Below are positions 1 through 64,000 of a stretch of 64,000 bases of DNA, one piece after another (the stretch's first letter is position 1; each line of letters begins with the position of its first letter). Origin of the DNA: an uncultured Pseudomonadota bacterium (GTDB taxonomy: Bacteria; Pseudomonadota; Alphaproteobacteria; RF32; CAG-239). The position numbers were made by a program, and so were the translations under genes. Below the pieces are notes generated by a model that saw only the letters and a program-made list of their open reading frames with translations, made no database searches and was not told the DNA's origin. The stretch is from assembly GCA_949295025.1 (NCBI GenBank), contig CASFJK010000006.1, positions 19,398-83,397 on the forward strand, read 5' to 3'.

Positions 1-51
1 CATCATAGACAAAGCGCACATACCAGCGCCGATATAAGCCATAGGTTCCAT
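1..51 (-). CDS. atpE: ATP synthase F0 subunit c, N-terminal fragment (runs off left edge)
   Basis: The minus strand opens an ATG at 51 and reads 17 codons to the window edge: MEPMAYIGAGMCALSMM. This resembles the start of the c-ring proteolipid, with the first glycine-rich transmembrane helix beginning at AYIGAG. A Shine-Dalgarno-like TGGAGAT lies just upstream. It follows atpB and atpI on the same strand, the usual alphaproteobacterial F0 order. The c subunit forms the proton-translocating rotor ring. Only the N-terminus is visible, so the call leans on the neighbours. Confidence 0.8.
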   Translation of the reverse strand, partial: MEPMAYIGAGMCALSMM

Positions 52-127
52 TTAATATCTCCATTTTTTAGAGCTGCAAAGCAGCTACTTCAAACCAACA
101 ACAAACATAATTATAACCGGCATACAT

Positions 128-850
128 TTAGTGTCCGTGAACAGCGTCACTCAAATAAATGCAGCTCAAAACTGTATAAATAAAAGCTTGCAACAGGGCA
201 ATAAAAATTTCAAATACCACAATGCAACTATTAAACAACACCGGCACAACACCGCCAACCCCCAAAACGAGAACAAATCCGGCAATAATCTTTAACATAA
301 TATGACCAACTGTCATATTTGCAACAAGACGGACTGTCAAACTAAAGGGTTTAGAAAGAAAAGAAATCATTTCAATCGGAACAATAAGCGGAGCCAATGC
401 TGCGGGAATTCCTCTTGGCATAAAGGTTCTCAAATACCCCCATTTCTTTTTACGAATACCAATACACACATTAAACAGCAACGCAATTAAAGATAAACCG
501 CCAACAGCTGCCACATGAGATGTAAATGTAAATGAATAAGGAAACAGACCTAGCAAATTACCAAAAGCAACAAACAAGAACATTGTAAAAATAAAAGGAA
601 AATATCGCAAAGCTTCCGTTCCGGCATTTTCTCTTAACAAATTTGAAATAAATTCATAAATTGCTTCCGGAACTGATTGCGACAAAGAAGGAACAATGGT
701 TCTTTTGCGCAAACAAACTGCAAACAACAAAGCAGAAACAACAACCGCCAACACCATAAACAAAGAAGAATTTGTAAATGAGATATCATATCCTCCGACC
801 TTAATCGGAATAATCGGTTGGATATTAAATTGTTCCATTGGGTTAGACAA
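128..850 (-). CDS. atpB: ATP synthase F0 subunit a
   Basis: This 240-residue integral membrane protein is the proton-channel stator subunit of F0. The diagnostic segment is TVRLVANMTVGH, with the essential arginine at about residue 174 facing the c ring. Hydrophobic helices are spread over residues 30-235, and the length is normal for the family. It lies 5 bp downstream of atpI and about 75 bp upstream of atpE, so the three are probably one transcript. Nothing is unusual about it. Confidence 0.97.
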   Translation of the reverse strand: MSNPMEQFNIQPIIPIKVGGYDISFTNSSLFMVLAVVVSALLFAVCLRKRTIVPSLSQSVPEAIYEFISNLLRENAGTEALRYFPFIFTMFLFVAFGNLLGLFPYSFTFTSHVAAVGGLSLIALLFNVCIGIRKKKWGYLRTFMPRGIPAALAPLIVPIEMISFLSKPFSLTVRLVANMTVGHIMLKIIAGFVLVLGVGGVVPVLFNSCIVVFEIFIALLQAFIYTVLSCIYLSDAVHGH

Positions 851-855
851 AGCTT

Positions 856-1161
856 TTACTCCTCACGTTGTTTTTCTTCGCTTTTCGCAAACCTATATAC
901 ATTCAGGACACCGGCAGCTCCACCCAAAAACAGGAAAACAATCAATAATAAAGGATTGGTCTCAAGCCAATCATCTAAAAAATAACCGATTGCTCCTCCG
1001 GCTAAAACTCCGGACAACATCTCCGTTCCAATCCGAAAACCGATTCTGGAAAAACGAGAAAAATCAGACTCATATTTAACACTATTTTTTTCTATGTGTT
1101 GTTTTTTAAGCCTTTCTATGCGTTCATCCAGTTTTTTCAAATTTTCAGGAAGTTCCTGCAT
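856..1161 (-). CDS. atpI: ATP synthase assembly protein I
   Basis: This 101-residue protein has a charged N-terminal helix (about residues 1-45, rich in Lys and Glu) followed by two hydrophobic segments: ISEMLSGVLAGGAIGYFLDDW-like, then LLLIVFLFLGGAAGV. This is the AtpI/AtpQ layout, a small helper for c-ring assembly or Mg2+ handling. Its place directly upstream of atpB supports the name. The sequence is poorly conserved in this family, so position carries much of the weight. Confidence 0.85.
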   Translation of the reverse strand: MQELPENLKKLDERIERLKKQHIEKNSVKYESDFSRFSRIGFRIGTEMLSGVLAGGAIGYFLDDWLETNPLLLIVFLFLGGAAGVLNVYRFAKSEEKQREE

Positions 1162-1212
1162 AATACCTAATCCTTAAAATATTACTGACATGGTTAAAGA
1201 AATGCTAATTTT

Positions 1213-1944
1213 TTACTTTTTATCATCAGGCATATATTTTTGAATAAGAGCATCAAAGGTTTCATAATCTGGTGCACCAAAAATAATTTCTCTTCCTTTT
1301 GTGCTTGAAATAACAAATGTCGGAGTTCCGCTAATGCCTAAATTAGCAATACCAAACTGACGAACCGCCATAATCTCTTCTGCCTTTTCTTTATCGGTCA
1401 AACATTTTTCGGCATCTTCTGCGCGCAAACCATTCAAATATGCATATTTTAAGAAAATTTCTTTTGGCTCTGAGCTTCTGCCCCATTCATTTTGTTTTTC
1501 AAACAACATATCAGCCACTCTAAAGAATTTGTTACCGGAAAAACAATGAGCCAACAAAGAAGCTTGCATAGAATTTTTATCTAAAGGAAAATCATCAAAA
1601 ACAAGACGAACCAATCCTTTATTAATATAATTTTCTTGAATTTTGGGCAGTGTTTTCAACTGAAACTGTGCGCAGTGATAACATCCGAAAGAAGAAAATT
1701 CATAAATTGTAACTTTAGCGCTATTGCTTCCAAGCTGAGGTCCCCATGGAATAAGTAAATTCGGCGCAATTTTTCCATCTGCGCCAACTTTTTCAGAAGC
1801 CTGAGCTTCATTGACCAAGACAATACTTCCGTCCGGATTCATTACATATCCTTTCAATGACATGTAAAAACCAAAAGCCAAGAAAAAAACAACCAAACCG
1901 GCAGCAATTGAACTACACTTTTTTATAAAATTTTCTAACTTCAT
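1213..1944 (-). CDS. DsbA-family thiol:disulfide oxidoreductase
   Basis: This 243-residue protein has an N-terminal hydrophobic anchor or uncleaved signal (about residues 11-30). A thioredoxin fold follows, with a CYHC redox motif at residues 88-91 and the cis-proline loop GISGTPTFV near residue 205. It should work in the periplasm, oxidising or isomerising protein disulfides. It belongs to the DSBA/thioredoxin_4 type common in alphaproteobacteria rather than being a close E. coli DsbA. The gene starts 6 bp after dciA ends, so the two are probably co-transcribed. Confidence 0.88.
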   Translation of the reverse strand: MKLENFIKKCSSIAAGLVVFFLAFGFYMSLKGYVMNPDGSIVLVNEAQASEKVGADGKIAPNLLIPWGPQLGSNSAKVTIYEFSSFGCYHCAQFQLKTLPKIQENYINKGLVRLVFDDFPLDKNSMQASLLAHCFSGNKFFRVADMLFEKQNEWGRSSEPKEIFLKYAYLNGLRAEDAEKCLTDKEKAEEIMAVRQFGIANLGISGTPTFVISSTKGREIIFGAPDYETFDALIQKYMPDDKK

Positions 1945-1950
1945 TTTATC

Positions 1951-2496
1951 CTACTTTTCTTTTTTGTGATTCTCTTTGAATATAGATTGACCTAACTTTA
2001 TTAAAATTTCTTTTAATTTTGAGCTTTTAACTTCTTCTGATAAAGATTTTATATAACAATTTTCATCATCAGACAAAACAATTTCTTTTTTTTCTTCAAC
2101 ATCATCGAAATCTTCAGGCAAAGAAATCACGCTATTTTGAACAATTTTTAAACCACAAACAGCATTGTAACCAAAATATGCATTTATCTTTTCTAAAATA
2201 TATTTTTCTCGATGAGCTATTTCTAAAGCAAAAGCACCGCTTGGCACTTGCAAGTGTAATATACCGTTATTTTTTTGATCCCGCTTAAAATCTATCTTTT
2301 GTGGAAAACTATAATTGGCCAATTCTTTACCAACAATTTTATCCCAATTTGTTAAAATACTAACTTCCACAAAACCTTTTTTGCCAAACAGCTGTTTTGT
2401 CAGCGGAGCCATTGTTTTAGACAGCGCTGTCAAATCTGCAGCAATACGAGCACTTTTTGGCGCCGGTTGCTTTATGTCAAAATCTTCATCACTCAT
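1951..2496 (-). CDS. DciA/DUF721 family protein, putative replicative helicase loader
   Basis: This is a 181-residue protein. The KH-like DUF721 core spans roughly residues 35-125 and includes the conserved VGKELANYSFPQKI and LHLQVPSGAFALEI segments. DciA proteins bind DnaB and help load it in bacteria that lack DnaC, and the alphaproteobacterial forms are often this length. The acidic C-terminal tail has no recognised domain. I use the internal ATG at 2496 rather than the TTG at 2505. It is divergent from fliO with about 100 bp between them and precedes a DsbA-like gene. Confidence 0.8.
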   Translation of the reverse strand: MSDEDFDIKQPAPKSARIAADLTALSKTMAPLTKQLFGKKGFVEVSILTNWDKIVGKELANYSFPQKIDFKRDQKNNGILHLQVPSGAFALEIAHREKYILEKINAYFGYNAVCGLKIVQNSVISLPEDFDDVEEKKEIVLSDDENCYIKSLSEEVKSSKLKEILIKLGQSIFKENHKKEK

Positions 2497-2598
2497 AAAA
2501 GTCAAGTTACCAACAAAATATCAACAAAGCAACAGCTGTTTGTTGCTTTGTTAAGATTCGTTGCTTATAATGCAAACAAATTAAAGTGAGGTTAAAAA

Positions 2599-2913
2599 AT
2601 GGATTTTATGTTGTTATTAAAAGCAATATTGTCACTATTGTTTGTTCTGGGTTTATTGCTCGTAACATTATGGGCAATAAAATACATGGAAATCAGCAGC
2701 AAATCCGGTAAATTTTTCAAAAAAATCAATATCAAAAACAGACTAGAAATTATTGAATTCAAGCGCATCGATAGTCGCAATTCGTTAGTCTTGGTCAGAT
2801 GTGATAACAAAGAACATTTATTGTTGATAGGTCCGTCTTCTCAAATTATTGAAACAGACATTCCAACAAAATCCAAAGAGAAAAAAGGCAAAAATCATGA
2901 CAAAGAAAATTAG
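2599..2913 (+). CDS. fliO: Flagellar biosynthesis protein FliO
   Basis: This 104-residue protein has a single N-terminal transmembrane helix (about residues 4-28) and a short basic cytoplasmic domain with LVLVRCDNKEHLLLIG. That pattern is typical of FliO (the 'LVLV..D..E.LLLIG' signature). FliO helps assemble the FliPQR export gate of the flagellar type III secretion apparatus. The ATG follows GTGAGG with good spacing. It overlaps fliP by 17 bp, which supports both calls. FliO sequences are weakly conserved, so the fliP neighbour matters. Confidence 0.85.
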   Translation: MDFMLLLKAILSLLFVLGLLLVTLWAIKYMEISSKSGKFFKKINIKNRLEIIEFKRIDSRNSLVLVRCDNKEHLLLIGPSSQIIETDIPTKSKEKKGKNHDKEN

Positions 2914-3637
2914 TTTAGCAATCGTTTTACTTTTTTGTATTTGCTGCCTTGCGGATTCGGCTTTTGCTCAGTCAATCAGTCTCAATGTAGGAGATTCTCC
3001 AACCACAGGTTCAACTACGGCCCGCATTTTTAATGTCATTATGATGATAACCGTACTATCGGTTGCACCATCCATTCTCATTATGATGACTTCTTTCACT
3101 CGTGTGGTGGTTGTTTTATCCATAACTAGAAGCGCTTTGGGCACCAACTCTACCCCGCCGAACATGGTTTTAATATCTCTCGCTTTATTTTTAAGTATGT
3201 TTATTATGGCTCCGACTTTTGAAAAAGCCTGGGATGAAGGATTGGAACCAATGTTTGAAGAAAAATTGGATACGATGGAAGGCCTAGAAAAAGCCTCAGT
3301 TCCATTTAAAGAATTTATGGTAAAAAACACCCGAGAAAAAGATTTGCTTCTTTTTCAAAACTTGAGCCAAGAAAAGCCACAAAAAATTGAAGAAACACCA
3401 TTAAAAGTCGCCATTCCGGCATTTATGATCAGTGAATTAAGACGAGCCTTTGAAATTGGCTTTTTAATCTATATTCCGTTTTTGATTATAGATATGGTCA
3501 TTGCCTCAATTCTCATGTCTATGGGTATGATGATGTTACCGCCAACAGTTTTAGCTATGCCATTCAAAATTATCTTTTTTGTGTTGATAGATGGCTGGTA
3601 TATGCTTGCCGGCTCACTCATCAATTCTTTCCATTAA
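2897..3637 (+). CDS. fliP: Flagellar type III secretion export gate protein FliP
   Basis: This 246-residue membrane protein begins with a cleavable signal peptide ending near SAFAQ (about residue 25), as is usual for FliP. The family signatures are visible: MMTSFTRVVVVLSITRSALG (about residues 70-90), the FMLISELRRAF-like segment (here FMISELRRAFEIGFLIYIPFL) and the C-terminal DGWYMLAGSL. I chose the ATG at 2897 because it gives the signal peptide directly; an upstream in-frame ATG lies inside fliO. FliP forms the core of the export gate with FliQ and FliR, which are not nearby. The organism probably makes flagella. Confidence 0.96.
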   Translation: MTKKISLAIVLLFCICCLADSAFAQSISLNVGDSPTTGSTTARIFNVIMMITVLSVAPSILIMMTSFTRVVVVLSITRSALGTNSTPPNMVLISLALFLSMFIMAPTFEKAWDEGLEPMFEEKLDTMEGLEKASVPFKEFMVKNTREKDLLLFQNLSQEKPQKIEETPLKVAIPAFMISELRRAFEIGFLIYIPFLIIDMVIASILMSMGMMMLPPTVLAMPFKIIFFVLIDGWYMLAGSLINSFH

Positions 3638-3643
3638 CAAAAA

Positions 3644-3670
3644 GCCATGTTAAAAAACATGGCTTTTTTT
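3644..3670 (+). terminator. Intrinsic terminator after fliP
   Basis: GCCATGT and ACATGGC form a 7-bp stem around an A-rich loop and are followed by seven T. It starts 6 bp after the fliP stop codon. Confidence 0.85.
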
Positions 3671-3676
3671 ATAAAA

Positions 3677-3715
3677 CTTTTTACCCGATAGCAACGCTCT
3701 AATCGCCCATTATAC
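3677..3715 (+). repeat. B-type palindromic element, 3' half only (locus 1)
   Basis: The segment from CTTTTTACCCGATAGCAACG to CGCCCATTATAC matches the 3' half of the complete B element at 59150-59257. The 5' half is missing, replaced by the fliP terminator region. An 18-bp spacer then leads into a complete A element. The partial copy shows that the A-next-to-B arrangement occurs here too. Confidence 0.7.
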
Positions 3716-3733
3716 GCGCTTTTCTAAAAAGAC

Positions 3734-3842
3734 GGAGAATGCGATAAGTAGAGTGATTTTAGGAGCAAGAAAAATCCTAGTGTACAAAAAGGTACATGGA
3801 TTTTTCGAGACGACGCTAAATTGCTCTAATTCCCCATTATAC
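3734..3842 (+). repeat. A-type palindromic element, complete (locus 1)
   Basis: This 109-bp imperfect palindrome starts GGAGAATG and ends CCCATTATAC. Its inner hairpin has arms GAAAAATCC and GGATTTTTC plus TGTAC and GTACA around a 6-nt loop. An outer stem pairs TAGAGTGATTT with AAATTGCTCTA. The flanks AAAAGAC (left) and GTCTTTT (right) extend the inverted repeat and match the 3' end of pheA. The right end, 3826-3842, encodes the last residues of PheA and its stop. Confidence 0.85.
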
Positions 3843-4677
3843 GTCTTTTCATATGAGCCGGATATGTTCCTAAAATATGCACATATTCTGCAAAAAAGTT
3901 AAGCTCGGCCAGTGCATTTTGAAAAGACTTTTGCGCAGGATGAGCTTCTGCTTCCAAATAGAATTGCGCTGAAACAAATCTACCGTCGAGCAGATAGCTT
4001 TCCAATTTTGTAATATTAATACCATTAGTCGCAAAACCACCAAGAGCTTTGTAAAGAGCTGCCGGAATATTTTTTGTCTTGAAAATAAAAGAAGTGATAA
4101 AATCGCCACCATCATCTTCAGGAATAATATCCTCGCGAGACATAATCAAAAAGCGGGTAGTATTATTTGATGCATTTTCAATATTTGAGGCTAAAATATC
4201 CAAGCCATAGATTTGACCTGCAAGCTTGGAAGCGATTGCCGCCATTGTTTTATCTTGAGCTTTGGCCACATCATCACAAGATTTTGCCGTATCAATACGA
4301 GCAACCGGTGTAATATGATGACTTTTAACAAATTCAGAACACTGAGCCAATGCTTGCGGGTGAGAAGACACGGTTTTAATATCTTCAAGCTTTGCCCCTT
4401 TCACACCCAAAAGTTGGTGTTCAATTCGCAAGAAATACTCACCTACAATATGCAATCCGGTTTTAGGAAGCAAAAAATGCACGTCAGAAACGCGACCGGC
4501 ATTAGAGTTCTCTACCGGAATCATTGCAAAATCAGCATTGCCATTCTGCACCATATCCATGGCCAGCTCAAAAGTTTCACAAGCAATATATTCTTGATTA
4601 GGATAAACATTCATTGCGGCAATATTCGAATAAGCACCAGCCACACCTTGATAAGCAATTTTTAATTTATGTTCCAT
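3826..4677 (-). CDS. pheA: Prephenate dehydratase
   Basis: This 283-residue monofunctional enzyme converts prephenate to phenylpyruvate in phenylalanine synthesis. The catalytic domain spans about residues 5-180, with YQGVAGAYSN near the start, the substrate motif VENSNAGRVSDVHFLLP, and the TRF triplet near residue 170. A regulatory ACT domain (about residues 190-275) includes GINITKLES. No chorismate mutase domain is fused. The final codons RIMGN and the TAG stop are read from an A-type palindromic element, so the C-terminus looks recently reshaped. kdsB lies just upstream on the same strand, a common alphaproteobacterial pairing. Confidence 0.95.
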   Translation of the reverse strand: MEHKLKIAYQGVAGAYSNIAAMNVYPNQEYIACETFELAMDMVQNGNADFAMIPVENSNAGRVSDVHFLLPKTGLHIVGEYFLRIEHQLLGVKGAKLEDIKTVSSHPQALAQCSEFVKSHHITPVARIDTAKSCDDVAKAQDKTMAAIASKLAGQIYGLDILASNIENASNNTTRFLIMSREDIIPEDDGGDFITSFIFKTKNIPAALYKALGGFATNGINITKLESYLLDGRFVSAQFYLEAEAHPAQKSFQNALAELNFFAEYVHILGTYPAHMKRRIMGN

Positions 4678-4684
4678 TTTTCCA

Positions 4685-4716
4685 TAAAAAAAGGCATCGC
4701 CAAAAGCGACGCCTTT
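4685..4716 (-). terminator. Terminator-like hairpin between kdsB and pheA
   Basis: On the minus strand AAGGCGTCGC pairs with GCGATGCCTT around a short loop and is followed by seven T. It ends 8 bp before the pheA ATG, so it may reduce read-through from kdsB into pheA rather than end an operon cleanly. Confidence 0.75.
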
Positions 4717-4731
4717 CCTTTCAATGATTAA

Positions 4732-5505
4732 TTATTTAATATATTTCAAAGCTTCGGTCAACTCTTCCGGAGTATTAATATCTGCAGGAGCTTTATCGTT
4801 CAAAGTAATATGATCAACCACTTTAGCACGAATGGTCATACCATTTTCCAAAGCTCTGAGTTGTTCCAAAGACTCTCTTTCTTCCAACACACCAACCGGC
4901 AAGTCTACAAACTTCTTCAAAGAAGATGCTTTATAAACATAAATACCAATATGGTGATACAAATCATGATTTTTGCATTTTGCTGGGTCTCTGGTATATG
5001 GAGCCAAAGCACGTGTAAATGTCAAGCAACGTCCTTCTTTTTCTCCTTCACGCAAACCCATCACAATTTTAACATTAGTCGGGTTTTCAGCATCTTTTTC
5101 AGATTTGAAAACAGAACCGCATGTTGCAATATCACAATCTGTTTTTTCGACTAAGTCAATCAACTCATTGTTAACGGCAGGATCAACGTTCAGACCATCA
5201 CCTTGGAAGTTAACAACGATATCATACTTGTCCCCTTTAGGGTCAAGTTCTTTCAACGCAGCCGCAATACGATCTGTTCCTGAAGGAAGTTTCGGATCTG
5301 TTAAGATTGCTTTTGCGCCAAATTTTTTACATTCATCAACAATAGCCTGATCACCTGCGGCAACAACCACATCTCCGGGCACTGTCTTTTTTACATTTTC
5401 ATAAACACGCTGAATCAAAGTCTTGCCATTAATATCAATCAAAGGTTTATTTGGCAAGCGGGTTGAAGCCATACGTGTAGGAATTAATGTAATCACTTTA
5501 GGCAT
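4732..5505 (-). CDS. kdsB: 3-deoxy-manno-octulosonate cytidylyltransferase
   Basis: This 257-residue enzyme activates KDO with CTP (KDO + CTP gives CMP-KDO + PPi) for lipid A inner core synthesis. The N-terminal nucleotide-binding signature is clear (IPTRMASTRLPNKPL, about residues 8-22). It is followed by the LPSGTDRIAAAL segment and by NFQGDGLNVD, matching the family's 'NVQGDEP' metal site but with GL in place of EP. The length is normal. It indicates an LPS-type outer membrane. It is transcribed toward pheA. Confidence 0.93.
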   Translation of the reverse strand: MPKVITLIPTRMASTRLPNKPLIDINGKTLIQRVYENVKKTVPGDVVVAAGDQAIVDECKKFGAKAILTDPKLPSGTDRIAAALKELDPKGDKYDIVVNFQGDGLNVDPAVNNELIDLVEKTDCDIATCGSVFKSEKDAENPTNVKIVMGLREGEKEGRCLTFTRALAPYTRDPAKCKNHDLYHHIGIYVYKASSLKKFVDLPVGVLEERESLEQLRALENGMTIRAKVVDHITLNDKAPADINTPEELTEALKYIK

Positions 5506-5585
5506 AACATATTCCCCATTAAATTAAACTTGCAACCAAGTCGAGTCTATATTATAAATATTCCAAAAAGTAAAGAGGAAAAATT

Positions 5586-6680
5586 ATGAAAGTGGATATT
5601 TTTGACTTTAATTTAGACAAAAGTCTAATTGCAAATAAGCCTGCAGAGCCCAGAGATACTTGCAAACTGCTAGATTTGACGGAAGAAGACAAAATCTCTG
5701 ATCGAGTGTTTACCGAGCTGCCGGATTTACTTGAAGAAGGAGATTGTCTGGTTTTCAACGACACAAAAGTCATTCCTGCAAAGCTCTACGGGAAACATGG
5801 CTTAGCAGAAGTACAAGTAACATTATATCGTCCCGTAGATGGAATTAATTGGTGGGCATTTGTAAAAAATGCAAAAAGATTAAAAGAAAATGATGTCATC
5901 ACTTTCTATACCGCAGGAATTGAGCCTGAAAAATCTGATTTCACCGCAATCGTCATTGAAAAAAACGGCGAAGAAGGCATTCTTTTGCAATTCACTTGCG
6001 AACCTTCACAACTTGGTCATTTGTTAGAAAAATACGGTTCCATGCCCCTACCACCGTATATAAAAAGAGAAAAACCCGTCATGGGTGGTGAAGATGGCAT
6101 CTGGGATAAATATAATGATAAAGAAAACTATCAAACCATTTATGCCAAACATGAAGGTGCGGTCGCAGCACCGACTGCCGGTCTTCACTTTACGCAACGT
6201 GTGTTTGATGCTTTAGATAAAAAAGGTGTGAAACGCGTTTTTTTAACGCTGCACGTTGGCGCCGGAACCTTTTTACCTGTTAAGGTAGAAGATACTGAAA
6301 ACCATAAAATGCATGCAGAATACGGTGTCATAACTCAAGATGTTTGCGACATAATCAATGAAACAAAAAAACAAGGCAAACGCGTAATTGCGGTTGGAAC
6401 CACGTCGCTCCGTTTGCTTGAAAGTGCAACCGACAATCAAGGTATCATCCATCCCTTTGCCGATGATACGGATATTTTCATTACGCCGGGATATAAATTT
6501 AAGATTTTGGATATGCTCATAACAAACTTTCACCTTCCGAAATCTACCTTGTTTATGTTGGTATGTGCCATTGCCGGAACCCAAAGGATGAAAGATGCTT
6601 ACCAACACGCCATGGATAAAAAATATCATTTTTATTCTTACGGAGATAGCTCAATTATCAAATGTGTAAACAAAATTTAA
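5586..6680 (+). CDS. queA: S-adenosylmethionine:tRNA ribosyltransferase-isomerase
   Basis: This 364-residue cytoplasmic enzyme transfers and isomerises the ribosyl group of SAM onto preQ1 in tRNA, giving epoxyqueuosine. The N-terminus has the family pattern DFNLDKSLIANKPAEPRDTCKLL, and GAVAAPTAGLHFT and LHVGAGTFLPV are strong QueA signatures (about residues 197-225). NFHLPKSTLFMLVCA sits near the C-terminus. Length and start are normal, with AGAGGAAAAATT upstream of the ATG. It is divergent from kdsB and followed by a separate GGDEF gene. Confidence 0.97.
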   Translation: MKVDIFDFNLDKSLIANKPAEPRDTCKLLDLTEEDKISDRVFTELPDLLEEGDCLVFNDTKVIPAKLYGKHGLAEVQVTLYRPVDGINWWAFVKNAKRLKENDVITFYTAGIEPEKSDFTAIVIEKNGEEGILLQFTCEPSQLGHLLEKYGSMPLPPYIKREKPVMGGEDGIWDKYNDKENYQTIYAKHEGAVAAPTAGLHFTQRVFDALDKKGVKRVFLTLHVGAGTFLPVKVEDTENHKMHAEYGVITQDVCDIINETKKQGKRVIAVGTTSLRLLESATDNQGIIHPFADDTDIFITPGYKFKILDMLITNFHLPKSTLFMLVCAIAGTQRMKDAYQHAMDKKYHFYSYGDSSIIKCVNKI

Positions 6681-6734
6681 ACGCATTAAAACTAAAATAG
6701 GAGTATCTTCAAAAAAATATATAAGGAGAGAAAC

Positions 6735-7910
6735 GTGAATAAAATTAACGCCTACATTGAACAATTTTTTCCGCTGATAAAAAATATCTTCATGCCGGCG
6801 TTATTATTCGCCCTCTCCTTAATTTGTTTTTATGCGCTGCATGAAATTTCTGTTTCTTCTTTAACAACACTGCACTGCTCATTTTATATCATCAGCTTCA
6901 TCAGTTTTATGATTTTGCTATATTTTAATCAACGCAAACCAGCCTTTTATATTTTGATGATGCTGCTGAGCTACATTTTAATCAACATTCTCAAAAACAA
7001 ATATAATCAAGATTATGCCACCACATCTTATTACATTAGTTTATGTTTTTTCTTGCCTTTGAACCTATTAGCTTTTTATTTTATTCCCGATAATCGCTTA
7101 TTATGCCGAACCAATGTGTTTTTATTGTTGGCAATATTCTTACAATTTTCTATCGGAGAAATTTTAGGACGTTATGATTTTCGTCTTAACTTAACTCTGT
7201 TTGACGGACATCTGGGCAACCTTAGTTCATTAGGTTTAATCTTCTTTATCATCACCTTAACCACCTTTTTCATCAAAGCATCAAAAGATGGTTTTATTAT
7301 GAACTATGCTCTGTTTTTTTGCAGCTTAAATCTTTTATTTGGCTTCATCTATTCAGACAATCCAACCGCATTAACAATCTTTTTCTGCTGTGCGGCATTG
7401 ACCTTGATGTTGGCTATAATTCACAGCATTTACTACAACACCTATAAAGATGCTCTTACCGGTCTTCCCAGCCGCAATTCATATATCATTCAATCAAACT
7501 CTTTTCCGCTTAAATATAGCATCGGCGTGGTCAGTATAGATAATTACAATAACATGAAAAATATCTTTGGTAAAAAAGATCGCGATATTTTAGTCCGCAT
7601 GATTGCAGGAAAAATCATTGAAGAGTTTGGCGAAGAACATTTATATCGCTATAGTGCCGACGAATTTATTTTGATTTTCAAAAACGAAAATAAGAACGAA
7701 AGCTTTGAACATCTGGAACAAATCCGTCGCGCCATTGCCTCTGCCGAATTTGTATTAAGCAATCGCCGCAAAAGTATCAAACTAACGGTTTCAACTTGTG
7801 TATCCGAAAAGAAACGTAGCGACGCAAATTCGATAGAAGTTTTGTATCGTATCCGCAAAACTTTGCAAAAAGCCAACGAATTCAGTCACAACATTTCATC
7901 AAAAGCTTAA
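6735..7910 (+). CDS. Membrane protein with degenerate GGDEF domain
   Basis: This 391-residue protein has about six or seven hydrophobic helices over residues 15-235, then a cytoplasmic GGDEF-type domain (about 240-390). The domain keeps DALTGLPSRNSY, typical of the start of the fold, but the signature loop reads YSADEF instead of GGDEF or GGEEF. That loop binds substrate GTP, so diguanylate cyclase activity may be lost or reduced; it could act as a nucleotide sensor. Start: GTG-free ATG/GTG context at 6735 preceded by AGGAGAGAAAC. The stop overlaps that of convergent lgt by 4 bp. Confidence 0.8.
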   Translation: MNKINAYIEQFFPLIKNIFMPALLFALSLICFYALHEISVSSLTTLHCSFYIISFISFMILLYFNQRKPAFYILMMLLSYILINILKNKYNQDYATTSYYISLCFFLPLNLLAFYFIPDNRLLCRTNVFLLLAIFLQFSIGEILGRYDFRLNLTLFDGHLGNLSSLGLIFFIITLTTFFIKASKDGFIMNYALFFCSLNLLFGFIYSDNPTALTIFFCCAALTLMLAIIHSIYYNTYKDALTGLPSRNSYIIQSNSFPLKYSIGVVSIDNYNNMKNIFGKKDRDILVRMIAGKIIEEFGEEHLYRYSADEFILIFKNENKNESFEHLEQIRRAIASAEFVLSNRRKSIKLTVSTCVSEKKRSDANSIEVLYRIRKTLQKANEFSHNISSKA

Positions 7911-7916
7911 GCTTTT
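7901..7916. terminator. Shared palindrome at convergent stops of the GGDEF gene and lgt
   Basis: AAAAGCTTAAGCTTTT is perfectly palindromic. Both stop codons (TAA on each strand) share the central TTAA. With TTAA as the loop it can form a 6-bp stem followed by T residues on both strands, so it may be a weak bidirectional terminator. Confidence 0.45.
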
Positions 7917-8701
7917 TTACGACTGACAAAATACAATACACATAGACCAAGCACAATCAGTGGTACGGAAAGAATTTGTCCCATTGTAAAGTAGGTAAAG
8001 AAATATCCCATTTGAATATCGGGTTCTCTAAACTGTTCCATCGAAATACGGAAAATTCCATACAAAATGACAAACAAAGAAGAAACCACACCTTGATGAG
8101 CTCTAACCCAAGCAGAACGCCATAAAGAGTTAAGCACAACAAACATGACTATACCTTCAAAAAAAGCCTCATAAAGCTGAGATGGATGGCGTGGTAAAAA
8201 GCCCCCTTTCGGAAATTTAATTGCCCAAGGAACATCTGTCACACGCCCCCAAAGTTCATCATTAACAAAATTTGCCAACCGTCCGAGAAAAAGACCAATC
8301 GGAGCATAAAGTACAACCAAATCGGTTAGAGCTAAAAATTTATAATTAATTTTGCGTGCAAAGAGATAAGTTGCAACAATCACGCCTATTGCTCCGCCAT
8401 GAAAAGACATGCCGCCTTTCCACACTTCAAATATTTGCAGAGGGTTCATCCAAAATGCAGTTCCTCCGTAAAAAAGAACATATCCGAGCCTTCCTCCGAT
8501 AACAATACCCAGAGTAATATAAAAAACAAAATCTTCTATATTTTCTTTTGAAAGTTTCAAATCATGTTTTTTAACATTACGATTGATAAGCAACCAACCA
8601 ATGATGATTCCAAGCAAATATGCCATTGAATACCAGCGAATATCAAGAGGTCCGATTGAAAACATAATTGGTGAAATTTGAGGAAAATCAAGCCCATTCA
8701 T
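7907..8701 (-). CDS. lgt: Prolipoprotein diacylglyceryl transferase
   Basis: This 264-residue inner-membrane enzyme transfers diacylglycerol from phosphatidylglycerol to the lipobox cysteine of prolipoproteins. Seven hydrophobic helices are visible. The family signature GRLANFVNDELWGR lies at about residues 140-155, and the conserved HGG (MSFHGGAIG, about 100) and RHPSQLYEA segments are present. Length is normal. It supports an active lipoprotein pathway, consistent with the lolCD genes further along. Confidence 0.97.
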   Translation of the reverse strand: MNGLDFPQISPIMFSIGPLDIRWYSMAYLLGIIIGWLLINRNVKKHDLKLSKENIEDFVFYITLGIVIGGRLGYVLFYGGTAFWMNPLQIFEVWKGGMSFHGGAIGVIVATYLFARKINYKFLALTDLVVLYAPIGLFLGRLANFVNDELWGRVTDVPWAIKFPKGGFLPRHPSQLYEAFFEGIVMFVVLNSLWRSAWVRAHQGVVSSLFVILYGIFRISMEQFREPDIQMGYFFTYFTMGQILSVPLIVLGLCVLYFVSRKKA

Positions 8702-8877
8702 TTTTTATTCCTTTTCTGATTTTCAAAATTGCTAAGATTATATTAACAAAAAAAAATATATCCACATGAAAAAAATTTTTTCATCTACACAATAAATGTA
8801 ATTGTTTGATTTAAAACAAAAATATTTTTTATTTTTTTTATAAAAAACAAATTAAGTGGAAAACTGCGACTCGGTAC

Positions 8878-8922
8878 TTGTATTTCACGACTCGGCAATG
8901 CAATCTGTACCCAGATACAAAA
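8878..8922 (+). other. Leader with paired GACTCGG motifs upstream of the YbjN-like gene
   Basis: The region between lgt and the YbjN-like gene is AT-rich with long A and T runs, then shows GACTCGG twice (8869-8875 and 8890-8896), 21 bp apart. GACTC fits the alphaproteobacterial CcrM methylation site GANTC. No clear promoter hexamers could be assigned, so the function is unknown. Confidence 0.3.
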
Positions 8923-8964
8923 AAAACACTATCGTCAAAACTTTTTTTTCAAACGGAGAAGAAC

Positions 8965-9465
8965 ATGCAGTTGGCACAGAACATTGCCTTTGAATATAAT
9001 CCCATAGATTTGGTTGAGAATATCTTCTCCACAAAATCATTCGAATTTGAACGCCGCTCAATTAACGAAGTTGTTGTTGAGGTCCAAGGCAAATGGAACA
9101 ACATGCTCTTGTTCTTTTCTTGGGAAGAAAATATGCGTTGTTTGCATCTTTCTTGCCTAATGGACATCAAAAGCACCATAGAAGATCGCAGCAAAATTTT
9201 TGAACTTTTGGCTCTTGTCAACGAAGATTTATGGTTAGGGCATTTTTCCTATTGGACAGAACAAAATATGCCTGTTTTCAAACATGCCATACTTTTAAAT
9301 GATGAAGATGAGCAAATTTTAAATGGCAAAATCTCACAAGTAATTGATATCGCCATCCGCGAATGTGAGCGCATGTACCCAATATTCAAAGTTGTTTTAA
9401 CCAAAGGCATGGATCCCAAACAAGCTCTCTATCCTATGCTGATGGAAACTTTAGGCCAAGCTTAG
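8965..9465 (+). CDS. YbjN domain-containing protein
   Basis: This 166-residue soluble protein resembles the alphaproteobacterial YbjN / type III secretion chaperone-like family: an alpha-beta sandwich with the segments LLFFSWEENMRCLHLSC and ELLALVNEDLWLGHFSY. These proteins are of uncertain function and have been linked to stress and motility phenotypes. I chose the ATG at 8965 because ACGGAGAAG precedes it at the right spacing; an upstream TTG at 8878 is unlikely. It is a single-gene unit with its own terminator. Confidence 0.75.
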   Translation: MQLAQNIAFEYNPIDLVENIFSTKSFEFERRSINEVVVEVQGKWNNMLLFFSWEENMRCLHLSCLMDIKSTIEDRSKIFELLALVNEDLWLGHFSYWTEQNMPVFKHAILLNDEDEQILNGKISQVIDIAIRECERMYPIFKVVLTKGMDPKQALYPMLMETLGQA

Positions 9466-9470
9466 ATAAC

Positions 9471-9510
9471 AAAAAAAGCCGTTTTCTTTTAATGAAAACA
9501 GCTTTTTTTT
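9471..9510 (+). terminator. Intrinsic terminator after the YbjN-like gene
   Basis: AAAAAAAGCCGTTTTC and GAAAACAGCTTTTTTTT form a long stem around a 7-nt loop with a run of eight T. Confidence 0.85.
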
Positions 9511-9516
9511 CAAGAG

Positions 9517-9714
9517 TTACTTTCCCCTCACACCACGCCGATTAATGTTTTTAGTTTTTGCACGAAATTTAGTTTCTTTCAACCTCATTCTAGCATCCAC
9601 ATACTCTCTTTTTTTAGAAAATCGCGGTGGCGTAAAAAGTATCCTTTCTGCTCCAAACTCAAAACTTGCAATAACAAAGGCAAGCCTTGCAATCAACCAG
9701 TCAAAAAATTTCAT
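9517..9714 (-). CDS. Small hypothetical protein with hydrophobic N-terminus and basic tail
   Basis: This 65-residue frame starts MKFFDWLIARLAF and has one hydrophobic segment (about residues 3-20). A strongly basic C-terminal half follows, ending in NINRRGVRGK. An in-frame ATG at 9738 would add eight residues. I do not recognise it. The protein-like composition and its place just after a second small membrane frame argue for a real gene. There is no convincing Shine-Dalgarno site, so confidence is limited. Confidence 0.4.
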   Translation of the reverse strand: MKFFDWLIARLAFVIASFEFGAERILFTPPRFSKKREYVDARMRLKETKFRAKTKNINRRGVRGK

Positions 9715-9725
9715 AGCTAAAAAAT

Positions 9726-9809
9726 TTAAGAACAACAAATTATAATTAATACAAATAAAATAAACAGTACTGCTTCTGCAACTGTGACAATCTTAATTTT
9801 CTTTTCCAT
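9726..9809 (-). CDS. Possible 27-residue membrane micropeptide
   Basis: A short minus-strand frame begins MEKKIKIVTVAEAV and continues into a single hydrophobic helix ending in CCS. It ends 11 bp before the ATG of the next small gene. The layout (lysine-rich start, one transmembrane helix) is common for small membrane proteins, but the frame is short and no ribosome site is clear, so it may be chance. Confidence 0.25.
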   Translation of the reverse strand: MEKKIKIVTVAEAVLFILFVLIIICCS

Positions 9810-9892
9810 AAAACTTTTTTATAAACATAAATGAACTATAGTAATAATTAAGTATCACATATTATTAAACTCAATTACTTTTACTGTAAATA

Positions 9893-9925
9893 AAAAAGTG
9901 TACTTCCATCTAAGAAGCACACTTT
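9893..9925 (-). terminator. Intrinsic terminator after mltG
   Basis: On the minus strand AGTGTGCTTC and GAAGTACACT pair around CTTAGATG-like loop sequence and run into six T. It is about 55 bp past the mltG stop. Confidence 0.75.
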
Positions 9926-9979
9926 TCAATGTTATTCGTCTTAAAAGAAAATACGTTTCTATCTACCGTCAAAGGAGAA

Positions 9980-10933
9980 CTATTTAGAAATTTTTTTCAC
10001 CCAGCTTTTTACATTTTTATTATGTTCGGAAAGACTTTTAGAAAAATTATGTCCGCCATCTCCGGTTGCCACAAAAAATAAATAATCTGTTTCAGCAGGC
10101 TGCGCTGCAGCCCAAATAGCATCTTTTCCGGGATTACAAATCGGCTCCGGAGGTAGACCAAAATATTTATAAGTATTATAAGGGCTATCAACTTGCAAAT
10201 CCTTGCGTTTTAAAGAACGACCAAGATCAGATTTTCCCTGTGTAATTGCATAAATAACGGTTGGATCTGTTTGCAGTTTCATCCTTGTTTTTAAGCGATT
10301 AACAAAGACTGAAGCCACCAGCGGTCTTTCTTCTGGCACACCGGTTTCTTTTTCAATAATGGAAGCAAGAATGAGAAGCTCTTTCTTATTTTTTATGGGC
10401 AATGTCAAGTCACGAGCATTCCATGCTTCATCCAATGTTTTTTGCATATCTGTTTGCGCTTCGCGTACCAATTTTTGACGTTCTGTTCCAAATGGGAAAG
10501 TATAAGTCTCAGGCAAAATGGTTCCCTGAATATCTCCGACAACAACATCTCCTTGCAAATACGGATTTTCTGATAACAATTTAGCAATTTCTACATTAGT
10601 CAAACCTTCTGGCAATGTAATTTTACGATAAAACACATCTCCTTGCGCAATTTTTTGCATCACTTGCCATAAAGAAATTTTGGGCTCAAACTTATATTCT
10701 CCGGCACGCAATTTCTGAGACAAACCTGAAAAACGAGCTATAATTTTAAATATAAAAGGATGGGAGATAATTCCTTCATGGCTCAAACCATCGGCCATCA
10801 TATTAAGGGAGGTTCCTTTTTCCACTCTAATATATGCGGTTTTAGAAAGAGGCCCCGCCTGCACACACCATAAATAAACTTGCAAACACAACAAGGCACC
10901 TAAAACGACGCCGATTCCAAAAATTTTTTTCAT
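9980..10933 (-). CDS. mltG: Endolytic murein transglycosylase (YceG-like)
   Basis: This 317-residue protein has one N-terminal membrane anchor (about residues 5-25), a LysM-like region, then the YceG catalytic domain. The active-site segment ASIIEKETG (about residue 190), with its catalytic glutamate, and QTDPTVIYAI are diagnostic. DSPYNTYKYFGLPPEPICNPG near residue 250 is also conserved. MltG cuts nascent glycan strands and sets their length during peptidoglycan synthesis. It sits downstream of fabF and acpP on the same strand, a common order, but terminators separate them. Confidence 0.95.
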   Translation of the reverse strand: MKKIFGIGVVLGALLCLQVYLWCVQAGPLSKTAYIRVEKGTSLNMMADGLSHEGIISHPFIFKIIARFSGLSQKLRAGEYKFEPKISLWQVMQKIAQGDVFYRKITLPEGLTNVEIAKLLSENPYLQGDVVVGDIQGTILPETYTFPFGTERQKLVREAQTDMQKTLDEAWNARDLTLPIKNKKELLILASIIEKETGVPEERPLVASVFVNRLKTRMKLQTDPTVIYAITQGKSDLGRSLKRKDLQVDSPYNTYKYFGLPPEPICNPGKDAIWAAAQPAETDYLFFVATGDGGHNFSKSLSEHNKNVKSWVKKISK

Positions 10934-11012
10934 AAATCATCTCCACAAATCTTGAAGATAAAGCTACCCTTTAGAGAAAAGAGAGTCAATAACAGAAAAA
11001 TATATCCAAAGA

Positions 11013-11050
11013 TAAAAAAAACACTGTCCAACAAAGGACAGTGTTTTTTT
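11013..11050 (-). terminator. Intrinsic terminator after fabF
   Basis: ACACTGTCC and GGACAGTGT form a 9-bp stem around a short loop, flanked by A and T runs on both sides. It could act in both directions. Confidence 0.88.
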
Positions 11051-11069
11051 ATAATCTATTAATCTCAAA

Positions 11070-12338
11070 CTATTCTTCGTATTTTTTCAAAACCAAAGAA
11101 GAGTTTGTACCGCCAAAACCAAAAGAGTTTGACATAACGGCCTTAATTTCACGCTTTTTAGCTTTTAACGGAACCAAATCAAAATCAGATACTTCATCTT
11201 CCACATCATGCAAATTCAATGTTGGAGGACACATTTGCTTTTGCAATGCCATAATAGAGTAAACTGCTTCAACAGCACCAGCGGCACCAAGCAAGTGACC
11301 AACGGCTGATTTTGTAGAAGACATAGAAAGATTTTTAATTTCATCGCCAAACAAACGTTTAACTGCCAAAGCTTCACCAACGTCACCGGCCGGAGTAGAA
11401 GTACCATGCGCATTGATGTAGTTAATATCTTTGAGTTCAACGCCATGTTCTTTAGCATGATCAGCTGCCATTTTCATAGCGCGATATGCACCATCACCGG
11501 AAGGAGCTGTAATATGATAAGCATCACCGCTCATACCATAACCGACAACTTCGGCATAAATTTTGGCACCACGAGCTTTAGCATGTTCCAATTCTTCCAA
11601 TACCAGAGCGCCTGAACCTTCGCCCATAACAAATCCGGAACGATTTTTATCCCAAGGACGAGACGCTTCACTCGGACGATCATTAAAATCAGAAGTAACA
11701 GCTTTCATACGAGCAAAACCAGCCAAAGCAATAGCATTAACAGCTGATTCTGCACCACCTGCAACCATCACGTCAGCATCACCTCTAGCGATAATATTGG
11801 CGGCATCACCAATAGCATGAGTACCGGTAGAACATGCTGTTACACATGCGTGGTTAGGACCTTTAAAACCATATTTGATTGAAAGGTTGCCAGAAACCAT
11901 GTTAATTAAGCAAGACGGAATAAAAAATGGAGAAATTCTTTTCATACCATTTTCATTAAAAGCGAGAGAGTTATCATAAATAACTTGCAAGCCGCCGATT
12001 CCTGACCCCATCATTACACCTGAACGGAATTGATCTTCATCGGTTTCAGGTTTCCAACCGGAATCTTCAATAGCATCACTGCCAGCAGCCAAACCATAAA
12101 GAATAAACTTATCAACTTTTTTCTGATCTTTCGGAGCCATAACTGTATCAGGATCAAATTGGTGTTCTTCTTTACCAAAAGGAACTTGTCCGGCAATATG
12201 TACCGGAATATCTTTCAAATCAAAACCTTCGATTTGACGGATTCCAGATTTTCCTTCAATCAAACAATCCCAGTTATAATCGACGCCGCGACCAAAAGGA
12301 GAAACGATACCAAGACCGGTAACAACAACTCTTCTCAT
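11070..12338 (-). CDS. fabF: 3-oxoacyl-[acyl-carrier-protein] synthase II
   Basis: This 422-residue condensing enzyme elongates acyl-ACP with malonyl-ACP in fatty acid synthesis. The active-site Cys lies in TACSTGTHAIGDA (about residue 168). The two catalytic histidines are in NAHGTSTPAGD (about 308) and SAVGHLLGAAG (about 345). The C-terminal SFGFGGTNSSLV is typical. The length is usual for FabF. It follows acpP by about 120 bp with a terminator between them. Confidence 0.97.
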   Translation of the reverse strand: MRRVVVTGLGIVSPFGRGVDYNWDCLIEGKSGIRQIEGFDLKDIPVHIAGQVPFGKEEHQFDPDTVMAPKDQKKVDKFILYGLAAGSDAIEDSGWKPETDEDQFRSGVMMGSGIGGLQVIYDNSLAFNENGMKRISPFFIPSCLINMVSGNLSIKYGFKGPNHACVTACSTGTHAIGDAANIIARGDADVMVAGGAESAVNAIALAGFARMKAVTSDFNDRPSEASRPWDKNRSGFVMGEGSGALVLEELEHAKARGAKIYAEVVGYGMSGDAYHITAPSGDGAYRAMKMAADHAKEHGVELKDINYINAHGTSTPAGDVGEALAVKRLFGDEIKNLSMSSTKSAVGHLLGAAGAVEAVYSIMALQKQMCPPTLNLHDVEDEVSDFDLVPLKAKKREIKAVMSNSFGFGGTNSSLVLKKYEE

Positions 12339-12403
12339 ATAATTACCTCATAAAAAAATTTCTTTAAATAAGCACAATGTGGCTTTTGTAAAGTTTTTAT
12401 ATG

Positions 12404-12431
12404 AAAAAACTCGCTTAGTCAAGCGAGTTTC
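12404..12431 (-). terminator. Intrinsic terminator after acpP
   Basis: AACTCGCTT and AAGCGAGTT pair on the minus strand around a 4-nt loop and continue into T residues. It should separate the abundant acpP message from fabF. Confidence 0.8.
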
Positions 12432-12457
12432 ATCATTATTCAAATGCTAAATAAGGC

Positions 12458-12691
12458 TTAAGCATTTTTAGAAAGATAGTCAATAGCATCTTTAACTGTG
12501 AGAATTTTTTCAGCAGCTTCATCAGGAATTTCGCAACCGAATTCTTCTTCAAAAGCCATAACCAATTCAACAGTATCCAAGCTATCAGCGCCCAAATCAT
12601 CAATGAAGCTAGCAGTATCGGTAACTTTAGCTTCTTCAACACCTAAGTGTTCTGCAACGATTTTTTTAACGCGGTTTGCTACATCAGTCAT
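12458..12691 (-). CDS. acpP: Acyl carrier protein
   Basis: This 77-residue acidic protein carries the phosphopantetheine attachment serine in [11 protein letters not shown] (about residue 37). It ferries acyl chains for fatty acid and lipid A synthesis. I chose the ATG at 12691 ([10 protein letters not shown]) because ATGAGG lies at suitable spacing; a start at 12706 would add MRFYH, not seen in the family. A promoter and a small leader hairpin lie upstream. Confidence 0.97.
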
Positions 12692-12725
12692 ATGATAAAA
12701 CCTCATAAAATTAAAACAAATTATT

Positions 12726-12778
12726 CAGGTCACCGACCTGTGATTTGGTAGATAGCACAAAAATATATAATTTGACAA
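12726..12778 (-). promoter_or_regulatory. Predicted acpP promoter with leader hairpin
   Basis: On the minus strand TTGTCA (12773-12778) and CTATCT (12750-12755) are 17 bp apart, a good match to the alphaproteobacterial housekeeping promoter. The 5' leader then contains CAGGTCACCGACCTG (12726-12740), a 6-bp hairpin about 35 bp before the start codon. Confidence 0.6.
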
Positions 12779-12920
12779 GCATTATTTTTTACGTTCATAA
12801 CAAAAAAGCATTCATCTTTTTGATAATTCCTTATTTTTCAAGCCATACGACCAGATAAAACAGGTGGATAAAATATTCTTTTCTTCCATAAATATATCAT
12901 TGTATACATCCTTAGATATA

Positions 12921-12958
12921 TTGACTAACTCATATCGATAATATATGTATAGATACAT
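12921..12958 (+). promoter_or_regulatory. Predicted promoter overlapped by a palindromic operator-like site
   Basis: TTGACT (12921-12926) and TATGTA (12944-12949) are separated by 17 bp. The -10 side is overlapped by the perfect inverted repeat ATGTAT-AG-ATACAT (12945-12958). A similar GTATACAT occurs at 12902-12908. The layout suggests a repressor site for the downstream acidic-protein gene. Confidence 0.45.
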
Positions 12959-12995
12959 ACACTATTTATAGTTTTATTTTTGAAGGAAAATCCAA

Positions 12996-13310
12996 ATGAA
13001 AAAATTAGCATACATAATCTTAGTTGCCGCTATTTTATTGTTAATTTCATATTTTGTAAAAAATGAACAAAACATCGCTCATGAGCCTGAAGCTCAAGCT
13101 GCCGTTTTGATGGAAACTAATGTTGCTGCAGCACCAAGTGCTGAAGCTCCGATTGCAGCTCCAAGTGAAGATAGTGATGTTGTTAATGTACAGGAAACAA
13201 CAGAAGATATCATCATTGAAGAAGATACTCCGGAAGATGATGGTGCAATTGATGTTGAAGAAACATCTGAAGCGACCACTGATGAAGAAGAAACTATTCT
13301 TCCTGAGTAA
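12996..13310 (+). CDS. Small membrane-anchored acidic protein of unknown function
   Basis: This 104-residue protein has an N-terminal Lys-Lys plus one hydrophobic helix (about residues 3-21). The rest is low-complexity, rich in Ala, Pro and especially Glu and Asp, with Thr-Thr-Glu motifs toward the C-terminus. It is probably anchored in the inner membrane with a disordered, highly negative periplasmic tail. I see no known domain. GAAGGAAAA precedes the ATG. It is a single-gene unit with its own promoter and terminator, so it is likely expressed. Confidence 0.65.
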   Translation: MKKLAYIILVAAILLLISYFVKNEQNIAHEPEAQAAVLMETNVAAAPSAEAPIAAPSEDSDVVNVQETTEDIIIEEDTPEDDGAIDVEETSEATTDEEETILPE

Positions 13311-13332
13311 TATTTTGTAAAAAAAAGTTACA

Positions 13333-13362
13333 AAAAGGCAGCTTTTTTGCTGCCTTTTTTTA
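13333..13362 (+). terminator. Intrinsic terminator after the acidic-protein gene
   Basis: AAAGGCAGC and GCTGCCTTT form a 9-bp stem around a T-rich loop and end in a T run. Confidence 0.88.
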
Positions 13363-13450
13363 TTGTCTTTGAAAAATAAATCCCTATATATAAGTAAAGA
13401 AAAAGATGAAATACATTATTGGGTTATAACCAAACCCCTAAGGAGGAAAA

Positions 13451-14404
13451 ATGAAAGTAGGAATTATCGGAGCTGGTTCAGTCGGCAGCGCAACAGCATT
13501 TGCACTTGTAATGAAAGGTGTTGCCCGTAAAGTTGTTTTAATTGATGCCAACGAGAAAAAAGCTCAGGCAGAAGCTGCTGATATTGCACACGCTGCTCCA
13601 TTTGCTTATGCCAATAAAATTAAAGCCGGTACTTATGAAGACTTAAAAGGTGCAGAAATTGTTATCGTTACTGCCGGTGCCAACCAAAAACCTGGCGAAA
13701 CCCGTATTGATTTGTTAGGACGCAATGTTAAAATTTTTGAAAGCATCATTCCGCAAATTGCTAAAAATGCTCCGGATACAACCTTGATCATCACTGCTAA
13801 CCCGGCTGATATCATGACTGAAGTTGCCATCAAACTTTCTGGATTCCCTAAAGAAAGAGTTATCGGTTCCGGTACTGTTTTGGATACTTCTCGTTTCAGA
13901 ACCTTGCTTGGTTATCACTTGGGCGTTTCTCCGCAATCTATTCACTCCTACGTTTTGGGTGAACACGGAGATAGTGAAGTTTTAGTATGGTCTGCTGGTG
14001 ATGCTGGTTCCGTTCACATTGAAGACTTGGCTCGCATGATTGGCAAACCTTTAACTCCGGCTGTTAAAGCCGAAATTGATGACGGGGTTCGCAACTCAGC
14101 ATATAAAATCATTGATGGCAAAGGTGCAACTTTCTATGGTATTGCCGGTGCCTTGAGCCGTATCTGCCAAGCTATCACCAATAATGAATATGCCATTTTG
14201 ACTGTATCTTCTCATCATGATGATGTTGAAGGTATTAAAGGTGTATGCTTGTCTTTGCCGACTGTTATCGGAAAACGCGGTGTTCATCAAGTTATCAAAC
14301 CGCATTTGAATGAAGAAGAAGCCACAGCTTTGCGTGAAAGTGCCAAAGTTATGAAACAATATTCTGATCAAGCTTTGGAATTAATCAACAAAGATGCTAA
14401 ATAA
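13451..14404 (+). CDS. ldh: L-lactate dehydrogenase (NAD+)
   Basis: This 317-residue enzyme interconverts pyruvate and L-lactate with NADH. The Rossmann GIIGAGSVGSA is at residues 4-14. The substrate loop NQKPGETR (about 78-85) has Gln where malate dehydrogenases have Arg, favouring lactate. The catalytic His is in LGEHGDSE (about 172). The start has a near-perfect AAGGAGG site. It is monocistronic with a strong terminator. It suggests that lactate is a fermentation product or substrate. Confidence 0.92.
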   Translation: MKVGIIGAGSVGSATAFALVMKGVARKVVLIDANEKKAQAEAADIAHAAPFAYANKIKAGTYEDLKGAEIVIVTAGANQKPGETRIDLLGRNVKIFESIIPQIAKNAPDTTLIITANPADIMTEVAIKLSGFPKERVIGSGTVLDTSRFRTLLGYHLGVSPQSIHSYVLGEHGDSEVLVWSAGDAGSVHIEDLARMIGKPLTPAVKAEIDDGVRNSAYKIIDGKGATFYGIAGALSRICQAITNNEYAILTVSSHHDDVEGIKGVCLSLPTVIGKRGVHQVIKPHLNEEEATALRESAKVMKQYSDQALELINKDAK

Positions 14405-14425
14405 CAGCTAATACGAAACATTTGC

Positions 14426-14471
14426 AATTCCTCTTCTTTTATTATAAAAGCAAAAGAAGAGGAATTTTTTT
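14426..14471 (+). terminator. Intrinsic terminator after ldh
   Basis: AATTCCTCTTCTTTT pairs perfectly with AAAAGAAGAGGAATT (15 bp) around an 11-nt loop, followed by a T run. It lies directly before the mtaB start region. Confidence 0.88.
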
Positions 14472-14491
14472 ATATAAGAGAGGAATTTTTT

Positions 14492-15529
14492 GTGGTTGAA
14501 GTTGTAACCTTAGGCTGCCGCATAAATAGCTATGAGTCGGAAGTTTTAAAAGAAAAATTAGGTAACTTAGATAATGTGATTATCGTTAACACTTGCGCCG
14601 TGACCGGAGAAGCCGAACGCCAATGTCGGCAAACGATTCGCAAGCTGCGCAAAGAACATCCTGATGCTAAAATTGTTGTTACCGGTTGTGCTGCACAAGT
14701 TGCCACCCAAAAATTTGCCAACATGTCCGAGGTTGATTTGGTTTTAGGCAATAAAGAAAAAGCCGAAATTGAAAATTATATCGATTCGCAAGAAAAAGAA
14801 GTCGTTAGCGATATTTTCAATTATGATTCTTATGACAAATATATCATCACAGGATTCGAGGGTAGACATAAAGCTTTTGTTCAAATTCAACAAGGTTGCA
14901 ACCACCGCTGCACCTACTGCATCATTCCATATGCCCGAGGCAATAATCGCTCGGTTAAAGAAGAAGATGTCATCAAACAGATTCGCAAGTTATTGGAACA
15001 AGGTTTTAGAGAAATTTGTTTGACCGGTGTCGATGCTTGCTCTTATCAACCTTCTTTTTCCGGCTTGGTCAAACATATTTTAGAACAAATTCCCGAATTG
15101 CCGAGTTTGCAATTTGGTTCATTAGACCCAGCCGCTTTGGATGATGAATTTATTGCTTTGGTTGGAAAAGATAAGAGAATTTATCCGCATTTTCACTTGT
15201 CCATTCAATCCGGCGATAATCTGATTTTAAAAAGGATGCGTCGCCGTCACTCAAGAGAAGATGTGATAAATTTGTGCAATAAGATTCGCGCTGCTCGCCC
15301 CGAAGCCACTTTTGGCTCAGATTTCATCTGCGGTTTTCCGACCGAAACTGAAGAACAATTTGAAAATACCGTCAAACTGGTAAGAGAAGCCAGCATCAAC
15401 AAATTGCACGTTTTTCCTTATTCGGAACGCTCAGGTACGCCGGCAGCCGCCATGCCGCAAGTTCCCGTTAATGTCAGGAAAGACCGTGCCAGAAGATTAC
15501 GCTTAGAAGGAGAATGTATTGATGACTAA
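14492..15529 (+). CDS. mtaB: tRNA (t6A37) methylthiotransferase MtaB, short form
   Basis: This 345-residue radical-SAM enzyme should add a methylthio group to t6A37 of tRNA. The N-terminal UPF0004 domain (about residues 1-100) has the cysteines in TLGCRIN, NTCAVTGEA and VTGCAA. The radical-SAM cluster is in GCNHRCTYCIIPYARG (about 134-149). The sequence stops after RKDRARRLRLEGE, where family members normally continue with a TRAM RNA-binding domain, so the C-terminus is about 70-90 residues short. The start is GTG. Its end overlaps ftsY by 8 bp. Confidence 0.85.
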   Translation: MVEVVTLGCRINSYESEVLKEKLGNLDNVIIVNTCAVTGEAERQCRQTIRKLRKEHPDAKIVVTGCAAQVATQKFANMSEVDLVLGNKEKAEIENYIDSQEKEVVSDIFNYDSYDKYIITGFEGRHKAFVQIQQGCNHRCTYCIIPYARGNNRSVKEEDVIKQIRKLLEQGFREICLTGVDACSYQPSFSGLVKHILEQIPELPSLQFGSLDPAALDDEFIALVGKDKRIYPHFHLSIQSGDNLILKRMRRRHSREDVINLCNKIRAARPEATFGSDFICGFPTETEEQFENTVKLVREASINKLHVFPYSERSGTPAAAMPQVPVNVRKDRARRLRLEGECIDD

Positions 15530-16439
15530 TTTTTTTCAAAAACTAGGCTTAGGCTTAAAGAAAACTTCTGATAAACTCTCCGGCGGTATCACCGATATTT
15601 TCACCAAAAAGAAAGTTGATGAGCAAACCTTAGAAGAGCTGGAAGAATTACTGATAACTTCCGACATCGGCATCAAAGCCACCACCAAAATTTTGCAAAA
15701 CTTTGCCAAACGCAAATTAGATAAAGATGCTGACGAACAAGAAATCAAACAAGAATTGGCATCAGATGTTGAGCAGATTTTAACTTCTTGCCAAGCCCCG
15801 CTGATCATCAATAAAGAACATAAACCTTATGTCATTTTGATGGTGGGCGTTAACGGTGCCGGCAAAACCACCACCATCGGCAAATTGGCTTCTAAGTATA
15901 AAGCCCAAGGCATGAAAGTTTCTTTGATTGCCGGAGATACCTTCCGTGCTGCCGCTGTTGAACAGTTACAAGTTTGGGGAGATAGAAACCAAATCAGAGT
16001 CTTTACCGGCAAACCTGAATGTGATGCTGCAGGTTTGTGCTTTGACGGATTAAAAGAAGCGCAAAAAGAAGGCGATGATATTGTGTTTATTGATACGGCA
16101 GGCCGATTGCAAAACAAACTTAACTTAATGGAAGAATTGAAAAAAATTGTCCGCGTCATCAAAAAACAAATTCCCAATGCGCCGCATTCTACCTTGCTAA
16201 CTTTAGATGCCACCACCGGACAAAATGCCTTATCGCAGGTTAAAACTTTTAAGGAAATGGTTGATGTGAACGGATTGGTGATTACCAAACTCGACGGTAG
16301 TTCCAAAGGCGGTATTTTGGTAGCAATCGCCGAAGAAAACCCAACCCCTATTCATTTTATAGGTATCGGCGAAGGAATTGATGATTTAGATGAATTTAAC
16401 GCTCATGACTTTGCCATGAGTTTAATGGGATTAAAATAA
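15522..16439 (+). CDS. ftsY: Signal recognition particle receptor FtsY
   Basis: This 305-residue SRP-GTPase docks SRP-ribosome complexes at the membrane for co-translational insertion. It has the N domain (about residues 10-90) and a G domain with VGVNGAGKTTTIGKLA (about 106-121), DTFRAAAVEQL, DTAGR and TKLDGSSKGG. The acidic A domain of E. coli FtsY is absent, as in many alphaproteobacteria. The ATG at 15522 is used; GAAGGAGAATG lies just upstream. It overlaps mtaB, suggesting translational coupling. Confidence 0.97.
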   Translation: MTNFFQKLGLGLKKTSDKLSGGITDIFTKKKVDEQTLEELEELLITSDIGIKATTKILQNFAKRKLDKDADEQEIKQELASDVEQILTSCQAPLIINKEHKPYVILMVGVNGAGKTTTIGKLASKYKAQGMKVSLIAGDTFRAAAVEQLQVWGDRNQIRVFTGKPECDAAGLCFDGLKEAQKEGDDIVFIDTAGRLQNKLNLMEELKKIVRVIKKQIPNAPHSTLLTLDATTGQNALSQVKTFKEMVDVNGLVITKLDGSSKGGILVAIAEENPTPIHFIGIGEGIDDLDEFNAHDFAMSLMGLK

Positions 16440-16452
16440 GAAAGGGAAAAAA

Positions 16453-17058
16453 ATGAAAAAGCTAACTTTATTAAGTATCTTATCAATGTTTTTTATTTTT
16501 CCGGTTCAAGCTCAAGAAAATATGCAAGCGTTGTCAGAAGCATTTCAAACCTCATTAAAACAATGCCAACCGGCCAGTGAAGAAAAACAAATCTTTTTTA
16601 TGACCGAAAAGGCAGAAATCATTGGTATTGCTGAAAAAGGTTGTCATATCAAATATTCTGATTTTGATTTATATATTCCCTTAGAAAAACTCTCCTCAAT
16701 TAAAACAATGGAAGACATCAAAGCTTTTGTCGGAGATAAAGACATCAGTAAATATTCGCCCCAATTCATTACCCTGGGGCTAAAAGATGAATTGATTGCT
16801 TGCTTGAGTTCAAACTCATATCATCAAGGAGCTTCTGAAACAACCTCAAGCGGAAACATCAGCATCAAAAATCAGATGAGTTCGGAAAAGAGAGATAACG
16901 AATGTGTTTTAACTTTTCGGAACACTTTAACCAATAATGGCGAAACAACCGAATATAAAAAGATTTGCCGCATTCCGTTAAATAAGATTGCCGAACTTTT
17001 GAATATTGAAGAACAAAATATGCTATCCTTCATGGAAGAACAAAACCTCTGCCAATAA
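16453..17058 (+). CDS. Exported hypothetical protein
   Basis: This 201-residue protein starts with a clear signal peptide (lysines, then a hydrophobic core, cut after PVQAQ at about residue 22). The mature part has five cysteines, at spacing that could form disulfides in the periplasm. I do not recognise a domain. It follows ftsY by 13 bp with GAAAGGGAAAAAA upstream, so it is probably in the mtaB-ftsY transcript, which ends at the terminator just after it. Confidence 0.65.
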   Translation: MKKLTLLSILSMFFIFPVQAQENMQALSEAFQTSLKQCQPASEEKQIFFMTEKAEIIGIAEKGCHIKYSDFDLYIPLEKLSSIKTMEDIKAFVGDKDISKYSPQFITLGLKDELIACLSSNSYHQGASETTSSGNISIKNQMSSEKRDNECVLTFRNTLTNNGETTEYKKICRIPLNKIAELLNIEEQNMLSFMEEQNLCQ

Positions 17059-17063
17059 AAAAC

Positions 17064-17097
17064 AAAAGCCTGTTCAAAAAAGAACAGGCTTTTTTTC
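17064..17097. terminator. Intrinsic terminator between two convergent hypothetical genes
   Basis: AAAAGCCTGTTC and GAACAGGCTTTT form a 12-bp stem around an A-rich loop, with a T run on the plus strand. It can also serve the convergent gene ending at 17111. Confidence 0.88.
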
Positions 17098-17110
17098 AAA
17101 AATTCCAAAA

Positions 17111-17674
17111 TCAATCCGCATCACACACCGGCCACCAAAAGAGCTTTTCTTTAATCAATTCATCATCATCTTTTGTTGTACAACATTTAGGAAAATACAA
17201 ATAAGCAACTTGCAGTTTTCCATTATGATCATAACAACCAAAATTAATATCATATTTTTCATCAGGAAAAGAAAACTCTTTACCATAGCAGCCATACATT
17301 GACGAAATCACCGAGAGAGAAGAAATGATTGTATCCATTTCCACAATTTTGGGAATCCGCCATTCATGAGAATTTATTTGCGGAATAGTCGTAAAAAATT
17401 TTTTTACATTTTTGACCTTAAATTGTTCAGGATAGCTACATTTCAACGCAACCCAAAATGCCGATTTTGTGTTTTGAGTAATCAGTTTGATAGCTAGAGG
17501 ATTTTTATCTAAATCAATTTTTTTAGAAACACTTCCATCCTCATAACAAATTTCAAATGGCTGTTCTTTTTCTAAAAAAAACAAACTATCAACCAAACCG
17601 CTCAAATCCAAAGCAGATATTTTGTGTTTAGCGCAAAAAATCTGCAATTTTTTTAATGTCTTTGTCTTATCCAT
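17111..17674 (-). CDS. Hypothetical protein
   Basis: This 187-residue frame begins MDKTKTLKKLQIF. An upstream start at 17734 would add a poor N-terminus, so I prefer the inner ATG. No signal peptide or transmembrane helix is obvious. Cysteines are scattered, including CC near the C-terminus. I do not recognise a family. It lies convergent with the exported protein gene and divergent from xseA, and may be lineage specific. Confidence 0.5.
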   Translation of the reverse strand: MDKTKTLKKLQIFCAKHKISALDLSGLVDSLFFLEKEQPFEICYEDGSVSKKIDLDKNPLAIKLITQNTKSAFWVALKCSYPEQFKVKNVKKFFTTIPQINSHEWRIPKIVEMDTIISSLSVISSMYGCYGKEFSFPDEKYDINFGCYDHNGKLQVAYLYFPKCCTTKDDDELIKEKLFWWPVCDAD

Positions 17675-17817
17675 AATAAATTTTAATAATAATAAAATTG
17701 AGCTTATTTTATTTAACTTTTTTTCTTTTGCCAAGTTTTTTCACATCAGCAAAATCTATCCTTAACAAAAGCAATATTCACTTTTATAATGCAACTCAAG
17801 TTTTTAAGGATAAGACA

Positions 17818-19230
17818 ATGGAAGATTTATTAGATTTTATGCAACGTCCCGCTCCGGCGCAAAAAACTATGACCGCCCCCCAACCTGAGCCGGAACAAGA
17901 AAAAGAATTCACCGTCAGCGAAATTTCAGCTGAAATCAAACGCTTTGTAGAAACAAAATTCAATCACATACGCATTAAAGGTGAAATTTTCGGTAGCAAA
18001 AGAGCTGATTCTGGCCACTGGTACTTATCCTTAAAAGATGAAAACGCCGTTTTGTCTGCCGTGATATGGAAAGGCGTTGCCATGCACTTGCCATTCAAAC
18101 CAGAAGATGGATTAGAAGTGATTGCCACCGGAAAAATCACCACCTTTGCTGGAAAATCATCTTATCAGCTGGTAATAGAACAAATGGAAATTGCCGGCAC
18201 CGGTGCGTTACTCAAGCTATTGGAAGAACGCAAGAAAAAATTTGCTGCCGAAGGTCTGTTTGATTTGGCACACAAAAAGCCCATTCCTTTCTTACCTAAA
18301 ACCATTGGCGTTGTAACTTCTGCTAGCGGCGCTGTGATAAGAGATATCATCCACCGCGTGCGCGACCGCTTTCCGACCCCGATTTTATTATGGCCGACAC
18401 CGGTTCAAGGCGAAGGTGCAGCCGAAAAAATTGCTGCAGCAATCAATGGTTTCAACCAATTTCCCAAAGCTAACATTCCCCGTCCCGATGTTCTGATTGT
18501 TGCTCGTGGCGGCGGTAGCTTGGAAGACTTATGGCCATTTAATGAAGAATGTGTCATCCGCGCGGTTTATGATTCTGAAATTCCAATTATCTCTGCCGTC
18601 GGACACGAAACCGACACCATGTTGATTGACTATGTATCAGACAAACGCGCTCCGACCCCAACCGGTGCCGCAGAGTTTGCCGTTCCGGTCAAAGCCGAAT
18701 TGCAAATGCAAATTAACACTTTGCAAAGCCGTATGTCCAATGGGATTTTACGCTATTTTGCCGAAAGAAACAATCAGCTTGAAGCCTTACGCCGCGGCAT
18801 TCCGAACCTATCACAAATTTTGGCAGAAATAACCCAGCGCTTTGATGACCGAATTGAAAGATTGCAAATTTCTTTCAAAAACTTATTAAACAACAAACAA
18901 GCCATGCTTGAACGCTGCGCCTTAAAACCTTATTACATCAAAAATATTTTTGAAAAAAATCAAGAAAATTTAAAGAATTTATCGCTTAGATTAGATTCAG
19001 TTTCGATTGATTCGGTTTTAAAACGAGGTTTTGCTTGGGTGCGCAATCAAGATATGCAAACTATATATACGATTGAACAAGCCCAAGCAGCCGAAAGTTT
19101 AGATATCAAATTAATTGATGGTAATATTAAAACTTATCCATCTTCAGAACCACGCAAAACTGGAGTTAATAAAGAAAAAAGGATTAAAACAAAGAATGAA
19201 AAATTGCAAATTGACTTGTTTGATATGTAG
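17818..19230 (+). CDS. xseA: Exodeoxyribonuclease VII large subunit
   Basis: This 470-residue protein is the catalytic subunit of ExoVII, which degrades single-stranded DNA in repair with XseB. The N-terminal OB-fold (about residues 35-130) includes [10 protein letters not shown] and [12 protein letters not shown]. The catalytic core has [31 protein letters not shown] and [10 protein letters not shown] coiled-coil region follows (about 300-430). The ATG at 17818 gives the usual length; the longer frame from 17698 adds a non-family extension. No xseB is in view. Confidence 0.96.
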
Positions 19231-20044
19231 TTTGATGTTGATGAGTTCGGCTGCTTTTGCCAAGCCGGAAATCACCTTGTGCGGAGAATTAGCTCAAGGA
19301 AAAATCATCAAAGGACATGGAGAAAATTTGCAAAAGATTCGCATCAACGGCGCCAATCACCAAGTCGATAAAAACGGAGACTTTATTTTTGCTTTACCCA
19401 GAGAACAAAAAGAACGTGCCGTTATGGAAATAACCGATAAAGAAGGCAATGTTTATAGTTATGATTTAAATATTGCGCCAAGCCATTGGGATATTCAAAA
19501 TATAAAAGGGCTGCCTCCAAGAAAAGTTACTCCATCCAAAGAAGACCAAGCAGAAATTGATAGAGAAAGAACTCTCGTTCGCGGTGCTTTGAAAGGCGAT
19601 AGATTGGAAACCTACTGGAAAAACGGTTTTATAGAACCCGTACAAGGACGCATCAGTGGAAACTTTGGCGGACAAAGAATTATGAATGGGCACAAAATGA
19701 ATCCTCATGCCGGCACTGATATTGCTGCCCCATTAGGTACACCAATCAAAGCTGCTGGAGATGGCATCATTACCCTCACCGCTCCCAACACCTTTTATTC
19801 TGGCAACGTTGTTGTTATTGACCATGGACATGGTTTGCAGACAATTTATGCGCATATGAATAAAATTAACGTCAAAGAGAAACAAGCCGTTAAAAAAGGA
19901 GATATTATTGGTGAAGTTGGAAAAACCGGACGAGCAACCGGACCTCATTTACACTGGGGAGCATCTTTAAGAAACACTCGTTTTACACCGCACTCATTAA
20001 TAGATATGGGAAAAGAAAATCCCACTTGCATCACTTTAGATTAA
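19196..20044 (+). CDS. Secreted M23-family metallopeptidase
   Basis: This 282-residue protein has a signal peptide ending about SSAAFA (residue 21). A linker region follows, then a LytM/M23 domain (about 165-275) with the zinc ligands in [15 protein letters not shown] and the GPHLHWG motif. It probably cleaves peptidoglycan cross-links in the periplasm or regulates amidases. The ATG at 19196 overlaps xseA by 35 bp. I prefer it because it gives the signal peptide directly. The domain looks catalytically intact. Confidence 0.9.
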
Positions 20045-20057
20045 AGAGAGCACTGCC

Positions 20058-20483
20058 ATGAATGAAATTTTACATAGAAATTTAAGTTTTGAAAATCTGA
20101 CATGTTTAATTGTAGATGACGATAAGTTTTCAAGAACATTTGCCAAAACAGCTCTTTACCAAATTGGCATCAAACAAATAAAAGAAGCTGCAAGCATTCA
20201 AGAAGCCATTGATATGCTAAATGAATATATGATTGATGTTATTTTGCTTGATCAACAAATTCCCGAAAAAGCCGGTTTAGAATTTGCAAAAGAGCTCAAA
20301 AACGGACAATATGGCAGCAACAAGAATATTCCTGTCATTATGGTTACGGTAGATACCAAAGAACAAACCGTGCTCATGGCCAAAGATTTAGGCATCCAAG
20401 AATATTTAGTTAAACCTATTTCACCGATTGCGTTAAAAAAGCGCATCAGTAGTTCATTAGGCATAAAACAAGAAAGACTATAA
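20058..20483 (+). CDS. Single-domain response regulator (CheY-like receiver)
   Basis: This 141-residue protein is a stand-alone receiver. It has the acidic pair in LIVDDDKFSR (about residues 17-26), the phospho-acceptor Asp in VILLDQQIPEKAG (about 67) and the conserved Lys in EYLVKPISP (about 116). No output domain follows, so it should signal by protein-protein contact, perhaps in chemotaxis or cell-cycle control. It sits between the M23 peptidase and uppP, ends where uppP begins, and has no histidine kinase nearby. Confidence 0.9.
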   Translation: MNEILHRNLSFENLTCLIVDDDKFSRTFAKTALYQIGIKQIKEAASIQEAIDMLNEYMIDVILLDQQIPEKAGLEFAKELKNGQYGSNKNIPVIMVTVDTKEQTVLMAKDLGIQEYLVKPISPIALKKRISSSLGIKQERL

Positions 20484-21308
20484 ATGTTAACAACAACACA
20501 AATCATTTTGCTATCCTTATTACAGGGTATTACTGAATTTTTGCCTGTTAGTTCATCAGGGCATTTAATTTTATTTTCCATATTCACAACTTTTCCGGAT
20601 CAAGGTCAAGCCATGGATGTTGCCATGCACATTGGCTCAATCATTGCCGTAATGATATATTTTTCAGAAGAACTATGGAAAATGTTCAAAGGACTAATCA
20701 AGTCGTGGTTTTTACCTAATTTTAAAGACTATGGAAACCGAGTTTTCTGGTTGGTGATTATAGCCTCCATTCCAGCAATGATATTTGGTTTGTTTTTAAA
20801 AACCGAAGGTGTTGAATGGATGCGTAGTTCCAAACTAATTGGCTGGACTATTTTAGGCTATGGACTTTTATTATTCATCGCCGATAAAGTGGGGCTAACT
20901 GTAAGAAAAGTAGATCATTTAAAAATCACAGATGCCTTGCTGATCGGACTGGCACAATGTTTGGCTCTCATTCCCGGAACAAGCCGCTCCGGCATCACCA
21001 TAACCATGGCCCGTTTTTTAGGCATGGAAAGAAGAGAGGCTGCCAAATTTTCTATGTTATTATCCATACCAACAATTTTGGGCGCAGGCCTTTTGGTTGG
21101 ATACGAATTGTTTATACAAAATAATTTAACGGCCATCATTTTTGCTATTGACGGAATTTTATATTCGTTTATATTCTCTGTAATTGCAATATATACAGTC
21201 ATGTGGTGGCTCAAAAAATCAACCTTTTTACCATTTGTTATATATAGAGTAATTATTGGTGTGATTTTGTTATTAAATGCCTATGGCTATATAAATATTA
21301 CACAATGA
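20484..21308 (+). CDS. uppP: Undecaprenyl-diphosphatase
   Basis: This 274-residue integral membrane enzyme recycles undecaprenyl pyrophosphate to the lipid carrier phosphate for cell-wall synthesis. The BacA/UppP signatures are EFLPVSSSGHLIL (about residues 17-29) and LIPGTSRSGITIT (about 157-169). About eight membrane helices are visible. The ATG begins immediately after the receiver gene's stop codon. tRNA-Leu follows 5 bp after its stop codon. Confidence 0.97.
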   Translation: MLTTTQIILLSLLQGITEFLPVSSSGHLILFSIFTTFPDQGQAMDVAMHIGSIIAVMIYFSEELWKMFKGLIKSWFLPNFKDYGNRVFWLVIIASIPAMIFGLFLKTEGVEWMRSSKLIGWTILGYGLLLFIADKVGLTVRKVDHLKITDALLIGLAQCLALIPGTSRSGITITMARFLGMERREAAKFSMLLSIPTILGAGLLVGYELFIQNNLTAIIFAIDGILYSFIFSVIAIYTVMWWLKKSTFLPFVIYRVIIGVILLLNAYGYINITQ

Positions 21309-21313
21309 CAAAT

Positions 21314-21400
21314 GCCCTGATGGCGGAATTGGTAGACGCGTAAGTTTCAGGTACTTATGAGAGTTTTCTCGTGGAAGTTCGAGTCTTCTTCAGGGCACCA
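21314..21400 (+). tRNA. tRNA-Leu (CAG anticodon), CCA encoded
   Basis: A complete type II tRNA folds by eye. The acceptor GCCCTGA pairs with TCAGGGC. The D arm has GGCGGAATTGGTAGACGC. The anticodon stem TAAGT/ACTTA holds loop TTCAGGT (anticodon CAG). A long variable arm follows, then a T arm with GTTCGAGT, and CCA is encoded. The CCA end also begins the stem of the downstream terminator. Confidence 0.95.
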
Positions 21401-21465
21401 TACTAAAAAGCCTCCTTTATGGAGGTTTTTTAGTATGGTATGTTATAAGACCACTCGAACTTCCA
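21372..21465 (+). repeat. Inverted copy of the tRNA-Leu T-arm around its terminator
   Basis: TGGAAGTTCGAGT in the tRNA T arm (21372-21384) recurs as its exact reverse complement at 21453-21465, on the far side of the terminator. The 13-bp perfect match frames the terminator stem. It echoes the flank pattern of the A/B elements. Confidence 0.75.
21398..21438 (+). terminator. Intrinsic terminator after tRNA-Leu
   Basis: CCATACTAAAAAGCCTCC pairs with GGAGGTTTTTTAGTATGG in an 18-bp stem with one or two mismatches and a 5-nt loop. The stem starts inside the tRNA CCA end. Confidence 0.85.
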
Positions 21466-21580
21466 GAAGGAAGTTTGACTAGGAGGAGAGGCAGACGGAA
21501 GTATGCCGGTGAGGTTTTAGCCAAGCGACGACGAAGCGGCCGAGGATTTGCTTGCAAACCGCAGGTCAGTCTTTTTTTAG
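21466..21580 (+). ncRNA. Unassigned GC-richer structured block ending in a T run
   Basis: This stretch is clearly richer in G and C than its surroundings and ends TCAGTCTTTTTTT. TTTGACT near the start can pair with AGGTCAGTC near the end. Internal hairpins are possible: CGG..CCG around 21498 and GCGG with CAAACCGC at 21537-21564. It has no convincing reading frame. It could be a small RNA or another intergenic repeat; I cannot tell from one copy. Bases 21581-21660 show nothing recognisable. Confidence 0.35.
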
Positions 21581-21660
21581 ATTGGTGAAACGTTTTGTCC
21601 TTAGCAAGAGAAGTGGCAGCAACTTGTACTATCTATATAATTAAAATAAAAAAGCTACAA

Positions 21661-21698
21661 AAAAAATCGTCCTAAATATGTTTTTAGGACGATTTTTT
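21661..21698. terminator. Intrinsic terminator for the 88-residue gene
   Basis: AAAAAATCGTCCTAAA and TTTTAGGACGATTTTTT form a near-perfect stem with a 5-nt loop and T runs on both strands. It lies about 18 bp past the stop of the minus-strand gene. Confidence 0.85.
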
Positions 21699-21715
21699 AT
21701 AGAAGCAGGTTGGCT

Positions 21716-21982
21716 TTAGAGAACCTTAATCTCTTCTACCTTTTCTCCTTTTTCCAAGACAACGTACCACTCATCCTCATTAGACTCAACTGTTTTACCA
21801 ACTTGAGCAAACATAAAACTTGGATACAACGGCAAAGGAAAGCGCCTAACAAACCTACAATGGTCTTCATCAAGGGCCACATAAGCCACATAACAATTAA
21901 CTTCTTTCATGTTGTCTTTTGCCTTATCAAAAACAACTCTTTCACGAACAAAACTACATCCGACGATTTTGTACTTTTTCAT
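21716..21982 (-). CDS. Small hypothetical protein
   Basis: This 88-residue soluble frame begins MKKYKIVGCSFVRERVVFD and has no signal or membrane segment. The composition looks like a small alpha-beta protein. The terminator right after its stop supports expression. I do not recognise it, and no conserved neighbour helps. Confidence 0.5.
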   Translation of the reverse strand: MKKYKIVGCSFVRERVVFDKAKDNMKEVNCYVAYVALDEDHCRFVRRFPLPLYPSFMFAQVGKTVESNEDEWYVVLEKGEKVEEIKVL

Positions 21983-22129
21983 AAAAAATAATTTAAATTA
22001 ATAAATGGATAAATCACATAAATCATATATAGCATTTGTCTATTTTGCCAATAGAAAAATATGCTTCAATATTAACTAAAGAAATCATAAGCAATATTGA
22101 TTTCTGAACAAAATTTAACTGAATAAAGA

Positions 22130-22158
22130 TTGACTAAATGGCAATTTTAAAATATCCA
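22130..22158 (+). promoter_or_regulatory. Candidate promoter of the HAD gene
   Basis: TTGACT (22130-22135) and TATCCA (22153-22158) are 17 bp apart, 37 bp before the ATG. The -35 matches well, the -10 poorly. The rest of 21983-22194 is AT-rich with nothing else visible. Confidence 0.35.
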
Positions 22159-22194
22159 TAAATATATTATCAAATTTAATTTTAAGGAACTAAC

Positions 22195-22860
22195 ATGATT
22201 ATCAAAAATATCTTTTGGGATGTTGATGGCGTTTTGGCTAACCTTAACTACGCTTACTATAACTTTTTAACAAAACATCCTAAATATGCCCCAACCTTTG
22301 GTAACATCAAATGGGAAGATTTACCCAAAGTATTACCTATCGTTCCTAAATATGGTGCATTGGAACTCAAAACTCACCCTGAGTTGGGTACCGAGATGGA
22401 TTATGATTTCTGTCACTCTCCTGAATTTTTTACCAATCGTCCACTCTATCCTCATGTTATTGAAACCTTAAAAGAATTGCACGACAAAGGTTACAAACAA
22501 TTTACCATGTCTGCCACTTTTGATGTTGAAACCAAAAAACGCTTCTTGAATAATTTGTTACATGAAGTAACAGACTTTTTGACCATTGAATGCGTTCAAC
22601 ATGGAAAATTTATGCATGACTCCGCCAAAGAAGATATGCTTAAAGCTTGCTTTGAAAAATATGGCCTAAAGGCAGAAGAAACCATATTGGTTGATGACCG
22701 CATTTATAACCAATATGCAGCCATTAATGTTGGAGCTCACCCTATCCGATATCGTTGCGAATTCACATCTGATCTTCCTGAAGAATTGAATTGGATTCCC
22801 GAAGTCAAAAGCATGGAAGAACTCAAAAAATGGTTAGCAGACAACACCTCTATGAGTTAA
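22195..22860 (+). CDS. HAD-superfamily hydrolase
   Basis: This 221-residue cytoplasmic protein has the HAD nucleophile motif FWDVDGVLANL (about residues 7-17), a cap region, a motif II-like TMSATF (about 100), and motif IV ILVDDRIYN (about 165). It is likely a phosphatase acting on a small phosphorylated metabolite; the substrate cannot be read from the sequence. TTTTAAGGAACTAAC precedes the ATG. A DMT-type transporter gene follows by 9 bp and may be co-transcribed. Confidence 0.82.
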   Translation: MIIKNIFWDVDGVLANLNYAYYNFLTKHPKYAPTFGNIKWEDLPKVLPIVPKYGALELKTHPELGTEMDYDFCHSPEFFTNRPLYPHVIETLKELHDKGYKQFTMSATFDVETKKRFLNNLLHEVTDFLTIECVQHGKFMHDSAKEDMLKACFEKYGLKAEETILVDDRIYNQYAAINVGAHPIRYRCEFTSDLPEELNWIPEVKSMEELKKWLADNTSMS

Positions 22861-22869
22861 GCTAAAAAG

Positions 22870-23733
22870 ATGACCTCATTGCAATTATGCTTTGGCTTTT
22901 TAATCTTTTTACTCATGATTATAAAGCCAATTGCATATAAACCATGTATCCAATATTTTCCCTCAAAATTATCCGCTAATTTTACCAGTGTTTGGCTGCT
23001 TATCGGAATAGTTTTTTCATGGCCTTTTTTTGGGCATTTATTTACAGATAATTGGCAACAAATTTGTTCTTCGCCATACACTCTCTTCAGCATTTTGAAA
23101 GGTATATTATTATATGCAATGATTGTGTACCAACAAGAAGTCAACAAAAACAGCACATCTTCTTCTGTTTTTTTTGGATTTATTGCCACCGCTTTAGGTT
23201 CTCTCATAATCAACATTTTCTTCAAAGAAGGTCTGTCTATATTACAAATTGCGTGCATATGTTCTCTAGGTCTGTTAGGCGGCATATTTTATGCCTATGG
23301 CGATGCCAAACGACTTTCCTCACAAGGTAAAAAAGAATTTTTATTCATCATAATATTAAGCGCTATATTTATGATTTGCGATCACTTGGCCATTTCGCAA
23401 ATTGGCTGGTTTTCACACCTTTTATTCTCATACATCTTCATGTTTTTTGTATGCTTGTATTATGGAATATCCCGCCAAGATTACCGTTTTATATTTAAAA
23501 GCAAAACCGTTGCCTGGGCTGGAATAATATATGCTTGTTCAGAATTTTTAGTTATTTACGCTTCCGTCAATATTCTTCCGGTATCATTAGTTTCGGTTTT
23601 CATGAGAATAGCCGCCCCTGTAGTCATGATTATCTCTGCCATAAAATATCATGAACTTTCTTGGAAAAACCAATTACTCTTTGGCGGTTTAGCTCTAATT
23701 TTTGTGTTACCCTTAATACTCATTAAAAACTAA
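22870..23733 (+). CDS. EamA/DMT-type membrane transporter-like protein
   Basis: This 287-residue protein has about ten hydrophobic helices throughout, the DMT/EamA layout of two five-helix repeats. The C-terminal half has IYASVNILPVSLVSVFMRIAAPVVMIISA, like the last repeat of EamA proteins. Substrate is unknown. It follows the HAD gene closely. Helix count and spacing support the family, but no diagnostic motif is present. Confidence 0.6.
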   Translation: MTSLQLCFGFLIFLLMIIKPIAYKPCIQYFPSKLSANFTSVWLLIGIVFSWPFFGHLFTDNWQQICSSPYTLFSILKGILLYAMIVYQQEVNKNSTSSSVFFGFIATALGSLIINIFFKEGLSILQIACICSLGLLGGIFYAYGDAKRLSSQGKKEFLFIIILSAIFMICDHLAISQIGWFSHLLFSYIFMFFVCLYYGISRQDYRFIFKSKTVAWAGIIYACSEFLVIYASVNILPVSLVSVFMRIAAPVVMIISAIKYHELSWKNQLLFGGLALIFVLPLILIKN

Positions 23734-23805
23734 AAAAACAAAATGACAAAATCAAAATTATCACCCCTGTTATTTTATTTATTTCTCATAAACACAAATA
23801 ATATC

Positions 23806-24978
23806 TTAATTCAAAAGAGCTAACCCTTTTCTGGCCGAAAAAGCCGTGAGTGCAGCACAAACGACCAAAACCACACCAGTGGCAATCATGATATTACCCA
23901 AGCCCACCAGCGGCGAAACAATGGAGCCGAACAAAAAGCCCAAAGCTCCCAAAAGTGCCGAAGCTGTTCCTGCCTGAGCGCGTGCCGCATCCATCGCCGT
24001 AGCGGTAGCAACCGTGAAAGACATACCGAGCATAAAGCACAAAATAAGGAGCAATCCTTCAAAAATGATAATAGAAACATCCAGAGGCATCGCAATCATC
24101 AAACCCCACGCGCAAAGATTAATTCCCCAAACACTAATCTGAATTGCCTTAGCTATAGAAGACATTTTGGCAGCGAAGGCCGCACCGGCACCAATACAAA
24201 TAGCATTAGCTCCAAAAAACAAACTAAAAGCAAAAGCAGAATATCCGTAATGATTTTGAATAATGAACGGAGAAGAAGCAATATAAGCAAATAAAATAGC
24301 CAAAGCAAAAGATTGCTCTAAAGTAAAGAACAAATATTTTTGGTTTTTCAAGACCTTTTTGAAATTAGAAAAAATCTGGCTGAGTTTAGCTGAAGAGCGC
24401 CGTTGAGTAGAAAGACTTTCCTGAAAATAAAAACAACAGCCAAGCAGAGCTAATCCGATAACAAGTAAAATCTCAAAAATTCCTTGCCAACCGAGAGCTT
24501 TAAGCATCATACCGCCCAGAACCGGAGCGGCAATGGGAGCAATACCGTTAATCGCACCGATAATAGCCAAAGCTTTTGTTAAATTTTTGGTCTTAAACTT
24601 ATCTGTAGCAATTGAACGTGAAATAACTATTCCTCCGGAGGCGGCTATGCCTTGTAAAAAGCGCAAAGCAACAAAAACTTCAATCGTCGGAGCAAAAATA
24701 CAAAGTAAGGTAGAAATAACAAATAAAAACATAGAAATAATCAGGGGTTCTCTGCGTCCGCGTTTATCACTTAAAGGACCAAAAATTAGTTGTCCGAAAG
24801 CTAAACCCAACATAGAGAACGTCAAACCCATCTGTACCATAGAAACACTAGTGTTAAAAAAGACTTGCATAGAAGGCAAGCTTGGCAAATACATATCTGT
24901 TACAAACGGGCCAAAAGCCGTCAACATACCTAAAAAAACAAAAATAAATTGAGCGGAATTTTTTCTAACTTTCATCAT
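23806..24978 (-). CDS. MFS multidrug exporter, Bcr/CflA type
   Basis: This is a 390-residue transporter of twelve helices. The Bcr/CflA signatures are clear: FVTDMYLPSLPSM in the first helix, FGPLSDKRGRREPL in the helix 2-3 loop (motif A), and ALRFLQGIAASGGIVISRSIATD. It should export drugs or metabolites in exchange for protons. I choose the ATG at 24978; a frame from 25035 adds an unlikely basic extension. It is a single gene. Codon use looks similar to its neighbours. Confidence 0.88.
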   Translation of the reverse strand: MMKVRKNSAQFIFVFLGMLTAFGPFVTDMYLPSLPSMQVFFNTSVSMVQMGLTFSMLGLAFGQLIFGPLSDKRGRREPLIISMFLFVISTLLCIFAPTIEVFVALRFLQGIAASGGIVISRSIATDKFKTKNLTKALAIIGAINGIAPIAAPVLGGMMLKALGWQGIFEILLVIGLALLGCCFYFQESLSTQRRSSAKLSQIFSNFKKVLKNQKYLFFTLEQSFALAILFAYIASSPFIIQNHYGYSAFAFSLFFGANAICIGAGAAFAAKMSSIAKAIQISVWGINLCAWGLMIAMPLDVSIIIFEGLLLILCFMLGMSFTVATATAMDAARAQAGTASALLGALGFLFGSIVSPLVGLGNIMIATGVVLVVCAALTAFSARKGLALLN

Positions 24979-25112
24979 ATTCACCATATTTTTATTCAAA
25001 CATTTTTGTTTTAACCTGAATTTTTCAAATAGCAATTTTTTTTCAAAAAATTATTATAATAAGGTATGTAAAATCAATAGACTTTTTTAAGAAAAAATTT
25101 ATAATCTGCTGC

Positions 25113-26117
25113 ATGAAAAAAATATCTGATTTGCTTTTAGAATGGTATCAAACATATGGGCGTGATTTGCCATGGCGCGTGAAAGGCGGCGCTCATCCCG
25201 ACCCATATGTTATTTTGGTATCAGAGTTTATGCTCCAGCAAACCACCGTTAAAACCGTAATACCATACTTTGCGCGTTTTATGGAGCGCTTTCCAAATAT
25301 AGAAACTTTAGCCAACGCCACAGAAGAAGAAGTTTATGCCTATTGGCAAGGACTGGGATATTACACCAGAGCAAAATCATTACATAAAACAGCACAAATA
25401 ATCATAAATGACTTTGGCGGTCTTTTTCCGCAAAAGAAAGAAGATGTCTTAAAGCTCAAAGGCATTGGGGAATATACGGTGGCAAGTTTTCTGTCTTTAG
25501 CCTTCAATCAGCCTGAACCCGTAATAGACGGCAATGTCATCCGCATCATCTGCCGTATGTTTGGCTTGCTTGAACCGATTGAAAAAATCATGCCGGAAAT
25601 CAGAAAAAAAGCACAAGAGTTGCAAAGCTTAGAACAGCCGGCAGACTATGCCTCGGCCATTATGGATTTGGGCGCCATGGTTTGCACCCCCAAAAAACCG
25701 CAATGCCTACTTTGTCCATGGCAAAATTTTTGCATATCTAAAGGCAAAGAAAATATCGAACAAATCCCCAATAAAACCAAAATCGGCAAAAAAGAAAAAT
25801 CCGGTTTTGTTTATGTAATCAGGAATAAAAAACAAGAAATATTCATTCGTAAGCGTACCGAAAAAGGCTTGCTTTCCGGTTTATATGAACTTCCGTGGTG
25901 CGATGAAGGAAAACTGTTTACTAATAAAAAAATAATTGAGACCGGAAAAAGCGTAACCCACATTTTCACCCATATTAAACTCAATTTACAAATTTGTACT
26001 TTTGAAGATGAGTATCCAAATTTTGACGGCTTTTTCATTGCCGCAAACAAGCTTTCCAATTACCCCTTCTCTACCCTAATGAAAAAAGTTTTCAAGAAAA
26101 TTGATTTGACTCTTTAA
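25113..26117 (+). CDS. mutY: A/G-specific adenine DNA glycosylase
   Basis: This 334-residue base-excision repair enzyme removes adenine opposite 8-oxoguanine. The catalytic Glu lies in SEFMLQQTTV (about residue 38), the helix-hairpin-helix in LKGIGEYTVASF and the catalytic Asp in VIDGNVIRI. The iron-sulfur cysteines are in CTPKKPQCLLCPWQNFC (about 190-206). A short NUDIX-like C-terminal domain recognises 8-oxoG. It is a single-gene unit. Confidence 0.96.
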   Translation: MKKISDLLLEWYQTYGRDLPWRVKGGAHPDPYVILVSEFMLQQTTVKTVIPYFARFMERFPNIETLANATEEEVYAYWQGLGYYTRAKSLHKTAQIIINDFGGLFPQKKEDVLKLKGIGEYTVASFLSLAFNQPEPVIDGNVIRIICRMFGLLEPIEKIMPEIRKKAQELQSLEQPADYASAIMDLGAMVCTPKKPQCLLCPWQNFCISKGKENIEQIPNKTKIGKKEKSGFVYVIRNKKQEIFIRKRTEKGLLSGLYELPWCDEGKLFTNKKIIETGKSVTHIFTHIKLNLQICTFEDEYPNFDGFFIAANKLSNYPFSTLMKKVFKKIDLTL

Positions 26118-26156
26118 CCTTCCTTTGCTAGAAAAAAAACATCACTTTAAATTTTT

Positions 26157-26489
26157 ATGCCTATGATTGTACTTTATTTTTTATCTTTTTTTTCTAAAAA
26201 AGCCAAAATCGCGTTAGGAGAAATTATCTGGGATGAATTAGATGTCCAACTTCCCGAAGCAGTAGGAGTCATTGAAGATGATAAACCTAGAATGGAACAG
26301 TTTGCAAATCTGCTAAAAAAAATAAACCGACACAAGAAAAAAGCCTTGCAAGAATGGATTGAAGAGCGAATTTACGATTTTCAATACCATGGTCCAGATT
26401 TGTGCACTGGTTCTGAAGAAGAATTTGAACGCAAATGGCTACAAATTTTCAACGAGCATTTACGCGTTTTAAAATCAAAGACACCTTAA
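26157..26489 (+). CDS. Small hypothetical protein, first copy of a tandem pair
   Basis: This 110-residue protein starts MPMIVLYFLSFFSKK, a short hydrophobic N-terminus, followed by a charged helical body ending ERKWLQIFNEHLRVLKSKTP. It is about 30 percent identical by eye to the next gene, with matching ends, so the two are tandem duplicates. The last codons K-T-P and the stop form part of the terminator hairpin. I do not recognise the family. Confidence 0.6.
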   Translation: MPMIVLYFLSFFSKKAKIALGEIIWDELDVQLPEAVGVIEDDKPRMEQFANLLKKINRHKKKALQEWIEERIYDFQYHGPDLCTGSEEEFERKWLQIFNEHLRVLKSKTP

Positions 26490-26505
26490 TCGGTGTCTTT
26501 TTTTT
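26478..26505 (+). terminator. Terminator overlapping the stop codon (copy 1)
   Basis: AAAGACACC and GGTGTCTTT pair around TTAATC, and the gene's TAA stop is the loop. Seven or more T follow. Confidence 0.85.
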
Positions 26506-26556
26506 ATTTGACTTTTGCTTACGGTCTGCTAGAAATCTAATGTTATTTTAATTTTT

Positions 26557-26904
26557 ATGCCTATGATTTTCAATTTTTTTGTTTCTCTTTTCTCTAACAT
26601 AAATAAATCTTCAACCATCAAAAAAGAAGACCTTGGTCGAATAACATGGTATCAATTGGAAAAACAACTTCCTTACGCCTATGGTCCTTCTCCTAAAAAT
26701 GAAGTTCGCCTGAAAAATTTTTCAGAACTGGTAGAAACCTTAAATATTGAACAAAAGAAAGCTCTTCAATATTGGCTTCAACTACAAGTTAAACGCTTCA
26801 AAAAACAAGCTAAAGAAGAAACTTATCGAGAAAAAGAACATCGTCTTCGTTGGCTTCAGATATATTCTGACCATTTACAGCTTCTGCAAAAAAAGACACC
26901 TTAA
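26557..26904 (+). CDS. Small hypothetical protein, second copy of the tandem pair
   Basis: This 115-residue paralogue of the preceding gene shares the MPMI start, an acidic Gly-x-Ile-x-Trp-x-x-Leu segment near residue 28 and the C-terminal RWLQIYSDHLQLLQKKTP. It is helical and charged, with a short hydrophobic start. The upstream region (a GCTAGAAA-like motif, then ATTTTTATGCCTATGATT) and the terminator are also duplicated, so the whole unit was copied. Function is unknown. Confidence 0.6.
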   Translation: MPMIFNFFVSLFSNINKSSTIKKEDLGRITWYQLEKQLPYAYGPSPKNEVRLKNFSELVETLNIEQKKALQYWLQLQVKRFKKQAKEETYREKEHRLRWLQIYSDHLQLLQKKTP

Positions 26905-26919
26905 TCGGTGTCTTTTTTT
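26893..26919 (+). terminator. Terminator overlapping the stop codon (copy 2)
   Basis: The same AAGACACC-TTAATC-GGTGTCTT hairpin as in copy 1, again with the TAA stop in the loop and a T run. Confidence 0.85.
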
Positions 26920-26968
26920 TAACCTTTTTCATTTATTCTCTAAACAAATGAACATATAGGAGAAAGCC

Positions 26969-27916
26969 ATGCGTATTGTAATTTTGGAATCTTTATCCGT
27001 TTCAGATAATGTCTTAAAAAGTTATATTGAACCCTTACAAAAAGCCGGACATGAGATAGAATGCTTTGCCCGCACAGATGATATCAATACTCAAATCAAA
27101 CAAATAGGCTCTGCAGAAGCTTTGATTATCGCTAATATGCCACTCAAAAAAGAAGTGATTGAGGCTTGCCCAAACTTAAAATATATTGATATTGCATTCA
27201 CAGGCTATGACCATGTCGCAATGGATAGTGCAAAAAAACAAAATATTGTTGTCAGCAATGCCTCCGGCTATGCCACTGAGGCTGTGGCAGAACTTGTTAT
27301 TGGCGGCGTCATAAACCTATATCGCCAACTAAGAGAAGCAGATTCTCTTTGCCGAGATGGTAAAACCAAAGCCGGATTAAGAGCTTTTGAATTGAGTGGT
27401 AAAACCGTTGGTTTGATTGGCACCGGAGCCATTGGCTCACGCACGGCAGAACTTTTCCGTGCCTTTGGTTGCAAAACCATTGCCTATAACGGCTTTTCTC
27501 ACAAACCTAATACCGATGTAATGAAATACATGCCCTTGAAAGAACTGATGGAACAAGCCGATATTTTAAGCTTACATTGCCCTTTGACGGAACAAACCCG
27601 CAATTTTATTAATAAAGATAATTTAAAATATATGAAAAAATCAGCCCTTCTCGTCAACACGGCGCGAGGAGCTGTAGTCAATTCGCAAGACTTGGCTGAT
27701 GCTTTAAACAATGAAAAGATTGCCGGCGCCATGATTGATGTTTTTGAGAATGAACCACCATTAGATACAAAACATCCGTTACTTCATGCTAAAAACACAT
27801 TAGTTGCGCCACATTTAGGCTTTTTTACGGCAGAAGCCATGGAAAAACGTGCGCATATTGTGTTTGATAATCTCAATCACTGGTTAAACGGAAATCCGAT
27901 AAACGTGATAAAATAA
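26969..27916 (+). CDS. NAD-dependent D-isomer-specific 2-hydroxyacid dehydrogenase
   Basis: This 315-residue enzyme reduces a 2-keto acid to a D-2-hydroxyacid with NAD(P)H. The catalytic trio is visible: Arg in NTARGAVVNS (about 235), Glu in VFENEPPL (about 264) and His in APHLGFFT (about 283). The NAD fold has GLIGTGAIGSRTAELF (about 147-162). It is near glycerate or D-lactate dehydrogenases by overall pattern, but the substrate cannot be assigned. ATAGGAGAAAGCC precedes the ATG. Confidence 0.88.
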   Translation: MRIVILESLSVSDNVLKSYIEPLQKAGHEIECFARTDDINTQIKQIGSAEALIIANMPLKKEVIEACPNLKYIDIAFTGYDHVAMDSAKKQNIVVSNASGYATEAVAELVIGGVINLYRQLREADSLCRDGKTKAGLRAFELSGKTVGLIGTGAIGSRTAELFRAFGCKTIAYNGFSHKPNTDVMKYMPLKELMEQADILSLHCPLTEQTRNFINKDNLKYMKKSALLVNTARGAVVNSQDLADALNNEKIAGAMIDVFENEPPLDTKHPLLHAKNTLVAPHLGFFTAEAMEKRAHIVFDNLNHWLNGNPINVIK

Positions 27917-27945
27917 AAAAAAGGAGCTTAAATGCTCCTTTTCTT
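27914..27945. terminator. Bidirectional terminator holding the MATE gene's stop codon
   Basis: AAAAAGGAGC and GCTCCTTTT pair around TTAAAT. T runs follow on both strands. The MATE gene's TAA stop lies in the loop. Confidence 0.82.
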
Positions 27946-29262
27946 TTGCAAATAGACATAATATCCGATACCAATAGCATCAGCCAAAAACCAACCGATT
28001 GGGATAGACCACCAAACTCCAATTAAGCCAATGGAAGGAATAAATGCCCACCAATAAGCTAAAACAACGCGTGTTCCCAAAGATACAACCGTCAGAACCA
28101 CACTCATGGCCGGACGCCCTAATCCGCGATATAACCCATAAAGCAAAAACAAACAACCGATACCAAAATAGCAAGCACCTTCAATCTGCAAATACTCTAC
28201 TCCAATACGAATAACTTCTTTCTCTTCGGGTTTAATAAAAATGAGCATCAAAGGCTCAGCAAATACAAACACCCCAATAGAAATAATCAAACAAAAGATA
28301 AAAGCATATTTTATTGCAGCCCAAATTCCTTCACGGATTCTTTCTCTTTTTTTGGCACCGAAATTCTGAGCAATAAATGTCGAAAAGGCATTACCAAAAT
28401 CTTGCACCGGCATATATGCAAAGGCATCAATTTTGACGGCAGCCGCAAATGCTGCCATAACAATCGTTCCAAAACCGTTTATCAAACGTTGAACCAACAA
28501 AATACCAAAATTCATAACCGATTGTTGAACACACGTCAGCAAAGAAAAAGACAATATCATATAAAATATGGCTTTATGAAACTGTAAATGATGTTTGGAA
28601 AAACGCAAAATATTCAATTTATTCATACAATAAATCATAATACCCAATGCAGAAACCGCCTGAGCAATAACGGTTGCCCAAGCCGCACCGCCAATTCCCA
28701 TATCAAATATCAAAATAAAAACTAAATCCAAAATCACATTTAATATTGCCGCCACACCTAAAAACCACAATGGAATGGTCGAATTTCCTAATGCACGCAA
28801 TAAAGAAGCAAAATAATTATATAAAAAAGTAAAGCCTATTCCATAGAAAATAATGTATAAATAAAGACGAGTATCATCGTAAATATCATGCGGAATGTCC
28901 AACAAAATCATAATATTATCTATTTGCCAGAAAACCAAAACATTAATAAACAAAGTCACCGATGCAATAAATATAAAAGAAGTAAAAATTGCTGACTTCA
29001 AACTATGAGAACTTCTTGCGCCAAAAAAAATGGAAAAAGCAATACCGCTTCCCATACAAAGACCTAAAATGACCGAAGTCAAAAACACCATTAATGCAAA
29101 CGAAGAGCCTACAGCCGCCAACGCTGCAGAACTGATATATTTACCGACAATAATCGTATCTGCCACATTATAAAACTGTTGCAACAAATTTCCGGCAATC
29201 ATCGGTAATGAAAATAACAACAAAGATGAACTAACTTTTCCTCGGGTTAAATCTGTCTGCAT
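27928..29262 (-). CDS. MATE-family multidrug/cation antiporter
   Basis: This 444-residue protein has twelve hydrophobic helices in two related halves. Family patterns include LFSLPMIAGNLLQQFYNVADTIIVG in helix 1-2 and QNFGAKKRERIREG at the start of the second half (about 290), both typical of DinF/NorM-type MATE proteins. It likely exports cationic drugs with Na+ or H+. The C-terminus KKRSI is inside the terminator hairpin. It is convergent with the dehydrogenase gene. Confidence 0.92.
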   Translation of the reverse strand: MQTDLTRGKVSSSLLLFSLPMIAGNLLQQFYNVADTIIVGKYISSAALAAVGSSFALMVFLTSVILGLCMGSGIAFSIFFGARSSHSLKSAIFTSFIFIASVTLFINVLVFWQIDNIMILLDIPHDIYDDTRLYLYIIFYGIGFTFLYNYFASLLRALGNSTIPLWFLGVAAILNVILDLVFILIFDMGIGGAAWATVIAQAVSALGIMIYCMNKLNILRFSKHHLQFHKAIFYMILSFSLLTCVQQSVMNFGILLVQRLINGFGTIVMAAFAAAVKIDAFAYMPVQDFGNAFSTFIAQNFGAKKRERIREGIWAAIKYAFIFCLIISIGVFVFAEPLMLIFIKPEEKEVIRIGVEYLQIEGACYFGIGCLFLLYGLYRGLGRPAMSVVLTVVSLGTRVVLAYWWAFIPSIGLIGVWWSIPIGWFLADAIGIGYYVYLQKKRSI

Positions 29263-29402
29263 GATTTTTATTTCCGTATCAAAACATTATCAAAACCTTT
29301 TATGATAAGAAACATACCAAATTGTTAAACTTTTATTAAATTTCTATAGAAAAGTTATATAACTTATGTTATAATAAAATTGTCTTCGAAAGGAGGATGG
29401 GG

Positions 29403-29597
29403 ATGGAATACAAACTTATGAACTATGAAGCTCTTGAAATGGATGTCCGACTACCATCTGGAAGAAGAGCTGATCAAAACAATGCGATGTGGAAATATCT
29501 AATTCGCGTTGAAGAATTGAAACGTCAAAAAATAATAGAGAAGAATTCTTTACTCCGCAGCAGAATTCAATGCAAGAAGACCTATGATCTAATGTAA
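29403..29597 (+). CDS. Small hypothetical protein
   Basis: This 64-residue soluble frame begins MEYKLMNYEALEMDVRLPSG. A strong AGGAGG at 29391-29396 has 6-bp spacing to the ATG at 29403; the earlier ATG at 29397 abuts the Shine-Dalgarno and is unlikely. It is basic and helical toward the C-terminus. The good ribosome site and following terminator suggest a real gene. I do not recognise it. Confidence 0.55.
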   Translation: MEYKLMNYEALEMDVRLPSGRRADQNNAMWKYLIRVEELKRQKIIEKNSLLRSRIQCKKTYDLM

Positions 29598-29622
29598 ACA
29601 ACAATAATAACACACCTTTCCG

Positions 29623-29660
29623 GCTGTCTGAAACAAAAACATTTCAGACAGCTTTTTTTT
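29623..29660 (+). terminator. Intrinsic terminator after the 64-residue gene
   Basis: GCTGTCTGAAA and TTTCAGACAGC form an 11-bp perfect stem with an A-rich loop and eight T. Confidence 0.9.
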
Positions 29661-29662
29661 AC

Positions 29663-29699
29663 AAAAAAAAAGGTCCCTGAAAAACAGGTCCCTTTTTTA
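29663..29699 (-). terminator. Intrinsic terminator of the exported-protein gene
   Basis: AAAAAAAGGTCCCTG and CAGGTCCCTTTTTT, separated by AAAAA, form nested stems. It is just past the minus-strand stop at 29709. Confidence 0.75.
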
Positions 29700-29708
29700 T
29701 CGCAAACA

Positions 29709-30308
29709 TTAAAATGCCGGAATATAAGATCCGTTTTCTAATTTACCCCAAACCAATGTATTGGTTCCTTGAAAAGGAATGATAGTAAATTCATGCGACT
29801 GATTATCCATTGAAAAATAGCAATCTAATACCGGAAAATTGTCTTCTTTAATAATGATAAAGCCCCAAGCATGGTCAATCACATATTTTCTTCCGCTTTT
29901 GGTCACCAATTTTCCTTGATATGTTCCCGTACTATCAGTCAATCTCAGCCATTGTACACTGTCTTTAGGAGAAACATAGAAAAAATCATAACAAAAATCA
30001 TCCAAATCTTTTGTCATACTCACATAAGCGCAAAAATCTTTAGCTCTATAGCGCAAAACCAAACCTGAATTAGCTCTTTTTGCGACTATATCTTCAAGCA
30101 AATCAAGTCTTTTTATGTGCTTAAAAGTACGCATTTTTTCGGGCGTCTTTGCCTGATATAAATCTTCCTTCAAACTATCAGGACAACTCTCATAGAAACT
30201 TTTCAAAAAATCATCTCTAAAAGATGTCATCAACTTTTGTTGAGCACTCAAATTTTCTAAGCCCAACAACATACAAACACACAATAAGAATAAAAATTTT
30301 TTTCCCAT
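29709..30308 (-). CDS. Exported hypothetical protein
   Basis: This 199-residue protein has a signal peptide (MGKKFLFLLCVCMLLG, cut near LSAQQ, about residue 22). The mature part is mixed alpha-beta with aromatic and acidic residues. I see no known domain. It is flanked by its own terminator and an AT-rich upstream region, so it is a single-gene unit. Likely periplasmic or outer-membrane associated. Confidence 0.6.
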   Translation of the reverse strand: MGKKFLFLLCVCMLLGLENLSAQQKLMTSFRDDFLKSFYESCPDSLKEDLYQAKTPEKMRTFKHIKRLDLLEDIVAKRANSGLVLRYRAKDFCAYVSMTKDLDDFCYDFFYVSPKDSVQWLRLTDSTGTYQGKLVTKSGRKYVIDHAWGFIIIKEDNFPVLDCYFSMDNQSHEFTIIPFQGTNTLVWGKLENGSYIPAF

Positions 30309-30396
30309 AACAAAAATTTTTTTAGTTAAACAAAATAATTAATAAAACGTAAATTAGATAACATATATAAAAAAAAATACAACAAAAAAAATCAAT

Positions 30397-30429
30397 AAAA
30401 AAAGTCCGACACTTTGCCGGACTTTTTTA
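30397..30429 (-). terminator. Intrinsic terminator after pheT
   Basis: AAAAAAGTCCG and CGGACTTTTTT pair around a short loop. It ends the rpmI-rplT-pheS-pheT operon. Confidence 0.85.
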
Positions 30430-30444
30430 TAACATAAAAGAGAA

Positions 30445-32835
30445 CTATTTTCTGAGTTCACCCCCCGTTTTCTTAGACACATCAACAATAACTTTATTCA
30501 TCATTGTTTCAATATCCTGGTCGGTAAAGGTTTTCTCTTTTGGCTGCATTGTAAAGGCAATAGCCACTGATTTTTTGTTTTCAGGCAAGTTTTCGCCCTC
30601 ATACACATCAAAGATACGTACATCGGTAATATGTTCTCTATCAGCGTTTTTAGCAGCCGCAATAATATCAGCTGCTTTCACTTTCTTATCAACCACGAAA
30701 GCCAAATCTTTATCAACCGGTTGGAAAGAAGAAAGTTCCAATTTCTTACGTGCTTTATCGGTTGTTACACGAGGTTCCGGAATATTATCAAGATAAACCT
30801 CAAAAGCAACAACACGTTGTTTAACACCCATTTTTTTCAATACGGAGGGGTGCAACTCACCAAAGTACGCCAATACGTTTTTACCCAAACGCAAGCTACC
30901 GCTTCTACCCGGATGGTAATAGCTCGGTGCATCGGCAAATACTTGAGCATTTTCCCATGGACCGTTAGCTGCGGCAATAGCAGCAATGGCATCGGCTTTG
31001 GCATCAAAAACATCATAAGCACGCGGCTCTTCAGCCCAGTGTTTCTTAGAAGTCATACCTGTTCTGATACCGGAAGCCACCGTCAATTGGTCGGTTGGCT
31101 TACGAGACAAGAACTGCGGACCAACTTCAAACAAAGATACGTTGGCATAACCACGAGCAATATTGTTTTTGGCACCCATAATCAAGTTTGGCAACAAAGA
31201 CGGACGCATCTCGTTCAAATCAGCCGCAATCGGGTTATAGAGCAAAATAGCATCGGCTTCGGGTTTTCTAAACATTTCGGCAACATTAGAGTCTGTAAAG
31301 CTCCAAGTAACAGTTTCATACATTGAGCGGTTAGCAAGCTCATGTTTAACCGTAACAATGCGACGTTGATGCGGTGTCAAAGTTTGTTTCGGGAACTTGT
31401 CATGCGGCATAGTTTCGGCCGGAATTTCATCCAAACCAATCATGCGGACAACTTCTTCAACCAAGTCATGCTCGCCTTCAATATCTCCGCGCCATGTCGG
31501 AGAAACTGCCTTGATTTTGCCGTTTTCTTCACTGGTTTCAAAACCTAAATGGTTCAAAATTTCAATGATTTTAGCTTTTTCGACATCAACACCGATAAGG
31601 GTTTTGATTCTCTCTGGGCGCAAATAAGCCACACGTTTTTCGGTCGGTTCAGCACCGGCAATCTCTTGTGTGGAAGCTTCACCACCGCAAATTTCCAAAA
31701 TAAGTTGGGTAGCATAATCAGAACCCAAAATATTTGATTGCGGGTCAACCCAGCGCTCATAACGGTAGCGAGAGTCTGAATCAATTTGGAATTTGCGACC
31801 GGTTCTGGAAATGCATTCCGGTGTGAACAAAGCACATTCCAAGAAAACATTTTTAGTATCATCGGAGCAACCTTTGGACAAACCGCCCATAATTCCGCCC
31901 AAGCATTGAACACCCTCGTCATCGCAAATACCCAAAGATTTTTCATCAAGGCTGTATTCTTTTTCTTCCAAAGAAACAAACTTTTCGCCTTGTTTTGCCA
32001 TGCGAACGGTAATGTTACCGGCTAATTTATCGGCATCAAAAACGTGCAACGGACGAGCCATATCAAAGTTGATATAGTTGGTAATATCTACCAAAGGAGA
32101 AATTGAGCGCAAACCAATTGCGGTCAATCTATCCTTCATCCATTTCGGAGTTTGTGCATGGTTGTTCACATTTTTAATGTAACGACCGACATAAACCGGA
32201 CAAGCTTCCAAAGCTTGATTGTTTACTTTAATCGGGCTGGTGAAAGTACCTTGTGTTTTAACAATTTTCAAAGGTTTCAAAGTACCCAAACCGGCAGCAG
32301 CCAAATCACGAGCCACACCGCGAACTCCCAAACATTCGGCACGATTCGGAGTGATAGAAATATCAAATACCGGATCAATATTCAAAACCTCAGCCGCGGG
32401 CAAACCAACCTTGGTGTCAGCCGGCAATTCAATAATGCCGGTATGGTCATCACCAACGCAAAGTTCTTTTTCGGAACACATCATACCAAAGCTTTCAACA
32501 CCGCGAATTTTGCCGACTTTGAGTTCTTCACCATAGCACGGAATAATCACGCCGACCGGTGCAAAAATACCTTTTAAACCGAGTTTTGCATTCGGTGCAC
32601 CGCAAACAACTTGATAGTTTTTAGAACCGTCATTAACGGTCAACAAATGCAAGTGGTCTGAATCGGGATGCATTTCGCAAGTGGTAATTTCTGCGGTAAC
32701 AAAGCCTTTCAAAGCCGCAGCCGGATTAATCACTTCTTCCACTTCCAAACCGATTTTGGTTAAGGTTTCGGAAATTTCATCAACAGATGCATTTGTATCC
32801 AAATGTTCTTTTAACCAAGATAATGTAAATTTCAT
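30445..32835 (-). CDS. pheT: Phenylalanine-tRNA ligase beta subunit
   Basis: This 796-residue subunit pairs with PheS in the alpha2-beta2 synthetase. Domains run in order: tRNA-binding OB fold (about 40-150, with [13 protein letters not shown]), B3/B4 editing domain (about 210-380), B5 (about 400-470), the inactive synthetase-like core (about 480-680), and the C-terminal ferredoxin-like anticodon domain (about 700-795, with [13 protein letters not shown]). Length is normal. It overlaps pheS by 4 bp (ATGA), implying translational coupling. Confidence 0.98.
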
Positions 32836-33935
32836 CGATTTGCTCCTCCGTTATTACTCAAGCCACCGGTCATGGAAGCTTCATCCAAAGCATTAAAACC
32901 GTAATGTTTCAACCAACGTACGTCAGATTCAAAGAAGGTACGCAAGTCAGGGATTCCATATTTAAGCATAGCCAAACGGTCAATACCCATACCGAAAGCA
33001 AAACCTTGGTAAACATCCGGATCAATACCGCCGGCGCGCAAAACATTGGGGTGAACCATACCGCAACCCAAAATCTCGAGCCAATCATTACCGGCACCGA
33101 TTTTGAGTTCGTTTTTGGTTTTCAAGCAACCGATATCCATTTCTGCCGAAGGCTCTGTGAACGGAAAGTATGACGGACGATAACGTACCGGAATTTCATC
33201 TAACTCAAAAAAGGCTTTAACAAAGTCATAGAGGCAGCCTTTGAGATGAGCCATGGTAATGTTTTTATCAATAACCAAACCTTCTACCTGATGGAACATC
33301 GGTGTATGGGTTGCATCATAGTCGGAGCGATAAGTTCTGCCCGGAGCAATAATGCGGATAGGTGGTTGTTGATTTTCCATTGTGCGGATTTGCACCGGAG
33401 AAGTGTGGGTACGAACAACATAGCTATCATCAAAATCATCACTATCCGGATTCGGAATATAGAAAGTATCCTGCATCTGACGAGCCGGATGGTTTGCCGG
33501 CATGTTCAAAGCATTAAAGTTGTGGAATTGGTCTTCAATATCCGGACCTTCGGCAACAGAGAAACCCATTTGACCAAAGATGGCAACCACCTCTTCATAA
33601 ATTTTGGAAACGGGATGGATTCTGCCTTGTGTTTCTGGACGAACCGGCAAAGTAACATCAATAGTTTCTTTAGCCAATTTTTCGTTCAAAGCTTGTTCTT
33701 CCAAAACAGATTTACGTTGGTCGAGAGCTTTTTCCACTTCCGTCTTGAGCAAGTTCAAGTTTTTGCCCATTTCTTTCTTTTCTTCCACCGACAAAGAAGA
33801 CAAGTCCTTCATCATGGCGGTCAATTTACCTTTTTTACCGGTAATGGCAACTCTGGCCTCTTCAAGGGCTTTCAAGTCTTGAGCGGCTTCAATTTCGGCC
33901 ACCAATTCTTTTTTCAGATTTTCGATATTTTCCAT
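32832..33935 (-). CDS. pheS: Phenylalanine-tRNA ligase alpha subunit
   Basis: This 367-residue catalytic subunit charges tRNA-Phe with phenylalanine. An N-terminal coiled coil (about 1-90) precedes the class II core with motif 2 ([23 protein letters not shown], about 205-227) and motif 3 ([16 protein letters not shown], about 320-335). A short extra tail after [10 protein letters not shown] extends past the usual end and overlaps pheT by 4 bp. The operon with rplT and rpmI is conserved in many bacteria. Confidence 0.98.
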
Positions 33936-33966
33936 ATTTCACCTGTAATTTGTTTTTTTAAAATGC

Positions 33967-34001
33967 AAAGGAGCTGACCGAAAACTCCAGTCAACTCCTT
34001 T
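33967..34001 (-). terminator. Hairpin between rplT and pheS (partial terminator or attenuator)
   Basis: On the minus strand AAAGGAGTTGACTGG and TCAGCTCCTTT-like arms pair in a stem of about 10 bp. A short T stretch follows (GCATTTT). It could lower pheST expression relative to the ribosomal proteins. Confidence 0.5.
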
Positions 34002-34032
34002 GTATAAATCTAATTCTGCGAAATTGCTAAAA

Positions 34033-34392
34033 TTATTTATTCAAAGCGTTTTTTGCAGCTTCAACCAATTTGGCGAAGTTAGCAGGCTCTTTCAAAGCAA
34101 TATCAGCAAGTACTTTTCGGTCGAGTTCGATGCCGGCTTTGTTGAGCCCGCACATAAATCGAGAGTAAGTCATATCGTTCAAACGAGTAGCAGCATTGAT
34201 TCTTTGAATCCACAAAGCGCGGAAACTTCTCTTTTTAGCTCTACGATCGCGATATGCATATTGTAATGCTTTTTCAACTTTTTCAACGGCAACTCTGAAC
34301 ACGTTGCGAGAACGACCTCTATAACCTTTAGCCATAGAGAAGATTTTTTTGTGACGAGCACGTGCAGTTACACCTCTTTTAATACGAGACAT
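34033..34392 (-). CDS. rplT: 50S ribosomal protein L20
   Basis: This 119-residue protein matches L20 throughout: [16 protein letters not shown] at the start, then [13 protein letters not shown] and [22 protein letters not shown]20 binds 23S rRNA early in 50S assembly, and in some bacteria also represses its own operon. It follows rpmI by 12 bp on the same strand. Confidence 0.98.
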
Positions 34393-34404
34393 TTTTATTC
34401 ACTC

Positions 34405-34602
34405 CTACAAATACGGCAAAAATTGTTTAACAATTTTAACATCGCTCTCGTTAACCAAAGTAGTTCCGCGAGCTTGTCTTTTCATTTTAGTACCTTTGTT
34501 AAAGAGCAAGTGTCTCTTATTGGCAAAGTTTCTTTTGAGTTTGCCGGTACCGGTAACGCCGAAACGTTTTTTAACGGCACTTTTATTTTTTAATTTTGGC
34601 AT
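34405..34602 (-). CDS. rpmI: 50S ribosomal protein L35
   Basis: This 65-residue basic protein begins MPKLKNKSAVKKRFGVTGTGK, the L35 signature. I use the ATG at 34602 because AAAGGG precedes it and family members start MPK; an upstream start at 34617 would add five residues. It is the first gene of the rpmI-rplT-pheS-pheT operon, with a good promoter and a structured leader. infC is not upstream here. Confidence 0.97.
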   Translation of the reverse strand: MPKLKNKSAVKKRFGVTGTGKLKRNFANKRHLLFNKGTKMKRQARGTTLVNESDVKIVKQFLPYL

Positions 34603-34642
34603 TTTAATCCCTTTCAAAAATCTAAATATTCTTGGATTTTAT

Positions 34643-34720
34643 GAGTCTTCAGGCATGCCTTTTCGCCCGCAAGACTCCGTTTTCGCTTGATTTTATACAC
34701 TCAAACTTTTGTAATTGCAA
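34643..34720 (-). promoter_or_regulatory. rpmI operon promoter and structured leader
   Basis: On the minus strand TTGCAA (34715-34720) and TATAAA (34692-34697) are exactly 17 bp apart, 9 bp past the lolD stop. The leader then forms a stem GAGTCTT/AAGACTC (34643-34677) with an inner GC-rich part. A leader hairpin is a plausible site for L20 feedback control, but this is inference. Confidence 0.55.
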
Positions 34721-34728
34721 GCACATTT

Positions 34729-35445
34729 TTAATAAAAGTTTGCTTCGGGTACAAAAACCTTAGCACGCATATCAATGAGCTTCCCGTTTTCAAGTTTAAC
34801 TTTTCTATCCATACGTTCTGCCAAATCCAAATTATGTGTGGCTATAAGAGCAGAAAGACCGGTTTCTTTAACGATTGATAAGAGTTCGGCAAAAACAATT
34901 TCCGAAGTTTTAGGATCAAGGTTTCCTGTCGGTTCATCTGCCAAAAGAAGTTTGGGCGCATTTGCCAAAGCTCTGGCAATAGCCACGCGTTGCTGTTCTC
35001 CTCCCGAAAGTTCTGCCGGACGATGCGTAAACCTTTTTTCCAACCCCAGACGTTTCAAAAGCCATTGCGCTCTTTCTTTTGCCTCTTTAGGCTTAGCACC
35101 GGCTATCAACTGCGGCAACATCACATTTTCGGTAGCATCAAAATCAGCCAACAGATTGTGGTATTGATACACAAATCCCAAATAATCTGAGCGCAAAGAG
35201 GTGCGCATTGCATCATTTAATTTGCTGCAATTTTGCCCATTAAGATAAATATCCCCGGCTGTCGGTCTGTCTAACAAACCGGCAATTTGCAACAAAGTCG
35301 ATTTACCTGAACCAGATGGTCCAACCAAAGCTATAATTTCTCCGGCTTCAATATCTAAATCCACCTCTCGCAACACTTCAAGAGTTTGACCACCTTGCTT
35401 ATAAGTTTTAACAATTTTTTTCAATTCTAAAGTCGGACTATTCAT
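34729..35445 (-). CDS. lolD: Lipoprotein-releasing ABC transporter ATP-binding protein LolD
   Basis: This 238-residue ATPase powers release of outer-membrane lipoproteins from the inner membrane. Walker A GPSGSGKSTLLQ (about 43), the signature LSGGEQQRVAIARA (about 147), and Walker B LLLADEPTGNLD (about 168) are all present. The start at 35445 overlaps the permease gene by 8 bp; a longer frame from 35481 begins inside that gene. Together with lolC it forms the transporter. Confidence 0.95.
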   Translation of the reverse strand: MNSPTLELKKIVKTYKQGGQTLEVLREVDLDIEAGEIIALVGPSGSGKSTLLQIAGLLDRPTAGDIYLNGQNCSKLNDAMRTSLRSDYLGFVYQYHNLLADFDATENVMLPQLIAGAKPKEAKERAQWLLKRLGLEKRFTHRPAELSGGEQQRVAIARALANAPKLLLADEPTGNLDPKTSEIVFAELLSIVKETGLSALIATHNLDLAERMDRKVKLENGKLIDMRAKVFVPEANFY

Positions 35446-36685
35446 AACGCAAAGCCTCCACCGGATCAAATTTTGCCGCACGATAAGCCGGATATAACGT
35501 TGCTAAGAAAGACAATAGTAAAGAAATTCCAACCACAACGCTCACTTCTAAATAATCAACCTTTGCCGGTAATTGTGAAAGGAAATATATTTCTGCCGAG
35601 AACAAATCTCGTCCCGCAAGTTGTTGCAAAAATTGACGAATAGCCTCAATATTATCACAGAACAACAAACCCAAAACCAAACCTAAAGCCGTTCCGACAA
35701 AACCGATAAAAGCACCATCCATAAAGAAAATTCGCATAATCATTCCTTTGGTAGCACCCATCGTGCGCAACACAGCAATATCTCGGCCTTTGTCTTTCAC
35801 AAGCATAATCAAACCGGTAATAATATTAAACGCAGCCACAAGAATAATCAGTGTTAAAATGATAAACATCACATTGCGTTCAACTTCAATCGCATTAAAG
35901 AAAGCAGAGTTTGATTGTTTCCAATCATAAACATAACCTGCCCCACCAATACTTTCTTCAATTGTGCGACGAACCGGTGTCAGATATTTTTCATCATCCA
36001 AAGTCACATCGATATGGGTTACGCCGTTTTTCATACCAAAATAAGTTTGCGCAGTATCAAGCGGCATAAAAATAAAATTGGCATCATATTCAAACATACC
36101 GGCATTAAACGTACCAATCACACGATAAGATTTCATTCTTGGTACCGTACCAAAAGCTGTCACTTTTCCGTTTGGTGAAATAAGTGTAATTTCATCACCG
36201 ATAACAACGCCCATTTTTTGCGCCATGCGATACCCCATAATAACAGAGTTGCCGTAAAATTCATCCATATTTACATTGGCAACGGCTTTGCGCAGCACAT
36301 CTTTTTTCATAATATCTTCTTTGTTCAAACCTCTGACCATTCCCCCCTCAGCAGCTTTTCCTGCAGAAACGAGGAGCTGATTTTCAATCATCGGCATCAC
36401 AATTTTTACATGTTCAAACTCGGCAATATCTTTAATGGCTTGCTCATAATTGTTAAACGGAAATCCTGAAGGCGACATAATTCCGATATGTCCGTTAATA
36501 CCCAGGATTCGTGATAACAGTTCCTGTCTAAAACCATTCATCACCGACATCACAATAATAAGAGTTGCCACACCCAAAGCAATGCCTGTAAAAGCAAAAC
36601 CGGTAATCACCGAAATAAAGCCTTCTTTGCGTTTGGCTCGAAGATAGCGCTTGGCAACCAATCTTTCAAATTTTGAAAACAACAT
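35438..36685 (-). CDS. lolC: Lipoprotein-releasing system transmembrane protein LolC/LolE
   Basis: This 415-residue permease has an N-terminal helix (FISVITGFAFTGIALGVATLIIVMSVMNGF, about 20-50), a large periplasmic domain (about 50-270), and three C-terminal helices (about 275-400). The LolC/E signature AVLRTMGATKGMIMRIFFMDG is near residue 310. Alphaproteobacteria often carry one LolC/E-type permease, so it may form a homodimer. Start at 36685 (MLFSKFE) is preferred to 36700. It is upstream of lolD. Confidence 0.93.
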   Translation of the reverse strand: MLFSKFERLVAKRYLRAKRKEGFISVITGFAFTGIALGVATLIIVMSVMNGFRQELLSRILGINGHIGIMSPSGFPFNNYEQAIKDIAEFEHVKIVMPMIENQLLVSAGKAAEGGMVRGLNKEDIMKKDVLRKAVANVNMDEFYGNSVIMGYRMAQKMGVVIGDEITLISPNGKVTAFGTVPRMKSYRVIGTFNAGMFEYDANFIFMPLDTAQTYFGMKNGVTHIDVTLDDEKYLTPVRRTIEESIGGAGYVYDWKQSNSAFFNAIEVERNVMFIILTLIILVAAFNIITGLIMLVKDKGRDIAVLRTMGATKGMIMRIFFMDGAFIGFVGTALGLVLGLLFCDNIEAIRQFLQQLAGRDLFSAEIYFLSQLPAKVDYLEVSVVVGISLLLSFLATLYPAYRAAKFDPVEALRYE

Positions 36686-36748
36686 CAATAAAATCTCCAT
36701 AAACTTAATTTAAGTTATACGGATTTTGTTACGATTATGCAACCAAGC

Positions 36749-37387
36749 TTAATTGGGTGTGTATAAATTACGCAAAAGTTCAGCAACTTTCTGAGCTATA
36801 CTATCTCTATCAAAAACAATAGCATGAATACCGATAGATTCTGCAGCTTCTACATTTTTTAGCTTATCATCAACAAAAATCACTTCTTTGGGAAGAGCAT
36901 TTAATTTCTGCAACACCATTTGATAAATTTTAACGTCGGGTTTTAATAATCCCAATTCATAAGACACAAAAATATTCTTTTTGCGCGTTAATCCGGCTGC
37001 TGTGTTTGCCAAATTAGGCAAAGCATTGGACAACAAACAGACTTCAATATTTTGGTGTTTTAAAAAGTTTATCACTTTCATGGTTTCGGGATACATTTCG
37101 CCAACGCCTTTGTGCATGGCTTCATTTATTTCAGCTTCAATTTCGGGAACATAAGCAAAATCACAAAACGCACACAACTTCCGACAAAATTCGGAAAAAT
37201 CAATTTCTCCTTTCATAAAAGGTTTATAGTCAAAACCTTTCACTCCGCCTTTAGAGATAAATTCTTTTTTATTTTGAGATTTTTCATAACAATACTGATT
37301 AAGAGGCTCCAAAGAATAAGGATAACAAACCTGCCCCACATCAAAAATGCAATATTTTATCTTATTCAAAAGCGTCTCCTTAAACAA
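36749..37387 (-). CDS. HAD-superfamily hydrolase
   Basis: This 212-residue protein has the nucleophile motif as CIFDVGQVCYP (about 13; DVG with a Gly in place of the general-acid Asp, as in some YihX-like and epoxide hydrolase-like HADs), motif II VCLLSNALPN (about 117), the conserved Lys in LGLLKPDVKIY, and motif IV EVIFVDDKLKNVEAA (about 170). It is probably a sugar-phosphate or nucleotide phosphatase. It follows galU on the same strand after a terminator. Confidence 0.8.
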   Translation of the reverse strand: MFKETLLNKIKYCIFDVGQVCYPYSLEPLNQYCYEKSQNKKEFISKGGVKGFDYKPFMKGEIDFSEFCRKLCAFCDFAYVPEIEAEINEAMHKGVGEMYPETMKVINFLKHQNIEVCLLSNALPNLANTAAGLTRKKNIFVSYELGLLKPDVKIYQMVLQKLNALPKEVIFVDDKLKNVEAAESIGIHAIVFDRDSIAQKVAELLRNLYTPN

Positions 37388-37423
37388 AAAAAAGCGCGTC
37401 TGCTTTTTAACAAACGCGCTTTT
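37386..37423 (-). terminator. Intrinsic terminator after galU
   Basis: On the minus strand AAAAGCGCGT and ACGCGCTTTT pair around a loop and lead to a T run. The HAD gene's start lies just inside the T run. Confidence 0.85.
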
Positions 37424-37430
37424 ATAATTC

Positions 37431-38321
37431 TTAAACCAACATGGTGTTCAACAATTCTTGGCAATAAGCTCTCATCTCGGGCTTTGTCATCAATGTCAAT
37501 TTCATGTTTGCTTTTTCAAGCTCTTGGTTTGTACCGCAATCAAGGCGCATCACATCACACAACACACCGGTCAGCTTCATGCCTCTTTCGGCAGCCAAGC
37601 CCATAGCATCGGCCAAGTTAATTTCCCCATTGGTACCTTTACGAACTTCCGGCAAAATATCCATAATTTCATTAGGCAAGATGTAAGGTCCCATGCTGGC
37701 ATAATTAGACGGCACATTCTCCAAAGCCGGTTTTTCGATTTTGCCTTTGGCGTGAACTTTACGACCATCACGAACAGCCCCAATAAGAGCTCCGTAACGA
37801 ACCATTTGTTCACGAGGAAATTCCATAATATTTTCGACCATGCCGCCTTCTTCTTCATACACATCCAAAAGCTGTTTCAAGACACCTTCCCCATGTGTAT
37901 TGATATAAACATCATCCGGCCACATAACCACAAAATCTCTGTCACCGACGATATCTTTTGCCATCAAAACAGCATGACCGTTACCCAAAGGTTCTTTTTG
38001 CTCAGCAAAAGAAAACTTCATTCCGGCAGGAATAATATCTTGAACAACTTTTAACAAGTCGAGTTTATTTTTCTCTTTCAAATGCTGCTCCAACCACGGA
38101 TACGGTGAAAAATATTTTTCAAACAAATGTTTGCAAGATTGGTCACTGTAAATAAAGACAATCTCTTTAATACCAATTTCCACACATGCATTAACGGCAT
38201 ATTGAATAATCGGCAAATTATTCAGTGTTAAAAAGCCTTTATGCAAAACTTTGGTTGCAGGTAAATTGCGTGTAGACAATCCAGCCACAGGCAAAATACA
38301 AACTTCAGGTTTTCTTGTCAT
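37431..38321 (-). CDS. Divergent UTP-glucose-1-phosphate uridylyltransferase (GalU-like)
   Basis: This 296-residue nucleotidyltransferase has the GalU fold and several GalU segments: AGLSTRNLPATK (about 12-23), EPLGNGHAVLMAKDIVGD (about 108-125), the PDDVY metal site and MGPYILP. The usual KEMLPLVDKP stretch after TRxLPATK is changed to VLHKGFLTLNNLP, so substrate choice may differ. It probably makes UDP-glucose or a related sugar nucleotide for surface polysaccharide. The ATG at 38321 has GGAG eight bases upstream; the TTG at 38333 is not needed. Confidence 0.78.
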   Translation of the reverse strand: MTRKPEVCILPVAGLSTRNLPATKVLHKGFLTLNNLPIIQYAVNACVEIGIKEIVFIYSDQSCKHLFEKYFSPYPWLEQHLKEKNKLDLLKVVQDIIPAGMKFSFAEQKEPLGNGHAVLMAKDIVGDRDFVVMWPDDVYINTHGEGVLKQLLDVYEEEGGMVENIMEFPREQMVRYGALIGAVRDGRKVHAKGKIEKPALENVPSNYASMGPYILPNEIMDILPEVRKGTNGEINLADAMGLAAERGMKLTGVLCDVMRLDCGTNQELEKANMKLTLMTKPEMRAYCQELLNTMLV

Positions 38322-38389
38322 CGGATTCTCCAAAATAATGAACGTTTTTTATGCTTAAAATATAACACACAAAAGACAATTCACAAGAG

Positions 38390-41300
38390 CTATTTCTTAA
38401 TTATCACACCCGATGCTTTAGAAATTTCACCACTAACTTTTTTTACCACACTGTTTGTATTTTCAACAACATTTTCTGCCGGGGCATTAGAACGTTTTAC
38501 AACCGACACGCTTTTTATTTTTGGTTCTTTTTCATTAAAATCTAAAACCTGCGTATCTTTATTTTCAAGAGCTTCTTCCGACTTTTCAATATCTTCCAAA
38601 TCTCTGACCACGGTTTTACTAACACCTGTTCCTTTGACAGAAATACTTCCGGTATTTTCTTCCAACTTTTTCTTAATTTCAGCTTCTCTTTTTTGCTTTT
38701 GATAAGTTTCTTCGGCAATTTTTACGCGTTCATCGGCATAAGAAAACAATTGTTCAAAAGCAGCTTTAATATCCGGCAAATAATGATTAACATCTTCTTC
38801 AAATGCAGAAACTTCTTGAAAAGCCTTATCTAAATCAAATTCTGTTGCATTAGCCGGCAAATTATAATCAGCATTCACTTTTTCATTAATTTTATTCAAA
38901 GCAATAATCAAACCTTGAAAACTTGCATTCAAACGGACAAAGTTTTCATCTTTATCCAAAGAATAAGTTGTTTCAATTTGAGAAAGTCTGCCATCGAGCT
39001 CAGCTTTTTGCTGATTATATTTTTCAGCATATTGCTCAGCTTCCATATCTTGTTGATTGATGTATTTTTGTTTTTCTTCAATAGAATAACGCAAATTATC
39101 CGCATTCAACTTTTTCAATTCTTCTTTCAAGTCATTTATATATTTCTGATTACTTTCATTACGGGCTTTCACCCCGGCAATGATTTCAGAAGTTATCTCC
39201 GGATTTTGAGATGTTAATTTTATTTCGGACAAATCAGCCTCAATTTTATCCAACCGTTGCTCCAATGAAGTAAATTGTTTCAATATATCATCTCGTTGCG
39301 CTTTTTGTTTTTTCAGCGCCATATCCGGACGGACAACATTTTCCAACTCGCTTTCCATGGCCTGTGTTTGCAATAAAGTATCAGCCAATTCTTTGCGCAA
39401 TTTTTCTTTTTGAGCTGCTAATTCAGCCTCTTCTTTAGCCTGAATTTCTTGTTGTCTCTTGTTGTACATCATTGCTAAATCATCAATATTAACATCCAAA
39501 TCAGGTGCCGATAAAGAACCACTATAGACGATAGAAAAATTAGGCAAATAATCCGGTTGAATAAAATCAATATCAAAACCGATATCCCCTCCCCAACTGG
39601 TTAAAGAAACATTCGTATTCTGCATTGCAACAAATAAATCATTACTCCAGCGACTGTCATTAATGATTAAGATACCATTATTTATGGCAAAATTACCATC
39701 AATTGTTGTCAATGTTTCAGAACCATCGGTCAATTTGCTCTTTACAAAATTAATCAATCCTTGAGAAGATTTTCTGTTGAGCAAATCATCATAAATGGCT
39801 TTAATATTCCAACCTTTCATAACCCCGTTAAAAATTTGGAACTGCCCATCGGCACGCAATCTTGCATACATATCTGCAAAAGATGTTGCTTCTGTCACAT
39901 AACGAGAAGACAGATTCAATTTACCCCCTTGCAAACCATATTTAGCGCCACTGAATTTTACAGCATTAATGTCATAATTTTCTAAACTCAGGTTACCTTT
40001 AATCATGGGCTGTTCCAGATTCATGGATAAGTCAAAATCTGTTTTAATTTTTCCGCCTCCAAAATCGGCACTAAAGTCTGATAATTTTGCCACATTTCCT
40101 TGCGAAACATAGTTAAACTTACAATAATCAAAATTCCAATCTCGATATGAGAGACGAGAAATATCAAACTTGCCTTGAAAATCAAAACTGGTTAAAAAGT
40201 CAAAATTGAATTTTTCATCATCAAAAAACGGTTGTGCCAAAAAATCAATCTTATCATTGCTCTGCGGGCGGAAAGAATTTTTTTGCGCATTTTTTACCCG
40301 AGCATTATTATAAAAGAACTTATCCAACTCAAAGCGATTAATTTTCAAATCTGTCATAATGCTGGGTCTGCCGTTTATGTTATCATAAGACGCCATACCT
40401 TCAAAAGTATTAGATCCTATATTAAACTGCATATTTGAAGCTTTAAAATGACGGCTGTTTCCATCAATTTTGGTTTTCAAATTAAACAACCCTAAAACAT
40501 ATGTTTGTGGTGCATATTCAAACCCTAAATCATTAACTGTTTTTACAAAATCAGGACTTTTGAGCTCCAAACTACCATTAAGCACATAATCACCATTTTT
40601 CAGTTCAACCACACCACCATAATCCACATCAATATCATCAAGTTTGGCAATACTTTTTGTAGCAAAACGATCGGCAAAACCGGTAACAATGCCCTTAATC
40701 ACAAAATTCTTAAATTTTTTGGCATCAATACCTAAAATAGGCATATTCATTTTGGTCACAAATTCATTAAAGTTTTTTGTATCCAAATCAAACTTTAAAT
40801 TTTCAACTTCTGCTTTTTGCCCAAAACCTTTCAATGTGCCTTTCAAATCAAGTTTTGCACCGGCCATATCATTAATAGTGAAAGAACTTAAGCTCAATTG
40901 TCCTTTTTGCAAACTACCGTTCAATGCCACTCCGTTATAAGGTAACGAATTATAAATAACGGTATCGGCATTCAAACGCAATTCTGCATAAATATCGGGA
41001 CTAATCTGTACTTTTTGAAAACGATTATTCATATTTTCAGCCCAAGATACATCGGCAGCACTTTGTGACCAAAGCGGAAAATAATCATCAACATTAAATA
41101 CCGTCGTCTTCAAGCCGGCATATAAATTGATATTCTTATCATTAATCAAACCAATCTCACCTAAAATGGTACTATTATCCAAATTCAAGCTAATATTTCC
41201 AATACTGAGTTTGTTAAAATTACCGGCAACACCTGCGCTTAAATTAACTCTGCGCAACAATGTATCTTTAGAAATTTTTGGAGTAATTCCAAGCCAAGCC

Positions 41301-42844
41301 AATGTCTGTCTAAATTCATCTGTCTTTAATTTTGGTTGTAAATTAAAAGTCAAATAGCCTAAATCTGAATAAATATCACCTTTTAATGATACGGCAGTAT
41401 CTCCGGGAAGCACAGCGCTTAAATCACGTACCGTAATTTTATTATTTATCACATCCAAACTGACTTTAAAATCTTTAATTGCCTGATTATTGTAAGTTGC
41501 TTTCACGGCTTTAACATCTGCCAACAAATCAAAGCCCAATTCTGGATTATAATTTGCTTCTCCGCCTTTATATTTATTCCACAATTCTTGAAACAAATTC
41601 ACAATCGGAGTCATTTCCAAACTTGCAAAATTAAATCCGAACTCAACCTTAGGACGAAAATCTTCACCTTGTTTTCCTGAATTATATTCTCCCGCAGTTA
41701 AAGGAATAAGCAAATTTCCAGCGCCTGCAGATGCACCATATTTGGCAGCAAAATTAGTAATTTCAATCTTTTGTTTATTACTCTTTAACTCAAGTGTAAG
41801 AGCCAAAGGATAATCATATTCAGGTTTCAATTTATATTTGTCAGAATTTGAATTAATAAAATCTACCAATTTTTTTGATTCAAAAATCAAATTACCGTTA
41901 ACGGCATTATTTTGAGGCAAAACAGAACCGTCAAAACGAACAAATGTTTCCGTACTGGGCTGATTAATAACCGCATTTATTGATGTTGAAAGTCCACTTG
42001 TAATTTTACCGATAGAAAAAGCAAAACCTTCTGGATTCTCATTTTTAATATATGTTCCTTCAATTCGATACGGACCAAAAATACTCTGGGCTATAACTTC
42101 GGCATTAATATTATTGATTGTATAATTTTTTTCTCGCAAACTATCCACCCAATGAATTGTGGCATTTTTAACCAAAACACTATCAAGTGTTATTTGCATA
42201 TTTTCCAAATTAGACCATTGCTTGTCTGTTAAAGGTGTATCCCAGTTCAGTTTATTATTTTCTAACAATTCCAAACGAATATCTGGTTCCACCAAAGACA
42301 TCATTTTCACATCAAAATCACCATTCATAACAGATTTTAATGTCAAATCGGCAACCAACGACTTTATCTGCGCTAAAGGTTCATCACTTTCTTCTCCTTG
42401 ATTATATATTTTAATATTTTCTGCCTGCAAATTCGGAGAAGGGAATAAGGTTAAATTTACCGGTCCTTCAAAAACAATTTTCTTTCCGGTAATATTAGAA
42501 AATTCTGCGGCAATCTTATCTTTATGCTGATTCCAATCTATATTAGAGATATAATAATATCCGCCCCCTATAAGAGCTACCAACAAAAGTACAACCGAGA
42601 CAACAACAATTTTAACCACGCTGATTTTACGCGTTGGCATATCAACATTTTCAACATAAGCTGCGTCCTGCGCATAATCTTCATGTCCACCCTGTGCCAA
42701 ATGTTCTTCACCAAGCATTTCTTCTGCTCCTTGAAAGTTAGGCTCAGCTTCCGCTCCCATATTTTCTTCTACGGCACCTTTTTTACTGAATTTATTTTTA
42801 TATGCAGCCAATTTTGCAGCCAAAGATTGAAACATTTGCGTCAT
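38390..42844 (-). CDS. Large AsmA-family membrane protein with C-terminal coiled coil
   Basis: This 1484-residue protein has a 75-residue cytoplasmic head and one transmembrane helix (about 77-98). A very long AsmA-like periplasmic region follows (about 105-1120), starting with GKKIVFEGPVNLTLFPSPNLQAENI, typical of AsmA domain starts. The AsmA-like C-terminal domain is near 990-1110. Unusually, residues 1128-1420 are a Glu/Lys/Gln-rich coiled coil. AsmA/TamB-type proteins are thought to move phospholipids to the outer membrane. It is divergent from cdd. Confidence 0.85.
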   Translation of the reverse strand: MTQMFQSLAAKLAAYKNKFSKKGAVEENMGAEAEPNFQGAEEMLGEEHLAQGGHEDYAQDAAYVENVDMPTRKISVVKIVVVSVVLLLVALIGGGYYYISNIDWNQHKDKIAAEFSNITGKKIVFEGPVNLTLFPSPNLQAENIKIYNQGEESDEPLAQIKSLVADLTLKSVMNGDFDVKMMSLVEPDIRLELLENNKLNWDTPLTDKQWSNLENMQITLDSVLVKNATIHWVDSLREKNYTINNINAEVIAQSIFGPYRIEGTYIKNENPEGFAFSIGKITSGLSTSINAVINQPSTETFVRFDGSVLPQNNAVNGNLIFESKKLVDFINSNSDKYKLKPEYDYPLALTLELKSNKQKIEITNFAAKYGASAGAGNLLIPLTAGEYNSGKQGEDFRPKVEFGFNFASLEMTPIVNLFQELWNKYKGGEANYNPELGFDLLADVKAVKATYNNQAIKDFKVSLDVINNKITVRDLSAVLPGDTAVSLKGDIYSDLGYLTFNLQPKLKTDEFRQTLAWLGITPKISKDTLLRRVNLSAGVAGNFNKLSIGNISLNLDNSTILGEIGLINDKNINLYAGLKTTVFNVDDYFPLWSQSAADVSWAENMNNRFQKVQISPDIYAELRLNADTVIYNSLPYNGVALNGSLQKGQLSLSSFTINDMAGAKLDLKGTLKGFGQKAEVENLKFDLDTKNFNEFVTKMNMPILGIDAKKFKNFVIKGIVTGFADRFATKSIAKLDDIDVDYGGVVELKNGDYVLNGSLELKSPDFVKTVNDLGFEYAPQTYVLGLFNLKTKIDGNSRHFKASNMQFNIGSNTFEGMASYDNINGRPSIMTDLKINRFELDKFFYNNARVKNAQKNSFRPQSNDKIDFLAQPFFDDEKFNFDFLTSFDFQGKFDISRLSYRDWNFDYCKFNYVSQGNVAKLSDFSADFGGGKIKTDFDLSMNLEQPMIKGNLSLENYDINAVKFSGAKYGLQGGKLNLSSRYVTEATSFADMYARLRADGQFQIFNGVMKGWNIKAIYDDLLNRKSSQGLINFVKSKLTDGSETLTTIDGNFAINNGILIINDSRWSNDLFVAMQNTNVSLTSWGGDIGFDIDFIQPDYLPNFSIVYSGSLSAPDLDVNIDDLAMMYNKRQQEIQAKEEAELAAQKEKLRKELADTLLQTQAMESELENVVRPDMALKKQKAQRDDILKQFTSLEQRLDKIEADLSEIKLTSQNPEITSEIIAGVKARNESNQKYINDLKEELKKLNADNLRYSIEEKQKYINQQDMEAEQYAEKYNQQKAELDGRLSQIETTYSLDKDENFVRLNASFQGLIIALNKINEKVNADYNLPANATEFDLDKAFQEVSAFEEDVNHYLPDIKAAFEQLFSYADERVKIAEETYQKQKREAEIKKKLEENTGSISVKGTGVSKTVVRDLEDIEKSEEALENKDTQVLDFNEKEPKIKSVSVVKRSNAPAENVVENTNSVVKKVSGEISKASGVIIKK

Positions 42845-42928
42845 CTCCGCAGATTAATAAATATTAAAGATTCTAAGTTTATGCTTTTATCATACACTAG
42901 ATTAATTAATAAAACTTTTAAGGTCAAC

Positions 42929-43348
42929 ATGCAAGAAATGAACATTTCATCAACTGAAAAAAAATTATACGAACTCGCAAAAAACATTAGCCATAATGCC
43001 TATGTTCCCTATTCTCACTTTCCTGTTGGAGCTGCCATAGAAAGCAGCCGCCACAATTTTTACAGTGGATGTAACGTTGAAAATATTTCTTATCCAAATG
43101 GAACTTGTGCAGAAACAGGTGCCATTGCTGCCATGGTTGCTGGCGGTGATACAAAAATCTCCCAAATTTTGGTCTATGCCGATACTGAAGAACTAATCAT
43201 CCCTTGTGGCGCTTGCTTACAAAGGATTAAAGAGTTTTCTAACGATTCGACCATTGTTCTGTTAGCCAACGCCCAAGGCATACAAAAAAGCTTCAAACTT
43301 GCAGAGCTCTTACCATTCGGATTCGCAAACTCGGAGTTAAAAAAATGA
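42929..43348 (+). CDS. cdd: Cytidine deaminase
   Basis: This 139-residue zinc enzyme converts cytidine and deoxycytidine to uridine forms. The zinc motifs are CAETGAIAAM (about 51-60; catalytic Glu and first Cys) and PCGACLQRI (about 88-96; two more Cys). YSHFPVGAAIE near the start is also typical. I use the ATG at 42929; a frame from 42524 runs antisense into the AsmA gene. It overlaps the PNP gene by 4 bp. Confidence 0.95.
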   Translation: MQEMNISSTEKKLYELAKNISHNAYVPYSHFPVGAAIESSRHNFYSGCNVENISYPNGTCAETGAIAAMVAGGDTKISQILVYADTEELIIPCGACLQRIKEFSNDSTIVLLANAQGIQKSFKLAELLPFGFANSELKK

Positions 43349-44151
43349 TTCATGAAACAGCTTCTTTCATTTTAGAGCAACTCGGCACATACCGTCCGCA
43401 AACACTCATCATCTTGGGAAGCGGCTTAGGTGGCTTGGGAGAAGAAATTAAAAACCCTATTTATATTGATTATAAAGATATCCCTCATTGGCCGCAAAGC
43501 ACAGTTAGCGGACACAAAGGTCGTTTAATTGCCGGTTTGCTTGAAGACAAAGAAGTTCTGTGTATGCAAGGACGTTTTCACCTATACGAAGGGCACGCAC
43601 CGGAAACCATAAAAATGGTTATGAGCGTATTTAAGATCATTGGCATAAAAAATCTGGTTGTGACCAATGCTGCCGGTTCCTTAAAACAAGAAATGGCGCC
43701 AAGTTCAATCATGCTCATAACCGATCACATCAACTTCTGCGGACGCAATCCGCTAGTCGGAAATAATGATGAAAACTTTGGTCCGCGTTTTCCTGTCATG
43801 GCCAATGCTTATACAAAAGAATATCAAGAAAAAATAAGAGCCATCGCTCTTCAAGAAAATATTTCTCTACATTCGGGAACCTATTTAATGGTTTTAGGTC
43901 CAAACTTTGAAACCGCCGCCGAAATCAGAGCTTTTCAAATTTTAGGAGCTGATGCTGTTGGCATGTCGACTGTACCGGAGGTTTTATGTGGGGTCTGGTG
44001 CGGAATGAAAATTTTAGGTTTATCCGTCATCACCAACTACGGTACCGGTATGATACAAGAATTTCATGGCCATAGTGAAACCTTACAGCAAGCAAATTCT
44101 GCAGCCGGAAACTTAACCAAACTGGTTCGCCGCTTTATAAAGGAGATATAA
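43345..44151 (+). CDS. Purine-nucleoside phosphorylase (trimeric type)
   Basis: This 268-residue enzyme splits purine nucleosides with phosphate to base and ribose-1-phosphate. Signatures are ILGSGLGGL (about 22), the phosphate/His segment TVSGHKGRLIAG (about 53), GRFHLYEGH (about 74), and VTNAAGSL (about 104). The C-terminal GMSTVPEVL and VITNYGTGM match the trimeric PNP/XapA group. It is second in the cdd-PNP-deoC-deoA operon, with overlapping ends. Confidence 0.95.
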   Translation: MIHETASFILEQLGTYRPQTLIILGSGLGGLGEEIKNPIYIDYKDIPHWPQSTVSGHKGRLIAGLLEDKEVLCMQGRFHLYEGHAPETIKMVMSVFKIIGIKNLVVTNAAGSLKQEMAPSSIMLITDHINFCGRNPLVGNNDENFGPRFPVMANAYTKEYQEKIRAIALQENISLHSGTYLMVLGPNFETAAEIRAFQILGADAVGMSTVPEVLCGVWCGMKILGLSVITNYGTGMIQEFHGHSETLQQANSAAGNLTKLVRRFIKEI

Positions 44152-44152
44152 G

Positions 44153-44887
44153 ATGGATGATGTCATTGCCGCTCATGCTCTTTTACGTTTGCTTGATTTA
44201 ACCTCCTTAAATGAAGATGACACTGAGTACAAAATTGAGGATCTTTGCCAAAAGGCTCATACTCCTTACGGCAATGTTGCTGCCGTTTGCGTTTATCCAC
44301 GTTTTGTTCCCTTAGCCAAAAGATTGCTTCATGGATCAGACATCAAAGTGGCAACTGTGGTCAACTTTCCTAAAGGAGAATACAATCTAAACAAGCTAAA
44401 AAAAGAAATATATCAAGCCTTAGATGCCGGTGCCAATGAAATTGATGCCGTTTTTCCTTACCAAGAATTTTTAAATAAACACTATACGGAATGTGAAAAA
44501 TTTGCTCAATCTGCAAGAGAACTATGTGAAGGGAAAACCCTAAAATTCATCTTAGAAACCGGAGAAATTAAAAACGCACTGAAAATCAGCAATGCCACCA
44601 AAATTTGTATTGATGCCGGAGCTGATTTTATCAAAACATCCACTGGAAAAACTCCCGTTTCGGCAACACCTGAAGCCGCCAATGCAATTCTGGAAACAAT
44701 TGCTGCCGATTCTCGTAATGTTGGTTTTAAAGCCAGCGGCGGAATTCGCACGGTTGAAGATGCAAAAAAATATTTACTTCTGGCCATCAATATCATGGGC
44801 TACAAATGGATAACACCTGGAAATATGCGCATTGGTGCCAGTTCTTTATTAAATGACCTCATTTTAACCATTCAAAGAGGATACTAA
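44153..44887 (+). CDS. deoC: Deoxyribose-phosphate aldolase
   Basis: This 244-residue class I aldolase cleaves deoxyribose-5-phosphate to acetaldehyde and glyceraldehyde-3-phosphate. The Schiff-base lysine is in DFIKTSTGK (about 161-169), with the second conserved Lys in GFKASGGIRTVEDA (about 189). The start LLRLLDLTSLNEDD-like segment replaces the usual 'DLTLL'. It starts one base after the PNP stop, so the salvage genes act together: phosphorolysis, pentose isomerisation (deoB), then this cleavage. Confidence 0.95.
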   Translation: MDDVIAAHALLRLLDLTSLNEDDTEYKIEDLCQKAHTPYGNVAAVCVYPRFVPLAKRLLHGSDIKVATVVNFPKGEYNLNKLKKEIYQALDAGANEIDAVFPYQEFLNKHYTECEKFAQSARELCEGKTLKFILETGEIKNALKISNATKICIDAGADFIKTSTGKTPVSATPEAANAILETIAADSRNVGFKASGGIRTVEDAKKYLLLAINIMGYKWITPGNMRIGASSLLNDLILTIQRGY

Positions 44888-44888
44888 C

Positions 44889-46199
44889 ATGCTGCCTCAA
44901 GAAATAATTCGCAAAAAAAGAAATAAAGAAACTTTAAGTAAAGATGAAATTGATTTTTTCATAAAAGGTGTCACGGATGGCAGCATCATGGATGCTCAAA
45001 CCGCCGCTTTAACCATGGCCATTTTTTTGAACAAATTAAATAATGAAGAAAAAGTAGATTTAACTTTAGCCATGAGAGATTCTGGTGATGTTCTGCATTG
45101 GCAAGGTTTTAATGGTCCGATAGTTGATAAACACTCTTCTGGCGGTGTTGGCGATAAAGTAAGCTTAATGCTTGCACCGATGATTGCGGCTTGCGGCGGC
45201 TATGTTCCGATGATTTCCGGTCGTGGTTTGGGCCACACTGGCGGCACTTTGGATAAATTTGATTCTATCCCCGGTTATCAAACCATGCCTAATAATGATT
45301 TGTTTTATAAAACCGTCAAAGAAGTCGGTTGCGCCATCATCGGACAAACCGGAAATCTGGCTCCGGCTGATAAAAAAATTTATGCCATAAGAGATGTTTG
45401 CGGCACTGTTGAATCTGTTGATTTAATCACCGCTTCGATTCTATCCAAAAAGCTTGCCGCCGGATTAGATTGTCTGATTATGGATTTAAAATGCGGTAAC
45501 GGCGCTTTTATGGACAATTTGGAAGACGGACGAGCTCTGGCTCATTCTATTGTCAATGTGGCAAACGGCGCCGGAACCAAAACCAAAGCCATTTTGACAG
45601 ACATGAACCAAGTCTTGGGTAGAAATGTCGGTAATGCGCTTGAGGTTGCCGAAGCTGTTGAATATTTGCAAGGAAAGAATGTTGATTCTCGTCTGCACCA
45701 AGTAACCATGGAATTGTGTTCTGAACTTCTGGTTATATCCAAATTGGCACCCCATATTGATGAAGCCAAACAAAAACTTGAAAAAGCCTTATCTTCAGGC
45801 AAAGCTTTAGAAATTTTTGCTCGCATGGTTACTGCGCTTGGAGGTCCCAAAGATTTTGTAGAAAATTATGAAAAATATTTACCCAAAGCCGCCATAATCA
45901 AACCCTTGTTTGCACAAAAATCCGGTTATGTTGCTGAGATGCAAACCCGCAACATCGGTTTATCAATCATAGGTTTGAAAGGAGGACGCATTCGCTCCGA
46001 CCAAAAACTTGATTATGCCACAGGTTATACCGAATTTTGCCAAATTGGAGATTGGGTAGATAATGAAAAACCATTATGTTTTATTCATGCTCAAACTGAA
46101 GATGATTGGCAAATTGCCGCTCAAGATTTGCTGAATAACATTAAAATAAGTGAGGAAAAACCTCAAGCCAAACCTACTATTATAGAAAAAATTGCTTAA
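44889..46199 (+). CDS. deoA: Thymidine phosphorylase
   Basis: This 436-residue enzyme splits thymidine or deoxyuridine with phosphate. The signature SGRGLGHTGGTLDKFDSIPG lies at about 108-127, and the N-terminal helical domain holds MRDSGDVLHW and DKHSSGGVGDKVSLMLAP (about 80-97). It resembles E. coli DeoA more than the phosphorylases of Firmicutes in length. It is the last gene of the operon, ending before a bidirectional terminator. Confidence 0.96.
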   Translation: MLPQEIIRKKRNKETLSKDEIDFFIKGVTDGSIMDAQTAALTMAIFLNKLNNEEKVDLTLAMRDSGDVLHWQGFNGPIVDKHSSGGVGDKVSLMLAPMIAACGGYVPMISGRGLGHTGGTLDKFDSIPGYQTMPNNDLFYKTVKEVGCAIIGQTGNLAPADKKIYAIRDVCGTVESVDLITASILSKKLAAGLDCLIMDLKCGNGAFMDNLEDGRALAHSIVNVANGAGTKTKAILTDMNQVLGRNVGNALEVAEAVEYLQGKNVDSRLHQVTMELCSELLVISKLAPHIDEAKQKLEKALSSGKALEIFARMVTALGGPKDFVENYEKYLPKAAIIKPLFAQKSGYVAEMQTRNIGLSIIGLKGGRIRSDQKLDYATGYTEFCQIGDWVDNEKPLCFIHAQTEDDWQIAAQDLLNNIKISEEKPQAKPTIIEKIA

Positions 46200-46207
46200 G
46201 CTATAAT

Positions 46208-46248
46208 AAAAAAACAGCCACTGCTTCCAAACGCAGGGCTGTTTTTTT
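46208..46248. terminator. Bidirectional terminator between deoA and the 469-residue gene
   Basis: AAAAAAACAGCC and GGCTGTTTTTTT form the base stem around a loop with a short inner GC stem. T runs occur on both strands. Confidence 0.85.
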
Positions 46249-46253
46249 ATAAT

Positions 46254-47663
46254 TTAGTGTTTCAGCAAATAGTCCAGAACTTCTTTTTCATATTTACGTT
46301 GCTGCAAAAGATTTTCAATCTCTTTCTCATAACGCTCATTAAGAGCAGGAACCTTTAAGTCTCTCATATTAACAAAATCATATAAGAGGGCAACATCCTT
46401 AACATCCGGACCATCTTTGACAAGAGCATTGACAATTGCTCCAGCAAAAAGTTTGATTTCATAGCTTATCGGATAACCATCACGCCAAATATCACTCAGC
46501 TGTTTATAATAATCATCAAAGCCTGTAACAAAATGTAAGGAATCTTCTTTCTCAACCAAAATCTGACAAGCCAAATTTCGGCTTTCGGCATCACCGCGGG
46601 AAATTGCTTTCAATAAGAGCAAACACAAATCAACACGCTCAATAATAGGCAAGTAGCACAACATATGAAGCGGTGTTTTAAGTTTGGCCAATTTATCTTG
46701 CGAACCTCTGTCAAACATCACAAAGTTTGTATCATTTTTCAAAGCAGCACGGATGATTTCAAAAATTTCGGGAGCATCATGAAACTTATCCCAAAAATTA
46801 CCGAATTTGAAACAATTTTCAGCCCAATGTTCTAGTAAAAATTGGCTTATTCCATCAATAAAAACCAAAGCAACGTTAATATCAACATTTTGCTCTCGTT
46901 TATTGAAGAAATTAAAAATTCCATCAAGCAACTTTTGCTGCAAAACCACATCACTGTCTGTTCCAAAACATCCAACAACAGCCTTCACAACATCCATCGG
47001 CTGATCGTTAAAATATTTTTTTAACAAAAACAAAGACAAATCGAAACGATATGGCCCTGGCACATACGTCAATGCAATAATCATCATTGGAGCCTGCTCT
47101 GGCAAAATTTTATCAAAAGCAGACATAACCAGCGCATTTGAATATTCATCCAAACGTCCCCATGAGGTCAAAAAATCATACACGATCGAGCCCAAAGCTT
47201 CACTTGGAGGAACCTGATCAATCCATGTCATCCCACATTTAAGCCATTCCGGCATTCTGTCAACACAACGTAAAACAGAAGCTATCATTTGAAACAGCTC
47301 TTGGCTGTCAAAAGTTTGAGTTAAAACAAAATCTCGGACTTTTATCCTATCCTCAACATTTTTCAACTGATAAGCAGACAAGCTAACCAAGGCAGACCAA
47401 ATATCGAAAGGTACATATTTTTTTTCAGACAAGCGTGTTTGTAACATCTGAATTGCAGGAGCAAGCAAATTTGGTTTCATGTTTATAGCAAAACATAAGC
47501 CAGACGTAGCCAACTCAGCCTTTTCATTCCAGAGTTCATCTTCAGAAAAAAACGGATTAGTGTTTTCTAACAGTACCGTCCACTGAATTCGCATTGCATT
47601 ACCTGAAATTTGCTGATTTTGAGAATCAAACCATTTTCTAAATACACTTTTTGAAATTTCCAT
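46254..47663 (-). CDS. Hypothetical helical protein, antisense within the nucleoside cluster
   Basis: This 469-residue soluble protein is almost all helical by composition, with repeating hydrophobic-rich stretches of 30-40 residues (for example LFQMIASVLRCVDRM, LVMSAFDKILPEQ) that suggest HEAT- or ARM-like repeats. There is no signal or membrane segment. I do not recognise a family. It sits between deoA and deoB on the opposite strand, so it interrupts what would otherwise be one salvage cluster. The upstream region is very AT-rich. Confidence 0.6.
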   Translation of the reverse strand: MEISKSVFRKWFDSQNQQISGNAMRIQWTVLLENTNPFFSEDELWNEKAELATSGLCFAINMKPNLLAPAIQMLQTRLSEKKYVPFDIWSALVSLSAYQLKNVEDRIKVRDFVLTQTFDSQELFQMIASVLRCVDRMPEWLKCGMTWIDQVPPSEALGSIVYDFLTSWGRLDEYSNALVMSAFDKILPEQAPMMIIALTYVPGPYRFDLSLFLLKKYFNDQPMDVVKAVVGCFGTDSDVVLQQKLLDGIFNFFNKREQNVDINVALVFIDGISQFLLEHWAENCFKFGNFWDKFHDAPEIFEIIRAALKNDTNFVMFDRGSQDKLAKLKTPLHMLCYLPIIERVDLCLLLLKAISRGDAESRNLACQILVEKEDSLHFVTGFDDYYKQLSDIWRDGYPISYEIKLFAGAIVNALVKDGPDVKDVALLYDFVNMRDLKVPALNERYEKEIENLLQQRKYEKEVLDYLLKH

Positions 47664-47808
47664 AATAAATATTTTTTAATTAATAATATAAAATTCTTTT
47701 GCAATATATATTTTTCGCATATTTTCGTCAACAAAATATTATTAAAAAATTTAAATATTTGTGTTAGAGTATCGTCATTAAAAAAACACAATTAAAGATG
47801 AGGTTTAC

Positions 47809-49005
47809 ATGTCTCGCGCAATTATATTAATGATGGATTCTTTTGGCATCGGCAATGCGCATGATGCTGCAAAATTTGATAACTTAGGCGCCGATACTTT
47901 CGGTCATATTGTTGAAAGCAACAATGGACTGAATATTCCCAATCTCAAAGCATTAGGCTTGGTTGATATCGCTAAGGATACAACCGGCAAGGAATATAAT
48001 TTAGGCAAAATCAGCGAAGCTAAAATGGAAGACATCGGCTGCATCAAAGCTCATATGAGTGAAATGAGCGTTGCCAAAGATACCACTTCCGGACATTGGG
48101 AAATGGCCGGTGTACCGGTTCTTTCCGATTGGGGCTACTTTAAGCCTGATTATCCTTCTTTTCCCGATTCGCTTATTAAAGACATTTGCAAAGAAGGTGG
48201 TATCGAAGGAATTTTAGGAAATAAGGCTGCCTCAGGCACGGAAATCATTCAAGAACTGGGTGAAGAACACATCAAAACTGGTCTTCCCATTTTTTATACT
48301 TCGGCAGACAGCAACATTCAAATTGCCGCTCACGAAAAATATTTTGGGCTAGATAGATTATACAAACTTTGTGAAGTGGCTTATAAATATGTGAAACCTT
48401 ATAATATTGCTCGCATTATTGCCCGTCCGTTTGTCGGCGAAAAGGCAGGCGAATTTACCCGCACTGCCAATCGTCATGACTATTCTGTCAAACCGTTTGA
48501 AAATACGGTTTTAGATAAGATGAAAAACGCCGGCGGCAATGTTATCGCCATCGGAAAAATCAACGACATTTATGCCGGTTGCGGCATTACCAAAGCCTTG
48601 CACGCGTCCGGTTTGGAAGAACTTTGGGACGTAACTTTGGAAGAAGTTATGACCGCTCCCGAAAACAGCATCATCTTCACCAATTTTGTAGATTTTGACA
48701 TGCTTTGGGGACATCGCCGCAATGTTCAAGGTTATGCTAACGGTCTGGAATATTTTGATAAAAGATTACCCGAAATTTTACCTCTTCTCCGAGATGATGA
48801 TATTGTGTTCATCACCGCCGATCATGGCAACGACCCAACCTATAAAGGCACCGACCATACCAGAGAACAAGTACCCATGCTTTTGTTTGGTAAAAAAATC
48901 AAATCTCGTTTTGCCGGTGAAAGCAAAACCTTTGCCGATATTGGTCAAACCATTGCTAAGTATCTGAACCTTGAACCATTAAAATACGGAAAGTCTTTTC
49001 TATGA
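47809..49005 (+). CDS. deoB: Phosphopentomutase
   Basis: This 398-residue metalloenzyme interconverts (deoxy)ribose-1-phosphate and the 5-phosphate, linking the phosphorylases to deoC. It has the alkaline phosphatase-like ends: MMDSFGIGNAHDAA at the N-terminus with metal Asp, VAKDTTSGHWEMAG (phospho-Thr, about 85-98), and FITADHGNDPTYKGTDHTREQ (about 336-356). Length is normal. It overlaps pgeF by 4 bp. Confidence 0.97.
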   Translation: MSRAIILMMDSFGIGNAHDAAKFDNLGADTFGHIVESNNGLNIPNLKALGLVDIAKDTTGKEYNLGKISEAKMEDIGCIKAHMSEMSVAKDTTSGHWEMAGVPVLSDWGYFKPDYPSFPDSLIKDICKEGGIEGILGNKAASGTEIIQELGEEHIKTGLPIFYTSADSNIQIAAHEKYFGLDRLYKLCEVAYKYVKPYNIARIIARPFVGEKAGEFTRTANRHDYSVKPFENTVLDKMKNAGGNVIAIGKINDIYAGCGITKALHASGLEELWDVTLEEVMTAPENSIIFTNFVDFDMLWGHRRNVQGYANGLEYFDKRLPEILPLLRDDDIVFITADHGNDPTYKGTDHTREQVPMLLFGKKIKSRFAGESKTFADIGQTIAKYLNLEPLKYGKSFL

Positions 49006-49763
49006 AATATTTTGCCCCTAACATTTTACCGCACCATCATTGTTTTTTTGGCGCTGACGGCGGTGTTTCTCAAGGTTTGTATCAAAGCTTGAATACAAAC
49101 ACTAAAAGCCAAGATATAAAAGAAAACATTGATAAAAACTTAAGCATCATTGCCGCTCATTATCATCTGCCTAGTTCAAATTTATTACGCATCAACCAAG
49201 GTGTAACTGGTCATGCCGAATTTGCCGACAACGCCTCTCAACACCAAATTACGGCAGATGGTATTGTAACTACTACTCCTGATGTAATTTTGTGTATAGG
49301 AACGGCAGATTGCGCTCCAGTATTGTTTTTTGATGAAACAAATGGCGTAATCGGAGCTGCTCATGCCGGTTGGCGCGGAGCTTTACGAGGAGTAATTGAA
49401 AACACCGTCAAAATCATGCTTGAACATGGGGCTAGAGCAGAAAATATCCATGCGGCTATTGGTCCTTGCTTACAACAAAAATCTTTTGAATGTATGGACG
49501 ATATGAGACAAGAGTTTCTGCAAGATGATGCACAAAATTTCCGTTGGTTTGAAAAAGGTGTGGATGAAAAACATTTTCAATTCAATCTGGAAGGATATCT
49601 TGTCCACAAATTAGAAAAGCTCAAAATCGGCAGTATTTCTGCTTCTGGCATTGATACTTTTGCAGCCAAAGGAGATTTTTTCAGCTATCGACGTAACTGC
49701 AAGTTAGGCTTGGTCAACAGTCCTAAAGACTTTCCAACCCAATTATCAACCATAAAACTATAA
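49002..49763 (+). CDS. pgeF: YfiH/PgeF-family multicopper-like purine nucleoside enzyme
   Basis: This 253-residue protein belongs to the DUF152/LACC1 family. The zinc ligands are in the segments CIGTADCAPVLF (about 100) and AAHAGWRGALRG (about 120), and CLQQKSFEC follows. Family members act as purine nucleoside phosphorylase/adenosine deaminase, or clear mis-made cell-wall precursors in E. coli. Overlap with deoB fits a nucleoside role here. Confidence 0.9.
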   Translation: MKYFAPNILPHHHCFFGADGGVSQGLYQSLNTNTKSQDIKENIDKNLSIIAAHYHLPSSNLLRINQGVTGHAEFADNASQHQITADGIVTTTPDVILCIGTADCAPVLFFDETNGVIGAAHAGWRGALRGVIENTVKIMLEHGARAENIHAAIGPCLQQKSFECMDDMRQEFLQDDAQNFRWFEKGVDEKHFQFNLEGYLVHKLEKLKIGSISASGIDTFAAKGDFFSYRRNCKLGLVNSPKDFPTQLSTIKL

Positions 49764-49787
49764 GTTGCTTTATTTTTAGAATCTTTT

Positions 49788-50999
49788 GTGCTAAAAAGAG
49801 ACTATTGTGTTAACAACTTTGTGAAATATATGTCGCCGTTAGGTAAATTTACTTTAGCTCTGTTAGGGTTGCGCATATTTGGAGCAAGCGGTTTTTTCTG
49901 GGGCTTGTTTTTAGGGCATATCCTGATAGATAGAACAAAAGTTATCAAAAATTTAGAAAAGCAGTTAAGTATTGTCGATGACAACATCCGCTTGTTTTTG
50001 CCATACAAATATTACCGCTATTATAATGTCATAGACGGCAATTTTTGGGGCAAACTCTGGGGCACGATTTTGGGCAGCATTTTGTTTGGTTTTCATGGCT
50101 TTATTGTTTGCTTTATCATCGGGCATTTTACCTTTGATACACCTAATAGCCGCCATGCCAAAGCCTTCCGTCTGACCTTAGATAACTTTTTCAACACCCA
50201 TTTATGCAAGATTTTAGGAGCTATCATTGGCTTTTCTTTGCATAGTCCGATTTTGCTCTTTTGTGGCATTATCATTGGCTTTTTTGCCGATTTGTATCGT
50301 TCAGAAAAACAATTTCAACCATTATTTGGTTTTTTAAACAAATTTTGGTTTAAGATAAATCCTTTCAAATTTTTGATAGATATACACACCGCAAAAAGTA
50401 ATTCTTTGGTTCAATCAATGGCTGGCTTAGCAGCCAAAGTTGCCAAAGCAGATGGACACGTAAGCGAAAATGAAATCCGTGTTTTTAAAAAACTATTTAA
50501 TTTGCAAAATACCACCGATCACCGCATTTCCAAAACCTTCAACAAAGCCAAAGAAAGCATTGATGGATGGGAACCTTATGCTTTGCAAATTTTGCGTCTG
50601 TCAAAAGATGATTTGGAACTAAAAGAAGGTGTGATTGAAAATCTTTTCAAAGTTGCCACTGCTGATGGACAATTTGGCAATGAAGAACTGAAATTGATAA
50701 AAGAAATAGCCAAAACCATCGAGTTACCGGAAGGTAATTTTGATGTCATTCGTCAGGCTTATGAACCCAAAATTGCCACCGATAGTACTGTTGCCGACTT
50801 CTATGCCGTATTAGGAGTTTTGCGCACAGCTACCGATTCTGAAATCAAAGCCAAATGGAAAAAACTGATTAATATTTATCACCCCGACAGAATTCAAGCT
50901 AAAGGCGCCACAGCCGAAGAAGTGGAAAAAGCCACACTGAAAATGGCAGAAATTAATAACGCCTATCAAAACATTATGAAGAGCAGAAAGGTAGCTTAA
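49788..50999 (+). CDS. DjlA-like co-chaperone (membrane repeats, TerB, J domain)
   Basis: This 403-residue protein has an N-terminal membrane region (about 15-180), a TerB/DjlA-like helical domain (about 205-320), and a C-terminal J domain (about 335-400) with HPD as YHPDRIQ. The J domain should stimulate DnaK. The N-terminus has three glycine-rich helical units ending in patterns like FWGLFLGHILID, FIVCFIIGHFTFD and GIIIGFFADLY, where DjlA has one. The first codon here is GTG at 49788; the ATG at 49830 is an equal choice. Confidence 0.82.
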   Translation: MLKRDYCVNNFVKYMSPLGKFTLALLGLRIFGASGFFWGLFLGHILIDRTKVIKNLEKQLSIVDDNIRLFLPYKYYRYYNVIDGNFWGKLWGTILGSILFGFHGFIVCFIIGHFTFDTPNSRHAKAFRLTLDNFFNTHLCKILGAIIGFSLHSPILLFCGIIIGFFADLYRSEKQFQPLFGFLNKFWFKINPFKFLIDIHTAKSNSLVQSMAGLAAKVAKADGHVSENEIRVFKKLFNLQNTTDHRISKTFNKAKESIDGWEPYALQILRLSKDDLELKEGVIENLFKVATADGQFGNEELKLIKEIAKTIELPEGNFDVIRQAYEPKIATDSTVADFYAVLGVLRTATDSEIKAKWKKLINIYHPDRIQAKGATAEEVEKATLKMAEINNAYQNIMKSRKVA

Positions 51000-51002
51000 A
51001 AA

Positions 51003-51797
51003 ATGGACATCAAAAAGCACCTTCTCACCAACTTTAACGAAAGGAAAAAGTCGATTTCGGCTCTGGTATTACATTGTTCTGCTTTTCATGAAGACCAAAT
51101 CCAGCAAATTTATATACAAGAACAAGGAAGTCCACATTACTTTATTGATGAAGACGGTAGTTTAACTCAAATGGTGGAAGAAGACAAACGCGCTTGGCAT
51201 GCAGGTGTGGCTTCTTGGCGCGAGATAACCGAAGATTTTAATTCTGCTTCCATCGGCATTGAAATTTGCAACTTGAGTTTGGGTGAAACTCCTTACACGC
51301 AAGCACAAATAAAAACGCTTATTCCTTTGTGCCAAGAGATTATCAAAAAATATCACATTCAACCACAAAATGTGGTTGCCCATTCAGATATTGCCCCGAT
51401 GAGAAAAATGGACCCAGGAATGACTTTTCCATGGCAAGAATTGGCAGAAAATGGAATTGGCTTGTGGTATGATGTGAAAAATGCCGATAAAATCAAAGAA
51501 AATGATATAGGAAAATTATTAAAACAAATCGGCTATAAAGCAGATGATAAAGAAGAAACAATCGCCGCAGCTTATGCTTTCCGCCGCCATTTTCTGCCGG
51601 AAGAAGTGGAAATTGTAAACAATGTCCGCGAGCTGATTGAACACCCCTACCCGCAAGGAAAAGAAAGCTTGTTGCAAGGTGAAAAGTTTTTACAAACCCT
51701 TAAAGCCGTAGCTTATAGCTTTGCGCATGCAAACGAAAAAAACTTAAATCAAAGCTTGTTAAAACAAGGAAAAAACATCAAGCAGATAATTTTCTAA
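51003..51797 (+). CDS. N-acetylmuramoyl-L-alanine amidase (AmpD/AmiD type)
   Basis: This 264-residue amidase_2 enzyme cleaves the amide between muramic acid and the peptide. Zinc ligands appear as His in VLHCSAFH (about 24), His in AHSDIAP (about 123) and Asp in MDPGMTFPW (about 133). WHAGVASWRE and the SIGIEICN core are typical. There is no signal peptide, so it may act on recycled muropeptides in the cytoplasm. It starts 3 bp after the DjlA-like gene. Its last codons and stop match the inner arm of an A-type element. Confidence 0.9.
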   Translation: MDIKKHLLTNFNERKKSISALVLHCSAFHEDQIQQIYIQEQGSPHYFIDEDGSLTQMVEEDKRAWHAGVASWREITEDFNSASIGIEICNLSLGETPYTQAQIKTLIPLCQEIIKKYHIQPQNVVAHSDIAPMRKMDPGMTFPWQELAENGIGLWYDVKNADKIKENDIGKLLKQIGYKADDKEETIAAAYAFRRHFLPEEVEIVNNVRELIEHPYPQGKESLLQGEKFLQTLKAVAYSFAHANEKNLNQSLLKQGKNIKQIIF

Positions 51798-51831
51798 GAC
51801 AACGCTAAATTGCTCTAGTTTCCCATTATAC
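51798..51831 (+). repeat. A-type palindromic element, 3' half (locus 2)
   Basis: GACAACGCTAAATTGCTCTA and the end TTTCCCATTATAC match the 3' half of A elements. Similarity seems to continue upstream into the amidase gene's last codons (TTTTCTAAGAC compared with TTTTCGAGACG). The 5' half is absent. Confidence 0.7.
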
Positions 51832-51850
51832 ACGATTTAACATAAATTGT

Positions 51851-52115
51851 GGAGAATGTGGCGAGTAGTAGGCGCCGAAGGAAAAAGTACCGGAGCGCAT
51901 GAGGGACAACTTTTTCTATGGCAACGTAAGGTAACACAAAAGCTCGGAGACGGTCGCAAAAGAAAGCACCTTAAATGTGCTTTCTTTAAGGAGACGCAAT
52001 GAGACTTGGCTTTGGTAGAATGCGACAGCTTTCGTAACAAAGCCTTAGTCGGAATTGAAAAGCGTACGTAAGGAAACTTTTTACCCGATGGCAACGCACT
52101 AATCGCCCATTATAC
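51851..52115 (+). repeat. B-type palindromic element with nested insert (locus 2)
   Basis: The 5' half runs from GGAGAATGTGGCGAGTAGTA to GGAAAAAGTACCGG (51851-51902). The 3' half runs from CTTTTTACCCGATGGCAACG to CCCATTATAC (52076-52115). About 170 bp of extra sequence lies between them, including a second copy of the GACAACTTTTT..ATGGCAACG arm and a perfect hairpin AAAGAAAGCAC/GTGCTTTCTTT (51957-51987). The flanks ATAAATTGT and ACGATTTAT are near inverted copies of the ruvX end. The right edge encodes the last Val and stop of ruvX. Confidence 0.75.
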
Positions 52116-52568
52116 ACGATTTATACTGTCGAGGACGCCTTGTAATATGTAGCCAGCTGCTGAGCTGTCGAGCACTTGCTTGCGGCGCTTGCGGTTCATA
52201 TCCACTTCAGAGATTAAAAAACGCTCCATGGCGGAAGATGAAAGACGCTCATCCCAAAACATAAAAGGCAAATGCGTTTGCTCAAAAACTTTTTCGGCAA
52301 AGGCACGCACTTTCGCTGCAGTTTCGCCTTCTTCACCATTCATTTGCAATGGTAAACCATAAACAATGGCACCAACTTCTTTTTCTTCTATGATTTTCTT
52401 GATTTCAGCCATATCGGTTTTGAAATCTTTGCGATAGATGGTTTTATAAGGTGTTGCCACCATCCACATCAAATCAGAAACAGCAACGCCCAAACGTTTG
52501 TCTCCATAATCAAAACCCAAAATAGCTTTATATTTGGTCAGATTTTGTTTGAATTCTTGAATATCCAT
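52110..52568 (-). CDS. ruvX: Holliday junction resolvase-like protein RuvX (YqgF)
   Basis: This 152-residue RNase H-fold nuclease family member has GFDYGDKRLGVAVSD (about residues 18-32) and the motifs YGLPLQMNGEEG (about 84-95) and WDERLSS (about 116-122). YqgF proteins process the 5' end of pre-16S rRNA and may resolve DNA junctions. The very last codon and TAA stop come from a B-type palindromic element. Length is normal. Confidence 0.95.
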   Translation of the reverse strand: MDIQEFKQNLTKYKAILGFDYGDKRLGVAVSDLMWMVATPYKTIYRKDFKTDMAEIKKIIEEKEVGAIVYGLPLQMNGEEGETAAKVRAFAEKVFEQTHLPFMFWDERLSSSAMERFLISEVDMNRKRRKQVLDSSAAGYILQGVLDSINRV

Positions 52569-52697
52569 GTTTTTCTCCTAATGAATAGTTTAAAGCAAGA
52601 ACAAAATCTGTCAAATGCTAATTGAATTTTAACAATATTCTTCTAAAATTTGGGCTAAGTATATGATTCGATTCTATAAAAAGATTAAGGAAAAATA

Positions 52698-54014
52698 ATG
52701 AAATTCAGATATTTTTTGACTGTATTGTTCAGCTTATTGGCCATTACTCCGGCCAAAGCCGAGTTGCAAATTGATGTCAACGGTGCCGTGCGCGACCCGA
52801 TGCCGATTGCCATTCCCGAGATGATTCATGAAGGATTTTGGATTGGTCAACAAGGCAGCAAAATCCGCGATGTTATTGTTGCCGACTTGGAACGCTCCGG
52901 CTTGTTTAAGGTTATTGATGAAAATAGTTACATTCAAGAGTTCAAATCTATGGATGAAGAACCTGCTTTCATTGATTGGCGCGCCATTAACGCTCTGGCC
53001 TTGGTCCAAAGTGCCATCAAAGAAGTGGGACAAAATCAGCTCAAAATTGAATTTCGTTTGTGGGATGTTTATGCCGAAAGTCAGTTAAGAGCACAATCTT
53101 TCACCACTACCAAAGACAACTGGCGCCGCGTTGCTCACGTGATTGCCGATGCCATTTATGAACGCTTAACCGGTGAAAAAGGCTACTTTGACACTCGCAT
53201 TGTTTATGTTTCTGAAACTGGTCCGGCAACCAGAAGAATTAAGCGTTTGGCAATCATGGACCAAGACGGAGAAAACCACAAATATTTAACCTCCGGTCAA
53301 GCCATGGCTTTGACACCGAGATTTTCACCCAACCTCCAAAAGATTACTTATATGTCTTATGCCGGCGGTATTCCGAAAGTATATATTTTGGATATTGAAA
53401 CAGGAAGACAAGAGTTGATTGGAAACTTCCCCGGCATGACCTTTGCACCTCGTTTTTCACCGGATAGTTCTAAACTATTGTTGAGCTATGCTGCCAACGG
53501 TAGAACCGATATTTATGAGATGGATTTGAAAAACCGGCGTTCAACCCAACTGACCAAGAATGCCGGAATTAACACTTCTCCGAGCTATTCTCCGGATGGT
53601 TCTCAAATTGTGTTCAACTCTGACCGAGGCGGCAACCAACAACTTTATGTCATGAATGCCGATGGCTCCGATGTTCACCGTATCAGCTTTGGACAAGGTA
53701 GATATGCAACTCCGGTTTGGTCACCGCGTGGCGACTACATTGCCTTCACCAAAATGGCCAACGGACAATTCTACATTGGCGTAATGTATCCAGACGGAAC
53801 AGGTGAACGCTTACTTGCCAGCGGCTATTTGGTAGAAGGACCGACCTGGTCACCGAACGGACGTGTAATCATCTACTTCCGACAAGATAGAGGAACGTCG
53901 CGTTCTAATGCTCCGGTTAAGTTATATTCAATTGATTTGACTGGCTATAACGAGCGTTTGGTTGTAACCCCAGCCGATGCTTCAGACCCAGCTTGGTCAC
54001 CATTATTACCATAG
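52698..54014 (+). CDS. tolB: Tol-Pal system protein TolB
   Basis: This 438-residue periplasmic protein has a signal peptide cut after AKA (about residue 21), an N-terminal alpha-beta domain (about 25-165) and a six-bladed beta propeller (about 170-435). The propeller repeats carry the WD40-like TolB motifs [30 protein letters not shown] and [12 protein letters not shown]. It links Pal with the TolQRA complex during outer-membrane constriction. No other tol genes are adjacent, and a terminator follows the stop. Confidence 0.96.
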
Positions 54015-54027
54015 TGATAGAAAAGAA

Positions 54028-54056
54028 AAAAGCACCTCAACGAGGTGCTTTTTTTT
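54028..54056 (+). terminator. Intrinsic terminator after tolB
   Basis: AAAGCACCTC and GAGGTGCTTT pair in a 10-bp stem with a 2-4 nt loop and a T run. Confidence 0.88.
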
Positions 54057-54060
54057 GAAC

Positions 54061-54157
54061 AATGAGCAAATACTTCGCCTTGCACTTTGGTAACATCGCA
54101 GCTTAGGAGTACTGTCAGTGCGATAGTCTATTAGGGCGGTCAAGCTGCCTCCAGCTT
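54061..54157 (+). other. Structured spacer before the locus-3 element array
   Basis: This stretch has no reading frame of note. It can fold into CATCGC..GCGATAG (54095-54125) and AAGCTGCCTCCAGCTT (54142-54157) hairpins. It may be remains of further hairpin elements, but I cannot match it to A or B. Confidence 0.35.
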
Positions 54158-54166
54158 AAATTATTT

Positions 54167-54275
54167 GGAAAATGTAGGAAATAGAGTGATTTTAGGAGCG
54201 AGAAAAATCCTAGTGTACAAAGAAGTACATGGATTTTTCGAGACGACGCTAAACCGCTCTAGTTCATCATTATAC
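54167..54275 (+). repeat. A-type palindromic element, first copy (locus 3)
   Basis: It is 109 bp, from GGAAAATG to ATCATTATAC, nearly identical to the second copy 183 bp downstream. The few differences are in the outer stem; the inner hairpin is identical. Flanks AAATTATTT and AAATAATGA are near inverted copies of each other. Confidence 0.85.
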
Positions 54276-54291
54276 AAATAATGAAAATGGG

Positions 54292-54340
54292 GGATTATAT
54301 GAGGCGAGTAGTAGGCGCCGAGGGAAAAAGTACCGCTCGC
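54292..54340 (+). repeat. B-type palindromic element, 5' half (locus 3)
   Basis: From GGATTATATGAGGCGAGTAG through TAGGCGCCGAGGGAAAAAGT to about ACCGCTCGC, this matches the 5' half of B. The 3' half is missing and the sequence passes straight into the next A copy's flank. Confidence 0.7.
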
Positions 54341-54349
54341 AAATTATTT

Positions 54350-54458
54350 GGAGAATGCGGGAAATAGAGTGATTTTAGGAGCGAGAAAAATCCTAGTGTA
54401 CAAAGAAGTACATGGATTTTTCGAGACGACGCTAAATCGCTCTAGTTCCCCATTATAC
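54350..54458 (+). repeat. A-type palindromic element, second copy (locus 3)
   Basis: It is 109 bp from GGAGAATG to CCCATTATAC. The flanks AAATTATTT (54341-54349) and AAATAATTT (54459-54467) are perfect 9-bp inverted copies, and the right one lies in the lepA coding end. Bases 54442-54458 encode the last residues and stop of lepA. Confidence 0.85.
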
Positions 54459-56226
54459 AAATAATTTTAGTTGTCGCCGATGCGCAACGCATACGTTGCT
54501 TACCTTTCTTTTGCTTATCCAAAAGTTTGCGCTTACGAGTGACGTCACCGCCATAACATTTTGCAGTCACATCTTTACGCAAGGCAGAAATGGTTTCACG
54601 CGCAACCACACGACCACCGATTGCGGCTTGGATTGGAATTTTGAACAAGTGTCTGGGAATGAGGTCTTTTAAGCGCTCACAAATTTGACGACCGCGCGCT
54701 TCGGCTTCTCCGCGGAAACAAAGGAAAGCCAAAGCATCAACCGGTTCTTCATTAATAAGAATTTGCACTTTAACCAAATCCGATTCGTGGTAGCCGATAA
54801 GTTCATAGTCAAAGCTAGCGTAACCGCTGGTGATAGATTTGAGACGATCATAAAAATCGAACACGATTTCGTTCAACGGAATTTTATAAATCACCATCGC
54901 ACGGCTGCCGGCATAAGTGAGTTCCACTTGCTCACCTCGTCTTTCGGTACAAAGTTTCAAAACCGAACCCAAATATTCATCCGGCACCAAAATTGTAGCT
55001 TTAACCCAAGGTTCTTCAATAGATTTAATTTTGGTCACATCCGGCATATCGGCAGGGTTATGTAGCATCATATCTGTGCCATCGGTCAAATGCAGTTTAT
55101 AAGCAACTGAAGGCGCGGTTGTAATCAAATCCAAATCAAATTCACGGCTCAAACGCTCTTGAATAATTTCCATATGCAGCAAACCTAGGAAGCCACAACG
55201 GAAACCCAAACCCAGCGCAGTAGAATTTTCGTTTTGATAATCGATACTGGCATCATTAAGTTTGAGCTTAGCCAAAGCATCTTTCAGAGCCTCATATTGG
55301 CTAGAATCCACTGGGAAAATAGAGCAGAACACAACGGGTATTGAAGGTTTGAAACCATGTAAAGGTTTATCACACGGACGTTTGTTATCGGTAATTGTAT
55401 CACCGATATGACAATCGCTCACACTCTTGATGCTGGCAGTGATATAGCCAACTTCTCCGGGGTAAAGAGCATCTATCTCTTGCATTTTTGGAGTAAAGAT
55501 TCCCACGCGGTCAACCAGATAAGTAGCATTATTGCTCATCATACGGATTTGCGTTTTTTTGCGCATAACACCATCTTTAATACGCACCAAAATCACCACG
55601 CCGAGGTAGGAGTCGTACCAACTGTCAATCAAAAGCGCTTTGAGAGGTGCTTCTTCATCACCGGTTGGTGCCGGCAAATGTTTGACAATGGCTTCAAGCA
55701 AGTTTTCCACACCCAAACCGGTTTTACCGGAAGTCTCAACAGCAACTGTAGTATCGAGTCCTATCACATCTTCAATTTGACGTTTTACTTTTTCAACATC
55801 AGCCGAAGGCAAATCAACCTTGTTTAAGACGGGAATAATCTCGTGGTTATTATCAAGCGCCAAATAGACATTGGCAAGCGTTTGCGCTTCCACACCTTGA
55901 GTGGCATCCACAACCAAGACCGAACCTTCACAGGAAGCCAAAGAACGTGAAACTTCATAAGAAAAGTCAACATGTCCGGGAGTATCCATCAAGTTGAGCT
56001 GATAGGTTTTGCCATCTTTAGCTGTATAGTTCAAGCGCACGGTCTGAGCCTTAATGGTGATGCCGCGCTCTTTTTCAATATCCATCGAGTCCAAAACTTG
56101 TTCAGTCATCTCGCGTTGTTGCAAACCACCGCAATATTCAATCATACGGTCTGCAAGAGTAGATTTTCCGTGGTCAATATGCGCAATAATCGCAAAGTTT
56201 CTAATCCAATCCGAATTTGTAGCCAT
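54442..56226 (-). CDS. lepA: Elongation factor 4 (LepA), with altered C-terminus
   Basis: This 594-residue translational GTPase back-translocates or remodels ribosomes. It has the G domain ([30 protein letters not shown]), then domain II, and domains III and V. The EF4-specific C-terminal domain (about 480-585) has [22 protein letters not shown]. The family usually continues with a short conserved tail ending near EAFLAVLK. Here the frame instead reads CASATT and then codons from an A-type element (ending IMGN and TAG). The loss may be mild, since the tail is flexible. Confidence 0.93.
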
Positions 56227-56362
56227 ATAAAAAATTCACTTTCAAAAAAAATTTTGCAAAATTTAAGCTCAAAATATATGAAAAAAAAATTATTCGCAAT
56301 ATATTATTAACTATGCTAATATATATAGTTATAAAAAGACCATGGTAAAATGGAGGCGTATT

Positions 56363-56800
56363 ATGAAAAAGATGATTGATGTTGACTTTGGCTCATCTCG
56401 CTATGACGAGTTGGTTAAGCTTCGCTACAAAATCTTGCTTGAGCCTCTGGGACTAAAGTTTTTAGACATGCATCGCGCCAAAGAAGCCAACTATTTACAC
56501 ATTGGCTGCATTGAAAGTTTGGATGATAAACTCATTGGTGGTCTAATCTTAGCTCCGGTAGATAATGAAACAATCCGCCTAATGCAAGTGGCTGTAGACA
56601 CCAAATATCAAGGTGAAGGTATTGGACACCAAATGGTCAAATATGCCGAAAAACGCGCCAAAGAAGCTGGATATACCAAGATTGTAATGCATGCCATGCT
56701 CTCGGTCGTGCACTTTTATGAAACCATGGGTTATGTACAAGAAGGTGATATTTTTGAAGAAAGCGGCATCACCTTTGCCAAGATGGTCAAAGATTTATAA
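56363..56800 (+). CDS. GNAT-family N-acetyltransferase
   Basis: This 145-residue protein has the acetyl-CoA binding loop as QVAVDTKYQGEGIGHQMVKYAEKRA (about 75-98), matching Q/RxxGxG/A. It is likely an ElaA-like or related small-molecule acetyltransferase; substrate unknown. I choose the ATG at 56363 because TGGAGG lies at the right spacing; the ATG at 56342 adds seven residues. It is divergent from lepA and has its own terminator. Confidence 0.88.
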   Translation: MKKMIDVDFGSSRYDELVKLRYKILLEPLGLKFLDMHRAKEANYLHIGCIESLDDKLIGGLILAPVDNETIRLMQVAVDTKYQGEGIGHQMVKYAEKRAKEAGYTKIVMHAMLSVVHFYETMGYVQEGDIFEESGITFAKMVKDL

Positions 56801-56817
56801 AGAAAGCATTTTCGTAG

Positions 56818-56845
56818 AAAAGCCACTTTTATGTGGCTTTTTTTA
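56818..56845 (+). terminator. Intrinsic terminator after the GNAT gene
   Basis: AAAGCCAC and GTGGCTTT pair around TTTTAT, followed by a T run. Confidence 0.85.
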
Positions 56846-56915
56846 TTGACTTTTGTCCAACAATATGACAGAAAAGACACAATATTTTATTATTAACTAC
56901 AAAAAATATTATTTT

Positions 56916-57530
56916 ATGGAAAAGACAAGACAATTGCAAATCATGCAAAAGGTAGAAAAAGCCATTTATGCTTGGCAAAAAAATATCAGCTCAGAAACTG
57001 ATTACGATGATATTGAAGACACCATTGAAATGATCACACATACAATTGCGTTCGGTATCATTATTGTTTCGGGAAAAAACAACCCATCGGCTTATATCGG
57101 CACCTGCCGCCAGTGTATGGATTTAAAAGAAAAATTTGGTGGTCAAACCGGTGCTATCAGCAATGTTTGGTATTGGATTGGAGATGAAAATGCAGATACA
57201 ATCGGCAAGATTGTCAAAAACTCTCAAAAAAATCTGATAATCCCCATTCCTCCGACAGATTTGGCAGACACCATTTTAAACGTCAGTGAGGCTTGCTCCA
57301 TTGATATCAAATATGGCAATACCGCGGGTGGCAGAGCCTCATATATTGGCAACTACCGCGTTTGTACTTTGCTCAAAGCCAAATACAATGGCAAAATCGG
57401 TAAGTCATATAACCATTGGTATTGGATTGGTCAAGCCAGCTTTCACGAAATCACCAAGCTCTATAAAGCTTACCAAAGCCGGAGCAAACGTTTTAGAAGA
57501 AAACGCGTGGTTTTGCAAAATTATGCCTGA
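56916..57530 (+). CDS. Hypothetical protein with two copies of a YIG..C..LK..WYWIG module
   Basis: This 204-residue protein begins MEKTRQLQIMQK (an upstream start at 56853 adds a poor extension). Two internal repeats align: one near residues 58-104 and one near 141-187. Each has a Y-I-G triplet, an Arg and Cys four to six residues on, LK-x-K-F/Y, and a WYWIG segment. The tail is basic (RSKRFRRKRV). I do not recognise the module. No signal peptide or membrane helix is present. Confidence 0.6.
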   Translation: MEKTRQLQIMQKVEKAIYAWQKNISSETDYDDIEDTIEMITHTIAFGIIIVSGKNNPSAYIGTCRQCMDLKEKFGGQTGAISNVWYWIGDENADTIGKIVKNSQKNLIIPIPPTDLADTILNVSEACSIDIKYGNTAGGRASYIGNYRVCTLLKAKYNGKIGKSYNHWYWIGQASFHEITKLYKAYQSRSKRFRRKRVVLQNYA

Positions 57531-57538
57531 ATTTAAAA

Positions 57539-57575
57539 CAAAAAAGGGATGGTTCTTAAAACCACCCTTTTTTTA
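57539..57575. terminator. Bidirectional terminator between convergent genes
   Basis: AAAAAAGGGATGGTT and AACCACCCTTTTTT pair around a short loop, with T runs on both strands. Confidence 0.85.
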
Positions 57576-57590
57576 TGCTATTCAGAAAGA

Positions 57591-58931
57591 TTACTTCCCA
57601 AATTTTTGCGAAAGCTCATAATGAACCTCGAGCCATACGCGAATTCCCAACTGTTCAAGTCCGGGAATTTCCGCACAAATTTCTTCAAAGGTCATTTTTT
57701 GAGCTCTTTGAAAAGCTTCCGGATTTCCAAAATGCGCTTTCAAAGCTGCTTCAGCCTCTTCTACGCTTTTAATTCGTTGGAAGAAAAAGCTTTCATCCGG
57801 TGTGTTTTGCAAATATTCAAGGAAATCGCCTCCTTGACGCGGAACACCTAAGAACTTTTGATACTTATTCAGGTCTTCCATCAACTCTTTGTCATAAGAT
57901 TCGGAAGTGAAAGAACCGCGAGCGCGCAAATCACTCAGGATAATATCACATACTGCTTTTTCGTGCTCAACACCATAGAGCAGCTCGGCATAATTCGGCC
58001 ACCCCATGTTGGAGAACTCACGGATAAGTTCTGCAAATATGGACCAATCAGCCTCTGCAACCCCCGGCATCAGATAGCGTTCCGGACGAAGTGATGTTGT
58101 GGTTCCATCGAAGTCTATCGTATCTTTCATCAACGGACCTAAGCTGGCAGCCACATAGCCCAACATGATTTCCGATAACCGTCCATCTACCACACTCAAA
58201 TTGGTGATAATCGGACAGTGAGTTAAGACAAAATTCATCTTAACTTCAGCATACTTCTTGTCGCGTGCCTTAAGCATGAACTCTGCAAGTAAGCGCTTGT
58301 CATAGCTGAAGTTGCCCGAACACAAAATAAAAGTCACTTCATCACGTCCGGTTTCTTTGGCAAATTGATAAAGTTCATCAAAATTACCGTCCGTATCCAT
58401 GTCCTTGCAGACGCGTTCGTTGGCACGAAAATATTCCGTCGGAACGAGTTTTTCAAGGAGGTTATAATAGGCATTATATTCAGAACCTATCATCAAACCG
58501 TCCTCACGGTTGAAAACAGATTCATATAATCCCTTATTACCACCCTTTCCGATTGCCAAAAAAGGCAACAATTTTCCAGTCTGTTTGGCATACATTCTCA
58601 GCACTTCGAAGGCACAAATATGTGCCGTCATTATACCTGAAAAACAGACCAAAACCGGATTTCTCATATCCTTTGGCAGATCATACAAGCCGGTAACTCG
58701 CGCTGTTGAAATGAAGCCTTGTGCATTGGCATACTGATAAGTTTCGCCCGGTTTGCAACCACCGATTTTTTCTGCGTATTGCAGAACCGGCAACCATTTT
58801 TTAGCATCTAATTTGCGCGGCGCTAATGCGCCAACTTCATTATAAATAAATGCTCTGCCATCGGCATTGCATTTGAAGTTATTAGATACCAGTAATGAAT
58901 AAAGTTGTTCAGAAACATTTTTTGATTCCAT
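57591..58931 (-). CDS. Hypothetical cytoplasmic protein, 446 residues
   Basis: This protein lacks a signal peptide or membrane helices. The middle (about residues 90-260) has alternating strands and helices that look Rossmann-like, for example NPVLVCFSGIMTAHICAFEVLRMYAKQTG and RDEVTFILCSGNFSYDKRLLAEFML. The family cannot be named; a YdcF/SanA-like (DUF218) fold is one weak possibility. It is a single gene, convergent with the repeat-module gene and next to the locus-4 element array. Confidence 0.55.
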   Translation of the reverse strand: MESKNVSEQLYSLLVSNNFKCNADGRAFIYNEVGALAPRKLDAKKWLPVLQYAEKIGGCKPGETYQYANAQGFISTARVTGLYDLPKDMRNPVLVCFSGIMTAHICAFEVLRMYAKQTGKLLPFLAIGKGGNKGLYESVFNREDGLMIGSEYNAYYNLLEKLVPTEYFRANERVCKDMDTDGNFDELYQFAKETGRDEVTFILCSGNFSYDKRLLAEFMLKARDKKYAEVKMNFVLTHCPIITNLSVVDGRLSEIMLGYVAASLGPLMKDTIDFDGTTTSLRPERYLMPGVAEADWSIFAELIREFSNMGWPNYAELLYGVEHEKAVCDIILSDLRARGSFTSESYDKELMEDLNKYQKFLGVPRQGGDFLEYLQNTPDESFFFQRIKSVEEAEAALKAHFGNPEAFQRAQKMTFEEICAEIPGLEQLGIRVWLEVHYELSQKFGK

Positions 58932-59035
58932 AATAATTTTAATTTACATTAAACATAATTTTTAATTTTAACGAAAAAGAATATACCACATTTTTTGTCC
59001 ATATACAAGACAAAAAAATAAGATAATGTGATACG

Positions 59036-59072
59036 AAAAATGCCAAGGAAAAAATTATTCCTTGGCATTTTT
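59036..59072 (-). terminator. Intrinsic terminator beyond the locus-4 array
   Basis: AAATGCCAAGGAA and TTCCTTGGCATTT form a 13-bp perfect stem. On the minus strand it would end transcripts from ettA after they pass through the element array. Confidence 0.85.
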
Positions 59073-59101
59073 CAGATAAAAACCGTATTAATTTTCAAAT
59101 T

Positions 59102-59132
59102 GACACTAAACTGCCCTAATTCTCCGTAATAC
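59102..59132 (+). repeat. A-type palindromic element, 3' half (locus 4)
   Basis: GACACTAAACTGCCCTAATT to TCTCCGTAATAC matches the 3' end of A elements with several changes. It is followed by GAATTTTCAAAAAATTC, itself palindromic. Confidence 0.6.
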
Positions 59133-59149
59133 GAATTTTCAAAAAATTC

Positions 59150-59257
59150 GGAGAATGCAGCGAGTAGTAGGCGCCGAGGGAAAAAGTACCGGAATGTACA
59201 AAGAGGTACATGAGGACACTTTTTACCCGATGGCAACGCACTAATCGCCCATTATAC
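59150..59257 (+). repeat. B-type palindromic element, complete (locus 4)
   Basis: This 108-bp copy is the clearest B element. It starts GGAGAATGCAGCGAGTAGTA and ends CGCCCATTATAC. The inner hairpin pairs GGAAAAAGT with ACTTTTTACC and ATGTAC with GTACAT around AAAGAG. The outer arm pairs GCGAGTAGT-like sequence with ACTAATCGC. The spacers on either side repeat AAAATTC and GAATTTT/ATTTT. Confidence 0.82.
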
Positions 59258-59272
59258 ATTTTCAAAAAATTC

Positions 59273-59480
59273 GGAGAATGCGGGAAATAGAGTGGTTTTA
59301 GGAGCGAGAAAAATCCTAGTAACCGCTAAGCAAAAATGCCTTTAATATGGCATTTTTGTCTGCAAGGTCTTTGGAACATCTTGTTGAGTTAGGCTATGAA
59401 AATAGCCGCAACGAACCTAAGCGGAAGAGGTACATGAATTTTTCGAGACGACGCTAAACTGCTCTAGTTCCCCATTATAC
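59273..59480 (+). repeat. A-type palindromic element with structured insert (locus 4)
   Basis: The 5' half (GGAGAATGCGGGAAATAGAG to GAAAAATCCTAGT) and 3' half (GTACATGAATTTTTCGAG to CCCATTATAC) are separated at the hairpin loop by about 105 bp. The insert has CCGCTAAG/CCTAAGCGG closing arms, a CAAAAATGCC/GGCATTTTTG hairpin and a GCTAT/ATAGC hairpin, giving a branched fold. Flanks AAAAAATTC and GAATTTTTTT match the ettA end. Confidence 0.8.
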
Positions 59481-59488
59481 GAATTTTT

Positions 59489-61168
59489 TTACCTTTCGAG
59501 CTTCTTATATTTCAAGCGGTGCGGATTGCACGCATCATCACCGAGGCGGCGACGTTTGTCTTGCTCATAGTCATCAAAGTTACCTTCAAACCATTCGACG
59601 TGTCCATCACCCTCATAAGCCAAGATATGTGTTGCCAAACGGTCTAAGAACCAACGGTCGTGGGAGGTAACCAAAACACACCCAGGATAAGCCATAATAC
59701 CTTCTTCCAATGAGCGGAGTGTATCCACATCCAAATCGTTGGTCGGCTCATCAAGCAGAATGACATTGGCGCCTTTTTTGAGCATTTTTGCCATATGAAC
59801 GCGATTTCTTTCACCACCGGAGAGTTGGCCGACTTTCTTTTGTTGGTCGCCACCTTTGAAGTTAAATTGACCAACGTAAGCGCGAGACGGAATGGTCTTT
59901 TTGCCTAACTCCATCATATCCAAACCATCGGAAATTTCTTCCCACACGGTTTTGTTGTCGCTCAATTCATCGCGTGATTGGTCAACATAGCCCAAATCTA
60001 CGGTTTCACCGATTCGGATTGTTCCGGAATCCGGTTTCTCTTGTCCGGTAATCATACGGAACAAAGTTGTTTTACCGGCACCATTCGGACCAATAATACC
60101 AACAATCGCACCCTTCGGAATTTTGAAAGACAAGTTATCAATCAAAACCTTATCACCATAAGCTTTGCTGATATTTTCAGCTTCAATCACCAAATCACCC
60201 AATCGCTCATTCATCGGAATATTGATATAGGCTTGCGTGATTTTATCTTTAACGGCCGCATTCAATAATTCATCATAAGCCTTAATACGGGCTTTAGACT
60301 TAGCTTGACGTGCTTTCGGATTTTTCTGAATCCATTCCAACTCGTTAGCCAAAGTTTTTTGACGCGCATTTTCTTCACGAGCTTCTTGCGCCAAGCGTTT
60401 TTGTTTTTGTTCCAACCAAGAAGAATAGTTGCCTTCGTAAGGAATACCTTGTCCACGGTCAAGTTCCAAAATCCAACCAGTAACATTATCCAAGAAATAG
60501 CGGTCGTGAGTAACCATAACTACCGTTCCCTTATATTCTTGCAAGTGTTTTTCAAGCCATGCGACCGATTCGGCATCCAAGTGGTTGGTCGGCTCGTCAA
60601 GGAGCAACATATCGGGCTTTTGCAACAACAAGCGGCAAAGAGCCACACGGCGTTTTTCACCACCGGATAGTTTGGTAACATCAGCATCTGCCGGCGGACA
60701 ACGTAAAGCATCCATAGCAATTTCAATAGTACGTTCCAAATCCCAACCATTGCAGGCATCAATTTTTTCTTGCAGTTCGGCTTGTTCTTCGATGAGAGCA
60801 TTCATTTCATCATCGCTCATCGGTTCGGCAAATTTCATAGAAACTTCTTCAAAACGTTTGAGCAAGTCTCTAGTTTCTCCCAAACCATCCATAATATTTT
60901 CCATCACATTTTTGGTTGGGTCGAGTTTTGGTTCTTGTTCCAAATAACCTACTTTAACACCTTCGGCAGCCCAAGCCTCACCATTAAATTCCTTATCAAC
61001 GCCAGCCATAATTTTTAACAATGTAGATTTACCGGCACCGTTCACACCCAAAACACCGATTTTGGCACCGGGCAAAAAGGAAAGTGTGATACCTTTGAAT
61101 AGTTCTTTTCCTCCGGGGAAAACTTTGGTTAAATTTTGCATTACAAAAACGTACTGATACGCAGCCAT
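59489..61168 (-). CDS. ettA: Energy-dependent translational throttle protein EttA (ABC-F)
   Basis: This 559-residue soluble ATPase has two ABC domains joined by a linker, the ABC-F layout. Walker A sites are [12 protein letters not shown] and [12 protein letters not shown]. The signatures are [16 protein letters not shown] and [15 protein letters not shown], each followed by a DEPTNHLD- or DEPTNDLD-type Walker B. The arm region around residues 95-140 and length match EttA, which gates ribosomes in the first elongation steps under low energy. The ATG at 61168 follows GGAGAAAG; the 61180 start adds four residues. Confidence 0.95.
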
Positions 61169-61235
61169 AACTTTCTCCATTTAAATATTAACTGAGGCTA
61201 AAGTATATAGGTTAAAACAAATTATGCAAGATTCT

Positions 61236-61874
61236 TTAGTAATGTCTGCGGCGCGATAAATGACCGATAGAAGATTCGGGTTCAAAATTATTAACGAGTG
61301 GTTGAACCGTATTTTGCGGCGCATTTTGAACCTGCAACGGACGATTATTTTGTACATTGGCTTGAGGAGCATATACTTGAGCTTGATTTCTACCTTGTTG
61401 GACCTTATCCACACTTGTCTGATAAACCTCATTCAAGTCTTGCTGTAAATTATTATCGACGGCATAAATTTTAGTAGCATCATACGGAGTCTTCGGTGTA
61501 ATGATTTGTCCATCAGGCATTTTTAAAGTTCCGTCTTCATAGAGAACAATATTATATATATCTTGGTTATCAAACATACGCAAAATTTCACCACACAAAT
61601 ACCCACCATCACGTCTTTTAGCCAGAAAAGTATCTGCCTTTGCAGAATTATAAGCATAAAGACCGTCTTGCAAAGCATTACTATTAGGAGCCTTGGTCAA
61701 AATGATAGCACGAGCCAACATCTCAAATTGATCATATTTTGAAGATTGACAAGCCAAGCCTTGTCCTGCCACAATACCGAGAGTTTTGGCCTCTTCCACA
61801 TAGCTGACTTGAGCACAAAGCGGCTGTACATTAAATAAAGTTAACCCGAAAAAAACATAACTTAAACGACGCAT
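61236..61874 (-). CDS. Exported hypothetical protein
   Basis: This 212-residue protein has a signal peptide ending at LCAQ (about residue 21). A globular part follows (about 25-130, with two Cys in GQGLACQS and GGYLCGE), then a low-complexity Gln/Asn-rich tail (about 150-200) and basic end SRRRHY. Likely periplasmic or outer-membrane linked. No domain recognised. It is upstream of ettA on the same strand, with 70 bp between. Confidence 0.62.
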   Translation of the reverse strand: MRRLSYVFFGLTLFNVQPLCAQVSYVEEAKTLGIVAGQGLACQSSKYDQFEMLARAIILTKAPNSNALQDGLYAYNSAKADTFLAKRRDGGYLCGEILRMFDNQDIYNIVLYEDGTLKMPDGQIITPKTPYDATKIYAVDNNLQQDLNEVYQTSVDKVQQGRNQAQVYAPQANVQNNRPLQVQNAPQNTVQPLVNNFEPESSIGHLSRRRHY

Positions 61875-61977
61875 ACAATCCTCGGTAAAAGTGTTAAAAA
61901 CAGTGCTAGCTTATAAAAAAAATGAATATTTTGCAAAAGATATCTTATATTTTTACCAAGAATCTCCAAAATTAGGG

Positions 61978-62006
61978 TTGACAAAGACATCTTTTTAGCA
62001 TAAGTT
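61978..62006 (+). promoter_or_regulatory. Candidate rpmJ promoter
   Basis: TTGACA (61978-61983) is a perfect -35; TAAGTT (62001-62006) sits 17 bp away as a weak -10. The ATG of rpmJ is 31 bp further. Confidence 0.45.
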
Positions 62007-62036
62007 GCGGTCAACTGTTTATGAAAAGGAAGAAAA

Positions 62037-62162
62037 ATGAAAGTTTACAGCTCTTTGAAAACTAAAAAAGTGCGCGATAAAAACTGCAAAATCGTTCGTC
62101 GTAAAGGTCGCGTTTATGTTATCAATAAAAAGAACCCTAAACTCAAAGCTCGTCAGGGATAA
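62037..62162 (+). CDS. rpmJ: 50S ribosomal protein L36, zinc-less type
   Basis: The 41-residue product starts [19 protein letters not shown] and ends [11 protein letters not shown], the L36 pattern. Only one Cys is present, so it lacks the C-C-C-H zinc site, as in the alphaproteobacterial form. GGAAGAAAA precedes the ATG. It is monocistronic, with a promoter candidate and terminator. This gene is short enough to be missed by length-based gene finding. Confidence 0.95.
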
Positions 62163-62194
62163 TTTTATTGATTAGAAATTTAGTTAAAGATTAA

Positions 62195-62223
62195 AGTTCG
62201 CCGTTTTTAAGCGAACTTTTTTT
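62195..62223 (+). terminator. Intrinsic terminator after rpmJ
   Basis: GTTCGC and GCGAAC pair around CGTTTTTAA, followed by seven T. Confidence 0.8.
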
Positions 62224-62301
62224 ATATACAATAATTGCTTGCCAAAAATTATATAATATCATACAATTAACAGACACATCCCTCAAAAAAACGGAGGCAA
62301 A

Positions 62302-62862
62302 ATGTGGGATTGGTCTATCAAATCTGCGGGTCGAAAAATACCCGAAAAAAAAGAGCAAGTTAATTCCTATGAAAACGGATTTGACCTCAATTTGTATGAA
62401 TATGCCTCAGATACAAACATTTCCACCGAGCAAATCAAGCTAGATATTATAAAGCTGCTTCATATTTATAAATTAGACAACATGCAGCTTATTCCTCAAA
62501 GATACGCCCCCAAAACATGGGAAGAAATGCATCTCATTTTTAACGAATATCAACATAAACGTTCTGCTTTTTTAAAAATGGTCGGTTATGGAGACTCGAT
62601 GGAACTGGAAAAAATAGGTCTTTCGCCCAAAGATATAGACTTGCTAAAAAAAGGCATTGCTCCTGAAAACTATAATACGCACCTTAAAATTCCCTTTGAT
62701 TTTGGAGGAAATTGCGAATTTGATAATTTCAGCTTAATCCGGACCCATCACATTCATTCCAACATTCATCGTGTGATTGACTACCAAATTGCAAATGGCT
62801 TTTTGCTCAAAGAAAAATTTATTTACCTCCCCTATTTTGAAGGGAAATTCTACTATGATTAA
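62302..62862 (+). CDS. Putative HNH-fold nuclease toxin domain protein
   Basis: This 186-residue protein has a C-terminal region like HNH/WHH-type toxin nucleases of polymorphic toxin systems: GLSPKDIDLLKKG (about 106-118), then THLKIPFDFGG (about 126-136), FDNFSLIRTHHIHSNIHRVID (about 141-161). The usual histidine before the HL is replaced by Thr, while later His residues and the Asn of the fold remain. There is no N-terminal secretion or RHS domain. The next gene overlaps by 8 bp and looks like a SUKH immunity protein, supporting a toxin-immunity role. ACGGAGGCAAA precedes the ATG. Confidence 0.65.
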   Translation: MWDWSIKSAGRKIPEKKEQVNSYENGFDLNLYEYASDTNISTEQIKLDIIKLLHIYKLDNMQLIPQRYAPKTWEEMHLIFNEYQHKRSAFLKMVGYGDSMELEKIGLSPKDIDLLKKGIAPENYNTHLKIPFDFGGNCEFDNFSLIRTHHIHSNIHRVIDYQIANGFLLKEKFIYLPYFEGKFYYD

Positions 62863-63319
62863 ACATTTTGAACTGATTAAAAAATTTTCCGATTGCATCA
62901 CTTTCACACCTTGTAGCGAAAGTGAAATTTCTAAAGCCAGTGCACTTTTGGCTGCCAGTGGATTTTGCGCCATTCCTGAAGAATACAAAGATTTTTTAAG
63001 ACATTCAGATGGGCTTTCTTACAATGGGGTAGAATTTTTTGGCATTCAAAACCACAACAGAAGTTTAAAAAAATATACCTTTCCCGATATAGCCGCCTCA
63101 ACATTCCATTACAAAGGTTATGCTTTTTTTAGACACAAACTTGTTCTTGGACGCATTTCCGAAGCCTTAATTTGCTATGATAAAAACGTTAATGATTATA
63201 CAATTGTTGATCGCGTGAGTTTACGTCCGCTAAATGGCGGTAAAACCTTAGCAGACCTATTCAAAATTTTCTTAGATATTTTCACAATATCCGAAGCCAA
63301 CAAAAACATTGACTTTTAA
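62855..63319 (+). CDS. SUKH-family (SMI1/KNR4-like) immunity protein
   Basis: This 154-residue soluble protein has the SUKH core near residues 33-58: a Pro-Glu-Glu-Tyr-Lys-x-Phe-Leu stretch, then SDGLSYNGVEFFG. SUKH proteins commonly protect against toxins encoded just upstream, often HNH-type nucleases. I choose the ATG at 62855, which overlaps the upstream stop by 8 bp; a longer frame from 62777 reads inside that gene. Translational coupling to the toxin gene is likely. Confidence 0.72.
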   Translation: MIKHFELIKKFSDCITFTPCSESEISKASALLAASGFCAIPEEYKDFLRHSDGLSYNGVEFFGIQNHNRSLKKYTFPDIAASTFHYKGYAFFRHKLVLGRISEALICYDKNVNDYTIVDRVSLRPLNGGKTLADLFKIFLDIFTISEANKNIDF

Positions 63320-63411
63320 GCCCTCACAAAATAGAAATGTAATAAAATTATCTTATTTTACTTAATAATTATAAAAAAGTCCGCAAAGTAAAGTATGCGG
63401 CATATATCATT

Positions 63412-63843
63412 ATGGAAAAAGAATTTTGGAAAAAGAAAAAACTGAACCAATTATCCGATGCAGAATGGGAAGCTTTGTGTGATCATTGTGGAAAGTGTTG
63501 TCTGATTAAACATAATTTTTTTGGCAAAACCATATTTACAAATTTTCACTGCAAACACCTAAATTTGGCAAACTGTCAGTGCAAAATTTATGAAAACCGT
63601 TTGCAAGAAAAAGAGTGTTTAAAAGTGGATCTAAACTTAGTCGCACACAAGTCATATCTTTTACCTGAAAGCTGTGCTTATAAACGTTTGCACCGCGGAT
63701 TGGATTTGCCCGCATGGCATCCTCTTATCACTGGCACATACCAAAGCGTAATTGATAGCAAAAATGCCGTAAGTTGCCTTGGGCCTATTTCTGAAGAATT
63801 TGCACGAATAGTACAAGTTAACCCCATAGAAATTACGGATTAA
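63412..63843 (+). CDS. YcgN-like (UPF0260/YkgJ) cysteine-cluster protein
   Basis: This 143-residue protein has cysteines in CDHCGKCC (about 24-31), then CKHLNLANCQCKIYENR (about 46-62) and ESCAYKRLH (about 85-93), the UPF0260 pattern for binding zinc or an iron-sulfur cluster. The family has no agreed function. Length is close to E. coli YcgN. It starts about 90 bp after the immunity gene and ends at a terminator. Confidence 0.88.
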   Translation: MEKEFWKKKKLNQLSDAEWEALCDHCGKCCLIKHNFFGKTIFTNFHCKHLNLANCQCKIYENRLQEKECLKVDLNLVAHKSYLLPESCAYKRLHRGLDLPAWHPLITGTYQSVIDSKNAVSCLGPISEEFARIVQVNPIEITD

Positions 63844-63873
63844 AAAAAGCACCTCGTTTGAGGTGTTTTTTTT
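63843..63873 (+). terminator. Intrinsic terminator after the YcgN-like gene
   Basis: AAAAAAGCACCTC and GAGGTGTTTTTTTT pair around GTTT. The stem begins at the stop codon. Confidence 0.85.
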
Positions 63874-63878
63874 AATCT

Positions 63879-64000
63879 GGGGCGAACGATGAGGCTGGAG
63901 GAAAAAGTAACCCACCGGCTTAGCCGGTGGTTCTTCATAAGCGGGTGTAACCCTAATGGTGCCAGCAAACGCCTTAAGGGCGCATGACGGTCTGACGGGG
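63879..64000 (+). repeat. Possible B-like element start and GC-rich hairpin at right edge
   Basis: GGCGAACGATGAGGC and GGAGGAAAAAGTAACC resemble the 5' half of B elements. A perfect hairpin CCACCGGCT/AGCCGGTGG (63912-63930) follows, then GC-richer sequence to the window edge with no clear frame. It could be a further element or the end of an insertion sequence; the window cuts it off. Confidence 0.4.

Follow-up and report, generated by a model that had tools for sequence, protein, structure and literature searches.

Palindromic repeats of the kind considered here are already known from Brucella in the form of Bru-RS1 and Bru-RS2, whose source paper is said to be that of Halling and Bricker from 1994. 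RIME, which Osteras et al. reportedly described in 1995, is a palindromic intergenic mosaic repeat of ~100 bp in rhizobia, hosts in which named relatives of our elements occur. ERIC, RUP and SPRITE are small palindromic or terminator-like intergenic elements. Their hosts belong to phyla or classes other than those of our elements, and we know of no locus-specific arm in any of the three. The two Brucella repeats appear in PMC10800456 as related palindromes of 103 and 106 bp lying 155 bp apart behind zntA, and are also mentioned in PMC2266754 and in the table of PMC2267715. The Rickettsia palindromic elements (RPEs) are given as several families of in-frame palindromes of about 95–150 bp (PMC10969869, with a length of ~150 bp, and table of PMC2267715). 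REPs measure 20–40 bp (PMC3733652); a share of those of Escherichia coli lie no more than 15 nt from a stop codon, and REPs so placed are reported to stall ribosomes (PMC12306157). RUP is an entry in the table of PMC2267715 and SPRITE a term in the abbreviation list of PMC10969869.

The window analysed here, a 64,000-nt stretch from an uncultured alphaproteobacterium, carries at four sites palindromic units of about 109 bp with one of two cores, A and B, in one shared orientation. Compared by description, they resemble Bru-RS1 and Bru-RS2 as intergenic palindromes of ~100–110 bp, two related types of which occur together in Alphaproteobacteria. In contrast to the 155 bp of the zntA locus, neighbouring units here are mostly 8–45 nt apart, and both the anchoring at stop codons and the locus-specific outer arm are absent from the Bru-RS descriptions compared. 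With the RPEs, again by description, our elements share the alphaproteobacterial hosts, the presence of several families and insertion in frame, here into uvrC, which makes the comparison with RPEs drawn in a sequence-only reading of the window an apt one. Unlike the RPEs, which are described chiefly as in-frame insertions, our elements are in frame in a protein gene at one locus only (uvrC of two genomes, G000 and G001), the others lying behind genes. The same reading knew of no described family with this structure. The kind is not undescribed, because Bru-RS1 and Bru-RS2 are already known; the lineage itself is not an Rfam family. We found no publication on it in the open-licence literature. 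What looks new is this lineage and the way it fits the ends of genes, the kind being known from related bacteria.

A REP or REPIN moved by a Y1 (RAYT-type) transposase would likewise be palindromic, intergenic and present in many copies, and some REPs lie close to stop codons. The units here are, however, three to five times longer than the 20–40 bp of REPs (PMC3733652), and the link to a Y1 transposase was not encountered. The Y1_Tnp domain was found 0 times in the genome of the window and in 25 of 65 family genomes, and it was absent from the element-rich genomes G012 and G026; its presence does not track the number of elements. Such a transposase is not required as the mover, and we regard this origin as very improbable.

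Palindromic units with two cores in the window

The two-core palindromes at the four sites were confirmed by sequence, by covariance models and by folding, with z-scores on the two strands of −8.5 and −10.1 for A and −4.3 and −5.4 for B (Table 1). Counting partial copies, both types are present at every one of the four sites, and the sequence-only reading was right to recognize a dispersed palindromic family with two cores. Its observation that all copies in the window have a single orientation also held, and elsewhere in the genome element matches are found on both strands. The uniform orientation in the window is explained by the genes that precede the units (pheA, ruvX, lepA and ettA), all of which lie on the minus strand, since the units tend to anchor at gene stops. 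Features that had not been noticed before are this anchoring at stop codons, the outer stem specific to each locus, the half-unit tails and the repeats nested in two of the units.

Table 1. Positions of units, tails and nested repeats in the window
Site	Feature	Position	Strand	Basis or extent
1	B tail (half unit)	3677..3715	-	sequence
1	Full A unit, behind pheA	3734..3842	-	outer arms out to ~3726 and ~3850
2	A tail (half unit)	51789..51831	-	sequence
2	B unit, behind ruvX; repeat C splits unit close to tip	51851..52115	-	
2	Repeat C, nested, two hairpins (inside B unit)	51946..52057	-	approximate boundaries
3	Full A unit	54167..54275	-	outer arms to 54159 and 54283
3	Partial B unit, 3' part in gene-sense direction	54285..54341	-	approximate boundaries
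3	Full A unit, behind lepA	54350..54458	-	outer arms to 54342 and 54466
4	A tail (half unit)	59090..59132	-	sequence
4	Full B unit	59150..59257	-	sequence
4	A unit, behind ettA; repeat D splits unit close to tip	59273..59480	-	
4	Repeat D, nested (inside A unit)	59321..59428	-	approximate boundaries

Covariance models were built from ten A copies (R1), five B copies (R2) and 33 units (R3). In the genome of the window (1.68 Mb, 43 contigs), the models of A and B each gave multiple matches. R1 matched 21 times with a best E value of 1.2e-35, a count in which both strands of one palindrome may be included. The 25 matches of R2 at E≤1 reduce to 20 distinct places, five of which were hit on both strands, and interrupted copies come on top of these. 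A known RNA family was considered and rejected, as no curated Rfam score was reached at the elements. In the whole window a curated score was reached by one tRNA only, and with loose thresholds, applied to three of the four sites, there were 0, 0 and 3 matches, the last three far under the curated scores of their families.

Gene ends and the locus-specific outer stem

On the gene strand, a unit follows a flanking sequence, x, and runs from GTATAATGGG through the 5' arm and the tip CATGTAC...GTACACT into a 3' arm ending in GCATTCTCC, behind which stands a second flanking sequence, x'. A and B differ in their cores and have common ends and a common tip (CATGTAC...GTACA). The sequences x and x' are site-specific and mutually reverse complementary, the outermost 7–17 bp of the stem being locus-specific. 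A locus has the form (x-unit-x'-loop)n and closes with a tail, made up of x and the beginning of a further unit, and the spacer between neighbouring units consists of x', a short loop and x. Read by eye, the tail comprises x and roughly the first 15–50 nt of the unit, is often found at the far end of the array, and is present at window sites 1, 2 and 4 and at loci L008, L039, L044 and L053.

The position of the units relative to genes was examined in a sample from 90 sources. Its 285 alignment rows (the best 150 of 199 R1 matches together with 135 R2 matches) represent 152 places and 134 distinct units; 102 units were first in their array, 91 of them with at least 400 nt upstream. We measured how far GTATAATGG lies from the closest same-strand stop belonging to an ORF of at least 120 aa. 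Array-first units began 0–25 nt behind such a stop in 48 of 91 cases, compared with 8.6% of 10,100 random intergenic draws, the null positions excluding ORF interiors so that this class alone is comparable and a negative class is impossible in the null. By class, 39 units were at 0–12 nt, nine at 13–25 nt, and 16 at −22 to −5, where they overlap the end of the ORF; the other 27 were not near such a stop (15 farther off, 12 with no qualifying ORF found). At the other end of the unit, an opposite-strand stop was nearby in 5 of 90 cases, and within 0–12 nt in 0 of 90. Arrays thus tend to begin at the stop codon that closes the gene before them. The reading of GTATAATGG as a promoter was dropped, as other loci carry GTCTAGCTGG, GATAACGG or GTATTTTGG at this position. 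At one locus (L022), exceptionally, the unit adjoins the start codon of truA.

The same gene ends, those of lepA, ettA, infB and rplY, are occupied across species. By eye, with 62 of 65 genomes matched for each gene, a unit abuts the stop of lepA in 11 of 30 loci (a tail alone in one more), that of ettA in 7 of 30 and that of rplY in 5 of 30. Where lepA or ettA lacks a unit, an ordinary terminator in many cases stands a few nucleotides behind the stop. Of 98 units, 60% had a run of at least four T at the 3' arm and 34% a run of at least five; among background stretches, a run of at least four was present in 18%. With a hairpin just behind the stop and a frequent short U run on the transcript, it is plausible that the unit serves as, or replaces, the terminator of the preceding gene.

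We then compared x and x'. An exact outer stem of at least 7 bp was present in 98 of 134 units, compared with 22 of 134 when partners were swapped, and 36 units had no exact 7-bp outer stem. Scored over 8 bases, the x and x' of one locus agree at 7.0, those of different loci at 3.7, and the next eight bases outward at 2.2; the models contain the outer stem, and the units are therefore partly selected for this pairing. At rplY, x spans the last codons and the stop of the gene, and x' matches it as the complement, over 15 nt exactly at one locus (L276). Between two other rplY loci (L137 and L156), a synonymous codon and the stop codon differ, with corresponding changes in x'. In L009, the C-terminal coding sequence of the preceding gene forms x, which is present as a direct repeat on both sides. 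A bolder reading is that of a selfish hairpin, spread throughout the class, that inserts preferentially at stop codons and on arrival has the last codons and stop of the host gene copied into its far arm. If true, each copy would be custom-fitted to its gene by an insertion process of an undescribed kind, fold-back copying for example. We consider this reading unlikely. A purely target-derived x fails at lepA and ettA in g9 genomes (G045 and G054), where the two genes have the same x and the same flank behind it. From this common sequence we infer that x can travel with the unit.

The A-rich x and T-rich x' could also be the arms of older hairpins, such as intrinsic terminators, into whose loops the units inserted. 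The ordinary terminators at many unit-free lepA and ettA loci, as well as repeats C and D, which sit near the tips of B and A units, would agree with such an origin. It is nevertheless doubtful, as the rplY arm extends into coding sequence and is A/T-rich, the uvrC arm lies inside an ORF, and x'-loop-x between units is not expected from a single insertion. A classical MITE, mobilized by a DDE transposase and having terminal inverted repeats and a target-site duplication, would be in keeping with the related end sequences GTATAATG and CATTCTCC, the length, the nested insertions and the direct repeat of x on both sides in L009. In our elements, however, where clean empty sites to judge by are few, the bounding repeat appears to be x plus up to ~50 nt of the unit and not a fixed short duplication, and the terminal arm varies by locus, which makes a MITE improbable; the transposase search covered the Y1 type.

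Copy number, alternation and covariation of the arms

The clearest gain is that in uvrC, where the (unit)n plus tail form is retained under the constraint of a reading frame. UvrC of G000 has ~115 extra residues between FNIK and INQDDF, corresponding to two 123-nt units (41 codons each) and a tail, all in frame. The gene of G001 contains three units and a tail, that of G004 tail-like sequence alone, and that of G003 is without insert, giving unit numbers of 0, 2 and 3 in sister species. The outer stem, by eye, is 17 bp. No such insert was seen in the other genomes among the 60 matched; four loci (L188–L191) were read directly by motif and the others judged from match coordinates, the matches in G048 and G007 being partial.

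Alternation of A and B had been read as a property of the family. It was found at the window sites, and as a rule it does not stand. Labels of A and B follow search rank and are noisy (at L055 and L137, pairs labelled B-A reach identities of 0.90 and 0.93), and core identity was therefore used in their place; typing by motif left most units untyped and was set aside. Core identity was at least 0.75 in five of 26 adjacent pairs, which rules out strict alternation, and at most 0.65 in 21, in a sample drawn with A-type models and patterns in which B-B arrays are under-represented. Alternation is accordingly common, not obligatory. Median core identity was 0.83 between different loci within a genome (76 pairs) and 0.72 between different genomes (2,543 pairs). 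For 33 of 38 units the best match was in another genome, and recent spread is therefore rare. Active recent spread has little support from these matches, which fit loci that would be old and vertically kept, with rare gains.

Covariation between the arms was pronounced. An alignment of 33 diverse units, 32 of them distinct, has paired bases in 93.8% of cells, and at 39 of its 43 pairs both sides vary; it was fitted to the structure and is thus biased towards pairing. The covariation values were reached by no shuffle, and sliding the partner reduced the score from 0.59 to at most 0.14. A structured RNA at the mRNA 3' end (a terminator, a stability element or a ribosome brake) could give rise to this pattern through compensatory evolution. 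Such an RNA would also suit the units just behind stops, the U run, the gene ends kept across species (lepA, ettA, infB, rplY) and the ribosome stalling reported for stop-proximal E. coli REPs (PMC12306157). On the other hand, the mispairs in 77 A and 57 B rows comprised 224 G-U and 160 A-C of 5,677 cells and were nearly balanced, whereas selection that acts only on the mRNA strand would be expected to raise G-U much further above A-C. A tRNA control gave 32 G-U and 0 A-C, with a finder that disfavours A-C and hence biases this comparison. The A unit folds better on the strand opposite to the mRNA (−51.4 kcal/mol) than on the mRNA strand (−43.5 kcal/mol). Core type and outer arm change at a single gene end, that of rplY, differing between G000/G003 and G001/G004, and the copies in uvrC are in frame. 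We therefore hold the RNA explanation only tentatively, as possible but well short of even odds. As G-U is somewhat commoner than A-C, some selection on RNA is possible.

Most of the covariation of the arms consists of Watson-Crick changes with little difference between strands, a pattern that points to copying of arms at the DNA level. We read the near balance of G-U and A-C as a sign that template switching matches the arms, to which a role of the RNA may be added. Taken together, we favour, with a probability of roughly 0.6, a palindromic repeat of the mobile type, in which template switching rewrites the arms and slippage shifts the copy number. The units would be a non-coding repeat of this type in Alphaproteobacteria, tending to lie in one orientation at the stop of the preceding gene. 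Replication template switching on the hairpin, an idea put forward for the making and maintenance of hairpins in PMC8794818, may write x' from the flanking x, and the same arm copying may keep both arms matched. Slippage between the direct repeats formed by x and the 5' arm would alter copy number and could leave a lone tail. Identical neighbours, being direct repeats, would be lost more readily by slippage, and unlike neighbours would outlast them, which may explain the alternation of A and B. The agent inserting new copies may act in trans; a search covering Y1 transposases found no insertion enzyme. With many replicated gene ends at hand, one can ask whether arm pairing reflects template switching or selection on RNA.

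Distribution in the family and class

Among 130 relatives, R1 matched 70 genomes, namely 67 of the 73 in the window's family and three outside it (G073, G094 and G122); family genomes in which it had no match include G022, G029, G062, G064, G065 and G071. By eye, a copy in G094 stands behind a tRNA-like 3' end and the copies in G122 abut stops. Across 385 genomes of the class, R3 had matches in 18, of which five belong to the window's family. We opened 15 R3 matches from other families; 14 fit the tip pattern CAYGTAC...GTAC, and four (L306, L308, L324 and L326) have a stop no more than 12 nt away.

One of these other-family units has relatives on 22 plasmid records from Sphingobium, Shinella, Agrobacterium, Phyllobacterium, Allorhizobium, Novosphingobium and Rhizobium. 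The Shinella copy has relatives on 35 plasmid records, related units are also present on Ensifer plasmids, and the A unit of the window itself gave no plasmid match. Against four copies from named organisms, R3 gave modest scores of 26–38 bits (E values of 7.5e-7 to 5.9e-4), and the copies in named genera are likely kin to the window lineage. We opened 16 plasmid regions, of which 14 were annotated. A same-strand gene ends 2–11 nt before the modelled start in nine of these, and 21 and 40 nt before it in two, with none in the remaining three; the distances partly rest on transferred alignment positions. Judged from such matches, the architecture recurs in other alphaproteobacterial families, including on plasmids of Shinella, Sphingobium and Agrobacterium. 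One structural family with a common tip may stand behind palindromic repeats of several alphaproteobacterial families, and the concrete question of why a palindromic repeat prefers stop codons becomes approachable in named, culturable genera.

Carriage by phages was rejected, the A pattern having 0 exact matches in viral contigs. A pattern taken over from units of other families had three matches there, and one weak phage match of 34 nt was also seen. In the genome collection, an exact A-core pattern identified 51 stretches, all on records titled uncultured Alphaproteobacteria, Azospirillum, Rhodospirillales or proteobacterium. For a part of these records, the isolate name suggests animal gut or rumen.

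Repeats nested within or adjoining the units

The A and B units, the two core types of the palindromic family, themselves harbour further repeats. Repeat C, with the pattern CAATTCCGACTA...GTCTCATTGC...GCGGC, lies inside A/B units and comprises two hairpins, whose stems vary in sequence from copy to copy while their pairing is kept. In the corresponding unit at lepA, repeat C was present in locus L101 and absent from L102. Repeat C may be a structured element in its own right. Repeat D (...CAAGATGTTCCAAAGACC...) sits close to the tip of A-type units, and its nesting was seen in more than one genome. An additional repeat, with the pattern GCCAGCTTGACCGC..., was noticed 3' of some unit arrays; a pattern search among the loci examined gave 31 matches, and in L009 the repeat occurs as three tandem copies with a spacing of ~104 nt.

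Positions of the additional repeats, with other loci that carry them
Repeat	Location	Other loci
Repeat C	window 51946-52057	L013, L020, L034, L100, L101, L253, L254
Repeat D	window 59321-59428	L010, L122, L223
GCCAGCTTGACCGC repeat	L009 1660-1960	L087, L100, L255

Gene ends and other hairpins

Another hairpin type, TCATGCTTG...TTCGCTTGTGTAC...GTACACGTCGC, was observed at the end of rplY (L156) and of another gene (L160). Its outer stem is locus-specific, and the gene ends bearing it carry A or B units in other genomes. Behind ettA in the sister species G004 (L246), we found a short hairpin with a T run, similar to a shrunken A unit; it gives the impression of an ordinary terminator left by the decay of a unit.

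In the genome of the window, lepA has ~46 nt fewer near its 3' end (region 54442-54500) than in the sister species G001 and G004. Because of these missing nucleotides, the frame is shifted and the ORF ends within the adjoining unit.

Viral contigs

Three viral contigs (L328-L330) also contain the wider family's tip motif and scored 30-37 bits against R3, the covariance model built from 33 diverse units.
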